NCBI RefSeq assembly: GCF_015864825.1
Contig: NZ_JADYWL010000005.1
Span: 1-64,000 of the forward strand
Length of the DNA stretch: 64,000 nt
Source of the DNA: Psychrobacter sp. NZS113
Lineage (GTDB): Bacteria > Pseudomonadota > Gammaproteobacteria > Pseudomonadales > Moraxellaceae
Direction of reading: 5' to 3'
Below are positions 1 through 64,000 of the stretch, piece after piece. Both the position numbers and the translations under genes were made by a program. Numbering within the stretch: the first letter of the stretch is position 1; each line of letters begins with the position of its first letter. A model generated the notes under the pieces. It did no database searches and had not been told where the DNA came from. It saw only the letters and a program-made list of their open reading frames with translations.

Positions 1-107
1 GGCACCCAGCCAAAGCCGATCATGGTGATACCCATGATGGCGATGACGATGGCTGATATGATGAAGGCTTGCTGAGGAGAGATATGGGTGAGAATACTTG
101 GAGGCAT
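1..107 (-). CDS. N-terminal fragment of an integral membrane protein
   Basis: Only the first 35 codons lie inside the window; the gene runs off the left edge. Translation from the ATG at 107 gives MPPSILTHISPQQAF followed by a run of Ile, Ala, Val, Met and Gly that is clearly a first transmembrane helix. An AAGGA ribosome binding site lies 7 bases upstream of the start. It points the same way as phhB, 53 bases upstream of the window edge side, so it could be a transporter co-expressed with the aromatic catabolic genes. The family cannot be decided from this fragment. Confidence 0.55.
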   Translation of the reverse strand, partial: MPPSILTHISPQQAFIISAIVIAIMGITMIGFGWV

Positions 108-159
108 CACACATCCTTATGTTGCCAGTTAAATTTAATTTTCGAATTGACAAGTCGTT

Positions 160-504
160 TTACGCTTGATCTAGCAAGCGATCGGTCTTAGCCGCCATGA
201 CAAAATCATTGCGATGTAGACCTTTGATACTATGCGACCACCAAGTGACGGTCACCTTGCCCCACTCTACCAGCATGCCCGGATGATGCCCTTCTGCTTC
301 AGCGATGTCTGCCAACTGATTGGCAAATGCCATTGCCGTGACGAAGTTTTTGAATTTATATTGACGTTGTAATTGCTTGATACCCTCTACTTCAATCAGC
401 GACCAACTAGGAATCTGCTGTAACAGCTCACGCGCCTCAGCATCGTCGACTTTCGGTGCGCCGATACGGCAGGCTTCGCAACTGTCTTGTGATAATGTCG
501 TCAT
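160..504 (-). CDS. phhB: Pterin-4a-carbinolamine dehydratase
   Basis: This 114-residue protein dehydrates 4a-hydroxytetrahydrobiopterin, the pterin product of phenylalanine hydroxylase, so that the cofactor can be recycled in the cytoplasm. The PCD signature is clear: E-G-H-H-P around residues 70-76, then [11 protein letters not shown], with a conserved Asp near residue 108. Length fits the family. An AAAGGA site precedes the ATG at 504. It lies 110 bases downstream of phhA on the same strand, the usual partner, so the two genes probably act together in the first step of Phe degradation. N-terminal cysteines in the D-S-C-E-A-C segment are typical of bacterial family members. Confidence 0.95.
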
Positions 505-614
505 TATTATGTCCTTTTATATTCGTTGATAGATAAATGTACGTCCATGTTGACGCTTATACTTCACTACTGCATGTTATATCGTACAAAAGCTATCCTT
601 AACGCCATAATCAA

Positions 615-1565
615 TCAGGCATTTTTTATAGGATAACTTGGCTCAAACAGACCCATTGACATGGCCTTTTTAACCACTCCCATGATATCGCTATCGACGA
701 TGTCAAATAGAATATCCAAATTATCAATCACATAGTAAATCGGTTGGATATGATCGATACGATAAGGGGTGCGGAGTACATCAAGTAAATCAAACGCACG
801 CTGCTCTGGTTGATGCTCTACTTGATGCGGGCTTTCACCTTGCTGAGCAGAATGCTCTCTAAGCGCATAAACCGTTTCAGAGGGTGAACTTAAGATGCCG
901 CCGCCATAGATCCGGCGATTCTCTTGAGTTTTTCCGACCAGACCGAACTCGATGGTAAACCAATAGAGCCGTGCCAAAAACCACCTTTCTTCCTTACTGG
1001 CATTAAGACCTAGCTTGCCATACGTCTCATTAAAGGTCGCAAACGCAGGATGGGTCAGCAGCGGGCAATGTCCGACAATTTCGTGAAAGATATCAGGCTC
1101 TTCAATATAGTCCATATCATCAAATCGACGGATAAAGGTTGCAACCGGAAAGGATTTATTAGCCAGCAGTTTAAAAAACTTACCAAAGCTGATGAGCGCA
1201 GGCACAGCAGCTGTCTGCCAACCTGTAGTGGCTTGTAATACCTCGTCAATATCTCGTAGCTGAGGAATACGTGTGGTCGGTAAGTTTAATTTGTTCAAAC
1301 CCTCTAGATATGCAGGACAAGCGCGATTGGGTATATGCTGAGCTTGACGCGCTAGCAACGCTTGCCACATCGCATGCTCATCATCACTGTAGTGAATATG
1401 ACCATTACTATCTGGCTGGTGCGAGATATACGGCTGTTTTTTGTTCGTCGCGTTAGGACGACTGGGCGCATCGTCGCTTTGCTTATTAATCACAACGCTA
1501 TTGGTACCGATGGCTGTATTGAGAGGAGCTGTATTGAGAGAAGCTGTATATGATAGGCGTTCCAT
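615..1565 (-). CDS. phhA: Phenylalanine 4-monooxygenase (phenylalanine hydroxylase)
   Basis: Converts L-phenylalanine to L-tyrosine using O2 and tetrahydropterin; non-haem iron enzyme. The iron ligands of the family are visible: two His in F-H-E-I-V-G-H-C-P (around residues 161-167) and the Glu in Y-W-F-T-I-E-F-G (around 206). At 316 residues it is slightly longer than most bacterial forms because of a roughly 45-residue low-complexity N-terminus that includes a 5-residue repeat (SLNTAP/PLNTAI) made by 15-bp tandem DNA repeats at about 1513-1550. The ATG at 1565 has AAAAGGAAT upstream, which supports this start despite the extension. It is followed by phhB; hppD lies upstream on the same strand. 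Confidence 0.95.
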   Translation of the reverse strand: MERLSYTASLNTAPLNTAIGTNSVVINKQSDDAPSRPNATNKKQPYISHQPDSNGHIHYSDDEHAMWQALLARQAQHIPNRACPAYLEGLNKLNLPTTRIPQLRDIDEVLQATTGWQTAAVPALISFGKFFKLLANKSFPVATFIRRFDDMDYIEEPDIFHEIVGHCPLLTHPAFATFNETYGKLGLNASKEERWFLARLYWFTIEFGLVGKTQENRRIYGGGILSSPSETVYALREHSAQQGESPHQVEHQPEQRAFDLLDVLRTPYRIDHIQPIYYVIDNLDILFDIVDSDIMGVVKKAMSMGLFEPSYPIKNA

Positions 1566-1720
1566 GCCTGTATTCCTTTTATCGCAATCCGTACATTACC
1601 TTTACACTTGTGATATTTGTACTCGTGCTTTTGAGTAACGTACCTATTGAAGAGTCCTTGAGGACAAGCCAAACTCCTTTTGTCTTGTCCAGTTGTTGAA
1701 TTTTTGAGTGTAGCGTGATT

Positions 1721-2827
1721 TTATGGTGTTTCAGTCTCTGGTTGACCAACTGCAACTGTGCCGCGACGTACTTGATCGCGTTCTATCGACTCAAACAGTG
1801 CTTTAAAGTTACCTTCACCAAAGCCGTCTGCATAATCACCTTTACGTTGGATGAACTCGAAGAATACTGGGCTACCTAAGATGGTTTCAGAGAAAATCTG
1901 TAGCAGTAGACGCGGTGCGCCGCCTTCCGTTGTCCCGTCTAATAAGATACCGCGCATTTGCAATTCAGCCACATTTTCACCGTGGTTTGGTAAGCGTTCG
2001 CTCAACATGTCATAGTAAGTAGCGTTTGGTGCGGTCATGAGTGAAATACCAGCCGCTTTTAGTTTATCGATACTGGCAAACAAGTCATCGCTGGCCAGAG
2101 CAATATGCTGAATACCTTCGCCATTGAAATGCATCAAGTATTCTTCGATTTGGCCACCGCCCTGCTTGGCTTCTTCATTTAACGGAATACGGATTTTGCC
2201 ATCAGGTGCGGTCATGGCTTTACTGGTCAATCCCGTGTACTCGCCTTTGATATCAAAGTAGCGAATCTCACGGAAATTAAAGATGCGCTCATAGAAGTTG
2301 GCCCAATAGGCCATACGACCACGGTAAACGTTATGGGTTAAATGATCGATGACTTTGAAGCCATATCCGACAGGACGTCTGTCAACCTCTGCAAAAAACT
2401 CAAAGTCGACGTCATAGATAGATTCACTATCTTTATAACGGTCAATCAAATAAATCAGTGAGCCGCCGATGCCCTTAATTGCTGGCAGTCTCAGCTCCAT
2501 CACACCAGTTGGCACCTCTACTGGTTGCGCGCCCATCTCGATAGCACGCTCGTAAGCTTTTTTGGAATCTTGTACCCGAAAGCCCATGCTACAAGCGCCA
2601 GCGCCATGTTCTTCAACGAAGTAACTGGCTTGGCTTTTTGGTTCACGATTTAGGATAAGATTGATGTCACCTTGACGGTAGAGTGCCACATCTTTTGAAC
2701 GGTGATTGGCCACATGGGCAAAGCCAAGCTGTTTAAATAGTGCATCGACAGAGTCTGGTTTAGGCGAGGCGAATTCAACAAAATCAAACCCATTTAGTCC
2801 CATTGGGTTTTCAAATAAATCGGCCAT
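1721..2827 (-). CDS. hppD: 4-hydroxyphenylpyruvate dioxygenase
   Basis: Oxidises and decarboxylates 4-hydroxyphenylpyruvate to homogentisate, the third step of tyrosine breakdown. It is a two-domain VOC protein with Fe(II) held by His in V-I-D-H-L-T-H-N (about 160), His in E-G-I-Q-H-I-A-L (about 240) and Glu in V-F-F-E-F-I-Q-R (about 320). I place the start at the ATG at 2827 ([10 protein letters not shown], 368 residues), because the AAGGA at its proper distance serves this codon and abuts the ATG nine bases further up. The N-terminus matches Pseudomonas HPPD. The divergent LysR gene is the likely regulator. Confidence 0.96.
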
Positions 2828-2971
2828 TGTAATCATCCTTAATTTTAATTGGTGGTAAAAATACGATAAAACGATTGGTAATCAATCTTTATTGTTGACG
2901 TTGTATTTATATTAGATTAGCTTTATTTATAAGACTAATTGTTTTTTATGATTTATTTATCAGGTTTACTT

Positions 2972-3901
2972 ATGAATATCAGCATTCGCCAACTCACCGC
3001 ATTTATCCAAGTCGCTGACAACGGCAGTTTCACTCGGGCCAGCGATCAGATGCATTTGACCCAATCTGCCGTTAGTGGTTTGATCAAAGAATTAGAATCT
3101 AGCCTCGGTATCGTGTTATTCGACCGTACGACCCGCCAGCTATCTCTGTCCGCAGTCGGACGGCATCTATTGCCACAAGCACGGCGCATCTTGAATGAGA
3201 TGCAACTGTTTGAAAATGAAGCGAGTAGCTTGACCAACTTAGCGCAAGGTCAAGTGCGACTGGCCGTTTCCCAGTTCGCAGCTTCCTCTATGCCAGCAGT
3301 CATCGCTCAGTTTACCAAAAAGCATCCAGAGATTAGCGTGTCGTTAGTGGATTGCTCTGCAGAGAACTTACTCAGACATATCCAAGATATCGAAGTAGAT
3401 TTAGGAGTCGGTACCGAGCTTGACTTTACGGAGACGGAGGATGACATCAGGGCTGATTTGTTATATCAGTTGCCATTTTGCGTGGTGATGCCAGATAGCC
3501 ATGCATTGGCACAAAAAACCGAGATTACATGGCAGGATTTATTAGACATACCACTCATCACGCTGCAAGGGCCATTTATAAAGCAAGTGACCGCGGAACT
3601 GGATGAGCGTATCACCACTCATATCCAGCAAGCGCGCTATAAAGTCAATTTTATGTCCACGGCGCTTGAGATGACCCGTCAAGGATTTGGTATTACACTG
3701 TGCCTGCCCTACATGCCTGAGGTTATCGACTGGGTAAGTGCCAACGGGTTACAGATGCGGCCACTGGCACAGCCTGTTAGAATGCGTCAGTTCTTTATCT
3801 ATCAGCGGGCGTCTCGTGCTTTGTCACCAGCAACCATCGCATTTAAGATGTTTTTGCAAACGTATTTTTCGAGCCACTTTAACGATTTACAGCGTATTTG
3901 A
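2972..3901 (+). CDS. LysR-family transcriptional regulator
   Basis: A 309-residue LysR regulator with an N-terminal winged helix-turn-helix (about 1-60, with F-T-R-A-S-D-Q-M-H-L-T-Q-S-A-V-S-G as recognition region) and a C-terminal periplasmic-binding-like effector domain. I prefer the ATG at 2972 (MNISIRQLTAF), since LysR proteins start a few residues before the L-T-A-F motif; an upstream TTG at 2939 would add 11 residues. It is divergent from hppD across a 144-bp AT-rich gap, the classic arrangement for a LysR protein acting on its neighbour, so control of hppD is likely but inferred. Confidence 0.85.
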   Translation: MNISIRQLTAFIQVADNGSFTRASDQMHLTQSAVSGLIKELESSLGIVLFDRTTRQLSLSAVGRHLLPQARRILNEMQLFENEASSLTNLAQGQVRLAVSQFAASSMPAVIAQFTKKHPEISVSLVDCSAENLLRHIQDIEVDLGVGTELDFTETEDDIRADLLYQLPFCVVMPDSHALAQKTEITWQDLLDIPLITLQGPFIKQVTAELDERITTHIQQARYKVNFMSTALEMTRQGFGITLCLPYMPEVIDWVSANGLQMRPLAQPVRMRQFFIYQRASRALSPATIAFKMFLQTYFSSHFNDLQRI

Positions 3902-3904
3902 GTA

Positions 3905-4066
3905 TTGTTGGGCGACTCAGAAAATGAGCAAGGTAAGGCGGCAGATGATAAGATAGTGCAGATGATATCTAAATGATGACTGGCTATTTGATGCTGTTTG
4001 ACAAGATTTGACCATTTTTAACTCATTTAGCTGGCCATCGATTGAGTTGAGGGCATTCCTTCGTTA
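3905..4066 (+). repeat. Degenerate copy of repeat family B
   Basis: Starts four bases after the LysR stop. Aligning by eye with the copy at 55439 shows matching blocks in the same order: AAAATGAG near the left end, GGCTATTTGATGCTGTTTG in the middle, then GACCATTTTTAACTCATTTAG and ATTGAGTTGAGGGCATTCC at the right. The ends are more decayed than in the copies at 32639 and 46930, so limits are approximate. Confidence 0.6.
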
Positions 4067-4104
4067 ATTATTTTATAAATTCACCAGAATAACTGAATCT
4101 GATA

Positions 4105-4133
4105 TTGAGTTAACGGCCAATTTGCTCTATTCT
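4105..4133 (+). promoter_or_regulatory. Candidate sigma-70 promoter for the aminotransferase
   Basis: TTGAGT and TATTCT are separated by exactly 17 bases, about 40 bases upstream of the aminotransferase start. Each hexamer matches the consensus at four of six positions. Confidence 0.35.
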
Positions 4134-4172
4134 TTTTAACGCCTCAATTTATATCTCTTGTAAGGAAAAAAA

Positions 4173-5369
4173 ATGTTTGAACGTATCGATTATTATGCGG
4201 GTGATCCAATCCTAGGATTGATGGACAAATTTGCAGCAGACAACAATCCAGATAAAGTAAATTTAGGCGTGGGCGTCTATTATGATGAGGATGGCAAATT
4301 GCCAGTACTCGAGTGTGTAAAAATCGCTGAGCAGCGTATTGCAGACCCAGTAGCTCCTCGTCCATACTTACCGATGGCCGGCTTACCAGGACACCGTAAA
4401 GGCTGTCAGGAACTGCTGTTTGGTAAAGACGCTCAAATTTTAAAAGACGATTTGGTTGCGACCATCGCGACTATCGGCGGTTCTGGTGCGTTGAAAGTCG
4501 GCGCAGAGTTCATGCATGACTGGTTCCCACAAGCCAAGTGCTACGTGAGTGATCCAACGTGGGGCAACCACATTGCCATCTTTGAAGGCTCTGATGTTGA
4601 AGTCGGTAAATATCCGTACTACGACAAAACAACCAGTAGCATCAAATTTGACGAAATGATTGCGTTTTTTGAAACGTTGAACAAGAACGACGTCATCTTG
4701 CTACACCCTTGCTGCCACAACCCAACCGGCATGGATTTGACCCGTGAGCAGTGGGATACCGTGCTAAACGTCATCCAAGCTCGTGAATTGATTCCATTCA
4801 TGGACATTGCTTACCAAGGTTTTGGCGAAGACATGGACAGCGATGCTTACGCTATTCGTAAAGCCGTAGATATGGGTCTGCCACTGTTTGTGAGCAACTC
4901 ATTCTCTAAAAACTTATCGCTATACGGTGAGCGTGTCGGCGGTCTATCTGTCGTTTGCCCAACAGCAGATGAAGCCAAACGCGTCTTCGGTCAGCTAAAT
5001 GCGACTGTACGCCGTATCTACTCAAGCCCACCATCACATGGTGGCCGTGTCGTCGATATCGTGATGAACGACGAAGTGTTACATGAGCAATGGGTTGGTG
5101 AAGTTTACGCGATGCGTGACCGTATCAAATCTATGCGTACCAAGCTGAAATCAGTATTAGAAGCTAAAATCCCTGGTCGTAGCTTTGATTACTTGACCGA
5201 TCAAAACGGTATGTTCAGCTTTACTGGCCTCACTCCTGAGCAAGTCGAACAGCTACAAACCAAGTTTGGTATCTACATGGTATCTAACTCGCGTATGTGT
5301 GTTGCGGGCTTGAACAGCAGCAATATCGATTATGTTGCCAATGCAATGGTTGAAGTCTTAAAAGATTGA
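4173..5369 (+). CDS. tyrB: Aromatic amino acid (tyrosine) aminotransferase
   Basis: Class I PLP-dependent aminotransferase of 398 residues, of the aspartate/tyrosine type. The PLP lysine lies in S-N-S-F-S-K-N-L-S-L-Y-G-E-R (about residue 247), with the N-P-T-G-M-D motif near 184 and the substrate-carboxylate Arg near 375 in S-N-S-R-M-C-V-A-G. In this setting it most likely deaminates tyrosine to 4-hydroxyphenylpyruvate, the substrate of HppD; the fold also permits aspartate and phenylalanine. TAAGGA precedes the ATG. A strong terminator follows, so it is transcribed separately from fahA. Specificity between aspartate and aromatic substrates is not settled by sequence. Confidence 0.88.
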   Translation: MFERIDYYAGDPILGLMDKFAADNNPDKVNLGVGVYYDEDGKLPVLECVKIAEQRIADPVAPRPYLPMAGLPGHRKGCQELLFGKDAQILKDDLVATIATIGGSGALKVGAEFMHDWFPQAKCYVSDPTWGNHIAIFEGSDVEVGKYPYYDKTTSSIKFDEMIAFFETLNKNDVILLHPCCHNPTGMDLTREQWDTVLNVIQARELIPFMDIAYQGFGEDMDSDAYAIRKAVDMGLPLFVSNSFSKNLSLYGERVGGLSVVCPTADEAKRVFGQLNATVRRIYSSPPSHGGRVVDIVMNDEVLHEQWVGEVYAMRDRIKSMRTKLKSVLEAKIPGRSFDYLTDQNGMFSFTGLTPEQVEQLQTKFGIYMVSNSRMCVAGLNSSNIDYVANAMVEVLKD

Positions 5370-5416
5370 TTTAATCACGCATTAAAAACGTAACCTAGTA
5401 AAGAACAGATACCAAT

Positions 5417-5449
5417 AAAAAGGCTGAGCGATTGCTCAGCCTTTTTTTG
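5417..5449 (+). terminator. Rho-independent terminator after the aminotransferase gene
   Basis: Perfect stem AGGCTGAGC / GCTCAGCCT with a five-base loop, preceded by an A-run and followed by TTTTTTT. Confidence 0.9.
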
Positions 5450-5635
5450 TGTGCAGTATTTAGGGCATGCCCTAGTCAAGACCATGTAGTCAAAACAACG
5501 GTAATAACTTTTTAAAGAAGCTTTTTACGAAAGACATTGCACAAAAAACTTGCAATCGATATATCAATAAATTACATTATACGTAAGTAGTTAATTATAA
5601 CGTAATTCATAATTTATATTAGCAAGGAGCAAACT

Positions 5636-6937
5636 ATGTCAACGATTGACAATACTCTCACCTCATTTATCAATATCGCCGCTGACTCTGACTTTTCTAT
5701 TCACAATCTTCCTTATGGCATTTTTAGCGATACCAAAGATGCTGCTGATAATAACAATCACCGCGCTGGTGTTGCTATCGGTGAGCACGTGCTTGATTTA
5801 TCTGTATTAGAGACAGAAGGGCTATTAAGTTTGAATGGTGGTCCTTATTTTAACCAATCTACTCTAAATGCTTTTATCGACTCAGGTCGAGACAACTGGA
5901 CTAAGGCACGTACAACCATTCAAACGCTACTCTCCAGCGACAATGACACCTTACGTGATAATGCCGACTTACAGAAAAAGGTGCTGTTTAAGCAAGCAGA
6001 CGTTACCATGCACTTACCTGTACGAGTACCGGGTTTTACCGATTTTTACTCGTCTAAAGAACACGCGACCAACGTCGGCACCATGTTCCGTGACCCAAAC
6101 AACGCCCTGCTACCTAACTGGACCGAAATGCCAGTTGGTTATAACGGACGCGCCAGCACTGTCATCGTCAGTGGAACTGATATCGTACGTCCATCTGGTC
6201 AGCTAAAGCCTAACCCTGATGACCGCCCTATCTTCTCAGCCTGTAAGCGTTTGGATTTTGAACTAGAGACCGCATTTGTCGTTGGCAAAGGCAATCATAT
6301 CGGTCAACCAATCGCCGTAGATGAGGCTTCTGATCATATTTTTGGCATGGTGCTGCTCAACGACTGGTCGGCACGAGATATTCAAAAGTGGGAATATGTG
6401 CCTTTAGGTCCATTCAATGCCAAAACCTTTGCGTCTGAGGTTTCCCCTTGGATTGTCACGATGGATGCATTGGCACCGTTTAAAACAGCTTGTCCAGCAC
6501 AAGAACCTAAGCCACTTGCTTATTTAAATGAAAAAGCGAGCGATAACAGCTTTGATATCCACCTGTCAGTTGAATTACTGCCTGAAAATTCGGAGACTAC
6601 CACTGTCATTTGTGAGACCAATTTTAAATACATGTACTGGTCAATGGCACAGCAGCTCACCCACCACACCATCACTGGCTGCAAAGTTGAAGTCGGCGAC
6701 ATGATGGGCTCAGGCACGATTTCAGGGCCAACGCCTGACTCTTATGGCTCGATGCTAGAGATTGCTTGGAACGCTACCAAACCAGTCACGCTAAAAGGCG
6801 GCGAGACGCGCAGTTTTATCGAAGATGGTGACACGGTCATTATGAAAGGCTATAGCGAAAAAGACGGCATCCGTGTTGGCTTTGGCGAAGTGTGTGGCAA
6901 GGTATTGCCAGCGCTTAGCTTTGATTTTGATAAATAG
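5636..6937 (+). CDS. fahA: Fumarylacetoacetase
   Basis: Hydrolyses fumarylacetoacetate to fumarate and acetoacetate, the last step of tyrosine degradation. The protein has 433 residues, normal for the full-length two-domain enzyme. Visible motifs include D-F-Y-S-S-K-E-H-A-T-N (metal and catalytic His, about 138-148), the acidic metal ligands in D-F-E-L-E-T-A-F (about 206-213), and N-D-W-S-A-R-D-I-Q with G-P-F-N-A-K-T-F-A. AAGGAG lies 7 bases before the ATG. The 266-bp upstream gap is AT-rich after the preceding terminator and holds a short inverted motif also seen before maiA. The VOC gene follows 160 bases downstream. Confidence 0.96.
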   Translation: MSTIDNTLTSFINIAADSDFSIHNLPYGIFSDTKDAADNNNHRAGVAIGEHVLDLSVLETEGLLSLNGGPYFNQSTLNAFIDSGRDNWTKARTTIQTLLSSDNDTLRDNADLQKKVLFKQADVTMHLPVRVPGFTDFYSSKEHATNVGTMFRDPNNALLPNWTEMPVGYNGRASTVIVSGTDIVRPSGQLKPNPDDRPIFSACKRLDFELETAFVVGKGNHIGQPIAVDEASDHIFGMVLLNDWSARDIQKWEYVPLGPFNAKTFASEVSPWIVTMDALAPFKTACPAQEPKPLAYLNEKASDNSFDIHLSVELLPENSETTTVICETNFKYMYWSMAQQLTHHTITGCKVEVGDMMGSGTISGPTPDSYGSMLEIAWNATKPVTLKGGETRSFIEDGDTVIMKGYSEKDGIRVGFGEVCGKVLPALSFDFDK

Positions 6938-7097
6938 CATTTGAAAAATAATATACATCAAATAATACAGACAGAGAAATAGCAAAATAGGCGTAAAAAT
7001 TCTCATGCAGGCTTATAGAAAGACAAGTGTATTCACCTACTCATAGTTATGTGAATAAAGCCAAATGAGTGACACGCCTTATCAAAAGGAGTTTGAT

Positions 7098-7673
7098 ATG
7101 AGCTTTCAAATTGAGAAAATTCATCATGTGGCTTATCGCTGCAAAGATGCCAAAGAAACCGTTGAATGGTATCAAAAACACCTAAATATGGATTTTATCT
7201 TAGCATTCGCAGAAGACCATGTGCCTTCAACCAAAGCCTTTGACCCCTATATGCATGTCTTCTTGAATGCTGGTAGTGGCAATGTATTGGCTTTCTTTGA
7301 AGTACCCAATCAACCTGAAATGGGCTTTGATCCAAACACCCCTAACTGGGTGCAACACTTGGCTCTAAAGGTCAAAGACCGTGATGAGCTGCTAGTTGCC
7401 AAAGCGCATTTAGAACAAGGTGGCATTGACGTCATTGGCGTGACCAATCACGGCATCTTTCACTCTATTTACTTCTTTGATCCTAATGGGCATCGTCTTG
7501 AGTTGACCTATGATGACCCAACCTCAGAAGACAAAGTCTCGATGATTACAGACGCCATCAAGCAAGACATGCTAGATGAGTGGTCTCGTACCAAACGCGC
7601 GCCAGCACATACGCAGTTTTTGCACAGTGAAGAGTTGGCTGAAGCACGTGAAATCGCGCCTGTCGGTGAGTAA
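7098..7673 (+). CDS. VOC-family metalloenzyme, candidate ring-cleavage dioxygenase
   Basis: A 191-residue vicinal-oxygen-chelate protein with two beta-alpha-beta-beta-beta modules. I choose the ATG at 7098 because AAAGGAG ends 6 bases before it; the upstream in-frame ATG has no such site. The metal triad expected of type I extradiol dioxygenases and glyoxalases is intact: His10 (K-I-H-H-V-A-Y), His87 (W-V-Q-H-L-A-L) and Glu135 (H-R-L-E-L-T-Y). His118 and His122 (N-H-G-I-F-H-S) and Tyr125 lie where acid-base residues sit in one-domain extradiol enzymes. It lies between fahA and maiA, where hmgA is often found, and hmgA is absent from the window. A role as homogentisate-cleaving enzyme is inference; a glyoxalase-like role is the alternative. 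Confidence 0.85.
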   Translation: MSFQIEKIHHVAYRCKDAKETVEWYQKHLNMDFILAFAEDHVPSTKAFDPYMHVFLNAGSGNVLAFFEVPNQPEMGFDPNTPNWVQHLALKVKDRDELLVAKAHLEQGGIDVIGVTNHGIFHSIYFFDPNGHRLELTYDDPTSEDKVSMITDAIKQDMLDEWSRTKRAPAHTQFLHSEELAEAREIAPVGE

Positions 7674-7807
7674 CTGCCCTATCATTCTGTTTACTACTTT
7701 TTTACATGATCAGTTAATCATCGCTTTAAGCCTAAAAATGATGATTAGCGGCACGCTCTAGGTAGCAAATGGTAGCGAACCATATCTCACCATCATGAAA
7801 GGATTCT

Positions 7808-8863
7808 ATGATGAAAGTAAGAACCCCTCTAGGAATACTCTTGGCTGCCTCGCTTGCGATGACTGGTTGCTCCAATAACGACCACGCAGCAGGCGCGTCT
7901 ACAGATGCAGGTGAAGTGACAACGTTGCGGTTCTCGCATTTTATGACTGCCACTGACAACATAAACACCGAAGCATTGGAACCTTGGGCAAAGAAAATTG
8001 AAGCAGATTCAAAAGGCCGATTAAAGATTGAGATATACCCTTCTGCGACGCTCAGTAAACCAGGGTCTACTTATGATGCTACAGCGAAAGGTAGTGTAGA
8101 TATTGGTATGCAAGCGCAAGGATATACAGCAGGACGATTCCCTTTGACTCAAATCGTAGAGTTGCCAGGCATCACAAATACTGCACAGCAGCAGAGCTGT
8201 ATACTTCATAAGCTATATAATGAAGGTGTCATTAAAGATGAATACGAAGACACTCATTTGCTCGCTTTGATAGGGACTGGTCAAGGTGCGCTTCATACAG
8301 TTGATAAGCCGATTCGCACGCCAGCCGATATGAAAGGTCTACGTATTCGCCAGCCTTCTGCGGTTGCTAGCCACATCATCGAAGCCACTGGTGCTGCACC
8401 TGTCGGCATGCCTGCCAGTGATACTTACACCTCTCTTCAGCGCGGTGTCATTGATGGGCTCAGCTTTACTTGGCAACCTATTCAAGCTTTTCGCCTTGAT
8501 GAGTTAATCAATACACACACCAACATCCCTTTTTATAATTCCACTTTTGTTATCAGTATGAATAAAGATAAATATAACAGTTTGCCTGATGACCTCAAAA
8601 AAGTAATTGATGACAATTCAGGAGCAGAGTTGGCAGCACATATCTCTCAAGTGTTTGATGTAAGTAATGCCAAAGCGATGGCCGCTGCCAAAGCAAAAGG
8701 CGATATCATGATCGACATCCCTGATCCACTTAATGACCCAAATTGGAGAGGTCCATTAATGGAAGGCTCTCAACATTACCTTGATGAAGTAAATGCGACT
8801 GGTCTAGATGCTGACAACGTATACGAAAAAGCAAAAGCGGCCAGTAGCGTCTGTATGGTTTAG
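7808..8863 (+). CDS. TRAP transporter solute-binding lipoprotein (DctP family)
   Basis: A 351-residue periplasmic binding protein. The N-terminus is a lipoprotein signal with lipobox M-T-G-C (Cys21). DctP hallmarks follow: T-P-A-D-M-K-G-L-R-I-R-Q-P around 170-182, with the ligand-carboxylate Arg, then A-A-P-V-G-M and L-Q-R-G-V-I-D-G. GAAAGGA serves either of two adjacent ATG codons (7808 or 7811). No dctQ or dctM membrane subunit is present anywhere in the window, so it is an orphan binding protein. Its place inside the tyrosine cluster suggests an aromatic or keto acid ligand, which is inference. Confidence 0.88.
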   Translation: MMKVRTPLGILLAASLAMTGCSNNDHAAGASTDAGEVTTLRFSHFMTATDNINTEALEPWAKKIEADSKGRLKIEIYPSATLSKPGSTYDATAKGSVDIGMQAQGYTAGRFPLTQIVELPGITNTAQQQSCILHKLYNEGVIKDEYEDTHLLALIGTGQGALHTVDKPIRTPADMKGLRIRQPSAVASHIIEATGAAPVGMPASDTYTSLQRGVIDGLSFTWQPIQAFRLDELINTHTNIPFYNSTFVISMNKDKYNSLPDDLKKVIDDNSGAELAAHISQVFDVSNAKAMAAAKAKGDIMIDIPDPLNDPNWRGPLMEGSQHYLDEVNATGLDADNVYEKAKAASSVCMV

Positions 8864-8942
8864 AGGATAAATATCATTAGATGATGTTCGAAAATAAATC
8901 TTTTGATGCGATAGCCAGTTAGCTTATAGCACAAAATACTGG

Positions 8943-9791
8943 CTATGCTAGTTGATAACGCTGTGCTATCGCTAGTATCTGCTTAACCACGTTATGTTGC
9001 TCGCTCATCGGTAACTGCTCTGTGGTTCCGATGACCGTAATGGCATACTCTAATGGCAAGCTCTGAGTAGCTGATTCAGCAGTAACCGTAGACTGACTGG
9101 CGATATCACCTGTCATCTGAGGTACGATAATAGGAATGGTAATAGCATTAATACCCATCACCATATCACCCGTGACAGTTGCATAGCCATGAGTACGAAT
9201 GTTGGCTTGTAGTTGGGTGAAATTCCGCCACTGTTCTACTTTAGCGGTTTCATCGCTTGTATGCCATTCAGCCATCACTAGTGGTTGGACAATAGCATCA
9301 GATTGATAACTGGCAAACAGCTGACCTGTCGCCGACGTCGTCAGTGGCATACGTGAACCAATGCGAGTAATGATACTGATTGGACTGTCTGGCTCAACAG
9401 ACTGAATAATGATAGGGCCTTCACTAAACCATTTGGCAATTTGCACCCCGCAGTTGAGGATATCTTTGATCTCATTGGCCGCATGAGTCAGTCGCTCCAA
9501 GATGTTATTTGAACTGACCCCGTTATGACTAAGTGCATTGACTCGAATACCTAGTCCATAGCGCCCATCGTTTAGCTGCCGAGCGTAATTTTTGCGGATG
9601 AGGCTAACCATATACCGGTGACACTTTGCTGGATGCATTTGCATGGCTTCAGCGATGTCCTTTAGCATCATAGGTTCATTGCGGTCGATAAGCACATCTA
9701 GTATCGACAGCCCAATCTCAAGTGACTGTACGCCACCTTGGTTTTTATTGGTGGTAGCAGATTTGTCTATAAGGTTTTCAGCTGCTGGCAT
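8943..9791 (-). CDS. IclR-family transcriptional regulator
   Basis: A 282-residue IclR protein: helix-turn-helix at about 20-85 (S-L-E-I-G-L-S-I-L-D-V-L, then M-H-P-A-K-C-H-R-Y-M-V-S-L), followed by the effector-binding domain with S-A-T-G-Q-L-F-A-S-Y. It is divergent from maiA and convergent with the TRAP gene. In pseudomonads the homogentisate operon is controlled by an IclR-type repressor (HmgR), so control of maiA, and perhaps the fahA operon, by homogentisate is the natural guess. Its stop region overlaps a 9-bp inverted repeat (ATAGCCAGT / ACTGGCTAT, 8911-8946) that may end both converging transcripts. Confidence 0.88.
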   Translation of the reverse strand: MPAAENLIDKSATTNKNQGGVQSLEIGLSILDVLIDRNEPMMLKDIAEAMQMHPAKCHRYMVSLIRKNYARQLNDGRYGLGIRVNALSHNGVSSNNILERLTHAANEIKDILNCGVQIAKWFSEGPIIIQSVEPDSPISIITRIGSRMPLTTSATGQLFASYQSDAIVQPLVMAEWHTSDETAKVEQWRNFTQLQANIRTHGYATVTGDMVMGINAITIPIIVPQMTGDIASQSTVTAESATQSLPLEYAITVIGTTEQLPMSEQHNVVKQILAIAQRYQLA

Positions 9792-9953
9792 GGCTTGCTC
9801 GATTAATGATTTGTTGGGTTAATTCAAATAAACATCATTGAAATAAAGACTGAATATCAAGATACTTATCTCAATTGTATGAAATAAAAATGCTATAACG
9901 AATTATAACCGCTTATCTCATTCACAACATACCATAATAAAAGGGAATTCATA

Positions 9954-10604
9954 ATGATGGCACTCTATGGCTACTTTCGTAGTAGCACCTCTTACCGTAC
10001 TCGTATTGCGATGAACCTAAAGGGCTTGGATTATGACTACATCGCGGTCAACTTGGCTCAAGACGAACAATTAGAAAGCGCATTTAAACTCCTAAACCCA
10101 CAAGGGTTGGTTCCTGTCTTACAAGCCGACGATTTATTACTCTATCAAAGCCCCGCTATCTTGGAATGGTTAGAAGAGGTCTACCCTGAGCAGCCATTAT
10201 TGCCTGATAATGCTGCTGGACGCATGCAAGTACGTGCCATTAGCTCCATGATTGGCTGCGACATTCACCCCCTTAATAACCGCCGTATCTTACAATATTT
10301 ACGTAATGAGCTTTCGGTAGACGAGGAAGATGTAATTGCATGGTGCAATCGCTGGATTAGCGAAGGATTTGCCGCTTTGGAAAAAATACTGGCGAAAGAC
10401 AAAAATCGTGGAAAATTTTGCTACGGTGACAGCCCTACGTTTGCAGACTGCTATCTCATTCCGCAAGTTTCTTCTGCTCGCCGCTTCAAAGTAGACCTCA
10501 GCGCTTATCCTAATATTATGGAAATTGATGCGCATTGCCGCACATTAAAAGCCTTTGCAGACGCAGATCCTATGCAGCAGCCTGATGCACCAAAGCCTCA
10601 ATAA
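9954..10604 (+). CDS. maiA: Maleylacetoacetate isomerase
   Basis: Zeta-class glutathione S-transferase fold, 216 residues, isomerising maleylacetoacetate to fumarylacetoacetate with glutathione. The N-terminal active-site motif S-S-T-S-Y-R-T-R-I-A (about 11-20) is the zeta signature; Q-S-P-A-I-L-E-W-L-E near 64-73 binds glutathione, and D-I-H-P-L-N-N-R-R-I-L near 104 is typical. AAGGG precedes two adjacent ATG codons (9954 and 9957). Its presence implies that maleylacetoacetate, hence homogentisate ring cleavage, occurs in this organism. It is separated from fahA by the VOC, TRAP and IclR genes. Confidence 0.95.
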   Translation: MMALYGYFRSSTSYRTRIAMNLKGLDYDYIAVNLAQDEQLESAFKLLNPQGLVPVLQADDLLLYQSPAILEWLEEVYPEQPLLPDNAAGRMQVRAISSMIGCDIHPLNNRRILQYLRNELSVDEEDVIAWCNRWISEGFAALEKILAKDKNRGKFCYGDSPTFADCYLIPQVSSARRFKVDLSAYPNIMEIDAHCRTLKAFADADPMQQPDAPKPQ

Positions 10605-10816
10605 GTCGAGCAAGAGGGCTAACCAATATCGTTATATCCCCTCTGATGGTCCAACTTTCAATATAATACGATATATATGCGAATTATTGATTATATAGTG
10701 AGCAACTGTTGGATATTCTTGATAAAATACTTTATATATCAAATATAGAATTAATATAAATTTGTTGATTATAAATAATTATGCTGTTTTATCAATTATA
10801 AAAAAGGTTGGAGATA

Positions 10817-11998
10817 ATGGACTATAACACTTCGCTAAACAAGACAGACCTTCTACCCTCTAATGCAGCCAATGAAATTTACCCATTAGCTGTATCCGCT
10901 AGAGAAGACACGGAAACCGCTAGAAAAATTGCACTGACCGTGGTCAAGCAGCTTTCAGAATTCGCATTGTTTAGAATGGGCTTGCCAAAATCACTGGGAG
11001 GGTGGGAAGGCAATCCTGTAGAAACCTTGAAAGTGTATGAGAGATTAGCCAGTGCTGAAGCTTCAGTAGCTTGGATCGTTTGGAATAACCATTTAGCGTG
11101 TACGTTTGGCAGGTTTTTAGACGAGTCTAGTATGAAAGAGATATACGGCGACTCCTCCCACGTTTATGCCAACTCAGCCCGCCCCGAGGGCGTTGCCACA
11201 GTGGTTGATAATGGTTATATGGTATCTGGTCGATGGACACTGGTATCCGGATGTGAATTGGCGGATTGGTTTGTGCTGCGCTGTTTGGTGGTCTCAGAAG
11301 GATCTCCAACCACTTTGGGGCCAGGAGCAAATCTAAAACTGTTTTTTATCCCAAAGACAGAAGTAGAAGTCATTGATACATGGCATGTTGGTGGATTGAA
11401 TGGCACAGGCAGTCACGACATAGTCATCAAAGATGCCTTTGTAAAAGAAACTTATGCTGTCAGTTTTGATAGCCCTGTCACCATCGATAATGCTTATAGT
11501 CGCCTGCCTATTGGTTGTATCAATGCAGCAGGTTGCGCTGCCATGTCTCTAGGTGTATTAAAAGCGGCAATGGACGACTTGATTGACATGTGTCTTGAGA
11601 GAGTCACGCCTGGTAAGAACCCAGATCTACGCGACCGCGCCACCGTACAAGCTACCATCGCAAAGAGTAAAACCCTATTAGCATCTAGGCGCTTACAGTT
11701 ACATAATAGCGTCGAGACATTATGGAACGAATCACAGCAACAGAACACCTTTACCAATGTGCAACTTGCGGATGTTTGGGCAGCATCATGTGAGGCTGCC
11801 AGAGAAGCTCGAGCGATGGTGTCTGAAATTTATGCGGTTGCTGGCACTGCTTCATTGTATAAACAACATAAAATAGAAAGAGCGCATAGAGACATTCATG
11901 CGATTTTGCAACACGGCATTGTGCAGCCTCATTGGATGAATCAAGCTGGCATGGCCTATGTTGGATTAACACCGAACGCTGCGATGTTTAGAGTATAG
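10817..11998 (+). CDS. Acyl-CoA-dehydrogenase-fold flavoprotein, probable group D monooxygenase
   Basis: A 393-residue protein with the acyl-CoA dehydrogenase fold. The C-terminal stretch Y-A-V-A-G-T-A-S-L-Y then I-E-R-A-H-R-D-I-H-A-I-L-Q-H resembles the HsaA, DszC and p-hydroxyphenylacetate hydroxylase oxygenase group rather than true acyl-CoA dehydrogenases, and no catalytic Glu context typical of the latter is evident. Such enzymes need a separate flavin reductase, and none is adjacent. I start at the ATG at 10817; an in-frame TTG at 10808 is less likely. Upstream DNA (10605-10816) is very AT-rich. The TAG stop lies inside a family A repeat. The substrate is unknown; an aromatic one is inference from context. 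Confidence 0.75.
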   Translation: MDYNTSLNKTDLLPSNAANEIYPLAVSAREDTETARKIALTVVKQLSEFALFRMGLPKSLGGWEGNPVETLKVYERLASAEASVAWIVWNNHLACTFGRFLDESSMKEIYGDSSHVYANSARPEGVATVVDNGYMVSGRWTLVSGCELADWFVLRCLVVSEGSPTTLGPGANLKLFFIPKTEVEVIDTWHVGGLNGTGSHDIVIKDAFVKETYAVSFDSPVTIDNAYSRLPIGCINAAGCAAMSLGVLKAAMDDLIDMCLERVTPGKNPDLRDRATVQATIAKSKTLLASRRLQLHNSVETLWNESQQQNTFTNVQLADVWAASCEAAREARAMVSEIYAVAGTASLYKQHKIERAHRDIHAILQHGIVQPHWMNQAGMAYVGLTPNAAMFRV

Positions 11999-12100
11999 TC
12001 AAACCCATACAAGTCCGCTACATTGTCATCCTCGCTAAACATACTAATGTATAGTTTGCACTCGGCTTCCTTGTATCGAAATTGTTTGAACTCAACTATA
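11994..12100 (+). repeat. Family A (Correia-like) repeat, divergent copy
   Basis: 107 bp beginning TATAGTC and ending CAACTATA. It shares the internal blocks CCTCGCT and GCACTCGGCTTCCTTGTAT with other copies. The TAG of the left end is the stop codon of the flavoprotein gene. Confidence 0.8.
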
Positions 12101-12127
12101 TGAATGTGACTTCTAGAATAGGTACTG

Positions 12128-12160
12128 GCGCTTGTACAACGTGAGGTACAAGCGCTTTTT
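12128..12160 (+). terminator. Terminator downstream of the flavoprotein gene
   Basis: Perfect 10-bp stem GCGCTTGTAC / GTACAAGCGC, eight-base loop, followed by TTTTT. Confidence 0.88.
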
Positions 12161-12213
12161 ATTGCTTAGAATTTACTGCTTAGTAATTTCGTAAAACACT
12201 TATTATGTACCCG

Positions 12214-12247
12214 TAAAAAAGCAAGACATTCGATGTCTTGCTTTTTT
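12214..12247. terminator. Bidirectional terminator between the flavoprotein and adhesin genes
   Basis: A 15-bp perfect stem AAAAAAGCAAGACAT / ATGTCTTGCTTTTTT with a three-base loop gives a T-run on both strands. It ends the adhesin transcript on the minus strand. Confidence 0.9.
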
Positions 12248-12281
12248 ATATTTGATTGACAATCATAATTGAGAGACCTCT

Positions 12282-15200
12282 TTAATCAAAATGGAAGCCT
12301 GCACCAATCGCGCCGCCTGCATTGCCCTGAGTATCTGCGGTACCATTTATCTTCATGACCCAACGACCATCATTTGATAACTTGGAGAAACCAACAGCAA
12401 CCGCACTTTCTCCATTATACGTACCGACACCACCACTAATCATTGACTTACCTGCAATATAAGCTTGCGGTAATGAAGACATCGCCATTGCTGCTGAAAT
12501 ACCAGCGTTAGCATTCTCTTCGACTTCACCAATTTTATAGCCTAGATCGCTCATATTGTTATTTAGTCTACTATCTAGCTCACTCAGTTGACTGTAGTTG
12601 ACCGCATCTGTCGCTTCGACACCATCAGCGACACCTGTTATGCGTTGATTACCAGCATATAGTCCTTGAGCAGTCATGCTTGGGCCATCTTGCATACTGA
12701 TGCCACTACTATTGATAACCGTTGTCCCCACTGTGACACTATCGACACTGATGTTACCGTTTAAATCAAACTTGATACTACTGCCCTCTGCGGTGGTGGT
12801 TATGTTGTTACCACCTGTAAAGCTCAGGACACTACCATCTCCGACTGGCTTATTTATATTAGCACCACTGTCTGCACCAAAATTGAGCCCAGCATCAAGC
12901 TTGTCCGTGTTGGTTTCAATGTTCGTGGTATTGGTCATAATATTGCTAGTGTTGGTAGCGATATTAGTTGTATTGGTCGTGATATTACTAGTGTTCGTAG
13001 CGATATTGGTTGTATTGGTGGAGATATTGCTAGTGTTAGTGGCAATGTTCGTGGTGTTGACTTGCACATTTTCATTGATTTCAATAGTGCCTTGTCTGAT
13101 AGAGGCAATCGCTCCATCTATATTGCCCTCACCTGTTCCACCGATATTACTGTTGGTGAACGTACCGCTCTCAGAATTGTAGACAGTGTCCCCACCGATA
13201 ATGCTACTGATACCACTTCCTTGTGCATACAGCTGACTCCCGTTGATGGCATCCTGACTTTCTGCCGAAACTTCACCATTTTGGACGTTGGTGATTCTGT
13301 TATTAGCGGCATCAATGCCACTTTTCGTGATGCTTGGACCTTCTGCTATGATCAGTCCATTGTCATTCATGGTGGTATCACCAGTGGTTACAGTATTCAA
13401 GTCTAAGTTGTCGTTGAGCTCAAATGAGACATCATTGCTGGTTGCTTCTTTAGAAACAATAATATTGCCATTTTTACTATTGAAGTCAACGGTGCCGCCA
13501 GGCCCCACATTGCTTACTGTATTACTGTTGCCTTGTGCACTAATATCCCAACCTTGATTGACAGTTTCTGTGACATCATTTAGCTGACTAACAGTGACAG
13601 CATCATCTAATGCGCTACCATCCGCTACATTGGTGATTCGATTACCACCGTTATTCAGACCACTGCTGCTTAATTTAACGGTACTACCGCCGAGGAAGCT
13701 GACACCAGCATTGTTCATGATGCTACTGCCTATTTGCATACTGCCAGTATCTCCGAGATCTAGCTGATTATTTAGCTTAACCTGAACGCCGGTCTCAGAA
13801 GCAACAGTAGTCAGGTTGCTATCACCTGTGACATTGATAGTATCACCTAATACAAATTGCTGATCATTGTCGCTATTGCCATCACCTATTTTGATACCTT
13901 TGGCAATTTCGTTATTGGTCGTTGTGAGCTGTGCAAAGTTGACAGCATCACTTGGTGCAATCCCTTCAGCGACTTTGATAATTCTATTATTACCATTATC
14001 AAGTCCTTCGGTACTAAGCGTAATGGTCTGATTAGGACCATCAGTGATAGTGATGCCAGCATTATTCACCACCGTACTTTCCATTCTCACGCTACCATTT
14101 TTGCCAAGCATTACATCTTCAGCCAATCTAACGTTTAGATTGCCTTCATCATCAGCGATGACACCGATATTGTTCTCAGTTAATTCTGTTGCGCCTCCTT
14201 GAATCGTCAATGTTTGACCTAATTTTCGATTGACGACAACATCGGTATCGTCTCCGGTAAAGTTCAGACCCAAGTCAACTGTGCTATTGGTTGCATTTAA
14301 CTGTCTAACATTGACAGCGTCTGTGTCTTCCTCACCGTTATCTACGTTTGTAATTTGATTGCCACCGTTATTCAGACCACTACTACTCAAGCTCACTGTA
14401 CTGCCACTAAGGAAACTCACACCAGCTGTGTTGAGCAGTGTATCGCCTGTAGTGACGCTAGTGAAAGCAACATCTTCTGCTGTAGCTACTTTAATACCGC
14501 CATCTTCAGCACTAAGAACGATGTTATCGCCTGTTAAAAAGTTGGCCGTGTTGTCAGTTTGATTAAGTGTTTTTACCTCAGCGCCATCTATTTGGGCAAT
14601 GACCGTCTGCATAGCACTGTCAGCTTTCACTAAGCTAGCTTTACTGGCTTCACTCAAGTCGACTGCATAATCAGTCGTGTTAGTCGCCATATCTTTGTCA
14701 CCTGCAGTAACTGTGACGGCTGTAGATCCTGCTGAGGTAGTCACGCCATTTGCATTGACGGTATAGACGTCTTGACCGTTCTGACCCGTAGATTTCATAA
14801 CATCAGCCACATTAGTACCTGCGGCAACCTCTGTTTTAGCAGCGGCAGATGAACTGTTAAGCTGACTAACAGTGACAGCATCATCTAATGCGCTACCATC
14901 CGCTACATTGGTGATTCGATTACCACCATTGTTAAGGCCATTGCTACTTAGTATAACCGTACTGCCACCAAGGAAACTCACACCAGCTGTGTCGAGCAGT
15001 GTATCGCCTGTAGTGACGCTAGTGAAAGCAACATCTTCTGCTGTAGCTACTTTAATACCACCGTCCTCAGCACTAAGAACGATGTTATCGCCTGTTAAAA
15101 AGTTGGCCGTGTTGTCAGTTTGATTAAGTGTTTTTACCTCAGCACCATCTATTTGAGCAATGACCGTTTGCATGGCACTGTCAGCTTTCACTAAGCTGGC

Positions 15201-17186
15201 TTTACTGGCTTCACTCAAGTCGACTGCATAGTCAGTCGTGTTAGTCGCCATATCTTTGTCACCTGCAGTAACTGTGACGGCTGTAGATCCTGCTGAGGTA
15301 GTCACGGCATTTGCATTGACTGTGTAGACGTCTTGACCTGTGATACCATCAGTTGAAAAGTCGACACTAGATATGTTGGTTCCTTGCACAACTTTGGTTC
15401 TGGCAGCAGCAGATGAACTGTTAAGCTGACTAACATTAACGGCATCATCTAATGCGCTACCATCCGCTACATTGGTGATTCGATTACCACCATTGTTAAG
15501 GCCATTGCTACTTAGTCTAACCGTACTGCCACCCAAGAAGCTGACACCACTACTGTTTATGATGCTATCGCCTATTTGCATACTGCCAGCATCCCCTAAG
15601 TCTAGCTGATTATTTAGCTTAACCTGGACGCCAGTCTCAGAAGCAATAGTAGTCAGGTTGCTATCACCTGTGACATTGATAGTATCACCCAATGCAAACT
15701 GCTGATCATTATCGCTATTGCCGTCACCTATTTTGATACCTTTGGCAATTTCGTTATTGATACCATTTTGCAGCCCCGTTAGCTGAGCCACGTTGACAGC
15801 GTCACTATTATTCGTACCCGCTGCAACGTTGACAATCTGACGGTTGCCACCCTCTGTACCAGTACCAACTGATACAGCGCCGAGTGTCACACTTTTTGTT
15901 GCAATAATGGCATTTTCATCAATGAGTAAAGTGCCTATTGGCACAAATCCAGTGGCTCCACCTGCGACATTAGCAATAGATTTTGATCCCAGTGCTACGC
16001 CATTTTGGGTTGCAGATTCAGCACCTGCACCAAGCGCCAACGCGCCTTTTTCAGTAGCGGAAGACGCCACACCAAATGCGGATGAAGCAGTTGCAGAAGC
16101 GCTAGCATGTGTACCTATCGCTGTCGCAAGATGACCTTCTGTACGGGCTTTGACACCAATTGCTATGGAGGCGGCACCACCGGATTCGGTATTTCCAGCA
16201 TAGGGATCGCTTAGATCCAATAAATCTCGACCAGCATATTCATTAAAGGCGGTATTCACTGTCCCACTATTCAAAGTGGTGTCAGTGATAGTACCATCGA
16301 GATTGTATATCGATGCTAGGTTTAGATCGTCTCCACCAATGGCAATAGAAGAGCCACCTCGTGAGACAACATTTGCGCCGATAGCAATAGACTGCTCACC
16401 ACTCGCTAGCGTTTGCTGCCCAGATTCCGAGCTACCAATCGCAATGGTTTGACTGCCAGTTGCTTTTGCGTTGCCGCCCATAGCTATGGCGTTATAGCCT
16501 GTGGCACCATCATTATTTTCGTTACCGCTAGCAGTTGAGTCTACGCTATAGTATTTGGTTTTATTAGCTGCAACTATATTGGTTAAGCTATTTAACTGCG
16601 AACCATTCACAGCCTCTTTACTCGTTGCTGTAATATCACCATCATCGACATTTATGATTTTATTATTGCCATTATTTAGCCCACTATGACCAAGCATGAC
16701 ATCATTGATTAGATTACTAGCTACTATCTTGATACCAGAGTTATCGACCAGCGTATCACCTGTTTTAAGACTACCATCAGCACCCAAATCGACCGTTTCA
16801 TCGAGCTTTATCGTAAGTGTTTTATCATGCTTGTTAGCCTCGACACTGATATTTCTGGTATTTGAGTCTCCCGTAACCGTCTCACCACCTTGTATGGTCA
16901 AAGTCTGATGATAAAACGGATTGGTATAAATCTCACCTGCTGGATCATCTCCGGCAAAATAGGTACCTACTGCATTTGCCTGCATGCCAAAACCAGCCGC
17001 AAGCAGCCCGAGCCCTATCGCGCTCAAGCGTAATGTAGGAATAGAAGATAGATTGGATGTTGTATTGATGGTAGCGTTAGCACTCACACTAGATTTAGAA
17101 GACTTACCACGCCCTTTCGCATACTCACCGACTGCGGTAAAGCAACTTAAGGCTTCATTCCAGATGACTTTATAAATACGGTTCAT
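12282..17186 (-). CDS. Trimeric autotransporter adhesin (YadA/Hia type)
   Basis: A 1634-residue type Vc secreted adhesin. Residues 1-30 (MNRIYKVIWNEAL...) form the extended signal peptide region typical of these proteins, with probable cleavage after M-Q-A-N-A (about 72). Residues about 230-430 hold YadA-like head repeats (A-I-A-M-G-G, S-I-A-I-G-A, A-L-A-L-G). The rest is neck and stalk: repeated G-L-N-N-G-G-N-R-I-T-N-V connectors with D-A-V-N-V-S-Q-L, a T-N-T-x-N-I heptad coiled coil near 1375-1425, and a C-terminal beta-barrel anchor (G-G-V-G-T-Y-N-G-E-S-A-V-A-V-G). The last residues are H-F-D rather than ending on the aromatic. It likely mediates attachment or biofilm formation. It stands alone between terminators. 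Confidence 0.95.
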   Translation of the reverse strand: MNRIYKVIWNEALSCFTAVGEYAKGRGKSSKSSVSANATINTTSNLSSIPTLRLSAIGLGLLAAGFGMQANAVGTYFAGDDPAGEIYTNPFYHQTLTIQGGETVTGDSNTRNISVEANKHDKTLTIKLDETVDLGADGSLKTGDTLVDNSGIKIVASNLINDVMLGHSGLNNGNNKIINVDDGDITATSKEAVNGSQLNSLTNIVAANKTKYYSVDSTASGNENNDGATGYNAIAMGGNAKATGSQTIAIGSSESGQQTLASGEQSIAIGANVVSRGGSSIAIGGDDLNLASIYNLDGTITDTTLNSGTVNTAFNEYAGRDLLDLSDPYAGNTESGGAASIAIGVKARTEGHLATAIGTHASASATASSAFGVASSATEKGALALGAGAESATQNGVALGSKSIANVAGGATGFVPIGTLLIDENAIIATKSVTLGAVSVGTGTEGGNRQIVNVAAGTNNSDAVNVAQLTGLQNGINNEIAKGIKIGDGNSDNDQQFALGDTINVTGDSNLTTIASETGVQVKLNNQLDLGDAGSMQIGDSIINSSGVSFLGGSTVRLSSNGLNNGGNRITNVADGSALDDAVNVSQLNSSSAAARTKVVQGTNISSVDFSTDGITGQDVYTVNANAVTTSAGSTAVTVTAGDKDMATNTTDYAVDLSEASKASLVKADSAMQTVIAQIDGAEVKTLNQTDNTANFLTGDNIVLSAEDGGIKVATAEDVAFTSVTTGDTLLDTAGVSFLGGSTVILSSNGLNNGGNRITNVADGSALDDAVTVSQLNSSSAAAKTEVAAGTNVADVMKSTGQNGQDVYTVNANGVTTSAGSTAVTVTAGDKDMATNTTDYAVDLSEASKASLVKADSAMQTVIAQIDGAEVKTLNQTDNTANFLTGDNIVLSAEDGGIKVATAEDVAFTSVTTGDTLLNTAGVSFLSGSTVSLSSSGLNNGGNQITNVDNGEEDTDAVNVRQLNATNSTVDLGLNFTGDDTDVVVNRKLGQTLTIQGGATELTENNIGVIADDEGNLNVRLAEDVMLGKNGSVRMESTVVNNAGITITDGPNQTITLSTEGLDNGNNRIIKVAEGIAPSDAVNFAQLTTTNNEIAKGIKIGDGNSDNDQQFVLGDTINVTGDSNLTTVASETGVQVKLNNQLDLGDTGSMQIGSSIMNNAGVSFLGGSTVKLSSSGLNNGGNRITNVADGSALDDAVTVSQLNDVTETVNQGWDISAQGNSNTVSNVGPGGTVDFNSKNGNIIVSKEATSNDVSFELNDNLDLNTVTTGDTTMNDNGLIIAEGPSITKSGIDAANNRITNVQNGEVSAESQDAINGSQLYAQGSGISSIIGGDTVYNSESGTFTNSNIGGTGEGNIDGAIASIRQGTIEINENVQVNTTNIATNTSNISTNTTNIATNTSNITTNTTNIATNTSNIMTNTTNIETNTDKLDAGLNFGADSGANINKPVGDGSVLSFTGGNNITTTAEGSSIKFDLNGNISVDSVTVGTTVINSSGISMQDGPSMTAQGLYAGNQRITGVADGVEATDAVNYSQLSELDSRLNNNMSDLGYKIGEVEENANAGISAAMAMSSLPQAYIAGKSMISGGVGTYNGESAVAVGFSKLSNDGRWVMKINGTADTQGNAGGAIGAGFHFD
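12906..13065 (-). repeat. In-frame tandem repeats coding the T-N-T-x-N-I coiled-coil stalk
   Basis: Imperfect 21-bp units grouped as a 42-bp period encode alternating N-I-A-T-N-T-S and N-I-T-T-N-T-T heptads of the adhesin stalk. All units stay in frame, so slippage would change stalk length without breaking the reading frame. Confidence 0.85.
14367..15488 (-). repeat. Tandem duplication of about 561 bp inside the adhesin gene
   Basis: Two successive units of about 187 codons each are nearly identical over long stretches; for example GAGCAGTGTATCGCCTGTAG recurs 561 bases apart. A single-codon length difference occurs near the V-Y-T-V-N-A-N segment. Part of the start of a third unit follows. 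Confidence 0.85.
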
Positions 17187-17511
17187 GATGTGTACTCCCT
17201 TACAGAATAGTCAGAGTTAAAAACCAAAGACAAAATCTATCTTGTAGAGAGTTGATATTAAAAAATAAAATGGTTTATAAATTAATGCTAATGAAGCCTT
17301 TATTGAATATTTTTTGTATAAGTACTTCAAAAATAATATATTTTATTTCGTGAATTCTTTATCACTCTCTATATATCAGTATTACCGAATATATACAGAG
17401 AGACAATGCCGTTTGTCTTGACTTTGATACCGACTGTCTTATATATGTCGAAAAATGAATATAAAGAATGGTATTAGACCATACTAAAAACAATTGTCTA
17501 CTTGTTCCTCT
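17187..17511. promoter_or_regulatory. Adhesin upstream region with a long inverted repeat
   Basis: This very AT-rich region carries the adhesin promoter, which I cannot place precisely. At 17374-17402 CTCTCTATATAT and ATATATACAGAGAG form an inverted repeat around a short loop, about 190-215 bases upstream of the adhesin start. It is a possible operator or RNA hairpin. No homopolymeric or simple repeat suggesting phase variation was seen. Confidence 0.4.
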
Positions 17512-17557
17512 AAAAAACACGCTCTTATCGATATATCAAAGATATAGGATAAAAGCG
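17512..17557 (-). terminator. Terminator of the two-component operon
   Basis: Read on the minus strand, CGCTTTTATC pairs with GATAAGAGCG with one G-U or mismatch, followed by TGTTTTTTAG. It lies about 150 bases beyond the sensor kinase stop. Confidence 0.65.
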
Positions 17558-17604
17558 TATTCACTATGCTAGTGTTAGTCGATTTAAGATGCCTTAAGCA
17601 TTAA

Positions 17605-17696
17605 AGCCTAAATATGAAAAATACAAGTGCGAGCATTGTAGACAGCCAAACCAAGCAATTCTCGCACTGTATCCAAGTTATATAGGATTGACTATA
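17605..17696 (-). repeat. Probable truncated or degenerate family A repeat
   Basis: The right 28 bases read GTATCC-AAGTTATATAGG-ATTGACTATA, close to the end of the copy at 22601 read in reverse. The left part shares only ATACAAGTGCGAGCA with the copy at 57237, so the limits and status are uncertain. Confidence 0.45.
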
Positions 17697-17704
17697 ACAA
17701 CCTC

Positions 17705-19276
17705 TTAGCCCTCTTTAGATCTTATCGGCAATACTATCTGTACCACCAACCCTTGTACACCGTCTTGTCGATTGTAAGCGTTGATACGTCCTTTGTGTGC
17801 TGTCACTACCGCATGAACGATTGCCAACCCCAATCCATAACCACCTGTCTCACGATGGCGCGCAGAGTCTAGCCGCACAAAAGGCTGAAAAATACGTTCT
17901 AAGTCTTTTTCTGCTACACCGCCACCCTCATCCGTTATGCTAATTTGAATAGCAGGTGCCTTGTTATTCATCTCCACTTTTTTGATTTCGGCAATAACCT
18001 CTGAATCAGCTGCTGTGTGCATAAATGCATTACGAATGATGTTTTCGAGGGCGCTATGCAGCTGCTCTTGATTGCCCAGTACTTTCCAAGAGGCGCTCGA
18101 TACAGCCAGTAGTGGCGACGAATCAGGTGATTGCCATTGCCAACGCACATCCTTATGTTGAAACTCAAAACACACATCTTGGCCAATCTCGCTGATAATC
18201 TCAGTCATATCAACCATGCCATTTTCTAAATTATCGATGGTATATTGCTGCATTTGTAGCGACTGAATATGAATAATCTGCTCAATCAGCTCATTCATTC
18301 TCGCCGACTCTTTATCAATACGATCGAGGTAACGGCTGGCATTAGGCGCAAAATCTCGGGTCAGCTCTGTTGCAACCTCAAGACGTGCCAACGGTGAGCG
18401 CAATTCGTGCGAGATGTCACTCAACATCTGCTTACGTGCCAATTCACTTTCAGCCAAACGCGTTGATAATTCGGCCACATCCTTCGCTAATAAACCCAAT
18501 TCGTCATCTCCCATTTTGGATAAGTTTGGATGGGCTTGATAGTCACCATCAATCATACGGTGCACTGTGTGCTGTACACGGCGAATACGCTGAGTCATCG
18601 TACGGCTTAGCCAAATACAGACCAAAATGCTCAACAAGATAATTAATAGCACGCGGATGGGAAAGTTAGTATATTTCAGCTCCACGACATCAGAAAAACG
18701 TAGATGTGGACGCAATTGTACAATAACTGTGCGTTCATCTGGCAAAACGACTGCCATATCAGCGAGTTCTGGGCGACTCTCAGAGTCAGCTATCTCAGCA
18801 CTAGTTGGTATCATCGGCGGCATAAAATAACTCAGAGGTGACCGCGCATTCTTCGATACGTCATCGCTCATTCTGGGCGGGATTGGCTCTATCGATGGTA
18901 ACGGTATTTCTTCTTTATTATCTGACTGACGGACTGGTTTCTGATCCTCTCTATCCCGGTAACGCGGAAATATAATGCTACCTTGCTCATCATAGACTCT
19001 GACTTGATTCATCAACCAGCGGTCTTGACGATACAGTTGTTTGACCGCTTCCATATCACCGGCTTTCAGTGCTGCGACCAGTTCCTGACGCTGAACCAAT
19101 AAACTGTCTACCTGCACATCCATACGAGCGGTGAGCGCTTTTTCACTTAACCAACGCTCTACCATGACAGACAAGATAGAAGTGACCAAAATGGTGGCTA
19201 ACAGGCTCAAAAACAGCCGCCAAAACAGGGTAAACCTCACCTTAAACTTAGGGTTATTCATCGATGATTCCATCAT
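17705..19276 (-). CDS. CpxA-like sensor histidine kinase
   Basis: A 523-residue membrane sensor kinase. Helices lie at about 15-38 and 207-224, flanking a periplasmic domain of about 165 residues that is rich in Pro and charged residues. HAMP follows (225-275), then the phospho-acceptor His290 in S-D-I-S-H-E-L-R-S-P-L, the N-box N-I-I-R-N-A-F-M-H, and G-boxes D-E-G-G-G-V-A and G-G-Y-G-L-G-L-A-I-V. The ATG overlaps the regulator stop by one base (TAATG), so translation is coupled; an ATG five codons later is possible. The divergent Spy/CpxP-like gene supports an envelope-stress role. Confidence 0.88.
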   Translation of the reverse strand: MMESSMNNPKFKVRFTLFWRLFLSLLATILVTSILSVMVERWLSEKALTARMDVQVDSLLVQRQELVAALKAGDMEAVKQLYRQDRWLMNQVRVYDEQGSIIFPRYRDREDQKPVRQSDNKEEIPLPSIEPIPPRMSDDVSKNARSPLSYFMPPMIPTSAEIADSESRPELADMAVVLPDERTVIVQLRPHLRFSDVVELKYTNFPIRVLLIILLSILVCIWLSRTMTQRIRRVQHTVHRMIDGDYQAHPNLSKMGDDELGLLAKDVAELSTRLAESELARKQMLSDISHELRSPLARLEVATELTRDFAPNASRYLDRIDKESARMNELIEQIIHIQSLQMQQYTIDNLENGMVDMTEIISEIGQDVCFEFQHKDVRWQWQSPDSSPLLAVSSASWKVLGNQEQLHSALENIIRNAFMHTAADSEVIAEIKKVEMNNKAPAIQISITDEGGGVAEKDLERIFQPFVRLDSARHRETGGYGLGLAIVHAVVTAHKGRINAYNRQDGVQGLVVQIVLPIRSKEG

Positions 19277-19962
19277 TAAAGTACCAGCTGATAACCTTTA
19301 CCACGAACTGCTTTTATAGGCTCGTCATGAAACGGTTGGAGTTTTTTGCGCAGGCGTGACACATGAACATCGAGACTACGGTCAAAAGGCTGTAACTCAC
19401 GTTGCAACACATGCTCTGACAGCCACTCCTTACTAACGACCTCGCCTTTTTGTTTGAGAAGCGCCACCAATAAGTCAAACTCTGTACCCGTCACTTGCAG
19501 CTCAACACCATCTATTTGACAGACTCGCTGGTTTTGATCCAAGTGCAAGCGACCTTCTGGTAGCGGTGTGTGCTCTGACACTGCTGCATTGGTACGTTTA
19601 ATGACTGCATTAATACGTGCTAGCAGCTCTCGAGGATTACAAGGCTTGGTAATGTAATCATCAGCACCAAGCTCTAAACCGATGATACGATCAATCTCCT
19701 CGCCTTTTGCGGTTAGCATAATGACAGGGATATCAATAATATTCGGTAATTGACGTAGTACACTGAGTCCGTCCATCTTCGGCATCATAATATCCAGCAC
19801 TAGCAAATCATAAACAGGGGCCTGCGTGCTGGCTTTTTTTAGTTTTTTTATGACAGCCTCACCATCATGAACGCAGTCACATTGGACGCCATGATTATGC
19901 AAATACTCTTCTAATAACTGAGTCAACTCTTCGTCGTCATCACCTAACAATATGTTTGGCAT
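19276..19962 (-). CDS. CpxR-like OmpR-family response regulator
   Basis: A 228-residue response regulator. The receiver domain carries the acidic pocket G-D-D-D-E-E, phospho-acceptor Asp57 in L-V-L-D-I-M-M-P-K-M-D-G, Thr in M-L-T-A-K-G, and Lys in D-Y-I-T-K-P. The C-terminal winged helix contains L-T-G-T-E-F-D-L-L and V-S-R-L-R-K-K-L and ends V-R-G-K-G-Y-Q-L. AAGGAGAG precedes the ATG. It shares the 244-bp divergent region with the Spy/CpxP-like gene. No clean pair of GTAAA boxes could be read there, so direct Cpx-type control is inferred from gene order only. Confidence 0.9.
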   Translation of the reverse strand: MPNILLGDDDEELTQLLEEYLHNHGVQCDCVHDGEAVIKKLKKASTQAPVYDLLVLDIMMPKMDGLSVLRQLPNIIDIPVIMLTAKGEEIDRIIGLELGADDYITKPCNPRELLARINAVIKRTNAAVSEHTPLPEGRLHLDQNQRVCQIDGVELQVTGTEFDLLVALLKQKGEVVSKEWLSEHVLQRELQPFDRSLDVHVSRLRKKLQPFHDEPIKAVRGKGYQLVL

Positions 19963-20206
19963 ATATCTCTCCTTAAGCGCTAAATAGCTTTGTTATTTAT
20001 ATTATCAGGCAATAACTGATCGGTATGCTATAAATGTTACTTTTCTTAATACTTCATAAATGTTCGCAACCTTCAACTGTCGTAAGATAGCACCTATCAA
20101 CAGCGAGTATTGTCTTTATATTCAACGCTTAAAAACAATAATTGCCAGATAAAACGTTAAATATCCATTCAATCAAACCATATGAAGTTAAATAAAGGAC
20201 GTTACT

Positions 20207-20749
20207 ATGAAAAAGTTACTATTAGGTTCAGCCATCGCATTATCTAGCGTATTTACTGTTACTGCATGTACCAGTGTTAATGCAAACACAGATACCACAC
20301 CATTAACGACACAAATGCAAAAGCATCATAAAGCAGACATGAAAAAGGGTGGCATGAAAAAAGGTGAGATGAAAGGTCCACTGTCTCAGCTAGACCTTAC
20401 AGAAGCACAGCAAGCCAAAATCAAAGCCATTATGGAAGCGAAGCATGGTGATCGCAAAGCAGAACGTACACAACATCAAGCAGAGCGCGCGCAAATGGAT
20501 CAGCAGATTCAAGCACTGACCAATGCACGCACATTAAATAGTGCTGCTGTAAACCGTTTGGCTGATCAACAAGCAGCGAAAGAAAAGCAGCGCTTCATCG
20601 AACGTGTACAAACCCAACATGCAATTGCTCAAGTATTAACTGCTGAGCAGCGTGCTGAACTGGCACAAATGAAAGAAGATAGAAAAGGTGATGACGAAGG
20701 TGGTCGTGGTTCAGACCGTCGTGAGCCTCGTGGCGAGCGTGCACAGTAA
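20207..20749 (+). CDS. Spy/CpxP-family periplasmic protein, probably a lipoprotein
   Basis: A 180-residue secreted protein with the two LTxxQ motifs of the Spy/CpxP family: L-T-E-A-Q (about 64-68) and L-T-A-E-Q (about 144-148), joined by long charged helices (Q/E/R-rich). Family members are chaperones and inhibitors of the Cpx sensor. The signal peptide ends V-T-A-C at residue 21, a plausible lipobox, whereas E. coli CpxP and Spy are soluble. After the signal comes a Lys/Gly/Met-rich segment (M-K-K-G-G-M-K-K-G), and the C-terminus is Arg/Gly/Asp-rich. TAAAGGA lies upstream of the ATG. It is divergent from the CpxR-like gene. Confidence 0.85.
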   Translation: MKKLLLGSAIALSSVFTVTACTSVNANTDTTPLTTQMQKHHKADMKKGGMKKGEMKGPLSQLDLTEAQQAKIKAIMEAKHGDRKAERTQHQAERAQMDQQIQALTNARTLNSAAVNRLADQQAAKEKQRFIERVQTQHAIAQVLTAEQRAELAQMKEDRKGDDEGGRGSDRREPRGERAQ

Positions 20750-20788
20750 GGTATGTAATAATTCACTCCGGAAAAGTGTTATTTTACC

Positions 20789-20832
20789 TAGGGCCTGTCA
20801 TCAATTAGCTCATTAATGCATTTCATGGTCTA
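20789..20832 (-). repeat. Fragment of repeat family B
   Basis: CTAGGGCCTGTCATCAATTAG followed by C-T-C-A-T-T-A-A-T-G-C-A-T-T-T matches the right end of the copy at 46930 read in reverse. Only this end is recognisable. Confidence 0.5.
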
Positions 20833-20850
20833 GCTGTATACGTAAAATAG

Positions 20851-20881
20851 AAAAGCGCACCTATAAACAGTGCGCTTTTTT
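20851..20881. terminator. Bidirectional terminator between the Spy-like and lipoprotein genes
   Basis: AAAAGCGCAC / GTGCGCTTTTTT stem with a short loop between converging genes, with a T-run on each strand. Confidence 0.88.
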
Positions 20882-20960
20882 ATGACTTCAAATAAAGAAT
20901 ACAATCAATAACAAGTTTTTCATTCTATCTCTAAATAGGACAAACAGGTCTGCCCTATCC

Positions 20961-22559
20961 TCAATCAGTCGAAGCAAACCGACCTTTCACCATTGGAAGC
21001 ATATTAAACATCATTTTTCCCAGTCCAGTACCATTGCCATCACGATAGTATTGTAGCAGCTCCTTACTATACTGCCGTGCATCGACGCTATTGCTAGCAT
21101 TCGGCACTTGCGCATCACTTGTCAAGTTAGGGAATGCCATGTCTTTAGAGCTAATAGCAGAATACTGCTGTAATGCGTCTATTACCATGCCTTTGCCAGA
21201 TTCGTTACTAACAGAATGAACTGTGTTACGTGAGTGATGCCACTTGAGCTGACCCCGTTTATCAAACCCAAACAGCTCTTGTATTGCTGTGTTCGCTCCC
21301 GTCTCATCCTCTACCGTCTCAACGTCGTTATCACTATCCATACTGCCTTTCATCATAGCAAATGCTTGCTGCACCAATGCCTTACTAGTCAATGTATTAA
21401 TACTAGCATCAGTATCTATGTCGGTTTCTGTATAAGAAGACTCACCATCTGAGACCAGTTCGGGATATTGCTGAGTGATACGATCGTAGAAGATTTGCAT
21501 ATAGTCTTGATAAAACTGTTCATAGCTATCAGCACTTTGCACACGGCGAATCACTTGAGCACTTGCTTGCATAACTGGCAGCTGATGTTCAGGTAATTTA
21601 GGAGATAGTGATGCCAGTGTATTGGGCGCGACATAGTCAAACTGGCTGACAGAGGCTTCATCAAAAGTACGATCTAACGCTTCAAAATGGGCTTTTATCA
21701 CCTCACTACCAAACCCTTTTGGCAGCGTACCATCATCTAGCGCTACTTTTAGCCACTTGTTTTTCCATGTGGTACCGAGCTTGTCGTCTAATAGCTCGGA
21801 GTTCAACATCGCAAAATTATCGGCCCATAAATAAATAACACCATTTTTAAAATCGATATAAATAGGCTGATTGATACTGCTTTGATGATTGCGCGCTTGG
21901 TATTGTGCACTGGCTAGCATAGTAGCTTTGCCAGCCATTGGTTGATAGATACCTTGCGCATTGATAGACAATGGCTTTAATAAGTAAGCATCCAGTAGCT
22001 TGGCTTTTTTGATATCTAGCGGTTTGGTTTTTTCATGATAACCATCAAATAGCTGCTGATACGATGGTGGTACGCTCACATCGCTATCGTAACTACTCTC
22101 TATCCACGCTTCATAGGCATCGGAACACTCAAGATAGCTGTCTTTGATTGCAGTTCGCTGAGTATCATAATCCGCAGCCATCACATCGTTATTTTGCGTT
22201 TGTGCTTGGCCGACTAGAGCAGCATATGCCTGATCATGTGTTTCTTCGCAATAGGTATCCACATAGTCTGCCGTAACCAACTCTGCCTCATCTACATCGG
22301 CAAAATACTGATTGTTACTAATTTCAAGGTTGCCATGGTAGCTAAATGATTGGCGACGCTGTTTTTTTAGTGCCGTTGCCAACGCTGTTTTAGCCGCTAT
22401 TGGGGTTTGTTGTGCTGTGATGCTATTAGACTGACCAAGGCTAGTAGATTGACAGCCCGTTAATAATAGTGTGCCTGTGATGAATGCACTGGTCAATAAA
22501 GTGTGACTCTTGATAGTTGACGGCAGACGACCTACGATGGCTTGATGTACTGTTTTCAT
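20961..22559 (-). CDS. Uncharacterised lipoprotein, 532 residues
   Basis: I do not recognise a family. The N-terminus is a lipoprotein signal with lipobox L-T-G-C (Cys36). The mature protein is acidic and Ser/Gln/Tyr-rich with no further membrane segment. A beta-rich middle segment (N-Q-P-I-Y-I-D-F-K-N-G-V-I-Y-L-W-A-D-N, about 237-255) resembles in character the S-V-Q-I-P-L-A-F-D-F-N segment of the next lipoprotein gene upstream, suggesting remote paralogy. AAGGA precedes the ATG. A 162-bp gap holding a family A repeat separates it from the upstream lipoprotein gene on the same strand, so the pair may form one operon. Confidence 0.75.
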   Translation of the reverse strand: MKTVHQAIVGRLPSTIKSHTLLTSAFITGTLLLTGCQSTSLGQSNSITAQQTPIAAKTALATALKKQRRQSFSYHGNLEISNNQYFADVDEAELVTADYVDTYCEETHDQAYAALVGQAQTQNNDVMAADYDTQRTAIKDSYLECSDAYEAWIESSYDSDVSVPPSYQQLFDGYHEKTKPLDIKKAKLLDAYLLKPLSINAQGIYQPMAGKATMLASAQYQARNHQSSINQPIYIDFKNGVIYLWADNFAMLNSELLDDKLGTTWKNKWLKVALDDGTLPKGFGSEVIKAHFEALDRTFDEASVSQFDYVAPNTLASLSPKLPEHQLPVMQASAQVIRRVQSADSYEQFYQDYMQIFYDRITQQYPELVSDGESSYTETDIDTDASINTLTSKALVQQAFAMMKGSMDSDNDVETVEDETGANTAIQELFGFDKRGQLKWHHSRNTVHSVSNESGKGMVIDALQQYSAISSKDMAFPNLTSDAQVPNASNSVDARQYSKELLQYYRDGNGTGLGKMMFNMLPMVKGRFASTD

Positions 22560-22600
22560 TGCTTATCCTTAATAAATATGGGCTTGAACGTGACAAGATA

Positions 22601-22707
22601 TATAGTCAATCCTCTATAAATTGGATACGGTGTCAGCCTCGCTCAGCCTACTATTTGTAGTACTTTCACTTTGCTTCCTGGTATCCAAATATATTGAACC
22701 AACTATA
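22601..22707 (+). repeat. Family A (Correia-like) repeat
   Basis: 107 bp running from TATAGTCAATCCTCTATAAA to TTGAACCAACTATA. The internal block CTACTATTTGTAGTAC is a near-palindrome. It fills most of the gap between the two lipoprotein genes and would be transcribed if they are co-expressed. Confidence 0.88.
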
Positions 22708-22721
22708 GTGCTAATGACGCT

Positions 22722-24818
22722 CTATCGGTTGTCTGTATCATCTTCCGCATCGGCATAGTCTTCGTTATAGTCATCATAATTACTAGACTCATACTCTGTC
22801 GCATCACTGGCATATGCCTCGCTAGCATCAGCATAATCACTACTGCCGCTATAATCATAACGGGCATAACGAGCAGCTTGTAGCCTATCTTCTTTTTGAC
22901 GCTGTTTTGCCATCCAAGCATTGCCATCGATAGCAGGTTTGGCATTTGCACCAAATGACTCAGTCAATAACGGGGTCAATGCACTCTTATTAAAGCTGGC
23001 TTTATCATAACGTACTTGGTTTATCACAGTGGTTGTAGAACCCATCAAATCGCCACCAATATTCATACGTTGCTGCTTAGCAAGCAGTCGATCTGAGCTG
23101 TCTAAGTAATAGTAATTTATCTGATTAAAGGAGATAGGACCAATAGCTTCAATAACCTGCAATAGCGCTCCCACATCCGCACTTTGATAGCCCTTGTTAT
23201 ACAGCTGTAATTTATCAATGGCTGTTTTTAGCATGGCGCCATCAGGGTATTTTTCTGGATTGGCATCGACATACTCTTGTAGTGACTGAGTCATATACTT
23301 TAGAACTTTACCAATCATCTCACCGCTTTGCTGACTGCCAAAATATACTTTTACCGCTCGGCTAGCACCGACTTCTTTGGCAAATGCATCACCACGAATA
23401 TCGACCGCACTAAAGTGCTCAGGTGCCAGCTCTGCCATGCTGTCTTGTATCGCAGCAATCGCCGCATCATAGACTACTGCTGGCGGTAGTTGCTCCGTAA
23501 TGCTCTCTGGCAAACCAAAACTGACCGTATGCGATGCCATCTCGTGCGGTAATGGGGTGTTCTCAGGATTAGCAATCGCCATGATAGGCATGATAACTGA
23601 AGGATCGACCGTGACATTGCTGTTGTTAAAATCAAACGCGAGTGGTATTTGTACTGATGAGCTGATCGTCGGCGTCACATAGTCATAGCTATAGACGCTT
23701 TGTAGTTGTCTTTGCTGAGGCTTATATTGACTGACACTGTTGAACATGAGGTTTTTATAGTGATATTCATTTGATGCTGCTATCTGCTCGGGAGTACGAT
23801 GAATCATGCTAAGCATTTGACCAAGCACGCCTGACGCTGACTCAGGGGGAAACGCGCTTGCTGTACCCGCCATTTCTGCTTGTTGTTTTGCCATCTGCAT
23901 GGCTTCATATTGCTCTGTCATGCTTTTGGGATTTAATGCTGATAAATTTGAAAAAGCACTTCCCGATTCATAATCATCGGTTTCATAGGCTTCTGCAGCA
24001 TAGTCACTACGACTATAACCGTTTTCGTCATAGCCATCTTGGTCGTAACCTTCATCATCGTAGCCATACACGTTATAGCCGTCTGTATCATAGCCGTACC
24101 AGTCATAACCCTCTTCATCATAACCGTTTTGATCTAAACCATAGTCGTCATAGCCATTTTTATCGTAACCCTCATAATCGTAGCCATACTCGTCATAGCC
24201 ATTTTCATCATATTCAAGCTCATCTGACTCCTCAGCATATTCTTCGACGACCACTGCATCTGCAGCATCGACATAACTATCATCATCTGAGTCATAGTCC
24301 GACTCATAGTCGCCCGAGGTTTCTTTTTTATAAACGTAGGTCTCTAAAATAGTCTTAAGCAAACTGCTAGCGCCGGCATCGATACTGTCTGGATCAATAA
24401 AAGGAGCTGCTTGATAGTTGGCTTGCGAGACTGACACATGCTCCGTTGCTAGATGCTGACGAATAGCGGTCAATAAATGTGATTTGGCTTGATTCTCTGT
24501 ACTGGGATATTTTTCTTGATCAAACAACTGGGCATAGCGTTCAGAATTGGCATGTAAACTGGCATTAAATGCACGGCCCTGTGCTTGACTTTGCGCGGTG
24601 TCTGCAATCTCAAAATTAATCATCTTGCCTGATACAGCAGCATTTGATGACGCTATCTGGCTAGATTGACAGCCTGCCAGCAAGGTCGTCGCACCTACAG
24701 ACAAAATGGCACAGCCTGCAATCATTATCGACTGACGCTTACTAGTATTCGATGACTGGTAATCTGATGATTGGGGCAAAGTTGGCTGGTCATTTTTACG
24801 AAAGATAGGCGGTGACAT
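22722..24818 (-). CDS. Uncharacterised lipoprotein with Gly-Tyr-Asp pentapeptide repeats
   Basis: A 698-residue protein of unknown family. A longer-than-usual N-terminal region of about 30 residues precedes the hydrophobic core and lipobox L-L-A-G-C (Cys50). Residues about 168-205 are very acidic (D-S-D-D-D, E-E-S-D-E). Residues 206-270 are 13 tandem pentapeptides of form x-G-Y-D-x. The following 400 residues look globular, with S-V-Q-I-P-L-A-F-D-F-N-N-S-N near 378 and A-V-K-V-Y-F-G near 483. The C-terminus is again acidic and Tyr/Ser/Asp-rich. AAGGAAG precedes the ATG. Acidic tyrosine-rich repeats could bind cations or cross-link; this is speculation. Confidence 0.75.
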   Translation of the reverse strand: MSPPIFRKNDQPTLPQSSDYQSSNTSKRQSIMIAGCAILSVGATTLLAGCQSSQIASSNAAVSGKMINFEIADTAQSQAQGRAFNASLHANSERYAQLFDQEKYPSTENQAKSHLLTAIRQHLATEHVSVSQANYQAAPFIDPDSIDAGASSLLKTILETYVYKKETSGDYESDYDSDDDSYVDAADAVVVEEYAEESDELEYDENGYDEYGYDYEGYDKNGYDDYGLDQNGYDEEGYDWYGYDTDGYNVYGYDDEGYDQDGYDENGYSRSDYAAEAYETDDYESGSAFSNLSALNPKSMTEQYEAMQMAKQQAEMAGTASAFPPESASGVLGQMLSMIHRTPEQIAASNEYHYKNLMFNSVSQYKPQQRQLQSVYSYDYVTPTISSSVQIPLAFDFNNSNVTVDPSVIMPIMAIANPENTPLPHEMASHTVSFGLPESITEQLPPAVVYDAAIAAIQDSMAELAPEHFSAVDIRGDAFAKEVGASRAVKVYFGSQQSGEMIGKVLKYMTQSLQEYVDANPEKYPDGAMLKTAIDKLQLYNKGYQSADVGALLQVIEAIGPISFNQINYYYLDSSDRLLAKQQRMNIGGDLMGSTTTVINQVRYDKASFNKSALTPLLTESFGANAKPAIDGNAWMAKQRQKEDRLQAARYARYDYSGSSDYADASEAYASDATEYESSNYDDYNEDYADAEDDTDNR
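24009..24203 (-). repeat. Tandem 15-bp coding repeats (13 x Gly-Tyr-Asp pentapeptide)
   Basis: Thirteen consecutive 15-bp units encode [N/E/Y/D]-G-Y-D-x, with only one unit having Leu for Tyr and one Asn for Asp near the middle. Codon variation among units (TAT/TAC, GAC/GAT) shows the array is not very recent. Confidence 0.88.
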
Positions 24819-25187
24819 AAGACTTCCTTAGTCTAAGCTGACAAACAATTGTAAGTATCGTATTAGTAGGGTTATTTATATCACAAAACATTACTCGCTA
24901 GCGACAATAGAGCAATTTTTCATTTAATTTCCATAAATTATTGAGGTCATGCCATCGTATCGATTAATAAAACAGTCAAAGCTCCTTAATATGAGACTGT
25001 CTTTGAGCTTAGAGGTAATAAGAAAAGACATTGCTATGAATAGCTATATTTTTCAAAAACATTATTTTTATAGACATATGTAGGTAATACACCTCTATTC
25101 TCATGCTATCCTACTATTTTGTCATTTTGCGTAAAATAACTCTCTACAGCCTTACTGGTCAATCACTCTTATAAAAAGGACTTTGTC
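24819..25187. other. Intergenic region between divergent lipoprotein and ggt genes
   Basis: 369 bp, AT-rich, expected to hold promoters for both divergent genes. I see no repeat family member, RNA gene or clear operator. An AAAAAGGA ribosome binding site for ggt closes it on the right. Confidence 0.5.
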
Positions 25188-27140
25188 ATGTCATTACTAT
25201 ATTCTCATCATGCTTCTCAGCAACAGCGTTCAAAGACCAACACATCACTCAAATCTAGCGTCTTGCTCATTACCAGTACATTATTACTGTCCATCTCGGC
25301 TAATGCGCTTGAACCAGTGGCATCAACCACCACTGATTCGGTAAAAAATACGTCTATCAATACCAGTGCGATAAACCTCGGTATTATGACTAATAATCCC
25401 ACCGTGCTGTCTGAGACCAAACGCATTACGACCACTAAATCAGGCACCCTCACCGCCACGACTAATACTGCTAACAACACGAATAGTGATCAAGCAATCT
25501 ACTCTGTAGATGCGATTCATCATCCAGTATGGGCAAAAAACGGCATGGTCGCGACGCAAGAGGCTCTCGCATCAGATATCGGCTTAAATATTTTAAAAGA
25601 GGGTGGTAATGCCGTCGATGCAGGCGTCGCTGTTGGCTTTGCCTTAGCTGTCACCCTACCCCGTGCTGGCAACATCGGTGGTGGTGGTTTTATGATGATT
25701 TATGATGCCAAACAAGGCAAAACAGTGGCGCTCGATTACCGTGAAAAAGCTCCCAATAGCGCTACTCGTGATATGTATCTCGATGAGGAAGGCAACGCCG
25801 TTAGCGACTTGTCCCGCTATCACGGCTTAGCGGTGGGCGTGCCGGGCACAGTGGCAGGACTACTCAAAGCATTAGGAGAGCATGGCACGATGAGCCGCGG
25901 GCAAGTCATGGCACCAGCGATTGCACTGGCAGAGGACGGTATAGAAGTGACAGCGGGATTGTCCGAGTCGCTCACAGCCTTAAGTGATCGCTTGCAAAAA
26001 TGGCCCAGCACGAAAAAGGTGTTTTTTAAACCAGACGGTAGTGCTTATCAACCGGGTGAACGCTTAAAGCAGCCGGAGCTTGCCCGCTCGCTAAAGCTGA
26101 TTGCCGCACAAGGCGCTGATGGGTTTTATAAGGGCGAAACAGCGCAAAAATTGGTCAAAGCGGTCAATGACGCCGGCGGGCGTATGAGCTTGCAGGATTT
26201 GAGCGATTATGAAGCAATCGCCCGTGAGCCAGTCAAAGGCAATTATCGTGGTTATGAAGTCGTCTCAATGCCACCACCCTCTTCTGGTGGTATTCATATC
26301 ATCGAGATTTTGAATATTTTAGAGGGCTATCCACTCAAAGACTATGGACAAAACAGCGCGCAGACTATTCACTTAATGGCCGAAGCCATGCAACTGGCTT
26401 ATGCAGATCGTGCCGAATATTTGGGCGATTCGGACTTTATCGATGTGCCTGCCAGCGGTCTTACCTCTCAAGCTTATGCTGACAAACTGCGCGCCTTAAT
26501 TGATCCAAACAAAGCCACGCCAGCCGCGACCATCAAAGCCAATAACCCACTCCCATACGAGAGCGACCAAACCACGCATTTTTCTATCGTGGATAAAGAT
26601 GGCAATGCGATAGCCAATACGTATACGCTTAATTTCTCTTACGGCACTGGTCTCGTTGCTGAAGGTACAGGGATTTTACTCAATAATGAGATGGATGATT
26701 TTTCTGCCAAGCCTGGTGTGCCAAACGGTTATGGCCTATTAGGCGGTGAAGCCAATGCTGTCGAAGCCAATAAACGCCCACTATCCTCGATGAGTCCAAC
26801 CCTCGTGTTCAAAGACAGCAAGCCGTATATCGTCACGGGTAGCCCAGGTGGTAGCCGTATCATCACCACCGTCACCCAAATCCTCTCCAATGTCATCGAC
26901 CATGATATGAATATCGCTGAAGCCACTCATGCCCCGCGCATTCATGACCAATGGTTGCCTGATGAAATCCGTATCGAAAAAGCACTTAATATTGACACTG
27001 TCAGAAAGCTTGAATCAATGGGTCATACGGTCAGTCCGCAATCAGCAATGGGTTCGACGCAATCGATTATGATTACGCCAAATGGTGTCTACGGCTCATC
27101 TGATCCACGTATCGTCGATGCGGCTGTGGTTGGGTACTAA
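25188..27140 (+). CDS. ggt: Gamma-glutamyltransferase
   Basis: A periplasmic self-processing enzyme of 650 residues that cleaves or transfers the gamma-glutamyl group of glutathione. A signal peptide (hydrophobic core about 24-38, ending I-S-A-N-A) is followed by about 65 Thr/Asn/Ser-rich residues that are longer than usual. The large subunit carries G-G-N-A-V-D-A and G-G-G-G-F-M. Autoprocessing gives the nucleophilic Thr in D-Q-T-T-H-F-S-I-V-D (about 466), and the small subunit has S-M-S-P-T and G-S-P-G-G-S-R-I-I. AAAAAGGA precedes the ATG. It is transcribed alone, with a strong terminator after it. Confidence 0.95.
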   Translation: MSLLYSHHASQQQRSKTNTSLKSSVLLITSTLLLSISANALEPVASTTTDSVKNTSINTSAINLGIMTNNPTVLSETKRITTTKSGTLTATTNTANNTNSDQAIYSVDAIHHPVWAKNGMVATQEALASDIGLNILKEGGNAVDAGVAVGFALAVTLPRAGNIGGGGFMMIYDAKQGKTVALDYREKAPNSATRDMYLDEEGNAVSDLSRYHGLAVGVPGTVAGLLKALGEHGTMSRGQVMAPAIALAEDGIEVTAGLSESLTALSDRLQKWPSTKKVFFKPDGSAYQPGERLKQPELARSLKLIAAQGADGFYKGETAQKLVKAVNDAGGRMSLQDLSDYEAIAREPVKGNYRGYEVVSMPPPSSGGIHIIEILNILEGYPLKDYGQNSAQTIHLMAEAMQLAYADRAEYLGDSDFIDVPASGLTSQAYADKLRALIDPNKATPAATIKANNPLPYESDQTTHFSIVDKDGNAIANTYTLNFSYGTGLVAEGTGILLNNEMDDFSAKPGVPNGYGLLGGEANAVEANKRPLSSMSPTLVFKDSKPYIVTGSPGGSRIITTVTQILSNVIDHDMNIAEATHAPRIHDQWLPDEIRIEKALNIDTVRKLESMGHTVSPQSAMGSTQSIMITPNGVYGSSDPRIVDAAVVGY

Positions 27141-27169
27141 CTTATAATACCAATATCTAATCCTCACAA

Positions 27170-27220
27170 AGAGGCACTATCATAACTATCATACATAGTG
27201 CCTCTATTATAATTTTTTTA
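27170..27220 (+). terminator. Terminator downstream of ggt
   Basis: An 11-bp stem GAGGCACTAT / ATAGTGCCTC (plus flanking A-T pair) with a long loop, then an AT-rich tract ending in TTTTTTT. Confidence 0.75.
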
Positions 27221-27597
27221 TTGGTCCATCTTTAATAGAATAATGCTAAATAGACCAATCCGATTTTTTGGTTGATAGATTTTATTTGCTACTTCTTTTT
27301 CATAGTATTTATATGACAAAGGAATTCCATTGATTCTTAACTTAGCAGTTTTAGGGGCTTACTCATTTTCAATATTTCACCTTTACAAATCAGAAATACA
27401 AGCTCTTTCACTCAGATTAAACCCTTGGAATCAGTGGCTGTCTGCGGCAAATAATGCTATTATTAACGACCTGATTTGAAACAAGAAAATACGATAACTA
27501 ACGTCGTTTTCAGACTAAATTAAAACCTTAAATCATTGATAATTAAAAATTTATTTCTTATCAGCCTATTTTCCGATCGCATCCGTAAGAGTCTTCT
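27221..27597. other. Intergenic region upstream of dnaE
   Basis: 377 bp, AT-rich. A 41-codon TTG-initiated frame at 27330-27455 has an AAAGGA upstream but no other support, so it is not called. No structured RNA or repeat copy was recognised; the dnaE promoter must lie here. Confidence 0.4.
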
Positions 27598-30500
27598 ATG
27601 GCATTTGTACATCTTGGCATTCACAGCGAATATTCAATTACTGATTCTATCGTGCGTATTAAGCCGATGGTTAAAGCGGCGGCGGCTGACAATCAGCGCG
27701 CGTTGGCCTTGACCGATTTATCCAACCTTTATGCGACGGTGAAATTCTACCGTGCCTGCCTAGGCGCTGGTATCAAGCCTATTATCGGCAGCGAAGTCAT
27801 CATGGAAAATGAAGACACGCGACTGACCTTGTTAGCGATGGACAATGAGGGCTATCAAAACATCACCCGTATCGTATCGCTTGGTTTTACCGAAGGTCGT
27901 GCTGATGATGCCAACCACGGTGTGCCAGTGGTTAAGCGCAGTCATATTTTGGAATATGCGGCAGGCGTGATTGTATTATTTACCGAAAAGTCCGATGTTG
28001 GTCAGGCATTGGTCGGCTCAATGCCAGAGAAAGCCGATGAGCTGATTACCGAGTGGCAGTCACAGTTTGCTGATCGATTATATTTTTCCATCAAGCGCAC
28101 CAGCCGCTCAGGTGAAGATGCCTTTATTCAGGCGGCTATTCACTCGGGTGCCAAGCACCACATCTCTATCATTGCACATAACGATGTGCGGTTTTTGGAG
28201 CAAGATGATTTTGATGCCCATGAAGCACGTGTCTGTATTGCAGGCTCTTATGTATTGGCTGATCTCAATCGTCCGCAAACTTATTCGGATGAGCAGTACC
28301 TCAAGACCCAAGCTCAAATGGAGCAGCTATTTGCTGATATTCCACAGGTTATTGATAATACCTTGCGCTTAGCCACTCGTTGTAATGTGACTTTGACACT
28401 GGGCATTAACGTCCTACCCGACTTCCCCGTGCCTGAAGGTGAAACCATTGAATCATTTTTTCGGGCAGAGTCTGTACGTGGTCTAAATAATCGCTTAGAT
28501 AAGCTCTTCCCTGTCGCCGAGCGTACTGAACATTGGAGCGACTTTCGCCAAAGGTATGACGAGCGCCTAGAATATGAGCTTGAGATTATCTTATCAATGG
28601 GGTTTCCGGGTTATTTCTTGATCGTTATGGACTTTATCCGTTGGGCAAAAGCCAATGGCGTACCCGTTGGACCGGGCCGTGGTTCTGGTGCTGGTTCGCT
28701 GGTCGCTTATGCGTTAAATATTACCGACCTTGATCCAATTCATTATGATCTGTTATTCGAGCGCTTCTTGAACCCTGAACGTGTGTCGATGCCCGATTTC
28801 GATATTGACTTTTGTATCGAAGGTCGTGACCGAGTCATTGATTATGTCGCGCAAACGTATGGCCGTGACGCAGTCTCGCAGATTATTACCTTTGGTACCA
28901 TGGCCGCAAAAGCTGTGGTACGTGATGTGGCGCGCGTACAAAGTAAGTCGTACTTCCTCGCTAATAAAATATCTAAGCTGATTCCCAAAACACCCGGTAT
29001 CACCCTCAGTCAAGCACTCGAGCAAGAGCCACAGCTCAAGGACTTAATCTCTAATCCTGACAATATGGATTATGAAGATGCCATTGAAGTTTGGGAGATG
29101 GCAATCAAGCTAGAAGGCGTCTGCCGAAATGTCGGTAAGCATGCCGGCGGTGTATTGATTGCCCCGCACAAGATCACTGACTTTAGCGCCATCTATTGTG
29201 ATGATGAAGGACATCGCGTCAGTCAATTTGACAAAGATGACGTCGAGGCCGTTGGGCTAGTGAAGTTTGACTTTTTGGGTCTGCGTAACTTAACCGTCAT
29301 CAACGCTGCGGTTGAAAACATCAACTTGCGCCGTGCCAAAGAAGGCAAAGACGCATTGATCCTAGAAGACTTGCCGTTAGATGACAAAAAAGCTTATAAG
29401 CTATTGCAAGATGCCAAAACCACTGCCGTCTTTCAGTTAGAAAGTATGGGTATGAAAAAGTATCTGGCCAAATTGCAACCGACCAATATCGAAGATGTCA
29501 TCGCCATGTGTGCGCTATATCGTCCGGGGCCACTTGATGCCGGTATGGTAGAGATGTATATCGACCGTAAGCATGGTCGTGAGGAAGTCATCTATGATCA
29601 CCCCAATCTTGAGCCGATTTTAGAAAATACCAATGGCGTTATTGTCTATCAAGAACAGGTGATGCAGATATCACAGGTAATGGCAGGATATAGCTTAGGC
29701 GGTGCGGATATGCTGCGCCGAGCGATGGGTAAAAAGAAACCCGAAGAAATGGCCAAACAGCGCGATATCTTCGTCACTGGTGCCACTGCGCAAGGCATCG
29801 ATGAAGTCACCTCAGGTGGTGTCTTTGATTTGATGGAGAAGTTTGCTGGTTACGGTTTTAACCGCTCGCATTCTGCCGCTTATGGTGTCTTGGCTTATCA
29901 AACGGCTTATCTAAAACAGTACTACCCTGCCGAATTTATGGCAGCGGTCTTAACTTCTGATATGAACAACACCGACAACGTGGTGTTCTTTATCAATGAC
30001 TGCCGCGAAAACTTTGAATTGACTGTGGTGAATCCATCAGTGAATCGTAGTGAATGGCATTTCGTCGCTGACACCCCGACCAATATCATTTATGGTTTGG
30101 GCGCGATTAAAGGCGTTGGTGAAGGTGCGGTTGAGTCTATCGTTGATGCACGCCGCCGAGAAGGGCCATTTAAAGACTTATATGATTTCTGCCGCCGTGT
30201 TGATATCAAAAAGGTCAATAAGCGTACGCTTGAAGCATTGGTCAGTGCGGGCTGTTTTGATGACTTTGCCGCAACCTTACGACCTGACTTGCCAAGCGAT
30301 GAAGCTTACGAAATTCGCGGTGCATTGATGAGTCAATTGCCAAGCGCCGTACAGGCCGCTGAACAAGACCGTCAAAACCGTGAAATAGGTATGATGGATT
30401 TGTTTGGTGAAATGGATGGTGTGGTCGCCGCACCGCCACTCGTCATGACACCAGAGCTAATCTGGGGTGACAAGCATCGCCTAAAAGCGGAAAAGAACAC

Positions 30501-31296
30501 CTTGGGGCTGTATTTGACAGGTCACCCTATCAATGAATACTTAGAAGAGCTAAAACGATATACCTCTGGTACGCGCCTTGATAAGCTAACAGATACTGGC
30601 TACAACGGCAGCTGCTATTTTGCAGGCTTAATCATCGATATTGCCAACTTTGGTACTCGCAACGTCATTACCTTAGACGATGGGACCTCAAGGTTAGAAG
30701 TCAGCTGCTATGCAGAGCGCTTTAACCGCGTAAAAGACCAGCTAAAAGTCGACGAAGTGGTCATCATTAAAGGCAGTATTCGTGAGCGTGAGGGTCGTCT
30801 CTTTGCCCGTCTTGATAGTGCCATGAGTATGGTTGATGCACGCCTGCGTTGGCTCAAAAAAATAAGCATTAAAGTTCATGGTAGCGACATTAAGTTGCTC
30901 ATGCATCTACAACCACTGCTCAAATCAGCACAAGCCGACATCATACCTACACCGCGCTTGGCTTATAATAGCGATCAGGATGAGCAAGACAGTAACAGTG
31001 GTAATGGCGCTTACGACCCTACTATAGGTGGCAGTTTATACGACGAAAACGGCAATGATTTACTGGCAGTAGACAATGGCAGCCCTACCGACCAAAATTA
31101 TGCTAATAGCGCCTTAAGCAATACGGATACCTCTATCAATGATAATTGCCTACCGCTTGGGCTGAGCATTTATGAAGCGTTTGGTATTGCTAATGTGGGA
31201 CTATCCGAGCATTGGCGTATTTACCCAAACGATGACAACTTACAGCAGTTAAAAACCATGATTAGTGAAGACAATCTACATTTTCATTATAATTAG
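27598..31296 (+). CDS. dnaE: DNA polymerase III alpha subunit
   Basis: Catalytic subunit of the replicative polymerase, 1232 residues. An N-terminal PHP domain (F-V-H-L-G-I-H-S-E-Y-S) is followed by the C-family polymerase core with G-P-G-R-G-S-G-A-G-S and the catalytic Asp pair in M-P-D-F-D-I-D-F-C (about 400-408); the third Asp is in V-K-F-D-F-L-G-L-R (about 560). An OB fold follows near residues 1020-1090. It is about 70 residues longer than the E. coli protein, owing to an Asp/Asn/Ser-rich insertion near 1125-1185. The ribosome binding site is weak (TAAGAG). Confidence 0.97.
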   Translation: MAFVHLGIHSEYSITDSIVRIKPMVKAAAADNQRALALTDLSNLYATVKFYRACLGAGIKPIIGSEVIMENEDTRLTLLAMDNEGYQNITRIVSLGFTEGRADDANHGVPVVKRSHILEYAAGVIVLFTEKSDVGQALVGSMPEKADELITEWQSQFADRLYFSIKRTSRSGEDAFIQAAIHSGAKHHISIIAHNDVRFLEQDDFDAHEARVCIAGSYVLADLNRPQTYSDEQYLKTQAQMEQLFADIPQVIDNTLRLATRCNVTLTLGINVLPDFPVPEGETIESFFRAESVRGLNNRLDKLFPVAERTEHWSDFRQRYDERLEYELEIILSMGFPGYFLIVMDFIRWAKANGVPVGPGRGSGAGSLVAYALNITDLDPIHYDLLFERFLNPERVSMPDFDIDFCIEGRDRVIDYVAQTYGRDAVSQIITFGTMAAKAVVRDVARVQSKSYFLANKISKLIPKTPGITLSQALEQEPQLKDLISNPDNMDYEDAIEVWEMAIKLEGVCRNVGKHAGGVLIAPHKITDFSAIYCDDEGHRVSQFDKDDVEAVGLVKFDFLGLRNLTVINAAVENINLRRAKEGKDALILEDLPLDDKKAYKLLQDAKTTAVFQLESMGMKKYLAKLQPTNIEDVIAMCALYRPGPLDAGMVEMYIDRKHGREEVIYDHPNLEPILENTNGVIVYQEQVMQISQVMAGYSLGGADMLRRAMGKKKPEEMAKQRDIFVTGATAQGIDEVTSGGVFDLMEKFAGYGFNRSHSAAYGVLAYQTAYLKQYYPAEFMAAVLTSDMNNTDNVVFFINDCRENFELTVVNPSVNRSEWHFVADTPTNIIYGLGAIKGVGEGAVESIVDARRREGPFKDLYDFCRRVDIKKVNKRTLEALVSAGCFDDFAATLRPDLPSDEAYEIRGALMSQLPSAVQAAEQDRQNREIGMMDLFGEMDGVVAAPPLVMTPELIWGDKHRLKAEKNTLGLYLTGHPINEYLEELKRYTSGTRLDKLTDTGYNGSCYFAGLIIDIANFGTRNVITLDDGTSRLEVSCYAERFNRVKDQLKVDEVVIIKGSIREREGRLFARLDSAMSMVDARLRWLKKISIKVHGSDIKLLMHLQPLLKSAQADIIPTPRLAYNSDQDEQDSNSGNGAYDPTIGGSLYDENGNDLLAVDNGSPTDQNYANSALSNTDTSINDNCLPLGLSIYEAFGIANVGLSEHWRIYPNDDNLQQLKTMISEDNLHFHYN

Positions 31297-31380
31297 CGCT
31301 CTCAGTAGTATCATAAAATATATCGGTATTAATGAACCTTATTGCTTTAACTTTAACTTTTAAAAATTGGATATAAAACC

Positions 31381-31758
31381 ATGGACGACACCTCGAATAA
31401 CCCAATGGCTCAGCCCACAACAGAAATCATCAATGATGAGCAGTTTGAAGACATGCGTGATCTGCTCGAAGAAGACTTTGCCGACTTAATACAAGTGTAT
31501 CTTATAGACAGTAAAAAACGTGTCGCAACGCTGCGAACCGCTCAGCAAGAAAACGATCATGCCAATGGCTATGAGACCGCTCATGCTCTAAAAGGCGCGA
31601 GTGCTAATTTGGGAACGACACAACTGGTCAAGCTTAGCAGCCAATTACAAGAGTGCTGCCGTGAGCGCCGTATTGGTGAGCAAGCCGCACTGATTGAAGA
31701 CATCGCAGCCGCATTAGAACGCGCTGAACAAGAAATAAACTTAAGATTGGAGCAATAA
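31381..31758 (+). CDS. Hpt-domain phosphotransfer protein
   Basis: A 125-residue, essentially single-domain histidine phosphotransfer protein. The phosphorylatable His is in A-H-A-L-K-G-A-S-A-N-L-G (about residue 60), matching the HxxKGxxxxxG motif, within an all-helical acidic protein. Its sensor and receiver partners are not in the window. The stop codon is immediately followed by the trmJ ATG (TAAATG), so the two genes are co-transcribed. A clear Shine-Dalgarno is not present; TTGGAT lies about 10 bases upstream of the start. Confidence 0.85.
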   Translation: MDDTSNNPMAQPTTEIINDEQFEDMRDLLEEDFADLIQVYLIDSKKRVATLRTAQQENDHANGYETAHALKGASANLGTTQLVKLSSQLQECCRERRIGEQAALIEDIAAALERAEQEINLRLEQ

Positions 31759-32628
31759 ATGCGTAGCGAGACTCCATCATCTGAAGCGTTACCATCTCTC
31801 TCAGAACCATCAGCTCATAGCGTGAGCGATTACCTAGACGCTGTGCAAGTTGTCATGGTTAATACGACTTTACCTGCCAACATTGGCTCAGCAGCACGCG
31901 CAATGCACACTATGGGGCTCTCGCACCTAACGGTCGTTGAGCCCAAACTGCCAATTGATGACACCAGTGTCTCTCATGCCGCAGGTGGCAGTGAGCTGCT
32001 TTCATCAGCGACTATCACGCCAAACCTTGAGTCTGCTATTGCAGACTGCCAGCTCGTGTTCGCAGCTAGCAGTCGCAGCCGTCACTTGCCTCGTCCTGTG
32101 GTCACACCCACGCAGGCAGCCAAAATCATGTTTGACTTTATGGATCAGCAAGACACCGCTGTTCACGATAAACCAAATATCGCGATATTGTTCGGTCGTG
32201 AAGATCGCGGTTTGACCAATGAAGAGTTGGCTTATGCAGATTATCATATTCAAATCGATGCCAATCCTGCTTATCCTGTATTGAATGTCGCATCAGCAGT
32301 GCAAGTGATCGCCAGCTTTATCTTTGCTTACGCACAGACGCACACGAAGATAGCTGATAATCATTCAAATACCGATGTCAGTACAACTGCTCAGCCAATG
32401 ATAGATATTCATTTGCGTCAGCAGTGGGACGAGCCAGCCATCACTCAGCAGCAGTTACTACAGCTCACTCAGCGTATGACTGACCTCATGGTTCAGCGTG
32501 GACTGGCAGATAGCGAACATCTAAAGTCATTGCCATCACGACTGTCTAGACTGGGTTCGCGTGTACAGCTTGATCAAAAAGAGTATCAATTACTAAGTGC
32601 ATTGATTGCCAAACTGTCGAAAAACTAG
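31759..32628 (+). CDS. trmJ: tRNA (cytidine/uridine-2'-O-)-methyltransferase TrmJ
   Basis: SPOUT-class methyltransferase, 289 residues, that 2'-O-methylates the wobble-adjacent position 32 of tRNAs using SAM. SPOUT motifs are plain: N-T-T-L-P-A-N-I-G-S-A-A-R-A-M near the N-terminus, I-L-F-G-R-E-D-R-G-L-T-N-E-E (about 147-160), and A-Y-P-V-L-N-V-A-S-A-V-Q-V (about 175-187), which form the knotted SAM site. The C-terminal 75 residues are the variable helical extension. It directly abuts the Hpt gene. Its 3' end is followed within 11 bases by a family B repeat. Confidence 0.92.
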   Translation: MRSETPSSEALPSLSEPSAHSVSDYLDAVQVVMVNTTLPANIGSAARAMHTMGLSHLTVVEPKLPIDDTSVSHAAGGSELLSSATITPNLESAIADCQLVFAASSRSRHLPRPVVTPTQAAKIMFDFMDQQDTAVHDKPNIAILFGREDRGLTNEELAYADYHIQIDANPAYPVLNVASAVQVIASFIFAYAQTHTKIADNHSNTDVSTTAQPMIDIHLRQQWDEPAITQQQLLQLTQRMTDLMVQRGLADSEHLKSLPSRLSRLGSRVQLDQKEYQLLSALIAKLSKN

Positions 32629-32638
32629 ATAACTTATC

Positions 32639-32812
32639 TAGGGCGTGTCATCATTTAGATTGTGTGGCTTGAAATGAGAAAAATTGCAGTCAAACAAGGA
32701 AGAACTCGCCGTAAATATGAATATATTGACAAGATTTCTAACGATGTTTGACAAAGTTTAGCCATTTTAAGGCCACTAAATGTATCAATGTGCTAATTGA
32801 TGACATTCCCTA
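32639..32812 (+). repeat. Family B repeat, intact copy
   Basis: 174 bp with ends TAGGGCGTGTCATCA and TGATGACATTCCCTA in inverted orientation. The interior is nearly identical to the copy at 46930 (GAGAAAAATTG, AACAAGGAAGAA, TTTCTAACGATGTTT, AGCCATTTTAAGGCCACTAA). There is no coding capacity. Confidence 0.85.
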
Positions 32813-32839
32813 GGACTGCTACCAAATATAAAATCGACA

Positions 32840-32873
32840 CTCACAAACTTATATTATGTGATGGGTTTGTGAG
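32840..32873. other. Inverted repeat between two mobile repeats
   Basis: CTCACAAAC and GTTTGTGAG form a perfect 9-bp stem around a 16-base loop. There is no T-run, so I do not call it a terminator; it could stop or protect the trmJ transcript. Confidence 0.4.
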
Positions 32874-32940
32874 TATTTAATAGCTCATCACTATATTTTA
32901 TCGTGTGAAACTGCTATAACTTGAAAGACCTTAGCGTAAA

Positions 32941-33048
32941 TATAGTCAATCCTCTATAAATTGGATACAGTGTCAGTCTCGCTTAGCCTACTAATTGTAG
33001 TACTTTCACTCGTCTTCCTTGTATCTAAATTATATTGAACCGACTATA
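32941..33048 (+). repeat. Family A (Correia-like) repeat
   Basis: 108 bp from TATAGTCAATCCTCTATAAA to TTGAACCGACTATA. It is nearly the same as the copy at 22601. It lies 128 bases after a family B copy and 110 bases upstream of cysE. Confidence 0.88.
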
Positions 33049-33157
33049 AAATATAATATTTATGCAGACTTAATAACGATTAAAATCTAACAACTATAAA
33101 TGAAAGAGATCGCTATTTCAGTAACGACACTCTACCGATAAATAGATAGGACGCTTT

Positions 33158-34024
33158 ATGTCATTGCCAACCAAATTGTTAAAGACGCTTACTAGCATCA
33201 AAAAGGATTTAAAAGAAGATATCGATGCGGTATTCAAACGTGACCCTGCTGCACGTAATAGTCTAGAAGTTATATTGACCTACCCTGGCATCCATGCGCT
33301 TATCTTACATCGCGGGGCACACTGTCTCTGGAATAACGAACAAAAACTAGCGGCACGTGTGGTCTCTTATGGCTCACGTATCGTGACTGGTATCGAGATT
33401 CATCCTGCTGCCAAGATAGGTAGACGATTTTTTATTGATCATGGTGTCGGTGTGGTCATTGGTGAAACCGCTGAGATTGGCAACGATGTCACCTTATATC
33501 ATGGCGTCACCCTTGGCGGCGTATCATGGAATAATGGCAAACGCCATCCCACGCTAGAAGATGGCGTAACCGTTGGCGCTGGTGCAAAAGTATTAGGCCC
33601 ATTTACGGTGGGTAAAAATGCCAAAATCGGCTCAAACGCGGTGGTGGTAAAACCGGTACCAGCAGGCGCTACAATGGTCGGTAATGCAGCTCGCATGATA
33701 TCGGATCATCATGATGAAAAAGGCAATCCAATTGCTGAAAAATCACCAGATACTAAGTTACAAGAAAAAACAGCGACCTCAAAACAAGCTACTGCACGCG
33801 ATACGGCATTTCAGGCTTATGGTATCGATCCAACCTCACAAGATCCCGTTGCAGAAGCATTTGCTAAAATGCTAGAGCACATTCAGCAATCAGAAAACCG
33901 CCTCGATCAACTACAAGCTGCCATGTGCAAAATCGACCCTAGTTTTTGTAAAAAAGAATATGACAAGTTGTGCTTAGAAGAATTCGATGTGATTGGTAAA
34001 GATGAGGCTGACGAAAACAAGTAA
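33158..34024 (+). CDS. cysE: Serine O-acetyltransferase
   Basis: Acetylates L-serine from acetyl-CoA, the first step of cysteine synthesis. Residues about 60-185 form the left-handed beta-helix of hexapeptide repeats, with catalytic-site motifs [23 protein letters not shown] and [15 protein letters not shown]. It belongs to the shorter class, lacking the full N-terminal helical domain of E. coli CysE. It carries an unusual C-terminal extension of about 100 residues ending in a Cys-containing segment ([12 protein letters not shown]). ATAGGAC precedes the ATG. Confidence 0.92.
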
Positions 34025-34056
34025 TAATTGAAACCTTAAGACATTGCTACTGAACT

Positions 34057-34090
34057 AAAAGCCTTGCTATTCGAATAGCAGGGCTTTTTA
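34057..34090. terminator. Bidirectional terminator between cysE and folK
   Basis: AAAAGCCTTGCTATTCG pairs with the following AATAGCAGGGCTTTTTA around a tiny loop, with one bulge. It has T-runs on both strands between converging genes. Confidence 0.85.
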
Positions 34091-34098
34091 TTGGTCGC

Positions 34099-34659
34099 TC
34101 ATAGTTTTGTTGTTACTAACAATAAGGAGTTGACTGAAACTAACTCCTCAACTCCTGTGCGTTCATGCGCTTTAAATGGATAACGATCTGCCATGATTAG
34201 CCATTCGAATTTTTGGTTAGGTGATGAATTTTTGCTTAGGCTATTTTTATTGATAAGGGTTTCTATCAACAGAATATCGATATCCATGGTGACTTTTTTG
34301 ACTGACGTTTTTGCTACTGCCAAACGCTCTCTACCACACTCACCTTCCATCTGCTTAAACAACGCTTGCAACTGTTGCAATGTCACAGGTTTTGCCAAAC
34401 GTAAATAGACACACTGATTGGTATAGTCAGGTTTTGGTAGCTCGATAGTCGCTGTAAAGTCAGGGTTTTGAAACGGCGTTGATAACTGTATCTCGCCTAG
34501 GGCTGCTAAATCCTTACGAACACGTGGCAAGTGCTTATCGGCTTGGTAATTACTGCCCAATGCCAACATCACCGCCGTCACAGACTGCGCTTGCAGCTGT
34601 TCAGGCAGGCATTGTTTTAGCGTTTCTAAATTCAACTCAACTGACATTTTATGCATCAT
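34099..34659 (-). CDS. folK: HPPK-like 6-hydroxymethyl-dihydropterin pyrophosphokinase, divergent
   Basis: A 186-residue protein recognisable as HPPK by A-L-G-S-N near residue 34 and the Mg-binding D-I-D-I-L pair (about 127-131). It would pyrophosphorylate 6-hydroxymethyl-dihydropterin in folate synthesis. The usual G-P-R-x-x-D-x-D signature is altered: this protein reads V-K-K-V-T-M-D-I-D, so the conserved Arg is missing, and the E-R-W motif is also absent. It overlaps folB by 11 bases; ATGs at 34659, 34656 and 34647 are all possible starts, none with a strong binding site. The folB linkage supports the call, but activity is uncertain. Confidence 0.75.
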   Translation of the reverse strand: MMHKMSVELNLETLKQCLPEQLQAQSVTAVMLALGSNYQADKHLPRVRKDLAALGEIQLSTPFQNPDFTATIELPKPDYTNQCVYLRLAKPVTLQQLQALFKQMEGECGRERLAVAKTSVKKVTMDIDILLIETLINKNSLSKNSSPNQKFEWLIMADRYPFKAHERTGVEELVSVNSLLLVTTKL

Positions 34660-35086
34660 TAGATTGGCTATTATCAGCTTCTTTGGCAGCTTCTTTAGTA
34701 GCTAGCTCGTCTATTGACGCTGACGCATAGCGCGTGATTTGCACCCCAACCGCATCCGCTTGTGCAATAGCAGTTGGCTTAGCAACACTTAACGTGATTT
34801 TATGGCAAGCATATTTCGTGAGTAGCTTGTCAGCGATTTGACCTGCCAGATGCTCCAGTAGTTTTGCTTTAATCTCTTTACACCACTCGCTGACATCATC
34901 GCAGACTGCTTTATAGTTCAGTGCATCATCGACATTATCTGACACAGCAGCAGCGCTGATATCAGTTTCAAGCGCGATATCAATCAGCAGCGGTTGCGTA
35001 ATCGCCCGCTCCCAATCGTAGACACCGATGACGGCCTCTACTTTTAAACCTTTTACAAATACCACATCAGATTCAGTATGAAACAT
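34649..35086 (-). CDS. folB: Dihydroneopterin aldolase
   Basis: Converts dihydroneopterin to 6-hydroxymethyl-dihydropterin and glycolaldehyde, the step before FolK. I start it at the ATG at 35086 (MFHTESDVVFVKGL, 145 residues), where AAGGA lies 8-9 bases upstream; a longer frame from 35167 would overlap rarD and adds an atypical Lys-rich leader. Family motifs are V-K-G-L-K-V-E-A-V-I-G-V-Y-D-W-E-R near the N-terminus, the catalytic-tail Lys region I-T-L-S-V-A-K-P-T-A-I near 110, and A-D-A-V-G-V-Q-I. A C-terminal Ala/Ser/Glu tail of about 20 residues follows. Stop and folK start overlap. Confidence 0.9.
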   Translation of the reverse strand: MFHTESDVVFVKGLKVEAVIGVYDWERAITQPLLIDIALETDISAAAVSDNVDDALNYKAVCDDVSEWCKEIKAKLLEHLAGQIADKLLTKYACHKITLSVAKPTAIAQADAVGVQITRYASASIDELATKEAAKEADNSQSNDA

Positions 35087-35138
35087 GCTCTCATCCTTGC
35101 TTGCTAAGTGTTTAATTAGAGTTTTGAACTCAGTTTTT

Positions 35139-36101
35139 TTAATTGGTTTGCTGCAGTGCTTCTTCACGCAAGCGCGCTGCTTTTAAGGCCTTGCTTGGGC
35201 GATGGCGCCATAAATCAATGCTAAATAATAGCAGACCTAGCCAAATCAAGCCAAAGACCGCTAAACGATGTAAGTCAAATGGCTCTTTATAATAGAACAC
35301 AGCCAAAAAGAAAATAAAGGTTGGGGTCAAATAATTCATAAAGCTTAAAATACTAAAAGCGACCATCTTAGTCGATTTATTAAATAACAGTAATGGTATC
35401 AATGTAATCGGGCCCGCAATCATTAATAGCCATATGTTTGAGGTGAACCAAAAGCTCAGTTGGCTACTGACCACATCCGATTGCCAAAACCACCAAAGAA
35501 AAATAGGGACGAGCATCGAGGTTTCGACAAACATCGCATCGACAGGCGTTAGCGGTGTTTGACGCTGAATCGTACCATAGGTACTGAAACTAAAGGCTAG
35601 CACAAGCGATAGCCACGGCAGACTACCGATCATGACCACTTGAATGACCACAGATAACAGTGCAAATCCGATAGCGACCCACTGCAAGGGTCGCAGGCGC
35701 TCCTTGAACAAAATCATCGATAGCGCGACACCAACGAGCGGGCCAATAAAGTAGCCCAAACTCGCCTCAAGGATACGGTCATGGTTGACCGCCCATACGT
35801 AAGTGAGCCAGTTGGTCGCAATGATAATACCTGATATAAAAGTTAATGCGATCCATTTTGGATTTTGCTTCAGGGTATCTATCCATTGCCAGCGCTTGGT
35901 CACGACCACTACGATAAGCAAACACGCAAACGTCCAAACAATGCGATGACCGATAATTTCTGTCGCGTTATAAGCAGACAACTGCTTGAAATATAGAGGA
36001 AAGGCGCCCCATATGCAGAAAGCGATAAGCGCAGTGATGATACCGCTTCTCGTCGTTTTAATAGGGACTACGGGTTTTTTGACAACATTTTGGATGGTCA
36101 T
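35139..36101 (-). CDS. rarD: EamA-family transporter RarD
   Basis: A ten-helix DMT-superfamily inner-membrane protein, 320 residues from the ATG at 36101 (MTIQNVVKK). RarD features include G-A-F-P-L-Y-F-K near the first helix, I-G-H-R-I-V-W-T-F, N-W-L-T-Y-V-W-A-V-N and E-A-S-L-G-Y-F-I-G-P-L. The substrate of the family is not well defined. A TTG at 36152 would add 17 residues and cannot be excluded, as neither start has a strong ribosome site. It lies 52 bases upstream of folB on the same strand. Confidence 0.88.
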   Translation of the reverse strand: MTIQNVVKKPVVPIKTTRSGIITALIAFCIWGAFPLYFKQLSAYNATEIIGHRIVWTFACLLIVVVVTKRWQWIDTLKQNPKWIALTFISGIIIATNWLTYVWAVNHDRILEASLGYFIGPLVGVALSMILFKERLRPLQWVAIGFALLSVVIQVVMIGSLPWLSLVLAFSFSTYGTIQRQTPLTPVDAMFVETSMLVPIFLWWFWQSDVVSSQLSFWFTSNIWLLMIAGPITLIPLLLFNKSTKMVAFSILSFMNYLTPTFIFFLAVFYYKEPFDLHRLAVFGLIWLGLLLFSIDLWRHRPSKALKAARLREEALQQTN

Positions 36102-36203
36102 AATACAATACAACGTGTTAGAGCAAAGCGCGATCTCACCTACTTCTATCAATCATATAAACCTAGAAGCAGGTGCGCAGGGTTACTACAGATAAGGTAA
36201 AAA

Positions 36204-36250
36204 GTAAAAAAGCAATGCGTTGATACCCGTTTGGGCATCAACACATTGCT
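36204..36250 (-). terminator. Terminator of the pheA-hisC-tyrA/aroA operon
   Basis: Long stem AGCAATG-GTTGAT-CCC against GGG-ATCAAC-CATTGCT with single mismatches between blocks and a four-base loop, followed on the minus strand by TTTTTTACTTTTTA. Confidence 0.88.
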
Positions 36251-36317
36251 AACGATAAGCGCCGTTTTAAAAAACTATTTTAAGTAAAGTTCAAACAATA
36301 AGTGTACTAGCACTAGC

Positions 36318-38720
36318 CTAGCCATTAGTGCTATCAACTTGGATAGACATACCAATATGATTGGCCAATTCTGCAAATCCTGGGAAGCTGGTGTTAACGG
36401 TCTCGACCCCTTCGATAGTGATCTGCTCAGACGCACGCAAACTAGCAACAGCAAAACTCATGGCAATACGATGGTCATGGTGCGAGATAATGTGACCACC
36501 ACCGAATACAGGCTGGCTGTTATTGACTTCGCCGTTCTCACTTTCTGTGCCTTGACCTTCAATGATTAGCCCATCATCCGTTACGGTACAATCAATACCG
36601 AGAGTGTGCAATCCTTCAGCCATGACCGCAATACGATCAGACTCTTTAACGCGCAACTCTTTAGCACCAGTCAATACCGTACGGCCTTTTGCACAGCTAG
36701 CAGCGATAAACAATACTGGGAACTCATCAATCGCTAGTGGTACGAGATGCTCTGGTATCTCAATACCCTGCAAATTTGAGCCACGAATCGTAATATCAGC
36801 GACTGGCTCACCACCAACATGCGTTTCATTGCTTAGGCTAATATCGGCTTGCATCAGCTTTAGGATATCGATGATGCCAGTACGCGTAGGATTGATACCC
36901 ACTTGCGTTAAGGTCAACTCACTACCTTGGCTAATCGCAGCAGCGACCATAAAGAATGCTGCAGAGGAGATATCAGCTGGCACAGCGATATCGCCACCCG
37001 TTAGCTGACCACCGCCTATGACACTGATACGATTGCCCTCTACTGTCACTGGATAACCAAAGGCTGATAGCATACGTTCGGTATGGTCGCGGCTGACTTC
37101 AGGTTGGATGACAGTCGTTATGCCCTCGCTCCATAGTCCCGCCAGCAATAAGCAAGACTTGACCTGTGCAGATGCTACTGGCATATCATATTCAGCACCT
37201 TGCAGCGGCTTACCAACCATCTCACGACCAGTAATGCTAAGTGGTGCGGTACCACTATGCCCTGTGCTTTGAATCACAGCACCCATGGCGCGAAGTGGTG
37301 CAGCCACCCGTTCCATCGGACGTTTGTTTAAACTGGTATCCCCTGTCAACACACTATCAAATGATTGTGCCGCCAAGATACCCGATAGCAGACGCATACT
37401 GGTGCCTGAGTTACCCATGTATAAAGGTGTCTTGCTTGGTTTGAGTCCATTCATACCGACACCATGAATCGTCAATTTGCCGTTATCAGGCCCTTCAATC
37501 GTCACACCCATGTCACGAAATGCTTGCAAGGTCGCAAGCGCGTCTTCCCCTTCCAAAAACCCAGTGACATGCGTGACACCTGTTGCAAGGCTGCCAAGCA
37601 TGATACTGCGATGAGAGATAGACTTGTCACCAGGAATGGTAATGGTGCCTGAAACGGTATTGCTAGGAGTAATATTATAAGATGCTGACATGGCAGAAGT
37701 ATCCGTATAAGGGGTGCTGGCTAACATATGGCCAAAATGTCGCCGTGCGGCTTGCGCTCGGCCTAAAAGTCCCATCAGGGCGGTTGAATCTTTATCAATG
37801 ATAAGCTGACGCATGGTCTGTAGATAGACGCCATACTCATCAAGGGCGCTAACAATCGCGCTTTCGTTGGCAAAAAATATATCGTGCCACATTTTAGGAT
37901 CGCTGGCAGCAATGCGGCTAAAATCACGAAAGCCGCCCGCTGCATAGCGAAACATATCTAAATTATCATCATGACTGGCCAACTGTTCAACCAGATTGAA
38001 AGCGAGCAAATGCGGCAAATGACTGGTATGCGCTAAAATCGAATCATGATGCTCGGCTTCCATTGCCATCACGCTAGCACCCACTGCTTCCCATAACCGT
38101 CTTAGCTTACGTATCGCGACGATACTGGTCGTCGGTAGCTCACAGATAATGACGCTATGGTTGGCAAATAAAGTGGCGCGTCTGGCATGATATCCTGAAT
38201 TCTCAGCACCAGCAATCGGATGCGCTGGTACTAGTCCTGTCGGTAGCGAACCAAACACCGATTTGGCGGCATTGATGATATTGACCTTGGTACTACAAAC
38301 ATCCGTAATGATGCAGTCAGTCGCCAGTTGTCCGTCATCCATCGCGGCTTTGATATCGACAAACACCGCTTGCACAGCTTGTACTGGCACAGCGATAACT
38401 ATCAAATCACTACCTGCGACCACATCACTTAATGCTGAACTGCCTGCGTCTAATAAGCCATGTTGAATGGCCTCCTCGATGCTTGGCGCGTGTCTATCGA
38501 CGGCAACCAAACGGTCACTGAGACCATTGTCTTTGATGGCTTGAGCAAGACTGGCACCAATGAGTCCAAGCCCAATGACACAAACTTGCTTGAATCGTGG
38601 CATCTGCATATTGGTAAGCGATTTTTTATTATTTTGTTGACTGTCTTTCTGGCTATTCACGGCTTTTCTCATTGAACAAATTAACGTCCGTTTAGATATA
38701 TCAGTGTCGAAAAAACTCAC
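36318..38720 (-). CDS. tyrA-aroA: Bifunctional prephenate dehydrogenase / EPSP synthase (TyrA-AroA fusion)
   Basis: An 800-residue fusion. Residues about 43-330 are prephenate dehydrogenase (Rossmann motif G-L-G-L-I-G-A-S-L-A, then P-A-H-P-I-A-G and H-D-S-I-L-A-H-T-S-H-L-P-H). Residues about 350-795 are 5-enolpyruvylshikimate-3-phosphate synthase (P-G-D-K-S-I-S-H-R, G-N-S-G-T-S-M-R-L, L-R-V-K-E-S-D-R, D-H-R-I-A-M-S). The protein thus catalyses steps before and after chorismate. Fusion of these is known in Moraxellaceae. The start is uncertain: a GTG at 38720 gives a polar leader of about 38 residues, and later ATGs at 38672 or near residue 38 are possible. hisC lies 60 bases upstream. Confidence 0.95.
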   Translation of the reverse strand: MSFFDTDISKRTLICSMRKAVNSQKDSQQNNKKSLTNMQMPRFKQVCVIGLGLIGASLAQAIKDNGLSDRLVAVDRHAPSIEEAIQHGLLDAGSSALSDVVAGSDLIVIAVPVQAVQAVFVDIKAAMDDGQLATDCIITDVCSTKVNIINAAKSVFGSLPTGLVPAHPIAGAENSGYHARRATLFANHSVIICELPTTSIVAIRKLRRLWEAVGASVMAMEAEHHDSILAHTSHLPHLLAFNLVEQLASHDDNLDMFRYAAGGFRDFSRIAASDPKMWHDIFFANESAIVSALDEYGVYLQTMRQLIIDKDSTALMGLLGRAQAARRHFGHMLASTPYTDTSAMSASYNITPSNTVSGTITIPGDKSISHRSIMLGSLATGVTHVTGFLEGEDALATLQAFRDMGVTIEGPDNGKLTIHGVGMNGLKPSKTPLYMGNSGTSMRLLSGILAAQSFDSVLTGDTSLNKRPMERVAAPLRAMGAVIQSTGHSGTAPLSITGREMVGKPLQGAEYDMPVASAQVKSCLLLAGLWSEGITTVIQPEVSRDHTERMLSAFGYPVTVEGNRISVIGGGQLTGGDIAVPADISSAAFFMVAAAISQGSELTLTQVGINPTRTGIIDILKLMQADISLSNETHVGGEPVADITIRGSNLQGIEIPEHLVPLAIDEFPVLFIAASCAKGRTVLTGAKELRVKESDRIAVMAEGLHTLGIDCTVTDDGLIIEGQGTESENGEVNNSQPVFGGGHIISHHDHRIAMSFAVASLRASEQITIEGVETVNTSFPGFAELANHIGMSIQVDSTNG

Positions 38721-38780
38721 GTTCTCGTTATATATTTAAGGGTAGTTTGACTTACTTTAAAAATACACGAATAGTATCGT

Positions 38781-39923
38781 TTAATCGTCAGTTAAAATAG
38801 AGCGCAACGTATCAATCAAGCGTAGATTGTCTTCTGCTAAACCAACGGTGATACGTAGCCAGTTATGTAGACCATAAGCAGCTAATGGACGGATGATAAC
38901 ACCCTGCTCTAGCAACGCTTCATGGATAGAAGCAGCAGTTATGTCTTCCATCTCAACCTCTATTTTTACCATAATAAAGTTAGCGTGTGACTTGATAAAC
39001 CCTAACCCTAACGCGTCAAACTGCTTTTCCAACCAACGCATTTGCTCATCATTCATCAGACGCGTTCTTTCAATAAAGTCCTGATCCGCAAGTGCTGCGG
39101 CTGCGGCTGCCAAACCAATACGACTGACATTAAATGGCTGACGAATACGGTTCAGTAGTTCAGCAACGGCGACCGAGCTCAGTGCATAACCCACGCGCAA
39201 GCCAGCCAGCCCATACGCTTTGGAGAAAGTACGGACGATGACGACATTATCAAACTCGTCGAGCAGCGCCCGATTGTTACTTTCAGGGCTGTATTCGATA
39301 TAGGCTTCATCTAGCACCACCAAGACTGAGCTTGGCACACTCGCCATAAATGCATGCAACTCTTTATGCGTAAGCTGAGTACCCGTTGGGTTATTAGGAT
39401 TGGCAATGAACACGAGCTTAGTATTAGGATTGTCCTGAACCGCTTGGCTCATCGCTTTTAGATCATGACCAAAGCGCTGTGCAGGTACTTCAACATCCAT
39501 AGCACCTTGCATCTTCGCTAGCATCGAATACACCACAAAGGCATATTGACTATAAACGATGGCATCACCAGCACCAACAAAGCTACGCGCCAAGATATCA
39601 AGCAAATCATCAGAGCCATTACCCAAGGTAATCTGGTCGACATTCACATCATTAAAATCAGCCAATGCTTGCTTGAGATAGTAACCGTTGCCATCAGGAT
39701 AGCGTGCCAACTGACCTAACTGCTCAGTAATCGCTAGCGTAACTTTTGGTGAGCACCCTACTGGATTTTCATTACTCGCAAGCTTCACCACATCTGAGAT
39801 GCCATATTCACGCGTGAGTTCTTCTACTGGCTTTCCTATTTGATAAGGTGCCAATGATAAAATACTGGCATAAGCAGGTACAAGCGGTGACAAGCTTGAC
39901 TCTATCGACTGAGATGATTGCAT
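38781..39923 (-). CDS. hisC: Histidinol-phosphate / aromatic aminotransferase
   Basis: A 380-residue class I/II PLP aminotransferase of the HisC type. Visible are A-S-N-E-N-P-V-G-C-S near residue 50, N-P-N-N-P-T-G-T near 177, D-E-A-Y-I-E-Y near 210 and the PLP Lys in R-T-F-S-K-A-Y-G-L-A-G-L-R (about 237). In pseudomonads an equivalent hisC lies between pheA and tyrA and serves aromatic as well as histidine synthesis; gene order here is the same, so a phenylpyruvate or hydroxyphenylpyruvate aminotransferase role is likely. TAAGGA precedes the ATG. Confidence 0.92.
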   Translation of the reverse strand: MQSSQSIESSLSPLVPAYASILSLAPYQIGKPVEELTREYGISDVVKLASNENPVGCSPKVTLAITEQLGQLARYPDGNGYYLKQALADFNDVNVDQITLGNGSDDLLDILARSFVGAGDAIVYSQYAFVVYSMLAKMQGAMDVEVPAQRFGHDLKAMSQAVQDNPNTKLVFIANPNNPTGTQLTHKELHAFMASVPSSVLVVLDEAYIEYSPESNNRALLDEFDNVVIVRTFSKAYGLAGLRVGYALSSVAVAELLNRIRQPFNVSRIGLAAAAAALADQDFIERTRLMNDEQMRWLEKQFDALGLGFIKSHANFIMVKIEVEMEDITAASIHEALLEQGVIIRPLAAYGLHNWLRITVGLAEDNLRLIDTLRSILTDD

Positions 39924-39994
39924 GATTTATCCTTAGATGTGAGAACGCACCTATTATTGGTTAAGCCTGTGAATCTTAGTGGTGGCGGCCAGTT

Positions 39995-40058
39995 GTTATA
40001 CGCTATGACTTAAAGGCAATAGCTTAAAGAAAGTAGCTTAAAGACAATAGCGTATAAC
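39995..40058. repeat. Hairpin enclosing three 14-bp tandem repeats between pheA and hisC
   Basis: GTTATACGCTAT at 39995 and ATAGCGTATAAC at 40047 form a perfect 12-bp inverted repeat. The enclosed loop is three 14-bp units (GACTTAAAGGCAAT, AGCTTAAAGAAAGT, AGCTTAAAGACAAT). No T-run follows on either strand. Confidence 0.8.
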
Positions 40059-40075
40059 GATAGTGCTTATGAGAT

Positions 40076-41257
40076 TTATAGTACGGCTTTTGGATATGAG
40101 CCCAACACGCGTAAATCCTTCACTAATGGGCGGATATCGTTGATGGCTGCGCTGACATTTGGATCGTCAATATGACCGTCCATATCAATAAAGAAAACGT
40201 ATGCCCACTTATTAGGACGTTCAGGACGTGTTTCAATACTGGTCATAGACACGCCATGATAAGACAGTGGCTTTAGTATCTCGATAAGCGCGCCAGCTTT
40301 ATCATGGGCAGAGACCACGATAGACGTTTTGTCTTGTCCTGATGGCGCAATCGCTTCATGACCAATGATGAGGAAACGTGTGGTATTGCTTGGATTGTCT
40401 TCGATGTTTGAGTAGAGCTTGTGTAGATCATACTCTGCCGCTGCTACATCACCGGCAATCGCAGCTGAGTGCCATTCGTTTTTCAGACGACGGGCTGCTT
40501 CACCATTGCTCGATACGGCAACACGCTCAACATTAGGAAAATTCACATCGAGCCAATGACGGCATTGTGCCAATGATTGCTGATGAGAATAGATACGGCT
40601 TAGCGCCTCTACTTTAGTGTGTTCAGCGACCAAGAAATTCTGATGAATAGGTAATTCAACTTCACCAATAATCTTTAAGGTAGAAGATAAAAATCCATCT
40701 AAAGTATGATTGACCACACCCTCTGAAGAGTTTTCAACAGGTACCACACCATACATTGCTGTACCCGCTTCCACTTCACGGAACACATCGGTAATGGTCG
40801 TCATCGGTACCGTGTCAGCAGCCTTACCAAAATGCTTGAGCGCGGCAGCATGCGTAAAGGTGCCAACAGGACCCAAGAACGCAATGCGTTGCGGCGCTTC
40901 TAAATCCAAGCAAACTGACATGATTTCACGGAATAAACGTGCCATCTTTTCATCAGCAATTGGGCCAGCGTTACGCTCCATGACAGCTTTTAGCACTTGC
41001 GCTTCACGCTCAGGACGATAAAAAATAGGATTGCTACTTTCGGTCGCCGAGCTATTAGCAATATGGTTTTTCTTAACTGCGGCCACTTGCTGAGCCAGCT
41101 TGGCACGGTTATTAATCAACGTCTGAATTTCGCAGTCTACTGCATCGATGTTTTGACGGATATTATTCAAAAATTCTTTTTCAGTCGCGGTATCGCTAGT
41201 GCCTGCAATGCCCTGATTTAGGTTATCTATGTTTTGCTTTGGTGACTGCTCACTCAT
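40076..41257 (-). CDS. pheA: Bifunctional chorismate mutase / prephenate dehydratase
   Basis: A 393-residue P-protein making phenylpyruvate from chorismate. An AroQ-type chorismate mutase lies at about 30-120 (I-R-Q-N-I-D-A-V-D, then Y-R-P-E-R-E-A-Q-V-L). Prephenate dehydratase follows at about 125-300 (F-L-G-P-V-G-T-F-T-H-A-A, V-V-P-V-E-N-S-S-E-G-V-V, T-T-R-F-L-I-I-G). An ACT domain (about 308-385) contains S-I-E-T-R-P-E-R, the Phe feedback site. AAAAGGA precedes the ATG. It heads the operon with hisC and tyrA-aroA; serC is not upstream here, unlike pseudomonads. Confidence 0.96.
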   Translation of the reverse strand: MSEQSPKQNIDNLNQGIAGTSDTATEKEFLNNIRQNIDAVDCEIQTLINNRAKLAQQVAAVKKNHIANSSATESSNPIFYRPEREAQVLKAVMERNAGPIADEKMARLFREIMSVCLDLEAPQRIAFLGPVGTFTHAAALKHFGKAADTVPMTTITDVFREVEAGTAMYGVVPVENSSEGVVNHTLDGFLSSTLKIIGEVELPIHQNFLVAEHTKVEALSRIYSHQQSLAQCRHWLDVNFPNVERVAVSSNGEAARRLKNEWHSAAIAGDVAAAEYDLHKLYSNIEDNPSNTTRFLIIGHEAIAPSGQDKTSIVVSAHDKAGALIEILKPLSYHGVSMTSIETRPERPNKWAYVFFIDMDGHIDDPNVSAAINDIRPLVKDLRVLGSYPKAVL

Positions 41258-41790
41258 TACCGCCCATCCTTTTTCTAAAATTATTACTGAGTTTTATAAC
41301 TGTTAGATACTACTAATATAGATACTACTAATAAATACTAATATATTGGTTCTAAATACTTGGCATATCGTCAAAATTCATAAACGTTTAGGTAGTCGCT
41401 GTTAAGATATCGCTATTGAGATAAAGTATTCTAGCAATAATGCTTAGATAAATGACATTTCATCGAATAATCTATCAAAACAACTTAACTTCCTAAACCT
41501 GTCTAGCACTGTTGCGACAGGCTGACGATACATCAGCTAGCAAATGTAGCGGCCAAACCACTGACCCGCTCTACTATAACAAAAACTATGGTCAGTGCCC
41601 ATGCGTAAATACGTGTAAACCCGCTAATATTAGCAAAGTTATAAGATATGACAGAAATGCACGGTCAAACTATGGGTCAATATTGGCTCAAAACTGTGTT
41701 ACAGTTTAAAACTAACAGCAGATAGCACTATAAATAATAAAACAACCAATTAATAAATGGCATTATAAATTGAAAATTAAAGGATATTAG
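41258..41790. other. Intergenic region between divergent pheA and tal
   Basis: 533 bp. A perfect 15-bp tandem duplication (TAGATACTACTAATA at 41305 and 41320) lies about 50-80 bases upstream of pheA and is followed by a shorter related unit. The remaining sequence, including 41500-41700, shows no supported gene, RNA or known repeat. Confidence 0.5.
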
Positions 41791-42732
41791 ATGAACGCAT
41801 TACAACAGCTTCGTACCATGACCACCATTGTCGCTGATACTGGAGACCTGACCGCCATTGCGCGTCTAAAACCTATCGATGCAACCACTAATCCAAGCTT
41901 AATCACCAAGGCACTCATCCACCCTGACAACCAAGGCATGCTATCAGAGACCATGAGCCGCCATAATGGCGATATAGATGCTGTGATTGACGCACTTACT
42001 ATTCAGATTGGCTGTGATATTCTAGAACTCATCGAAGGCCGAGTGTCCACCGAAGTCGATGCACGCTTGTCTTATGACACTCAAGCGACGATTGATAAAG
42101 CCTTAGCGTTTATGGACGCTTACCAAAAGGCAGGTATCAACTCAGACCGTGTGTTGATTAAAATGGCCGCAACTTGGCAAGGCATTGAAGCCGCACGCTA
42201 TCTTGAAACCCAAAACATCCACTGTAATCTGACGTTATTGTTTGGACAGCATCAAGCGATTGCATGTGCCGATGCTGGCGTGACACTGATATCACCGTTT
42301 GTGGGTCGTATCCTAGACTGGCAAAAACGCCAACAAAACCGCCAAAACGTGCCAGCCTCTGATGATATGGGCGTACAGTCAGTGAAGCGTATTTACCAAT
42401 ACTACAAACAGCATGACTATTACACCCAAGTCATGGGCGCAAGTTTCCGTTCAACAGAGCAAATATTAGCGCTGGCAGGTTGTGACCTATTAACCATTGC
42501 ACCCAATCTCATTGATGAGCTCGCAGCGATGGACACTGAAGTAATACAACAGTTGTCACCGAGCATGTCACTGGATATGGCGGATATGACCCGCGTGAGC
42601 TTGACGCATGAAGAATTCAGTGCGGCCTATCAAAAAGACACGGTCACACAAGACTTATTACCAAAAGGTATCGATGGTTTTATCAATGCACGTGATGAGC
42701 TTGCTCAGATGCTAGCGACTATACGGAGTTAA
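41791..42732 (+). CDS. tal: Transaldolase
   Basis: A 313-residue class I transaldolase of the pentose phosphate pathway, moving a dihydroxyacetone unit from sedoheptulose 7-phosphate to glyceraldehyde 3-phosphate. Signatures are D-A-T-T-N-P-S-L-I near residue 30 and the Schiff-base Lys in V-L-I-K-M-A-A-T-W-Q-G (about 128). The later segment Y-K-Q-H-D-Y-Y-T-Q-V-M-G-A-S-F-R is also typical of the TalB type. AAAGGA lies 8 bases before the ATG. It is transcribed alone from a long upstream gap. Confidence 0.96.
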   Translation: MNALQQLRTMTTIVADTGDLTAIARLKPIDATTNPSLITKALIHPDNQGMLSETMSRHNGDIDAVIDALTIQIGCDILELIEGRVSTEVDARLSYDTQATIDKALAFMDAYQKAGINSDRVLIKMAATWQGIEAARYLETQNIHCNLTLLFGQHQAIACADAGVTLISPFVGRILDWQKRQQNRQNVPASDDMGVQSVKRIYQYYKQHDYYTQVMGASFRSTEQILALAGCDLLTIAPNLIDELAAMDTEVIQQLSPSMSLDMADMTRVSLTHEEFSAAYQKDTVTQDLLPKGIDGFINARDELAQMLATIRS

Positions 42733-42895
42733 GACACTAAGTTAAGATTCATAGTCACTAGATCAGTCACTAATGCATCCACTGATATCGATAATACTCT
42801 GCGAACTGTAACAACAGGCAATAAAAGAAAGTTGCCTGCTAATAGCAAGTTGGCTATTATGGCCCACTTCCAACAACCAGAAGCAAGGCTTGATT

Positions 42896-43393
42896 ATGAA
42901 GCGGCTATCAATGTTATTAGTAAGCGGTGCTCTCGCAGTCAGTGCGCATGCAGTGGACTGGTCAAAAGTATCAGAGAGTCCAACTGGATCAATTTTTAGC
43001 TTAGACTTGGAATCTATCGAAAGCTCCGACATCAATATCATAGACGAAAAAGACGTCGAAAATATCACTGTGTCTATTCGTCGAACCTATCCTCCACAAA
43101 CGAATGAGACGAAAGTAGATAACGTAAAAAAAGATAACGTAAAGAAAGACAAAGCGAAAAAAGACAATATTCATCATAGTGACCAGCAACTACTAATCTC
43201 TTGCAAAGATGCCAGTTATTATAGACGTGCCTATGTGAACTACGGAGCCAAGGATAAAGTATTGGCCTCTTGGCAATCAGAAAAACCAATACTAACCACC
43301 AAAGACTTTAGAACCACTACGCCCAATACAGTCGGACGCACATTGGTAGAACAAGCTTGTAAAAGTTATGAGCAAGCCCAAGAGAACGCTTAA
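42896..43393 (+). CDS. Small secreted protein, possibly surface-adhesin-E-like
   Basis: A 165-residue protein with a signal peptide ending in S-A-H-A (about residue 20). The mature start V-D-W-S-K-V-S-E-S with L-D-L-E-S-I and later S-C-K-D-A-S-Y-Y-R-R resembles the general layout of the small secreted surface-adhesin-E domain, but this is a weak resemblance by eye. A Lys-rich linker of imperfect 5-residue repeats (N-V-K-K-D) splits the domain near residues 80-97. Two Cys, near 107 and 157, could pair. ATG at 42896 has AAGG 8 bases upstream; the TTG at 42890 is less likely. A terminator follows directly. Confidence 0.65.
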   Translation: MKRLSMLLVSGALAVSAHAVDWSKVSESPTGSIFSLDLESIESSDINIIDEKDVENITVSIRRTYPPQTNETKVDNVKKDNVKKDKAKKDNIHHSDQQLLISCKDASYYRRAYVNYGAKDKVLASWQSEKPILTTKDFRTTTPNTVGRTLVEQACKSYEQAQENA

Positions 43394-43396
43394 AAT

Positions 43397-43430
43397 AAAA
43401 AAGCGCGCTGAATAATATCAGCGCGCTTTT
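43397..43430. terminator. Bidirectional terminator between the secreted protein gene and apt
   Basis: AAAAGCGCGCTGA / TCAGCGCGCTTTT stem, short AT-rich loop, between converging genes. Confidence 0.9.
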
Positions 43431-43472
43431 GTTCAATATCTAAGGTTTATCTTGGCCTGTAAATAACGCTTG

Positions 43473-44042
43473 CTAGGCTTTCAGCACTGTATAAACAGGT
43501 ACTGGAAAGTCGCCATGTAAATCAACTAAGTCTAGCAATACTAAAGCACCCACGACTGTATGTTCTGCTGAGCGGCACAGCTCATAGGCTGTGGTTAGCG
43601 TACCACCAGTCGCTAAGATATCATCAACCAGTAATACACGCTCAGGCGGCAAATTATTTTGCATTTCAAGCGTATCTTTACCATACTCTAGAGCATAGGC
43701 TTTATTTGCAACGGGTGGTGGCAGCTTACCCGGTTTACGTAGCAAAATCATACCTTTGCCCAATCGGCCTGCCAGCAAACTTGCAAACACAAACCCACGT
43801 GCTTCTACAGCCCCAAAACAATCTACCTCATCCATCAACCCTTCTGGCAGTGCGGCAAGTAGCGCATCAATGACTTCGTTGATATGACTGCGCAGTAACG
43901 GTGTAATATCATAAAAATCAATGCCAACTTTTGGAAAATTTGGTACTGTGCGAATAACTTGCCAAAATGGATGATCGGTATTGAGCATATTAGATGACTC
44001 GTTTTCGGTGTTTGTAGATGTAGCAGTGGTACTGGTGCTCAT
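43473..44042 (-). CDS. apt: Adenine phosphoribosyltransferase
   Basis: Purine salvage enzyme making AMP from adenine and PRPP; 189 residues from the ATG at 44042. The PRPP loop is V-L-L-V-D-D-I-L-A-T-G-G-T (about 129-141), and the dimer/adenine region E-A-R-G-F-V-F-A-S (about 75-83) and R-K-P-G-K-L-P (about 95-101) fit the family. About 18 Ser/Thr/Asn-rich residues precede the conserved domain and are atypical. AAGGGTT is the probable ribosome site. It shares the terminator with the convergent secreted-protein gene. Confidence 0.95.
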   Translation of the reverse strand: MSTSTTATSTNTENESSNMLNTDHPFWQVIRTVPNFPKVGIDFYDITPLLRSHINEVIDALLAALPEGLMDEVDCFGAVEARGFVFASLLAGRLGKGMILLRKPGKLPPPVANKAYALEYGKDTLEMQNNLPPERVLLVDDILATGGTLTTAYELCRSAEHTVVGALVLLDLVDLHGDFPVPVYTVLKA

Positions 44043-44048
44043 GGACAA

Positions 44049-44393
44049 CCCTTAACTTATATGGTTTAGATAACAACTGAATAGTAACTGGATGATACTG
44101 TATCAACGATAAATGATGACTAATACGGTGAGTTTAGCGGCAAGTATTATAGCATAACTGATACCAGCATCTAGGCTAGGCTCTGAAGCTCGTCGCTTCT
44201 CAATTAGGGACAGAACCAACATCCCTCTTGATAAAAGCAAAGCAATCTCAATATACAAGTGTAAACTTAACTACGAAAATCACGGTTATATGCTAAACTA
44301 CGTGCGCTTTCGCAGTCTGACATATTGACTGTAATCCCAAATATAAGTGTCAATAGCGCACTGTAACACTAGTAATGATCGATAGGACTATTT
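44049..44393. other. Intergenic region between divergent apt and rubredoxin genes
   Basis: 345 bp holding both promoters. I see no repeat copy, operator or RNA structure that I can support. Confidence 0.4.
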
Positions 44394-44558
44394 ATGAAAC
44401 GTTATGAATGTATTGTCTGTGGCTGGATATATGATGAAGAGCTTGGTTGCCCAGAAGAAGGAATCGCACCAGGTACCAAATGGGACGACATCCCTGATGA
44501 CTGGACGTGCCCAGAGTGCGGTGTGGGCAAGCTTGATTTTGAGATGATTGAGCTGTAG
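44394..44558 (+). CDS. rubA: Rubredoxin
   Basis: A 54-residue one-iron electron carrier. Four Cys ligands sit in two CxxCG motifs: C-I-V-C-G-W-I-Y-D (residues 6-9) and C-P-E-C-G-V-G-K (about 39-42), with the usual aromatic residues (Y4, W10, Y12, W29, W38). It normally passes electrons from rubredoxin reductase to alkane monooxygenases or to oxygen-stress enzymes; neither partner lies in the window. TAGGA precedes the ATG. The alpha/beta hydrolase gene begins 27 bases after the stop, so the two are probably co-transcribed. Confidence 0.94.
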
Positions 44559-44585
44559 TAGACGACTCGCTAATTAGGACACTTC

Positions 44586-45635
44586 ATGACTATATCAAAT
44601 GATATCAATAATGCCAAAGAAAGTGCCAAACCATCTGTAAGCCTTGATGACAGCGTAGGAAGCTACCCTACTGCTGAGTGGCAAAAGTTTGGCGCGCATC
44701 AATGGTGCGACTCTGACTTGAGCAAATATCTGTATCAATCGATGATCAACATCGGTGATGGTATTGAACTCTGTGTCGAGGCTGGTGGCAATCCCAATAA
44801 TCCACCACTGCTGATGATTATGGGTCTTGGCTCACAGATGATATTTTGGCCAGATAACTTCATCAAGCGGCTTATTGATGCAGGTTTTTTTGTGATTCGT
44901 TTTGATAATCGTGATATTGGCTTGTCTTCTAAAGTTCAGATTGAAGGTCTACCGCGTATCAGTCAACTAAAAATGATGATGCGCTTGCAAACGGGTCTGT
45001 CCAATAAGAGCACGCAAGTTGCTTATAATTTGACAGACATGGCAGAAGATACCGTGCGCTTGATTAAGGCATTGCAGTTAGGTAAAACACACATCCTAGG
45101 CGCCTCTATGGGCGGTATGATTGCCCAAATCGTGGCAGCACGTTATCCAAGCCTAGTACAACGCATGGCGTTGATGTTTACCACGACCAATCGTGCCTTT
45201 TTGAAACCGCCGAAGCCCAAGCAGCTATATACACTCATTAATCGTCCTGAAAGCCATTCTGAGCGTGATATTGTGCGTCATAGCGTCTGGTTTATGAAAA
45301 CTGTCGGCACGCCCGGACATGTCAATGTACGTATGGTGCGTGAGATTGCCAAGCTGCGCTATCAACGCAATTTTCATCCGCTCGGTACGGTGCAACAGCT
45401 CAATGCTATCTTGGCATCAGGTTCTATCAGTCGATTTAGCAAACAAGTTAAAGCACCGACTATCGTGCTACATGGTAGTGCAGATGGCCTACTACCTGCC
45501 TCGCAGGGCCGCGTGGTGGCCAAGACCATTCCTAACGCCAAGTTCCAATTGATCGAAGGTATGGCGCATGACATTCCTGAGTATTATCAGCCATATATGG
45601 TTGATTTGATTGGCTCGCACTTATTAGAAAAATAG
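44586..45635 (+). CDS. Alpha/beta-fold hydrolase
   Basis: A 349-residue hydrolase. Catalytic elements: nucleophile elbow G-A-S-M-G-G (Ser about 171), oxyanion region M-I-M-G-L-G-S-Q, acid Asp in H-G-S-A-D-G-L (about 302) and His in E-G-M-A-H-D-I-P (about 330). The segment F-D-N-R-D-I-G-L-S-S is typical of the epoxide hydrolase/esterase branch. There is no signal peptide; the first 40 residues are polar, so it is cytoplasmic. The substrate is unknown. AGGAC precedes the ATG. It follows rubA closely. Confidence 0.85.
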   Translation: MTISNDINNAKESAKPSVSLDDSVGSYPTAEWQKFGAHQWCDSDLSKYLYQSMINIGDGIELCVEAGGNPNNPPLLMIMGLGSQMIFWPDNFIKRLIDAGFFVIRFDNRDIGLSSKVQIEGLPRISQLKMMMRLQTGLSNKSTQVAYNLTDMAEDTVRLIKALQLGKTHILGASMGGMIAQIVAARYPSLVQRMALMFTTTNRAFLKPPKPKQLYTLINRPESHSERDIVRHSVWFMKTVGTPGHVNVRMVREIAKLRYQRNFHPLGTVQQLNAILASGSISRFSKQVKAPTIVLHGSADGLLPASQGRVVAKTIPNAKFQLIEGMAHDIPEYYQPYMVDLIGSHLLEK

Positions 45636-45668
45636 TTTTTAAAGCGCTAGCAGCTTAACTGCTTCACA

Positions 45669-45720
45669 TAAAAAAAGAGTGTAAACCTATCATCAACTTA
45701 TAGGCTTACACTCTTTTTTA
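45669..45720. terminator. Bidirectional terminator between hydrolase and WG-repeat genes
   Basis: Long stem AAAAAAGAGTGTAAACCTAT / ATAGGCTTACACTCTTTTTT with one mismatch, and a T-run on both strands. Confidence 0.92.
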
Positions 45721-45775
45721 TTGCTAGGATACGACCTAAATACTTTACATGTGTCTTTAAACATAAGGGCAGCCT

Positions 45776-46807
45776 CTACTCACAACTGATACTAGACCCT
45801 TCTTTATCAATGCACATTTTATTACCATTTTTTAGATTACCAATCCACGCCTTACCATCTGTAAATACAAACGCAGGCTTACCTTTGTAGCTATCATTCT
45901 CAGACACACCGCTGTCAGAAAAACGAAACGGAATCACAAGCTCACCACCAAGACTGAGAAACCCCCAGTCCTTACCAATTCGTACGCCAGCTAAGCCTTC
46001 GGAAAATGACTGCACCTCATCAAACGAATACGTAATCATAATCACGTTATTGTCATCAACAAATCCCCACTTGCCATCTTGTTGGCTCGGCTGCAATGTC
46101 GTAAAACGATTGAGAGGTGCTGACTTTGATTGGGCAATACTGGATTCGGTAGAATTGGATTTTGATGAAGAGGCAGCAGACTCATCACTATCCTTACCAT
46201 TTGGATCGCTGGTCGTGTTACCGTTTTTGTCCAGCCAACTGATTGCTCGGCTTTTATTGACGCGAGCCACGCCACCTCGATAATCATCGATATCACTAAT
46301 CGCTGCCGAAAATGGCACAATGGTTTTATTGGCTGTGTTGATTACCCCGTAATTGCCATTTTTTTTCACAATGATACGGTCTTCTGACACCCCTCTTGCC
46401 CAGCCTGCGGACTCGCCCAATAAGTCATAAACAACCGGCACAACCTCACGGCCCTGCATATTGATATAGCCGACTTTATTGCTGCGTTGGACAGGAATTA
46501 AACCACCAGCGATTTTATCTGCCTTGATCTCTTGATAACGTGATAAATCAACGACAGCTTTGCCTTTACTGTCAATCAAAGCCACTGGTGCACCAAAATC
46601 TTTTATTGCTAAAAAATAACCACTACTTGATGTACAAGAGACATTTTTATAATAGCTCTTGGGCAATTTGCAGCTCGCCGCATGCGCTGGCATACCAATC
46701 ACAATAGCCAACAGCCCCCCAAGACACATATAAAGTATGTATTTTGGAGATGACCAAAAATAGACTAACGCAGGTAGTGGGAAAAAAGACAAAGAACGTT
46801 GACGCAT
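45776..46807 (-). CDS. WG-repeat secreted protein
   Basis: A 343-residue exported protein from the ATG at 46807 (MRQRSLSFFPL), with a hydrophobic signal region ending G-M-P-A-H-A-A-S-C. WG-type beta repeats follow: V-G-Y-I-N-M-Q-G-R-E-V-V-P-V, Y-G-V-I-N-T-A-N-K-T-I-V-P, K-W-G-F-V-D-D-N-N-V and D-W-G-F-L-S-L-G-G-E-L-V-I-P. Function of such repeats is largely unknown. An Asp/Ser-rich linker splits the array (about 220-240). The reading frame continues up to 46945 into a family B repeat, adding another hydrophobic segment; AGGG upstream of 46807 supports the shorter form, but the longer cannot be excluded. Confidence 0.75.
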   Translation of the reverse strand: MRQRSLSFFPLPALVYFWSSPKYILYMCLGGLLAIVIGMPAHAASCKLPKSYYKNVSCTSSSGYFLAIKDFGAPVALIDSKGKAVVDLSRYQEIKADKIAGGLIPVQRSNKVGYINMQGREVVPVVYDLLGESAGWARGVSEDRIIVKKNGNYGVINTANKTIVPFSAAISDIDDYRGGVARVNKSRAISWLDKNGNTTSDPNGKDSDESAASSSKSNSTESSIAQSKSAPLNRFTTLQPSQQDGKWGFVDDNNVIMITYSFDEVQSFSEGLAGVRIGKDWGFLSLGGELVIPFRFSDSGVSENDSYKGKPAFVFTDGKAWIGNLKNGNKMCIDKEGSSISCE

Positions 46808-46929
46808 AAATAACCCTAAGCTAAAAGTATGGCGGCGTTTTAAACCTTCACGACTGGCTGACAATACACTCAATACTAACAGCACGGTTAATATAGTGCC
46901 ATTACCCAATGAATATAGTAAGCACATGC

Positions 46930-47104
46930 TAGGGCGTGTCATCAATTAAATTGTGAGGCCTAAAATGAGAAAAATTGTAAATAAACAAGGAAGAAATTGC
47001 CGTTAATATGAACATATTGACAAAATTTCTAACGATGTTTAGCGAAATTTAGCCATTTTAAGGCCACTAAATGTATTAATGTGCTAATTGATGACACGCA
47101 CTTA
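46930..47104 (+). repeat. Family B repeat, intact copy
   Basis: 175 bp starting TAGGGCGTGTCATCAATTA and ending TAATTGATGACACGCACTTA, so the terminal inverted repeats are about 19 bp. The interior is close to the copy at 32639. Its left end overlaps the open frame upstream of the WG-repeat gene. Confidence 0.88.
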
Positions 47105-47164
47105 TAATTTATAATCATTATAAACCCCCACATTGATAAATAGCGAATAGCTACTTAGGGTTAC

Positions 47165-47271
47165 TATAGTCAATCCTCTATAAAAGAGCTACATCGTTAA
47201 CCTCACTTGAAATATCACATATACATCTGCGCTCGGTTGCCTTGTATTTCTTTTAAACTGAATCAACGATA
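47165..47271 (+). repeat. Family A (Correia-like) repeat
   Basis: 107 bp from TATAGTCAATCCTCTATAAA to GAATCAACGATA. The interior (CGTTAACCTCACTTGAAATA, CATCTGCGCTCGGTTGCC) matches the reverse complement of the copies at 50146 and 55170. It lies 60 bases after a family B copy. Confidence 0.85.
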
Positions 47272-47542
47272 ACATGATAATGCTATTACATAACTATTCG
47301 AATAAAAAATCGTAATCTTATTTCTTTCATCGCTTTTCAGAATATTTCTTTAAAAATGTTTACTAATTATCTAGCAAGGCATTCATTTTTTAGGCCAAAA
47401 CGTTTACAGTGAAACTTATGTAAAATCGGGCATTACTAAAATTATCTTGTTGTACTATAACCATCATTTTATTGTCTATAAATGATTGGCCTTTACCAAC
47501 GTAACATCACCTTAGTAACAAATATTAAAGTAAGGATCATTT

Positions 47543-48475
47543 ATGGCAGAGACCTCTTCGCGTTCTGCATCTATTGGCTTGGTCATCGGCTGTATCATTT
47601 TTGGTTTGGGCAGTTTGATTGTGGCTCATGTGGATGTGGGTGGTTGGGCAATGGCCTTTTGGCGACTGGCCATCTCCGGTGTCATATTTGCCGTACTGGC
47701 CAAGCTAACAGGGCAACATATGCCACGTTCGAAGCGTGCCATCATCTATGGTTTATTGTCTGGGGCATTTTTGGGGCTAGATTTGGCGCTGTGGCATGAG
47801 AGTATTTATGCAGTCGGACCTGGTATTTCAACCCTGCTTAATAGCTTACAGATTTTCTTTTTGGCGGCTATCGGATTTTTGTATTTTGCAGAGCGTCAGT
47901 CTATTTTGCAGTTAATTAGCTTGTTCCTTGCCATGTTGGGTGTGGCTATGATTGGTAGCCCTGAATTTGCACATAACACAGATGCTGTTTGGGGGTTTGT
48001 TACTGGTATTCTATCAGGAGCCATGTTAGCTGCTTCTATGACCTTTATTCGAAAAACCCACGACACAGAACCCACGCCCATATTTGTATTGATGCAATTG
48101 GTCAGTATTGGTGGCGTATTAGCGATGATTGTGCCCATGTTTGTGTTTGATATGGGACACATATTACCCAATACATGGTCGGAGATTGGTTGGATACTGA
48201 TTTATGGAGCCGTCATGCAATGCTTGGCATGGGGCCTGATTGCTTACTCTATCCCTAAGATGTCACTGGCATTAACAGGACTGCTCTTATTGAGTGAGCC
48301 GGTGGCCGCATTGGTAATTGACTATAGCTGGCTAGACAAGCCTATCAATACTCTGCAATGGAGCGGTGCTTTACTGACTATGTTCGCCATTTATTTAGGC
48401 TCGCTAAAGCCCAAGCCACGCGCCCTACGCCGTTATCGGTTTTTTGCGCGTTTTTATAAACGTAGATATAAATAG
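47543..48475 (+). CDS. EamA-family (DMT) exporter
   Basis: A 310-residue inner-membrane protein with ten predicted helices in two EamA halves: one covers about 10-145 (G-G-W-A-M-A-F-W-R-L-A-I-S-G, then A-V-G-P-G-I-S-T-L-L-N-S-L-Q), the other about 155-295 (A-L-T-G-L-L-L-L-S-E-P-V-A-A). The A-F-W-R and L-L-S-E-P-V motifs are DMT hallmarks. The C-terminus is basic (R-R-Y-R-F-F-A-R-F). The substrate is unknown; metabolite or drug export is typical. TAAGGA precedes the ATG. It is a different subfamily from the RarD-like protein at 35139. Confidence 0.88.
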   Translation: MAETSSRSASIGLVIGCIIFGLGSLIVAHVDVGGWAMAFWRLAISGVIFAVLAKLTGQHMPRSKRAIIYGLLSGAFLGLDLALWHESIYAVGPGISTLLNSLQIFFLAAIGFLYFAERQSILQLISLFLAMLGVAMIGSPEFAHNTDAVWGFVTGILSGAMLAASMTFIRKTHDTEPTPIFVLMQLVSIGGVLAMIVPMFVFDMGHILPNTWSEIGWILIYGAVMQCLAWGLIAYSIPKMSLALTGLLLLSEPVAALVIDYSWLDKPINTLQWSGALLTMFAIYLGSLKPKPRALRRYRFFARFYKRRYK

Positions 48476-48494
48476 CGCTAACATTATAGGCCAA

Positions 48495-48535
48495 TAAAAA
48501 GCACCCATGCTATCGATAGCATGGGTGCTTTTTTA
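48495..48535. terminator. Bidirectional terminator between the EamA and uracil permease genes
   Basis: A perfect stem AAAAAGCACCCATGCTATCG folds on itself as a palindrome with T-runs on both strands. Confidence 0.92.
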
Positions 48536-48586
48536 ACGTTAACAGTTTGGCTGAGATGTTCTATAAATATTCTAGAACTCAATCCA

Positions 48587-50035
48587 TTATTTGGCTAACG
48601 ACTTATTAGCAGCCTTCATCTCACCGCTTTGGTTAAATAATGCATTTAATACGATAGCTGCCAACGTAGCAGTACCGATACCGCCCAAATCAAAACCGCC
48701 TAAGTGCAAGCTGAAGTTACCAGTACCCATAATGACAGTCACTGCCGCAATGATCAGGTTGCTGTTTTTGCTAAAATCAATATGGTTGTCTAACCAGATT
48801 TTTACGCCTGCAAGCGCAATTAAGCCAAACACCACGATAGATGCGCCGCCCAATAATGCCGCTGGTATCGTCTGAATAATGGCACCAAACTTTGGTGATA
48901 GCCCAAGAATGATAGCAACTATACCAGCTACAACGAATATCGTCGTGCTATATACTTTAGTCACCGCCATAACGCCAATGTTTTCGGCATAAGTGGTCAC
49001 ACCTGTACCACCAAATCCTGCTGAAAAAGTCGTCGCTAAACCATCTGCAAAAAATGCGCGGCCCATATAAGGCGTCACACGAGCTTTGGTCATGCCTTCG
49101 ACGGCCTTAAAATGCCCTAAGTTTTCAGCAACCAAAATAAAGGCTACAGGCGCAATCAGAATAATGGCATTTTTATCAAAGCTAGGCGTATGAATGGTTG
49201 GGAGACCGAACCATGAAGCGGCTGCCACACTACTAAAATCAATCGGCGACCCAAATCCTAAGACGTTAGTCATCACAAAATAGGCAAGATACGATAGTAT
49301 CAGACCAACCAGCAGTAGCAAGCGACGCAACATGCCGCCTGTAAATACAGCCACACCACTAATCAATAGTACCGTCAATGTAGCCATCCAAGCGTCAAAC
49401 TGATTGCTAGATACCCCTTGAATAGTGACTGGTGCTAAATTAAGACCAATAATCATCACGATAGCACCAGTGACGATAGGTGGCATCAGACGCTCAATCC
49501 AGCCAGTGCCGGTTTTCATCACCAGCAGTCCAATCAACGCATAAATGATACCGCATGCCATAATGCCGCCCAAAGCGACACTTAAATTATCATTGAATCC
49601 TGCACCTGCATAGGCAGTAACAGCAATGACTGGACCGATGAAAGCAAAGCTTGATCCCAAGTAACTTGGCATGCGCCCGCCCGTAATTATGAAAAACATT
49701 ACGGTACAAATACCTGACATCAAAATAGCCAGATTGGGATCAAAACCCATTAACAATGGTGCCAGTACCGTTGCCCCAAACATTGCAAACGTATGCTGTA
49801 CACCTAGCAACACACTTTTTGATGGTGGCAGGTATTCATTGATACCAACTGGATCACGATCCAAATCACCCTGATAAGAGCGCCATGTTGGAAACCAACG
49901 GCCGTTTTCAAAATCTGGGTTTTTTGGATAACTCATGGCTGCTGAATCAATACCTGCAGCTTCTAGTGCGTTGTGAGCCGATTGCTCTTGGGCGCTACTT
50001 TCTGAATGCGAGGAAGGGTCTTTTTGAGATGGCAT
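48587..50035 (-). CDS. RutG-like uracil/pyrimidine permease (NCS2 family)
   Basis: A 482-residue nucleobase:cation symporter with about 14 helices. It resembles E. coli RutG: G-V-Q-H-T-F-A-M-F-G-A-T-V-L, F-I-I-T-G-G-R-M-P-S-Y-L-G-S-S, and the NCS2 binding-site motif A-E-N-L-G-H-F-K-A-V-E-G-M-T followed by G-V-T-T-Y-A-E-N-I-G-V-M. About 70 polar N-terminal residues precede the first helix and are longer than in RutG. No rut catabolic genes or upp are nearby, so general uracil or related base uptake is the likely role. TAGGATAAGC lies upstream of the ATG. Confidence 0.9.
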   Translation of the reverse strand: MPSQKDPSSHSESSAQEQSAHNALEAAGIDSAAMSYPKNPDFENGRWFPTWRSYQGDLDRDPVGINEYLPPSKSVLLGVQHTFAMFGATVLAPLLMGFDPNLAILMSGICTVMFFIITGGRMPSYLGSSFAFIGPVIAVTAYAGAGFNDNLSVALGGIMACGIIYALIGLLVMKTGTGWIERLMPPIVTGAIVMIIGLNLAPVTIQGVSSNQFDAWMATLTVLLISGVAVFTGGMLRRLLLLVGLILSYLAYFVMTNVLGFGSPIDFSSVAAASWFGLPTIHTPSFDKNAIILIAPVAFILVAENLGHFKAVEGMTKARVTPYMGRAFFADGLATTFSAGFGGTGVTTYAENIGVMAVTKVYSTTIFVVAGIVAIILGLSPKFGAIIQTIPAALLGGASIVVFGLIALAGVKIWLDNHIDFSKNSNLIIAAVTVIMGTGNFSLHLGGFDLGGIGTATLAAIVLNALFNQSGEMKAANKSLAK

Positions 50036-50145
50036 GCGCTTATCCTATGTGAGCTGAGCTAAAATAATAGGCGACAATAAATGATGGAATTAAAACTGAG
50101 TCAAATCGTGAATTCAATAGATAAAGAGATGTAGGTAAAGATGAA

Positions 50146-50252
50146 TATAGTCGATTCAATTTAAAAGTAGTACAAGACAACCGACTGCAGATGTATATCA
50201 AATACTTCAAGCGAGGTTAACGCTGTAATGCTTTTATAGTGGAATGACTATA
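50146..50252 (-). repeat. Family A (Correia-like) repeat
   Basis: 107 bp from TATAGTCGATTCAATTTAAA to TAGTGGAATGACTATA. It is nearly identical to the copy at 55170. The block TCAAGCGAGGTTAACGCTGTA resembles a conserved block of neisserial Correia elements. Confidence 0.9.
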
Positions 50253-50674
50253 GCAAGCTCCACATCCTTTCATTTATAATATGTCGCCCTAATTCATTCA
50301 TTTATGTTGCAATATAGCAAACCAAAAGTATTATTTGGTATGATGACCATGTTTTGCTAGATGTATCAAGTCGGATATGTTCTACTAAAAACGATTTCGG
50401 CCGTTATGTACTCAACGTACTTTATAGCGACAACCAACTTACAGGATGTTACACGGCAGTTGACTCCGAGCATGATAACGGAGTTTCAAAATAAATAAAA
50501 GTTATTATTCAATCACCAGTTGTACCCCTTTACGCTAAGACTTTCATAGGTGTTGCCCTGCACACGTTTGCTTTCGGTGCATAAGGGTGGTGGCTGTCTA
50601 TCATATTCTCAATAAAAGTGCCTAAAGCAATCAATACAACAGGCTAAAGCACTCAATACTTTTGGTAACTTATT
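50253..50674 (+). promoter_or_regulatory. Long untranslated region upstream of sdaA with local stem-loops
   Basis: 422 bp with no supported ORF. ACTCCG / CGGAGT at 50463-50484 and CCCT-GCAC / GTGC-AAGGG around 50556-50587 can form short stems. This length and structure could be a regulated leader, but it matches no riboswitch that I can recognise. Confidence 0.35.
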
Positions 50675-52108
50675 ATGATCAGTGTTTTTGATTTATTTAA
50701 AATCGGTATAGGACCATCAAGCTCACATACAGTCGGGCCGATGCTTGCTGCAAACCTGTTTTTGGCTTCATTAAGTAAGCATCAAGAACTGACAACGATT
50801 AAAACGATTGAAATCGAGCTTTATGGCTCTTTAGCTGCCACAGGCAAAGGACATGCCACCGATACAGCCATCTTGCTAGGTCTACTTGGACACGCTCCTA
50901 GTACCATTGATACACGGTTGACCAGTAGTTATTTATCGCCTATATTTTCTGACAAGACACTGAATATATCGGGTACTCACCTCATTAATTTTGATACAGA
51001 ACGTGACATTCATTGGTATGACGATACGGTGCTTCCTTATCATCCCAATGCATTGATGCTTCGAGCCATATCGATAGACGGTACGCATTATCAGCAGACT
51101 TATTACTCAGTCGGTGGCGGATTTGTGATTAATGAAGAAGATGCCACCAATCCAGATGAAGATCATGCCAGCCCAACGATTGATGTGGTTCCTTACCCGT
51201 TCAATAGTGCCGCAGAGCTTTTAGAGCAGTGCCGCAAGCATGATCTAAGCATCAGCGATCTGGTACTGGCCAATGAGTGTCACTATCGTAATCAAACAGA
51301 AGTATTTTCCTATTTAGATTCTATTTGGGCTTCTATGCAGGACTGCGTGACACGAGGGTGTCAAAATAGCGGCATATTACCTGGTGGCCTAGATGTGAAG
51401 CGTCGTGCTCAAGCGCTGCATCTACAACTGTGTGCTGAAAAAAACCAGCCAGTGACGAAAAACGATAAGCTTGCGGCGATGGATTGGATTGATCTGTATG
51501 CCCTAGCCGTCAATGAAGAAAATGCCAACGGCGGTAATGTTGTGACTGCTCCTACTAATGGTGCTGCAGGTATTATTCCTGCTGTCATGCATTATTACCG
51601 TGACTTCCTATCAACTTACAGCATAGAAGGCGCTCGCAAGTTTTTATTGAATGCTACTGCTATCGGTAGCTTAATCAAACAAAACGCTTCCATATCTGGT
51701 GCTGAGGTCGGCTGTCAAGGTGAAGTTGGCTCTGCTTGTGCGATGGCAGCATCAGCATTGGCTGAAATACTAGGCGGCGACCCTGCCAAATGTCTCAATG
51801 CCGCTGAAATTGGTATTGAGCACAATCTAGGTCTCACCTGCGACCCTGTGGGCGGACTAGTACAAGTACCTTGCATCGAGCGTAATGCGATGGGCGCGGT
51901 AAAAGCTGTGAATGCAGCACGCCTTGCCTGCCGTGGTAATGGGCAGCACTTCGTTTCTTTAGACAAAGTAATCGAAACGATGAAAGTAACAGGTGCTGAT
52001 ATGCTTGATAAATACAAAGAAACATCTCGTGGCGGACTTGCTGTCTATGCTGATAATCGCATTCCTACGGCAACTCGCGGCTTTACTGTTAATTACAGCC
52101 AATGTTAA
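50675..52108 (+). CDS. sdaA: L-serine ammonia-lyase (iron-sulfur type)
   Basis: A single-chain L-serine dehydratase, 477 residues, converting serine to pyruvate and ammonia. The N-terminal domain starts [21 protein letters not shown]. The catalytic domain carries the 4Fe-4S Cys residues: [14 protein letters not shown] (about 345-355), [32 protein letters not shown] is also diagnostic. No classical Shine-Dalgarno is seen before the ATG at 50675 (GGTAACTT). It is separated from the convergent lipoprotein gene by an exceptional palindromic terminator. Confidence 0.95.
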
Positions 52109-52128
52109 AGCTACTCAATAATTGATTA

Positions 52129-52186
52129 AAAAAAGACAATAAAAAAGGCCTCTAATTCTTTAGAGGCCTTTTTTATTGTCTTTTTT
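52129..52186. terminator. Bidirectional terminator with a 27-bp perfect stem
   Basis: Bases 52129-52155 are exactly complementary to 52160-52186 around a four-base loop; the GC core is GGCCTCT and both flanks are A/T-runs. Confidence 0.95.
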
Positions 52187-52225
52187 ATGGTGAGGGTATA
52201 AAACACTTATTAAACCAAGTAATTT

Positions 52226-52618
52226 TTACTCAGCAGTTTTTGAGATAACTTCATTCAAAATCCAAACTGGCTGTACGACGTTAGAACCTTCTTCAGTCAC
52301 AGCTTCTTGACGAATATCGAGCATATAGCGATAGTTTGGCTCATAGGTAAAGCCCTGGATATTACCGTTTAAAGTGGTGTAGTTTTTCTGATAAGTTTGA
52401 CGATACTGCAGGCACTGAGATTCAACCATAGAGCCATCAGTTGCGGTAAGGTCACATACGGCTTTGCGCGGTGCAACTTCTACTTCAAAACTTGGAATAT
52501 TGACCACTTTTACATCCATAGGCTGGCCTTCAACAACCATCGTACGTTCATTGTCCATAGTAGAACAACCAGAAAGTGCAAAAGTCGTCATCAATGCTGC
52601 AAGTGCAAGTTTTTTCAT
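52226..52618 (-). CDS. Small uncharacterised lipoprotein
   Basis: A 130-residue protein with lipoprotein signal and lipobox L-S-G-C (Cys18). The mature part (D-N-E-R-T-M-V-V-E-G-Q-P-M-D-V-K-V then R-K-A-V-C-D-L-T-A and C-L-Q-Y-R-Q-T-Y-Q-K-N-Y) appears to be a compact beta-rich domain with two further Cys that may form a disulfide. I do not recognise the family with certainty. GAGGG lies upstream of the ATG. It is transcribed alone and ends at the 27-bp palindromic terminator. Confidence 0.75.
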   Translation of the reverse strand: MKKLALAALMTTFALSGCSTMDNERTMVVEGQPMDVKVVNIPSFEVEVAPRKAVCDLTATDGSMVESQCLQYRQTYQKNYTTLNGNIQGFTYEPNYRYMLDIRQEAVTEEGSNVVQPVWILNEVISKTAE

Positions 52619-52980
52619 TATAAAACCCTCAGTGAGTTGTTATTAATTATAAGTAGCTTGTCTAAATTTATTTTTTTAACATTTAATATTTGTAATAGCT
52701 AATCTTTGTAACAGTAAGCACGGCAAAGTAGATGTGTTATTAACAAGTAAATCATCAAAGTTCAAAAGTCTTGCCATGTGTTATTTACTGAAATTAGTAT
52801 AAGTCGCAAGCTCTCCATCTCTCTATAACTGCTTTGTAAAGTAACGTCAGCTTTTGCAACTGATGTTAATGACACGTATTAACTAGTAGGGCTAATTGAT
52901 ACCGAGCAGGCGTCAGACAGCAAAAAGCCAGAATGATAGTCATTCTGGCTCAATCAACAATGTATTTACTTTAATAAATT
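52619..52980. other. Intergenic region between the small lipoprotein and argJ genes
   Basis: 362 bp, AT-rich, holding the lipoprotein promoter on the left and the argJ terminator on the right. I see no ORF with support and no member of either repeat family. Confidence 0.45.
52919..52950 (-). terminator. Terminator of argJ
   Basis: On the minus strand AGCCAGAATGA pairs with TCATTCTGGCT around a short loop and is followed by TTTTT. Confidence 0.88.
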
Positions 52981-54207
52981 CTAACTACGATAATCAGCAT
53001 TTATCTTAACGTAATCATAAGATAAGTCGCAGGTATACACCGTATCACTAGCATTGCCGCGTGCAAGATTGATATGAATAGTAATCTCAGGACGACTCAT
53101 GACTGTCTTGCCCGCCTCTTCCGTATAGCTAGGCGCAACACCACCACTTTGACAAATCATCACATCATCCAGATACACGTCGACTTGCTCTGTATCTAAA
53201 TCTTCGATACCCGCATAACCAACTGCCGCTAAGATACGACCCCAATTGGCATCGCTAGCGAAGAATGCAGTCTTTACGAGTGGTGAATGCGCCACTGCAT
53301 ATGCTACATCGCAGCATTCTTGCGTTGTCTGGCCACCAGTGACTTTCACTGTCATAAACTTGGTTGCACCCTCTCCATCACGCACGATTAATTGCGCCAA
53401 ACGCACAAATACTTCTGTCAACGCCGTAAATATTGACTGATAATGCGGATGTTCTGGGCTATCGATCACTTCTGAGCTAGCAGCGCCAGTGGCTATCAAT
53501 ACACAGCAGTCATTGGTAGAGGTATCACCATCGACAGTGATGCGGTTAAAAGATTGCTCATTGATGGCGCTTAGCATCTCTTGCAATAAGTCAGCAGCGA
53601 TATTGGCATCAGTTGCCACATAACCCAACATGGTCGCCATGTTCGGGCGTATCATGCCTGAGCCTTTTGACATACCTGTTATGTGATAACTGGTACCCGC
53701 TACATCAACTTTTTGGCTGGCAAGCTTAGGAATCGTATCAGTGGTACGAATACCATTGGCTGCTGCAAGCCAGTTATCAGCCCCAAGATTGGCAAGTGCA
53801 TTGTCTAAGCCTGCGATCACTGCGTCACTATTTAATGGCTCGCCAATGACACCTGTAGAAAATGGCAATACAGCATTGCTATCTACACCAGCTTTATGAG
53901 CCAGTGCAGCACAGATATCGACAGCACGACGCTTACCATCAGCGCCCGTCCCTGCATTGGCATTACCTGTATTGGTCACCAAATAGCGAGGGCTGGCTTT
54001 AGCGAAGTGTTCGCGCAATACACGCACAGGTGCAGCACAAAAGGTATTTTTGGTAGTAACAACCGCAGTGGTTGCATTATCCGCTATCTCTATGACGACT
54101 AAATCATCACGGTCTTTATAACGCACACCCGCTGCAGTCGCACTTAGCTTGATACCTTCGATAGGATAGATCGTATTGGGTACTTCAATATTTCCGACAG
54201 CCATCAT
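52981..54207 (-). CDS. argJ: Bifunctional glutamate N-acetyltransferase / amino-acid acetyltransferase
   Basis: ArgJ recycles the acetyl group from N-acetylornithine to glutamate in arginine synthesis. It has 408 residues from the ATG at 54207 (an adjacent ATG at 54204 is equally served by AAGGA). Self-cleavage occurs before the nucleophilic Thr in R-P-N-M-A-T-M-L-G-Y (about 190), and the family blocks T-N-T-G-N-A-N-A-G-T-G, F-S-T-G-V-I-G-E and T-V-D-G-D-T-S-T-N-D are all present. A longer frame to 54225 lacks support. It is the only arginine gene here; xthA lies upstream on the same strand. Confidence 0.95.
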   Translation of the reverse strand: MMAVGNIEVPNTIYPIEGIKLSATAAGVRYKDRDDLVVIEIADNATTAVVTTKNTFCAAPVRVLREHFAKASPRYLVTNTGNANAGTGADGKRRAVDICAALAHKAGVDSNAVLPFSTGVIGEPLNSDAVIAGLDNALANLGADNWLAAANGIRTTDTIPKLASQKVDVAGTSYHITGMSKGSGMIRPNMATMLGYVATDANIAADLLQEMLSAINEQSFNRITVDGDTSTNDCCVLIATGAASSEVIDSPEHPHYQSIFTALTEVFVRLAQLIVRDGEGATKFMTVKVTGGQTTQECCDVAYAVAHSPLVKTAFFASDANWGRILAAVGYAGIEDLDTEQVDVYLDDVMICQSGGVAPSYTEEAGKTVMSRPEITIHINLARGNASDTVYTCDLSYDYVKINADYRS

Positions 54208-54273
54208 TACATCCTTATTGTTCAAGTCTTATTATGATTTATAGACTATGTTTTGATAAATACTATAACAGTG

Positions 54274-55098
54274 CTACTGTTTTTTTAAGTCAAATGCCGA
54301 CCAAATTGGTGCATGGTCAGACGGTTTTTCCATAGCGCGCAGATCATAGCTGATACCTGCATCAACACATGCTTCAACTAGGTCTGCAGTACACAGAATA
54401 TGGTCGATACGTAGTCCGCGCTTAGGCTCGTCATTAAAACCGCGACTGCGGTAATCAAACCAGCTATAGAGCTCAGTGCTTTCTGGATAATGCAAACGAT
54501 ACGTATCTGTCAGCTCACGCGACATCAATGCACTATACCACTCACGCTCTTCTGGTAAAAATGAAGTCTTTCTGTTTTTGAGCCAGCGCTTTGCATTGAC
54601 TTCACCGATGCCGATATCGATATCTTCTGGAGCGATATTCATATCTCCCATAACCACGAGAGAGCGACCTTCTGCTTTTAATGTATCAATATAAGCCATT
54701 AAATCTGCATAATAAGCACGCTTCATCGGAAACTTGGTTGGATGGTCTTGGCTCTCTCCTTGCGGAAAATAGCCATTGAGCACATCAACTTCACGTCCTT
54801 CAAACTCATAGCGGGCATGAATAAAACGCTTTTGCGCTTCTTCCTCTTCACCCGGAAAGCCTTTTTGCACAAAAATAGGCGCCACTTTAGACAAGAGTGC
54901 AACACCATAATGCGCCTTTTGACCAAAATATTCTACGTGATAGCCCAAGCTTTCTATGTTCTCTAAGGGAAACTGCTCGTCATGTACTTTAGTTTCTTGC
55001 AGACCCATCACATCAGGATCGATGACGTCTCGCACAGCCTCAAGCTGATGTTGGCGAGCACGAATACCATTAATATTAAAACTGACAAAACGGGTCAT
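54274..55098 (-). CDS. xthA: Exodeoxyribonuclease III
   Basis: A 274-residue AP endonuclease/3'-5' exonuclease of the ExoIII type. Catalytic motifs are S-F-N-I-N-G-I-R-A-R at the N-terminus, L-Q-E-T-K-V near 34 (metal Glu), G-D-M-N-I-A-P near 150 (Asp and Asn), F-D-Y-R-S-R-G-F near 213, R-I-D-H-I-L near 231 and S-D-H-A-P at about 263 (catalytic His). Length is normal. AGGAT lies upstream of the ATG. It lies 66 bases upstream of argJ, so co-transcription is possible. Confidence 0.94.
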   Translation of the reverse strand: MTRFVSFNINGIRARQHQLEAVRDVIDPDVMGLQETKVHDEQFPLENIESLGYHVEYFGQKAHYGVALLSKVAPIFVQKGFPGEEEEAQKRFIHARYEFEGREVDVLNGYFPQGESQDHPTKFPMKRAYYADLMAYIDTLKAEGRSLVVMGDMNIAPEDIDIGIGEVNAKRWLKNRKTSFLPEEREWYSALMSRELTDTYRLHYPESTELYSWFDYRSRGFNDEPKRGLRIDHILCTADLVEACVDAGISYDLRAMEKPSDHAPIWSAFDLKKQ

Positions 55099-55169
55099 AA
55101 ATTATCCTATACTGATTGATGAAATACGGTGCTAATACAAATAGTTGAGAGGCAAAAGATAAAAACCAC

Positions 55170-55276
55170 TATAGTCGATTCAATTTAAAAGTAGTACAAG
55201 GCAACCGAGTGTCGATGTATATTGAATACTTCAAGCGAGGTTAACGCAGTAATATTTTTATAGTGGAATGACTATA
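55170..55276 (-). repeat. Family A (Correia-like) repeat
   Basis: 107 bp from TATAGTCGATTCAATTTAAA to TAGTGGAATGACTATA. It contains TACAAGGCAACCGAGTGTCGA, which resembles the GACAAGGCGACGAAGCCG block of Correia elements. Confidence 0.9.
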
Positions 55277-55438
55277 TGATAACAGACGGAGCGCAACCTA
55301 ACTATTGCGTGTCCTGATATCTTGAGCTAGAGTAGCTCTTCTTATTAATTGTTATTTCTATAATAGTTTTGAATGACACTTTATTATCGTCAAAACTCTA
55401 TTAAAAAACTGCATCGTTATTTATTCAAAAGGCAATAC

Positions 55439-55611
55439 TAGAGTGTGTCTTCATTTTAAAAACGGTGATAAAAATGAGATAAATTGCCGTCAAACAAGAA
55501 AATAGCGTAGATAATATCGGGATATTAACCAGCTATTTGACGATGTTTGGTAATATTTAGCCATTTCTAGCCCATTTAGATGACTATCAAGTGAATTGAA
55601 GACACGCCCTG
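55439..55611 (+). repeat. Family B repeat, divergent copy
   Basis: About 173 bp, with left end TAGAGTGTGTCTTCATTTT and right end GAATTGAAGACACGCCCT. It represents a second subtype shared with the degenerate copy at 3905 (CAGCTATTTGACGATGTTTG). Confidence 0.78.
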
Positions 55612-55670
55612 ACCTTTGTTAAGCAAAAACTTTAAACCATTTATACTGATAAAAAATACTGAGCATAATT

Positions 55671-56255
55671 ATGACAACGACTAATAGCAAAAACTCCACT
55701 GCAACATCAACGGGAACCAATACAATTACGCCATTGTTTGCTAAAGATTATAACGTCTATATTAACCATACTGATGCCGGCGGTATAGTCTACCATGCCA
55801 ATCATTTGGTGTTTTTTGAAAACTGCCGCCGTGATTGGTTTGGCCAACTTGGTTTAAATGGTTATTTCTTACAGACGGACAATGGTGATATACAGCATTT
55901 TGTCGTGAGTCAGGCAGACTTGCAATACAAACGAGCTATTCTCTTAGATGAAGTGATCAATGTGCGTGTAGACAAAGTCGAATTAAAACCTGCCAGTATG
56001 ATTTTCCATCAAAGCATCCATCGTCACATAGCAAATAGCGACGCTACTGGTAACATCAATACGAGCAACAGTGTATTGAGTAGCGCTAAAATCGTTATTG
56101 CCTGTGTACAAAACCAAGTTCAAGCAGAAGCTATATCTACTGATAAATCAGACGCTACCGCTGCGAGCAATGCGCCCATGCGTCCTATCCGTGTACCACA
56201 AAAATTACGTAGTGCTATCGAGCAAGCTATTAGCGAGCAAATGGGTAGTCAATAA
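55671..56255 (+). CDS. YbgC-type acyl-CoA thioesterase
   Basis: A 194-residue hotdog-fold thioesterase. The YbgC/4HBT motif is clear: Y-I-N-H-T-D-A-G-G-I-V-Y-H-A-N-H-L-V-F-F-E (about 30-50), with the catalytic Asp in H-T-D-A-G and conserved E-N-C-R-R. In many bacteria YbgC lies by tol-pal; here it does not. It has a Ser/Thr/Asn-rich N-terminal leader of about 20 residues and an insertion near 130-165 of low complexity. The ribosome site is weak (GAGC). The ABC gene fetA follows within 50 bases on the same strand. Confidence 0.85.
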   Translation: MTTTNSKNSTATSTGTNTITPLFAKDYNVYINHTDAGGIVYHANHLVFFENCRRDWFGQLGLNGYFLQTDNGDIQHFVVSQADLQYKRAILLDEVINVRVDKVELKPASMIFHQSIHRHIANSDATGNINTSNSVLSSAKIVIACVQNQVQAEAISTDKSDATAASNAPMRPIRVPQKLRSAIEQAISEQMGSQ

Positions 56256-56300
56256 TCCTAATAGATGAGCGTGCATCATAATAAGGGTGAGTTTGAAGTT

Positions 56301-57155
56301 ATGCTTACATTCAAAAATATTTGGGTACACAGCAGACGTACAGCGACCTCATTCTCTTCTGACAATGTATCTAACAATGCGTCTGATAATGTCACTAGCA
56401 ATGTCACTAGCGTTCAAACAAACCCCTTTATACCATTTAATATTTATCAAAAATGGTCTAAAAAACTAAGAAAAATAGTAAAGCCAGATCCTGGCTTACC
56501 CGCTCATGAGCGAGTATTGATAAATGGTGGGACTGGTACACTACTATCAGGACAAGTAACGGTACTGACAGGGTCTTCTGGTAGTGGGAAATCTGTGTTG
56601 TTACGGGTATTAGCAGGACTATTGCCAATGAGCAACGGTGACGTCTATCTCAATAATGAGGATGCATCAAACATCAATGCGCCTCAGAGTGTCCACGATA
56701 CATTGCCCACACGATGGCGCATGCAAGTTGCCCTACTCGCACAGCACCCGCAACTGCTAGAAGGCCGTGTCATTGATAACCTAAAAACGCCCTATCGCCT
56801 ACAAGCTCACCAGCATCGCAGTTTTGATATAGATTGGCATATCGCACAGCTCGAACACTTGCAACGGAACGCTGATTTTTTACAGCAAGATACCAATCAA
56901 TTATCAGGTGGTGAGCGCCAACTGGTCAATACCCTACGCCTTTTACAGTTAAATCCGCAGGTCTTATTACTAGATGAGCCTACAGCTGCTTTAGATATTG
57001 ACACTTCGGTACAGCTGGTACAGCTACTTATGAGATGGCTACAACTAGATACGCAGCGCACATTATTATGGGTCACTCATGATACGCAGGATATCATGCC
57101 ACTAGCCAATCATCATTGGCATATGCAAGCAGGCGTATTAACCGAAGTGTTTTAG
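56301..57155 (+). CDS. FetA-like ABC transporter ATP-binding protein
   Basis: An ABC ATPase of 284 residues. Walker A G-S-S-G-S-G-K-S, Q-loop region A-L-L-A-Q-H-P-Q, signature L-S-G-G-E-R-Q, Walker B V-L-L-L-D-E-P and the switch His W-V-T-H-D are present. The E. coli counterpart FetA/YbbL pairs with the FetB permease in iron export. ATG at 56301 has AAGGGTGAG upstream; the ATG at 56265 would add 12 residues. Between the first strand and Walker A is an unusual Ser/Asn/Val-rich insertion of about 50 residues. A family A repeat lies between this gene and the permease gene. Confidence 0.82.
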   Translation: MLTFKNIWVHSRRTATSFSSDNVSNNASDNVTSNVTSVQTNPFIPFNIYQKWSKKLRKIVKPDPGLPAHERVLINGGTGTLLSGQVTVLTGSSGSGKSVLLRVLAGLLPMSNGDVYLNNEDASNINAPQSVHDTLPTRWRMQVALLAQHPQLLEGRVIDNLKTPYRLQAHQHRSFDIDWHIAQLEHLQRNADFLQQDTNQLSGGERQLVNTLRLLQLNPQVLLLDEPTAALDIDTSVQLVQLLMRWLQLDTQRTLLWVTHDTQDIMPLANHHWHMQAGVLTEVF

Positions 57156-57236
57156 TACCGATATCTGATATCCAATCAACACCTCCCCTCATGTCATGTC
57201 TGAACTGACTGGCTCTACCTGATATTTATATTATAA

Positions 57237-57344
57237 TATAGTCGGTTCAATAGAATTTGGATACAAAAAAGCCGAGTGCAAGTGCTACAAGTAGTAGACT
57301 AAGCGAGACTGACACCGTATCCAATTTATAGAGGATTAACTATA
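57237..57344 (-). repeat. Family A (Correia-like) repeat between fetA and fetB
   Basis: 108 bp from TATAGTCGGTTCAATAGAAT to TATAGAGGATTAACTATA. It belongs to the subtype of the copies at 22601 and 32941 but in the opposite orientation. It ends 10 bases before the fetB ATG. Confidence 0.9.
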
Positions 57345-57354
57345 ATGAGCACTT

Positions 57355-58146
57355 ATGAGTAGTACGGATGATATGCAGATGGTTCTGAGTTACGGGGATG
57401 TCGCCCTAGCGAGTAGTCTAATTCTCATCGTACTCCTTATATCATGGCGACTGCGCCTGCATCTGACTAAGATACTATTAACTGCTGCTATTCGTACGGT
57501 GGTCCAGCTCAGTTTCATTGGTTTGATATTGGCATGGATCTTTGCACGTGAACAATGGTACGAAGTACTCCTAATTTTAACCATCATGACCTTAATTGCA
57601 GGCAGCGCTGCCAAAAACCGAGTTAAACGCAGCTACAAAGGTTTGCTCAACGATACGTTTATCGCAGTCAGCACTTCAGCAGTATTCGTTACGGCAATCG
57701 CCATCATCATTATTTTGAGGGTGCAGCCTTGGTACACACCGCAATTTATTATTCCTATACTAGGCTTAATACTGGGCAACTCGCTCACTGCCATCTCTTT
57801 GACCAGCAACCAGTTAATTGAATTTTTTCATGAGCAACGCGAGCGCATCGAGATGATGCTCAGCTTATCTGCGCGACCATTTGAAGCCGTACACGAGCCC
57901 ATACGTGCTGCGATCATCAACGGCATGACGCCAACGCTAAACTCAATGTTAGTCGTCGGTATTGTCAGTTTACCGGGGATGATGACAGGTCAAATCCTTG
58001 CTGGTGCCGATCCTACTCAAGCGGTTCGCTATCAGATTGTGACCATGTTTTTGATATGTGTGAGTAGCACGCTCGGCTGTACAATAAATGCACTGCTTAT
58101 CTATCGACGCTTTTTTAATAAGAAACATCAGTTTATCCTACCTTAA
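57355..58146 (+). CDS. FetB-like ABC transporter permease
   Basis: A 263-residue membrane protein of the FetB/YbbM family with about six helices. Recognisable family stretches are R-T-V-V-Q-L-S-F-I-G-L-I-L, I-P-I-L-G-L-I-L-G-N-S-L-T-A, and G-I-V-S-L-P-G-M-M-T-G-Q-I-L-A-G. In E. coli the pair is linked to iron homeostasis and peroxide resistance. No clear Shine-Dalgarno lies before the ATG at 57355, because the family A repeat ends 10 bases upstream, so translation may be affected by that insertion. The gene pair is otherwise colinear. Confidence 0.88.
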   Translation: MSSTDDMQMVLSYGDVALASSLILIVLLISWRLRLHLTKILLTAAIRTVVQLSFIGLILAWIFAREQWYEVLLILTIMTLIAGSAAKNRVKRSYKGLLNDTFIAVSTSAVFVTAIAIIIILRVQPWYTPQFIIPILGLILGNSLTAISLTSNQLIEFFHEQRERIEMMLSLSARPFEAVHEPIRAAIINGMTPTLNSMLVVGIVSLPGMMTGQILAGADPTQAVRYQIVTMFLICVSSTLGCTINALLIYRRFFNKKHQFILP

Positions 58147-58609
58147 ATACTGCGGTATTAATGTCCAGTTATAAAAATCACCTCATGTTTTAAACATACT
58201 TCTATATATTTAATATTAGTCATATATTTGATTTTAATTTATGTACTGATTAGTATTTCATTTTCATATTACTTCTAATAATACTCATGCTAATGTACTC
58301 ATTGGAGGTTCATTTGTTTTTTAAAATTTTAATGGTATAAAATATTTTTATTATTATGAAGATACCTATTTTTTCAATTTCCTTAATGATAAATTATACT
58401 TTCTAAAAATCATTCTATCGAACGATCTTCGTTTTTAAATGATATCTAGATCGCATTATATAACAACAAGATAAATCCATCAGTCAGTCAATCGATAAGA
58501 AATTATCACTCTCAACAGCAAACGATCACGTCAGCGCTGATGAGCATCATTGACACGGATACGACTGCCATATCACAACTTTAAATAGTAAACCTCAAGG
58601 ACGCTGACT
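58147..58609. promoter_or_regulatory. Upstream region of the first fadD
   Basis: 463 bp, very AT-rich. TTGACACGGATACGACT at 58550 is shared with the region before the second fadD (60823), about 60 bases upstream of each start, and may contain a -35 box (TTGACA). No ORF or repeat was recognised. Confidence 0.45.
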
Positions 58610-60307
58610 ATGACGCCGAATAAACCATGGCTTGCCCATTATCCTAATATTGTGCCTAAGACGATCAATCCCGATAGATATAACAGCATCATAGACCTAT
58701 ATGAAGAGTGCTTTGATCGTTTCCGTATGCACCCTATGAGCATCTGTATGGGCGTTACTCATACTTATGGTGACGTTGATAAAGCATCACTGGCAGTTGC
58801 AGCATGGTTACAAGCACAAAGCATCCCTAAAGGCAGCGTCGTTGCGTTAATGATGCCAAACGTTCCACAGTACCTACCTACGATGATTGGTATTTTGCGC
58901 GCAGGATATGTATGTACCCCTATTAACCCACTCTATACTGGTCGAGAATTGCGCCATCAGTTAAACGATTCGGGCGCGCAGATTATTTTTGTGGTTGATA
59001 ACTTTGCCCAAGCGCTTGAGCAAGTCATTGGTGAAACCAATATTAAGCGCATTGTCCTCTCAAGAATGGGCGATATGATGGGACTAAAAGGTATTTTGGT
59101 CAATACAGTTATCCGTCAGATCAAACGCCTCGTTCCTAAATATAAGCTGAACGACCCTAAGTACGAATTGACCAAATTTCCTGATGTGCTCAAAAAAGGT
59201 AAAGTTCTTCCGTTCCATAAACCAGCCATGCAATTAAGTCAAAAAGCCTTTTTGCAGTACACAGGTGGAACGACTGGACTGTCTAAAGGTGCTATCTTGT
59301 CGCAGCGTAATATCGTTGCTGCAGCCTTGCAGTCAGAAGCATGGACTCGGCCGATCACCTCAGAGATTAATGAGGTTTATATCAATATGGTTATGGCCCT
59401 GCCGCTATATCATATATTTGCGTTTATGCTGAGTATGTTAGGCATGCGTTCCGGCTACACCTTTATATTGGTACCCAATCCACGTGATATACCAGGCTTC
59501 GTCAAAACACTATCAAGGCAACCATTCCATATATTGCCAGCGGTTAATACTTTATATAAAGGTTTACTGGATAATCCAAACTTTAAAAACTTAAATTTTA
59601 GTTCACTACGTCTCTCTCAAGCGGGTGGTATGGCTGCGACTGAGCAAACAGCTGCACGCTGGCTTGAAGTGACTGGCTGCCCTATGGTTGAAGGTTGGGG
59701 TATGACTGAAGGAGTAGCTGCAGGTACGGCTAATATTGTGACGGATCACAAATTTAATGGCACTATTGGTTTGCCGCTCCCAAGCGTTGATATCATTGTG
59801 GTTGATGATGAAGGTAATCGTGTTGGTATGAATGAAGCGGGTGAAATGTGCATCAAAGGCCCCAATGTTACCTCTGGATACCTTAACAGAGACAGTAGTG
59901 ATGACTTCACCAGTGATGGTTATTTCCGTACTGGTGATATTGTCAGCATGGATGACAGAGGCTATATCACCCTACTTGATCGCAAAAAAGACATGGTTTT
60001 AGTCTCAGGTTTTAACGTCTTCCCGAATGAGATTGAATCTGTGATGCTGGATTGTAATGATATTGTTGATTGCGCAGTCATTGGTATCCCAGATGAACAT
60101 CAGGGCGAAGCGGTTAAGATTTATGTCGTCGCTGCGGACAACAATGTCACCAAAAGTGATATCAAAGAATTTGCTTTAGACAATATGACTGGCTACAAAT
60201 GTCCGCGTTATATCGAGTTCATTGACGAGCTACCAAAAAGCAATGTCGGCAAAGTCTTGCGTCAAAAACTGCGTGAAAAGCATCAGGCAGACAATCCACA
60301 ACGGTAA
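58610..60307 (+). CDS. fadD: Long-chain fatty acid-CoA ligase
   Basis: A 565-residue ANL-superfamily enzyme that activates fatty acids to acyl-CoA via acyl-AMP, for beta-oxidation and lipid synthesis; peripheral to the inner membrane. Motifs: AMP-binding Y-T-G-G-T-T-G-L-S-K-G (about 218-228), G-W-G-M-T-E near 365, Y-F-R-T-G-D-I near 444, the FACS D-R-K-K-D-M-V-L-V-S-G-F-N, and the catalytic Lys in K-S-N-V-G-K-V-L-R (near 550). AAGGA lies upstream. It is followed by a terminator and a second, very similar gene, so each is transcribed independently. Confidence 0.93.
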   Translation: MTPNKPWLAHYPNIVPKTINPDRYNSIIDLYEECFDRFRMHPMSICMGVTHTYGDVDKASLAVAAWLQAQSIPKGSVVALMMPNVPQYLPTMIGILRAGYVCTPINPLYTGRELRHQLNDSGAQIIFVVDNFAQALEQVIGETNIKRIVLSRMGDMMGLKGILVNTVIRQIKRLVPKYKLNDPKYELTKFPDVLKKGKVLPFHKPAMQLSQKAFLQYTGGTTGLSKGAILSQRNIVAAALQSEAWTRPITSEINEVYINMVMALPLYHIFAFMLSMLGMRSGYTFILVPNPRDIPGFVKTLSRQPFHILPAVNTLYKGLLDNPNFKNLNFSSLRLSQAGGMAATEQTAARWLEVTGCPMVEGWGMTEGVAAGTANIVTDHKFNGTIGLPLPSVDIIVVDDEGNRVGMNEAGEMCIKGPNVTSGYLNRDSSDDFTSDGYFRTGDIVSMDDRGYITLLDRKKDMVLVSGFNVFPNEIESVMLDCNDIVDCAVIGIPDEHQGEAVKIYVVAADNNVTKSDIKEFALDNMTGYKCPRYIEFIDELPKSNVGKVLRQKLREKHQADNPQR

Positions 60308-60326
60308 ATAAAGCATCAATAATATA

Positions 60327-60360
60327 GAAGCGTTCTATCTCAATATAGAGCGCTTTTTTT
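60327..60360 (+). terminator. Terminator after the first fadD
   Basis: AAGCGTTCTAT / ATAGAGCGCTT stem with one mismatch and a short loop, followed by TTTTTTT. Confidence 0.88.
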
Positions 60361-60887
60361 ATGAAAAGCCAATCATTTCTATAAACAAAATTTCAGAACT
60401 GTAACAATTTTATTAAAGTAATTATGCAGCTAACTGTATTACCAGAAAGATTATTGTTATAATAATTTAACATTTTTCTAGAAAAAAAGCCGTTTATCAT
60501 TATATATAACCGTTTATCCAAATATATGTTGCAACATATATTGTTGTTTTTATCAAATTTAATTATAAACTATCAAGTTCTTGTATTGCCATAACGAAAT
60601 CAATTGTAGTTATGTTACTGTATTGCTAAAACAAGTTACTTCATTTTTACAGTAATAAAGATAACAACCTGCCGTTTAATCTACTCCGATTCTACCCATT
60701 GTGGTTAAATCAATTTGTAGTTAAAAACTTTATATATGTAAAGGCCACCCTATTCTAGCAGTCTGTGAATCACTATGATGTCACTCGACAATTCATTGCT
60801 TTTTTAGCAATGATATATATTGTTGACACGGATGTGACTACTTTTCTATAGAACCTTAACTTATTTCAACACTTAAGGACTTTAAGT
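60361..60887 (+). promoter_or_regulatory. Upstream region of the second fadD with a 22-bp palindrome
   Basis: 527 bp, AT-rich. A perfect 22-bp palindrome (AATATATGTTG-CAACATATATT) lies at 60521-60542, preceded by two CCGTTTATC copies spaced 20 bases apart. TTGACACGGATGTGACT at 60823 repeats the element of the first fadD. No ORF was supported. Confidence 0.5.
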
Positions 60888-62588
60888 ATGACAGTAGATA
60901 AACCTTGGCTTGCTCAATACCCACAAAACGTACCCAAAACCATTAATCCTGATCAGTATACTAGCCTTATAGAGCTGTATGAGGAATGTTTTGAGCGTTT
61001 CCGTATGCATCCAATGACTATTTGTATGGGCGTTACTCATACCTATGGCGATGTCGATAAGGCATCACTGGCAGTTGCGGCATGGTTACAAGCACAAGGC
61101 ATTCCAAAAGGTAGTGTGGTGGCAATGATGATGCCAAACGTTCCACAGTACCTGCCTACGATGATTGGTATTTTGCGTGCAGGATATGTATGTACCCCTA
61201 TTAATCCACTTTATACTGGTAGAGAACTGCGCCATCAATTAAATGATTCGGGCGCTCAGGTCATTTTTGTGGTGGATAACTTTGCCCAAGCACTTGAGCA
61301 AGTCATCGAAGAGACCAATATCAAGCGCATCGTCCTCTCAAAAATGGGTGATATGATGGGGCTAAAAGGCATCTTGGTCAATACAGTTATCCGTCAGGTC
61401 AAACGCCTCGTTCCTAAATATAATCTTAATGATCCTAAGTACCATGTTACTAAGTTTCCTGAAGTGCTCAAAAAAGGTAAGCATTTACCTGTTCAGTCAC
61501 CAAAAGCCACCATGGAACAAAAAGCCATTCTGCAATATACGGGCGGAACAACGGGGCTATCTAAAGGTGCTGTCTTAACTCAGCGCAACGTCGTTGCTGC
61601 TGCTATGCAGTCAGAAGCATGGTACCGTCCTGTCACCTCAAATATTAATGAGGTTTATATCAATATGGTTATGGCGCTGCCGCTATATCATATATTTGCG
61701 TTTATGCTGAGTCTGCTCGGTATGCGCTCGGGCTACACCTTTATATTGATACCCAATCCGCGCGATATGCCAGGGTTTATCAAAACATTATCAAAGCAAC
61801 CGTTCCATATTTTCCCAGCGGTTAATACTTTGTTCAAGGGTTTGCTCGATCAGCCAAACTTTAAGGATTTGAACTTTAGCTCATTACGTATCACTCAAGC
61901 AGGTGGCATGGCAGCAACTGAGCAAACAGCATCACGCTGGCTTGAAGTCACTGGCTGCCCTATGGTTGAAGGTTGGGGTATGACTGAAGGAGTAGCTGCA
62001 GGTACTGCCAACGTCATCACTGACCGTAAATTCAACGGTACTATTGGCATACCAGTTCCTAGTGTTGATGTCATCGTGGTCGATGAGAACGGCAAACGTA
62101 TGGGTCTAAATGAAGCGGGTGAAATGTGCATTAAAGGCCCTAACGTCACTTCAGGCTATTTCAACAAAGACAGTAGCAATGACTTTACCAGTGATGGTTA
62201 TTTCCGCACTGGCGATATTATTAGCATGGATGAAAAAGGCTATATCACCCTACTTGATCGTAAGAAAGACATGGTCTTAGTCTCAGGTTTCAACGTCTTC
62301 CCGAATGAAATTGAATCTGTCATGCTAGATTGTAAGGCTATTGTTGATTGCGCAGTCATTGGTATTCCTGATGCACATCAAGGCGAAGCAGTTAAAATTT
62401 ATGTCGTTCCTGCAGACAACAATGTCACCAAAAGTGATATTAAAGAATTTGCATTGGAAAACTTAACTGGATATAAGTGCCCACGTCATATTGAGTTTGT
62501 GAGTGAACTGCCAAAGAGTGCTGTTGGTAAAGTCCTGCGTCAAAAACTACGTGAAAAACATATATCAGACAACCCTCAAACCCTTTAA
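60888..62588 (+). CDS. fadD: Long-chain fatty acid-CoA ligase, second tandem copy
   Basis: A 566-residue paralogue of the preceding gene, aligning end to end without gaps of note and differing mainly by scattered conservative changes, for example L-P-V-Q-S-P-K near 200. All ANL motifs are retained (Y-T-G-G-T-T-G-L-S-K-G, W-G-M-T-E-G, F-R-T-G-D-I-I, K-S-A-V-G-K-V-L-R), so it should be active. Tandem fadD1/fadD2 with different chain-length or growth-phase roles are known in pseudomonads. AAGGA precedes the ATG. The two genes have separate promoters and terminators. Confidence 0.93.
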   Translation: MTVDKPWLAQYPQNVPKTINPDQYTSLIELYEECFERFRMHPMTICMGVTHTYGDVDKASLAVAAWLQAQGIPKGSVVAMMMPNVPQYLPTMIGILRAGYVCTPINPLYTGRELRHQLNDSGAQVIFVVDNFAQALEQVIEETNIKRIVLSKMGDMMGLKGILVNTVIRQVKRLVPKYNLNDPKYHVTKFPEVLKKGKHLPVQSPKATMEQKAILQYTGGTTGLSKGAVLTQRNVVAAAMQSEAWYRPVTSNINEVYINMVMALPLYHIFAFMLSLLGMRSGYTFILIPNPRDMPGFIKTLSKQPFHIFPAVNTLFKGLLDQPNFKDLNFSSLRITQAGGMAATEQTASRWLEVTGCPMVEGWGMTEGVAAGTANVITDRKFNGTIGIPVPSVDVIVVDENGKRMGLNEAGEMCIKGPNVTSGYFNKDSSNDFTSDGYFRTGDIISMDEKGYITLLDRKKDMVLVSGFNVFPNEIESVMLDCKAIVDCAVIGIPDAHQGEAVKIYVVPADNNVTKSDIKEFALENLTGYKCPRHIEFVSELPKSAVGKVLRQKLREKHISDNPQTL

Positions 62589-62616
62589 GTTTTAAGCGCT
62601 ATACACTTAAAAATAG

Positions 62617-62667
62617 AAAGAATAAAAAAAGCCCCTTACCTATTAGGTAAAGGGCTTTTTTTATTCT
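62617..62667. terminator. Bidirectional terminator between the second fadD and the SDR gene
   Basis: AATAAAAAAAGCCCCTTACC pairs with GGTAAAGGGCTTTTTTTATT with a single mismatch. T-runs occur on both strands. Confidence 0.93.
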
Positions 62668-62687
62668 GTGTAATGCGTTGATTATAG

Positions 62688-63560
62688 TTATTTGTTTACT
62701 TTGTTAATTACCTGCAGTGGCATATGCTTCATTGCCTGTCCCACGATCGACCATGGCAAACTTGGTACACAAGCTTCATCAACACCAGCTTCAATTGCCG
62801 CAACGATTGCCTTGGTACCTGTATCGGAATCTACTTCGAACGGCAGTGGCTTCGCATTTTCATTGATTTCAGTACGAATATAGCCTGGGTAGATAGTAGA
62901 AACTTTAATAGGTAATTTAGTTAATAGCATATCAGCACGAATGCCTTCTGCTAAGTGCGCCAAGCCAGCTTTACTAGCGCCATAGGCTGTCAAATGCTTG
63001 GGCATTCCACGAATAGCTGACATGCTTGATATGACCACTAGATGACCACTACTCTGCGCCCGAAAAATATTCATGGCAGCTTCACATTGCGCCAATGCTG
63101 AGATAAAGTTAATCTCAACCGTGCGGCGGTTCGTCTCAAACCGACCTTTACCAATCCGGCGGCTTTCGCCAACACCTGCATTCACAACCACTTTGTCGAT
63201 ATGACCAAAATCAGTCGCGAATGCATCAAACACCTCAAAGATCGCATCGTAGTCACTGACATCTAAAGCTCGGTATTCAACACGGATATTCGGATACTCC
63301 GCTACTAGTTCTGACTGTAAACTCTCTAAGCGATCGATACGACGAGCACATATCGCAAGGTTGTAGCCAAGTTTAGCAAAGAGTTTGGCCATCCCCTCAC
63401 CCAAACCTGAACTCGCACCCGTAATGAGCACGGTTTTATCGCGTCCAACCTGCTGCTTATTTAATTTTCGTAAATAACGTGATGGCTGAATGGCACCGAC
63501 TATCTCATCTTTACGTTGTTTAGCGCTTTTGGTGACTAAATTTATCAATCTATTTTGCAT
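62688..63560 (-). CDS. Short-chain dehydrogenase/reductase
   Basis: A classical SDR of 290 residues. The NAD(P)-binding motif T-G-A-S-S-G-L-G starts near 46 and is followed by C-A-R-R-I-D-R, whose Arg pair favours NADP. N-A-G-V lies near 127; the catalytic Ser is in V-V-I-S-S-M-S-A and the Y-x-x-x-K motif is Y-G-A-S-K (about 198-202). An N-terminal leader of about 40 residues is Lys/Arg-rich. The substrate is unknown; its neighbourhood with fadD could suggest a lipid-related role, which is only inference. AAAAGGA precedes the ATG. Confidence 0.88.
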   Translation of the reverse strand: MQNRLINLVTKSAKQRKDEIVGAIQPSRYLRKLNKQQVGRDKTVLITGASSGLGEGMAKLFAKLGYNLAICARRIDRLESLQSELVAEYPNIRVEYRALDVSDYDAIFEVFDAFATDFGHIDKVVVNAGVGESRRIGKGRFETNRRTVEINFISALAQCEAAMNIFRAQSSGHLVVISSMSAIRGMPKHLTAYGASKAGLAHLAEGIRADMLLTKLPIKVSTIYPGYIRTEINENAKPLPFEVDSDTGTKAIVAAIEAGVDEACVPSLPWSIVGQAMKHMPLQVINKVNK

Positions 63561-63759
63561 GGACAGTCCTTTTCATATCGACATGAGATCAAAACAATAA
63601 TCTATCATATCGCAAATTTCTAGGTTGGTTTTGTCAGTGATCAAAATAAATTCATAGTATTCAACAATTATGATGGCTACTCTTAATCAAATAAAGTGCC
63701 GCTACCTATCTTAAGCAACCGCTTTACCTTGCTTTTAACTCTATTTACTGGTTGCTAGC

Positions 63760-64000
63760 TTAACGCCACGTCACAAAAGAATTACCATCAGAGAACAAAT
63801 GACTATATTCATTGAGTGACATCAAGCGAGTACTTTGATCTTTGAATGTGATCGAGGTTACCCCAGTATTGACCAAGCTTTTATTCAATTGATAAGCCGT
63901 CTGACTGCCTTGCTTGAGCAGCTGTGCAGTGATAGCTGCAATGACACCACCTGAGGTGAATACCAACACAGTACTATCACGACTTAACCCTAAGCTTGCT
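63760..64000 (-). CDS. Histidine phosphatase family protein, C-terminal fragment
   Basis: The reading frame is open to the right edge, so the 5' part with the R-H-G catalytic motif is outside the window. The visible 80 residues include V-F-T-S-G-G-V-I-A-A-I, corresponding to the second catalytic block where many family members have His, then L-V-N-T-G-V-T-S-I-T-F and L-N-E-Y-S-H-L near the end. This pattern is typical of phosphoglycerate-mutase-like phosphatases. In this protein the usual His of the V-x-H-G-G motif is replaced by Ser. Confidence 0.7.
   Translation of the reverse strand, partial: ASLGLSRDSTVLVFTSGGVIAAITAQLLKQGSQTAYQLNKSLVNTGVTSITFKDQSTRLMSLNEYSHLFSDGNSFVTWR

Follow-up and report, generated by a model that had tools for sequence, protein, structure and literature searches.

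Results

A family of 107-108-bp elements in the window

The window, the whole 64-kb stretch of Psychrobacter sp. NZS113 DNA analysed here, contains seven good copies of an element of 107-108 bp, all of them located where the original prediction had placed them, together with a remnant and an unoccupied site (Table 1, with flanking genes). The degenerate copy announced near 17605 proved to be this remnant, matching only part of the profile. Both orientations occur, as foreseen, four copies having the strand of the central core described below on the minus strand and three on the plus strand. Of the predicted ends TATAGTC...GACTATA the right one was recovered as ACTATA in all seven copies, read on the core strand, whereas the left one, TATAGTY, is present in six. 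The two subtypes originally claimed have to be replaced by three (I-III), 50146 and 55170 being put in subfamily I by alignment. As the profile was built from the seven window copies, their nhmmer E-values are not independent.

Table 1. Elements and related features in the window, numbered from its first nucleotide.
Feature	Coordinates	Strand	Remarks
Element copy, subfamily III	11994..12100	-	between acyl-CoA dehydrogenase-like gene and YadA-type autotransporter gene
Degenerate copy	17624..17696	+	3' two thirds recognisable; profile positions 37-108, E 1.4e-4
Element copy, subfamily II	22601..22707	-
Element copy, subfamily II	32941..33048	-	SpoU-type methylase gene and serine acetyltransferase-like gene on either side
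Element copy, subfamily I	47165..47271	-	left end TATCGTT
Element copy, subfamily I	50146..50252	+	flanked by permease gene and serine dehydratase gene; site filled in sister genome G017
Unoccupied TA	54264..54265	.	copy here in G017 (L337 7387-7494), diverged copy in five other relatives (L348-L352)
Element copy, subfamily I	55170..55276	+	site filled in G017; in nine further relatives the spacing is shorter by 104 bp
Core hairpin example (model R2) inside copy 55170	55191..55255	+	IS630-like arms outside core
Element copy, subfamily II	57237..57344	+	site without copy in all 20 relatives compared; single TA in G017

The family in the genome and in related genomes

BLAST with one window copy as query gave at least 40 matches in the genome (identity 83-100%), and a model of 26 copies gave at least 149, all at distinct places (150 of 1835 candidates scored), which excludes a chance origin. 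The 128 copies examined fall into four subfamilies of 62, 26, 21 and 16 copies, with three unplaced, and the subfamily consensus ends are TATAGTCGATTCAA, TATAGTCGGTTCAA, TATAGTTGAATTCA and TATAGTCAAAGAAN. Their length is 107 or 108 bp in 120 cases, no long form (153-157 bp) or 50-bp insert being present among them, and 101 have TA at both start and end. Within the twelve most frequent end types at least 93 of the 128 copies have the left end TATAGT[CTG] and at least 88 the right end TATAGT[CT]. Terminal inverted repeats are present as imperfect arms of about 24 bp, with Watson-Crick pairs in 2169 of 3064 ungapped arm cells. Almost all copies with assignable placement lie between ORFs (118 of 123), and the orientation of the core strand relative to the flanking genes is near random (35 versus 27), so that a role in host transcripts is not favoured. 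The possibility of IHF sites, raised in the original prediction, was not borne out, since the IHF consensus WATCAANNNNTTR occurs in none of the 128 copies. A scan of positions 46900-57600 for promoter consensus sequences revealed no excess (28 versus a mean of 30.8); the TATAGT ends could act as -10 boxes. At the level of the Moraxellaceae, matches to the elements were obtained in 101 of 249 genomes, the window's own included, and in four of 16 genera.

The elements insert at TA

At site 57237 none of the 20 relatives yielded a profile match, the spacing in relatives is shorter by 70-122 bp, and the single TA kept in the sister genome G017 identifies TA as the target duplication, as the original prediction had anticipated for empty sites. 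Sites 50146 and 55170 are filled in G017, and the spacing is 99 and 104 bp shorter, respectively, in nine relatives, which look closely related to one another. At site 54264 the alleles of the window and G017 differ by one element and one TA. The G017 copy is probably old and thus not an independent insertion, since the site also holds a diverged copy in five relatives further removed; the window lineage seems either to have lost this copy or never to have had one. Two reciprocal insertions between the window and G017, considered as a candidate, were dropped on the same grounds. The difference from G017 at 47165 exceeds a clean absence. Judged from these site comparisons, the elements are mobile and duplicate TA on insertion, with one insertion (57237) specific to this lineage.

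The element ends resemble those of IS630-family transposons

Compared over 30 end positions, the 50146 copy agrees with the IS630 element L074 in 26 on its right side and with the IS630 element L082 in 25 on its left, as against 21 for the best Neisseriaceae IS ends, all of these being raw identity counts. The transposase of L074 is named IS630 (NF033545), and IS630 elements with matching ends occur in other genomes of the genus. The predicted IS630/Tc1-like transposase with matching ends was thus found in the genus, but the window's own assembly (56 contigs) gave no PF13358 match at E<=1e-8, so that this genome shows no mobiliser of its own; in assemblies, IS copies are often lost to gaps. 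IS630 insertion sequences with TATAGT ends share the terminal ~28 bp and the TA target with the elements but are about 905-920 bp long and contain a transposase gene, and the core was not noticed in their end sequences. Given the resemblance of their ends, the elements are best read as IS630-type MITEs. As such they are non-coding, about 105 bp long, and enter TA sites with duplication of the TA; an IS630-family transposase recognising the outer ~28 bp most likely moves them in trans.

IS630 elements with TATAGT ends exist in the Neisseriaceae as well as in the present genus. One transposase from each host side was compared, giving 34% identity, and when 44 IS630 transposase pieces were put into a tree, whose long branches leave the deeper order unsure, the TATAGT-end type of the present genus and the N. 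elongata type fell into separate groups.

The central core is shared with Correia elements of Neisseria

Correia elements (CREE) shape gene regulation in Neisseria; they come in two length classes (104-108 or 153-157 bp), and an IHF site is found in the long form only. In PMC2649163 patterns of the 26-bp Correia repeat are published, the hairpins are described as RNase III substrates and the mobilising mechanism as undetermined; CREE are described as unique to Neisseria in PMC5039591. The window family resembles the 104-108-bp form of CREE/NEMIS in length class, TA target, TATAG ends, high copy number and in the sequence and fold of the core between the repeats. It differs from CREE in host group, in having neither the 50-bp insert nor the IHF consensus (128 copies), and in the arms, the 26-bp repeat TATAG[CT]GGATTAA... 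of CREE being absent from the ends, which in the window genome are of the TATAGTCGATTCAA... type and three others.

Copies and CREE share 63-74 identical positions in 109-113 aligned columns. After trimming 15 bp from each side, five of the seven interiors aligned with a real CREE better than all 1000 shuffles, the 57237 copy being beaten by one and the 11994 copy by seven shuffles; alignments in reverse complement were reached by 0 to 51 of 1000. A trimmed sequence profile run against 80 Neisseria loci gave 22 matches at E<=1e-3 and 71 at E<=10, as compared with 0 and 4 in the reversed loci. Finally, model R1, made from 26 copies of this genus and zero Neisseria rows, detected CREE in 11 of the 12 loci that bear them, with E from 3e-12 to 1.5e-8. 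The likeness noticed originally hence extends beyond the TATAG ends, and the two families have the central hairpin core in common, whereas their arms differ and those of the present elements are closest to local IS630 ends. The proposal that a Neisseria-type element extends to a gammaproteobacterium holds for the core, which is homologous, but not for a Neisseria element simply residing in another host, as the arms are nearer to local IS630, the two transposases compared are 34% identical and the core occurs in other elements across class and phylum. Among the titles and abstract openings listed for Correia elements together with Psychrobacter, Moraxella, other genera or IS630, none reports the present elements.

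The core is predicted to form a conserved hairpin

The core between the arms, about 55-60 nt in length, is predicted to fold into an imperfect hairpin whose internal loops are conserved (CAAGGC...GCAG...CAAG...AACGCCG). In the core alignment 92.7% of cells are paired versus 68.8% after shuffling and 22-35% when slid, and the covariation score is 0.664 versus 0.223. Pairs with a double change (15 versus 13.3, reached by 41 of 500 shuffles) and pair types (47 versus 44.3, reached by 69 of 500), two of the five measures, are not exceptional, and the alignment is fitted to its own model and has partly related rows. Unpaired core positions are conserved in taxa outside the seed. Mismatches in the arms, read on the core strand, are G-T in 63 and A-C in 21 cells, which are not independent of one another; this excess hints that a fold of RNA or single-stranded DNA is under selection, although mutation biased by strand could produce the same picture.

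Rfam gave no gathering-score match in the window. Searching 18 loci at E<=0.5 resulted in three sub-threshold matches. The mir-2968 match (L159 1360-1488, E 0.5) is the only one to overlap an element, and it does so outside the core; those in L049 (Flavo-1) and L165 (PyrR210) lie outside the elements and were rejected.

The core occurs in other taxa with other arms

Among other genomes, the core was found in 20 of 368 from the class and in 33 of 397 drawn from the phylum, usually flanked by complementary arms of its own. Where elements of other taxa were viewed in detail, terminal repeats and flanking TA were recognised by eye, and core copies with non-TATAG arms are present in G144, G065 and G062. 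At three loci of the same gene order core matches adjoin an ABC-transporter gene, presumably pstB-like, or a PhoU gene; a literature search for pstB-phoU stem-loops returned no report. The second hairpins of elements of about 300 bp resemble an opposite-strand core by eye, yet R2 finds none at E<=5, and we therefore do not claim one. By blastn the window element and the L162 element had no match in plasmids and phages, nor had the L131 element in plasmids.

Discussion

We consider it probable that the elements are TA-targeting MITEs moved by IS630 with a CREE-homologous core that belongs to a phylum-wide module. Established here are the copy number, the TA duplication, the one lineage-specific insertion, the likeness of the ends to IS630, the homology of the core to that of CREE, the covariation and the G-T bias. 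In most lineages viewed the module is joined to the lineage's own complementary arms, and its fold might act as RNA or single-stranded DNA in favour of spread or tolerance, for instance by being cut by an RNase III-type enzyme or by binding a protein. More tentatively, Correia elements may be a local branch of a phylum-wide family of mobile structured modules. The conserved hairpin of these modules would be under selection on one strand, as RNA or single-stranded DNA, and would move from one TA-targeting MITE family to another, unrelated one, with each host supplying its own transposon ends as arms. If so, the elements would owe their success to the hairpin they have in common, through its binding of a conserved host factor or transposition factor, whereas the terminal repeats would be exchangeable. 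New here are relatives of Correia elements outside Neisseria and candidate IS630 partners in both groups. With the conserved core, a putative second function can be told apart from the mobile ends, and why Correia-type elements keep their core becomes directly testable.

The core might instead be a functional RNA or DNA element of the host, such as an mRNA-stabilising or RNase III-cleaved hairpin, captured repeatedly by mobile elements. The non-TATAG arms in three genomes, the matches beside pstB-like or PhoU genes, the G-T bias and the description of CREE hairpins as RNase III substrates in PMC2649163 are in line with this, but the window copies are mobile and the elements viewed in detail elsewhere carry, by eye, terminal repeats and TA flanks, and we regard host origin as rather unlikely. 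Less probable still is a fold that matters as single-stranded DNA during replication, a lagging-strand hairpin serving transposition or making a long palindrome tolerable. DNA, too, tolerates G-T, and of 61 copies in the closed genome G029 there are 42 whose core strand is opposed to the direction assumed for the fork (42 versus 19; dnaA at base 1, terminus assumed near mid-contig, three abutting pairs counted); this is one genome only, however, with p from 0.0016 to 0.018 for three assumed terminus positions, and IS630/Tc1 elements are generally known to move as double-stranded DNA.

Convergence, by which two families of IS630-type palindromes at TA came to look alike through similar ends and generic hairpin composition, is already disfavoured and has a small chance of being correct. 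Both host groups do have TATAGT-ended IS630, and trimmed interiors beat most shuffles in reverse complement as well, but they do better in the forward sense, the trimmed profile finds no match at E<=1e-3 in reversed loci, R1 detects CREE without Neisseria rows, and unpaired core positions are conserved outside the seed. That a Correia element recently passed between Neisseria and Moraxellaceae by horizontal transfer, in either direction, and then spread is very improbable, as the common length class, the common core and the presence of animal-associated bacteria in both groups are outweighed by the limited identity with CREE, four diverged subfamilies within one genome, the distribution over 101 genomes and four genera of the family, arms nearer to local IS630 and a core wider than both groups.

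The probable IS630-type MITEs described here can be set beside other small mobile repeats. RUP of pneumococcus has IS630-Spn1 as its parent. Going by published descriptions, the elements resemble RUP as a 107-bp repeat with TA termini (PMC2229807) and QMITE1 of Coxiella in combining variable ends with a conserved core (PMC5896051). MITEAba12 of Acinetobacter and Moraxella osloensis is likewise a MITE of Moraxellaceae, of 111-114 bp, but is described as having ISAba12-type ends and 9-bp duplications (PMC6382973).

Elements in the window and across the genome

All seven elements of the original prediction were found at their predicted positions and in both orientations as given by the core, their central hairpin, and the degenerate eighth copy, predicted at about 17605, was confirmed as a remnant with a corrected place. 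The window copies were joined to one another by direct and inverted repeat searches, and a profile built from the seven finds all of them at full length, as it must by construction.

Elements and other features of the window
Feature	Position	Core strand	Remark
Element	start 11994	-	
Element	start 22601	-	
Element	start 32941	-	
Element	start 47165	-	differs in sister genome G017 other than by clean absence
Element	start 50146	+	site occupied in G017
Element	start 55170	+	site occupied in G017
Element	start 57237	+	
Degenerate copy	17624-17696		remnant
Single TA	54264-54265		copy at this site in G017; looks like precise loss or allele replacement
168-nt repeat	32638-32805, 46929-47096		89% alike; 68 and 135 bp from two elements
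Part of 168-nt repeat	near 20787-20831		inverted
YadA-type trimeric autotransporter gene	12282-17186		large, internal repeats
ABC-transporter gene	56265-57155		synteny anchor
First ORF of tandem pair	58610-60307		encodes AMP-binding enzyme
Second ORF of tandem pair	60888-62588		80-84% like the first over 300-nt pieces

Counting copies genome-wide and in relatives, as had been proposed, gave at least 40 matches when one copy was compared with its own genome by BLAST (all of those scored, from 109 candidates) and at least 149 with R1, a covariance model made from 26 copies found in the genus (149 of the 150 candidates scored, from 1835; the last few matches are weak). R1 also matched 101 of 249 genomes of the family, presumably Moraxellaceae, own included, in 4 of 16 genera, and one genome of another genus holds 146 matches.

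Closer examination covered 128 different copies, drawn from the window, 33 earlier loci and 80 fetched stretches; duplicate entries for a place and matches over about 90 profile positions or fewer were left out. Their length is 107 or 108 bp in 120 cases, the median identity to the nearest neighbour is 0.925 (maximum 0.991), and clustering yields subfamilies of 62, 26, 21 and 16 copies, with three copies apart. Among 123 placeable copies 118 lie between ORFs and five overlap one (simple caller, ORFs of at least 80 aa); five further copies lie at locus edges.

Relation to Correia elements

The predicted likeness to the Correia repeat enclosed element (CREE) of Neisseria holds for the core and not for the ends, where the Correia repeat test was negative. 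Real CREE copies were taken from viral contigs via published patterns and from named Neisseria records among the matches listed. After trimming of 15 bp per side, five of the seven window copies aligned with CREE better than any of 1000 dinucleotide shuffles, and the other two better than all but 1 and all but 7; reverse-complement alignments of the trimmed copies scored lower, still above most shuffles. R1, which contains zero Neisseria rows, matched 11 of 12 CREE-bearing loci (seven named Neisseria records and five viral contigs; E 3e-12 to 1.5e-8), the single miss being L185, whose CREE is truncated at the end of the contig. With a trimmed sequence profile built from the 128 copies, 80 Neisseria loci gave 22 matches at E<=1e-3 (71 at E<=10), versus 0 (4) in the same loci reversed. 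We class the window elements as a new family of IS630-type non-autonomous mobile elements (MITEs) with a Correia-like core and ends that do not pass the Correia repeat test. Among the titles and abstract starts listed by full-text searches, which covered few subscription papers, we found no earlier report of these elements or of the shared core.

CREE are called unique to Neisseria in one source (PMC5039591). In G819, a member of the class with a genome of 1.8 Mb, there are ten core matches; the one looked at, L437, is a complete CREE whose arms (the outer complementary ends) are perfect.

Conservation of the core

In 56 aligned cores standard pairs occupy 92.7% of paired cells, versus 68.8% after shuffling and 22-35% after sliding, and the covariation score is 0.664 versus 0.223 shuffled; two further measures were unexceptional (reached by 41/500 and 69/500 shuffles). 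The 26 rows outside the seed have Watson-Crick pairs in 86.7% of cells and G-T in 6.2%. Beyond the core model, 40 of the 56 arms lie above the 95th percentile for mismatched arm pairs, and four window copies are among the 16 that do not.

Three genomes (G144, G065 and G062) retain the core, while the arms looked at differ in sequence and are still largely complementary. The core model R2, built on 19 sequences including three CREE, had matches in 20 of 368 further genomes from the class and in 33 of 397 further genomes from a phylum draw overlapping the class set; of the latter 33, 17 fall outside the class, including 16 from a single family, mostly with weak E. Many core copies elsewhere have 15-25-bp arms of their own sequence, and some cores sit within larger elements, about 270-300 bp long, that have different terminal repeats and flanks which, by eye, fit TA duplication.

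The core strand is asymmetric. Arm mismatches on this strand are G-T in 350 and A-C in 90 cases among the 128 own-genome copies, which are related, and 63 versus 21 elsewhere (46 of 47 loci, one weak-arm locus dropped; some loci related). G-T is in the majority at 27 of the 46 loci and A-C at five, with 14 ties; arms and core together give 71 versus 28, and core-strand RNA is predicted to be more stable at 40 of 46 loci. Selection on the fold of the core strand is the simplest reading, and strand-specific mutation is a possible alternative source of the G-T excess. In the closed relative genome G029 (dnaA at base 1) 42 of 61 copies have their core strand oriented against the assumed movement of the fork (72 matches minus 11 opposite-strand doubles, three abutting pairs counted), with p from 0.0016 to 0.018 across three assumed termini in this one genome.

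Insertion sites

The synteny anchor was located in 63 of 100 genus genomes, own included, and 20 syntenic stretches were compared. At 57237 none of the 20 relatives has a profile match, and in G017 (about 90% identical) the flanks join at a single TA, the kind of empty site that had been sought; this copy was gained by insertion in the window's lineage, with duplication of the TA. Among the stretches resolved at 50146 and 55170, nine relatives (L338-L346) have spacings shorter by 99 bp at the first site and by 104 bp at the second. At 54264 nine other relatives hold 56-90 bp of seemingly unrelated sequence. A diverged copy is present there in five more distant relatives (L348-L352), which makes loss or replacement in the window's lineage more probable than a fresh insertion in G017.

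Candidate mobilisers and working model

The IS630-like transposase with matching ends that had been sought was found in other genomes of the genus and not in the own genome, where the transposase profile PF13358 has no match at E<=1e-8 (18 of 34 genomes searched have one). Several IS630 elements of the genus, about 909-920 bp long, have TATAGTCARTYC-type ends. Over 30 positions the 50146 copy agrees with the IS630 of L074 in 26 (right end) and with that of L082 in 25 (left end), versus 21 for the best Neisseriaceae IS ends. NCBIfam names the L074 transposase IS630, above cut-off; its nearest plasmid match, at 74%, is on a Psychrobacter plasmid, which makes Psychrobacter the probable genus. L318 scores above the same cut-off and L305 below.

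PF13358 matched 25 of 83 genomes of the family to which the Neisseria elongata genome belongs. IS of about 905 bp in this family have one end TATAGTMAATTAAAA...TAGGACA and the other ...TRGTACA, resembling the CREE ends ...CAGGACA and ...CAGTACG, and agree with CREE in 22 of 30 positions at best, versus 18 for the best IS end of the present genus; their end sequences make them candidate mobilisers of CREE. Transposases, one from each side, are 34% identical.

In our working model the ends would serve IS630 binding and cutting, as end likeness and TA suggest, and the core, a conserved hairpin, may be a target for binding or cleavage in RNA form or, alternatively, may act as single-stranded DNA. 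For CREE, cleavage and binding as RNA involving RNase III are reported in two sources (PMC2649163, PMC10969869). Where a copy lies between co-directional genes, its core strand has the orientation of the genes in 35 cases and the reverse in 27, and this near-random orientation argues against a need for the elements to sit in host mRNAs.

L318 (genome G663) carries two IS630-type ends separated by 1473 bp, TATAGTGAATTAA and TATAGTGGATTAA, of which the second is identical to the start of CREE; the arrangement may be composite. L306 (Neisseria viridiae) has, next to an incomplete IS630 gene, a CREE-type end and, at a distance of 55 bp, a TATAGTCAATTAAAAAC end. Core hairpins occur once or twice per genome in L156, L445 and L447, from one order (core at about 1501-1567), adjoining an ABC-transporter gene in L445 and L447 and a PhoU gene in L156, with the core strand opposite to these genes; this may be a fixed hairpin lying between pstB and phoU. 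In L438, L440 and L158 one arm bears a small side hairpin (AGCGAAGCG or TCGAAGA), which we take to resemble very stable DNA mini-hairpins.
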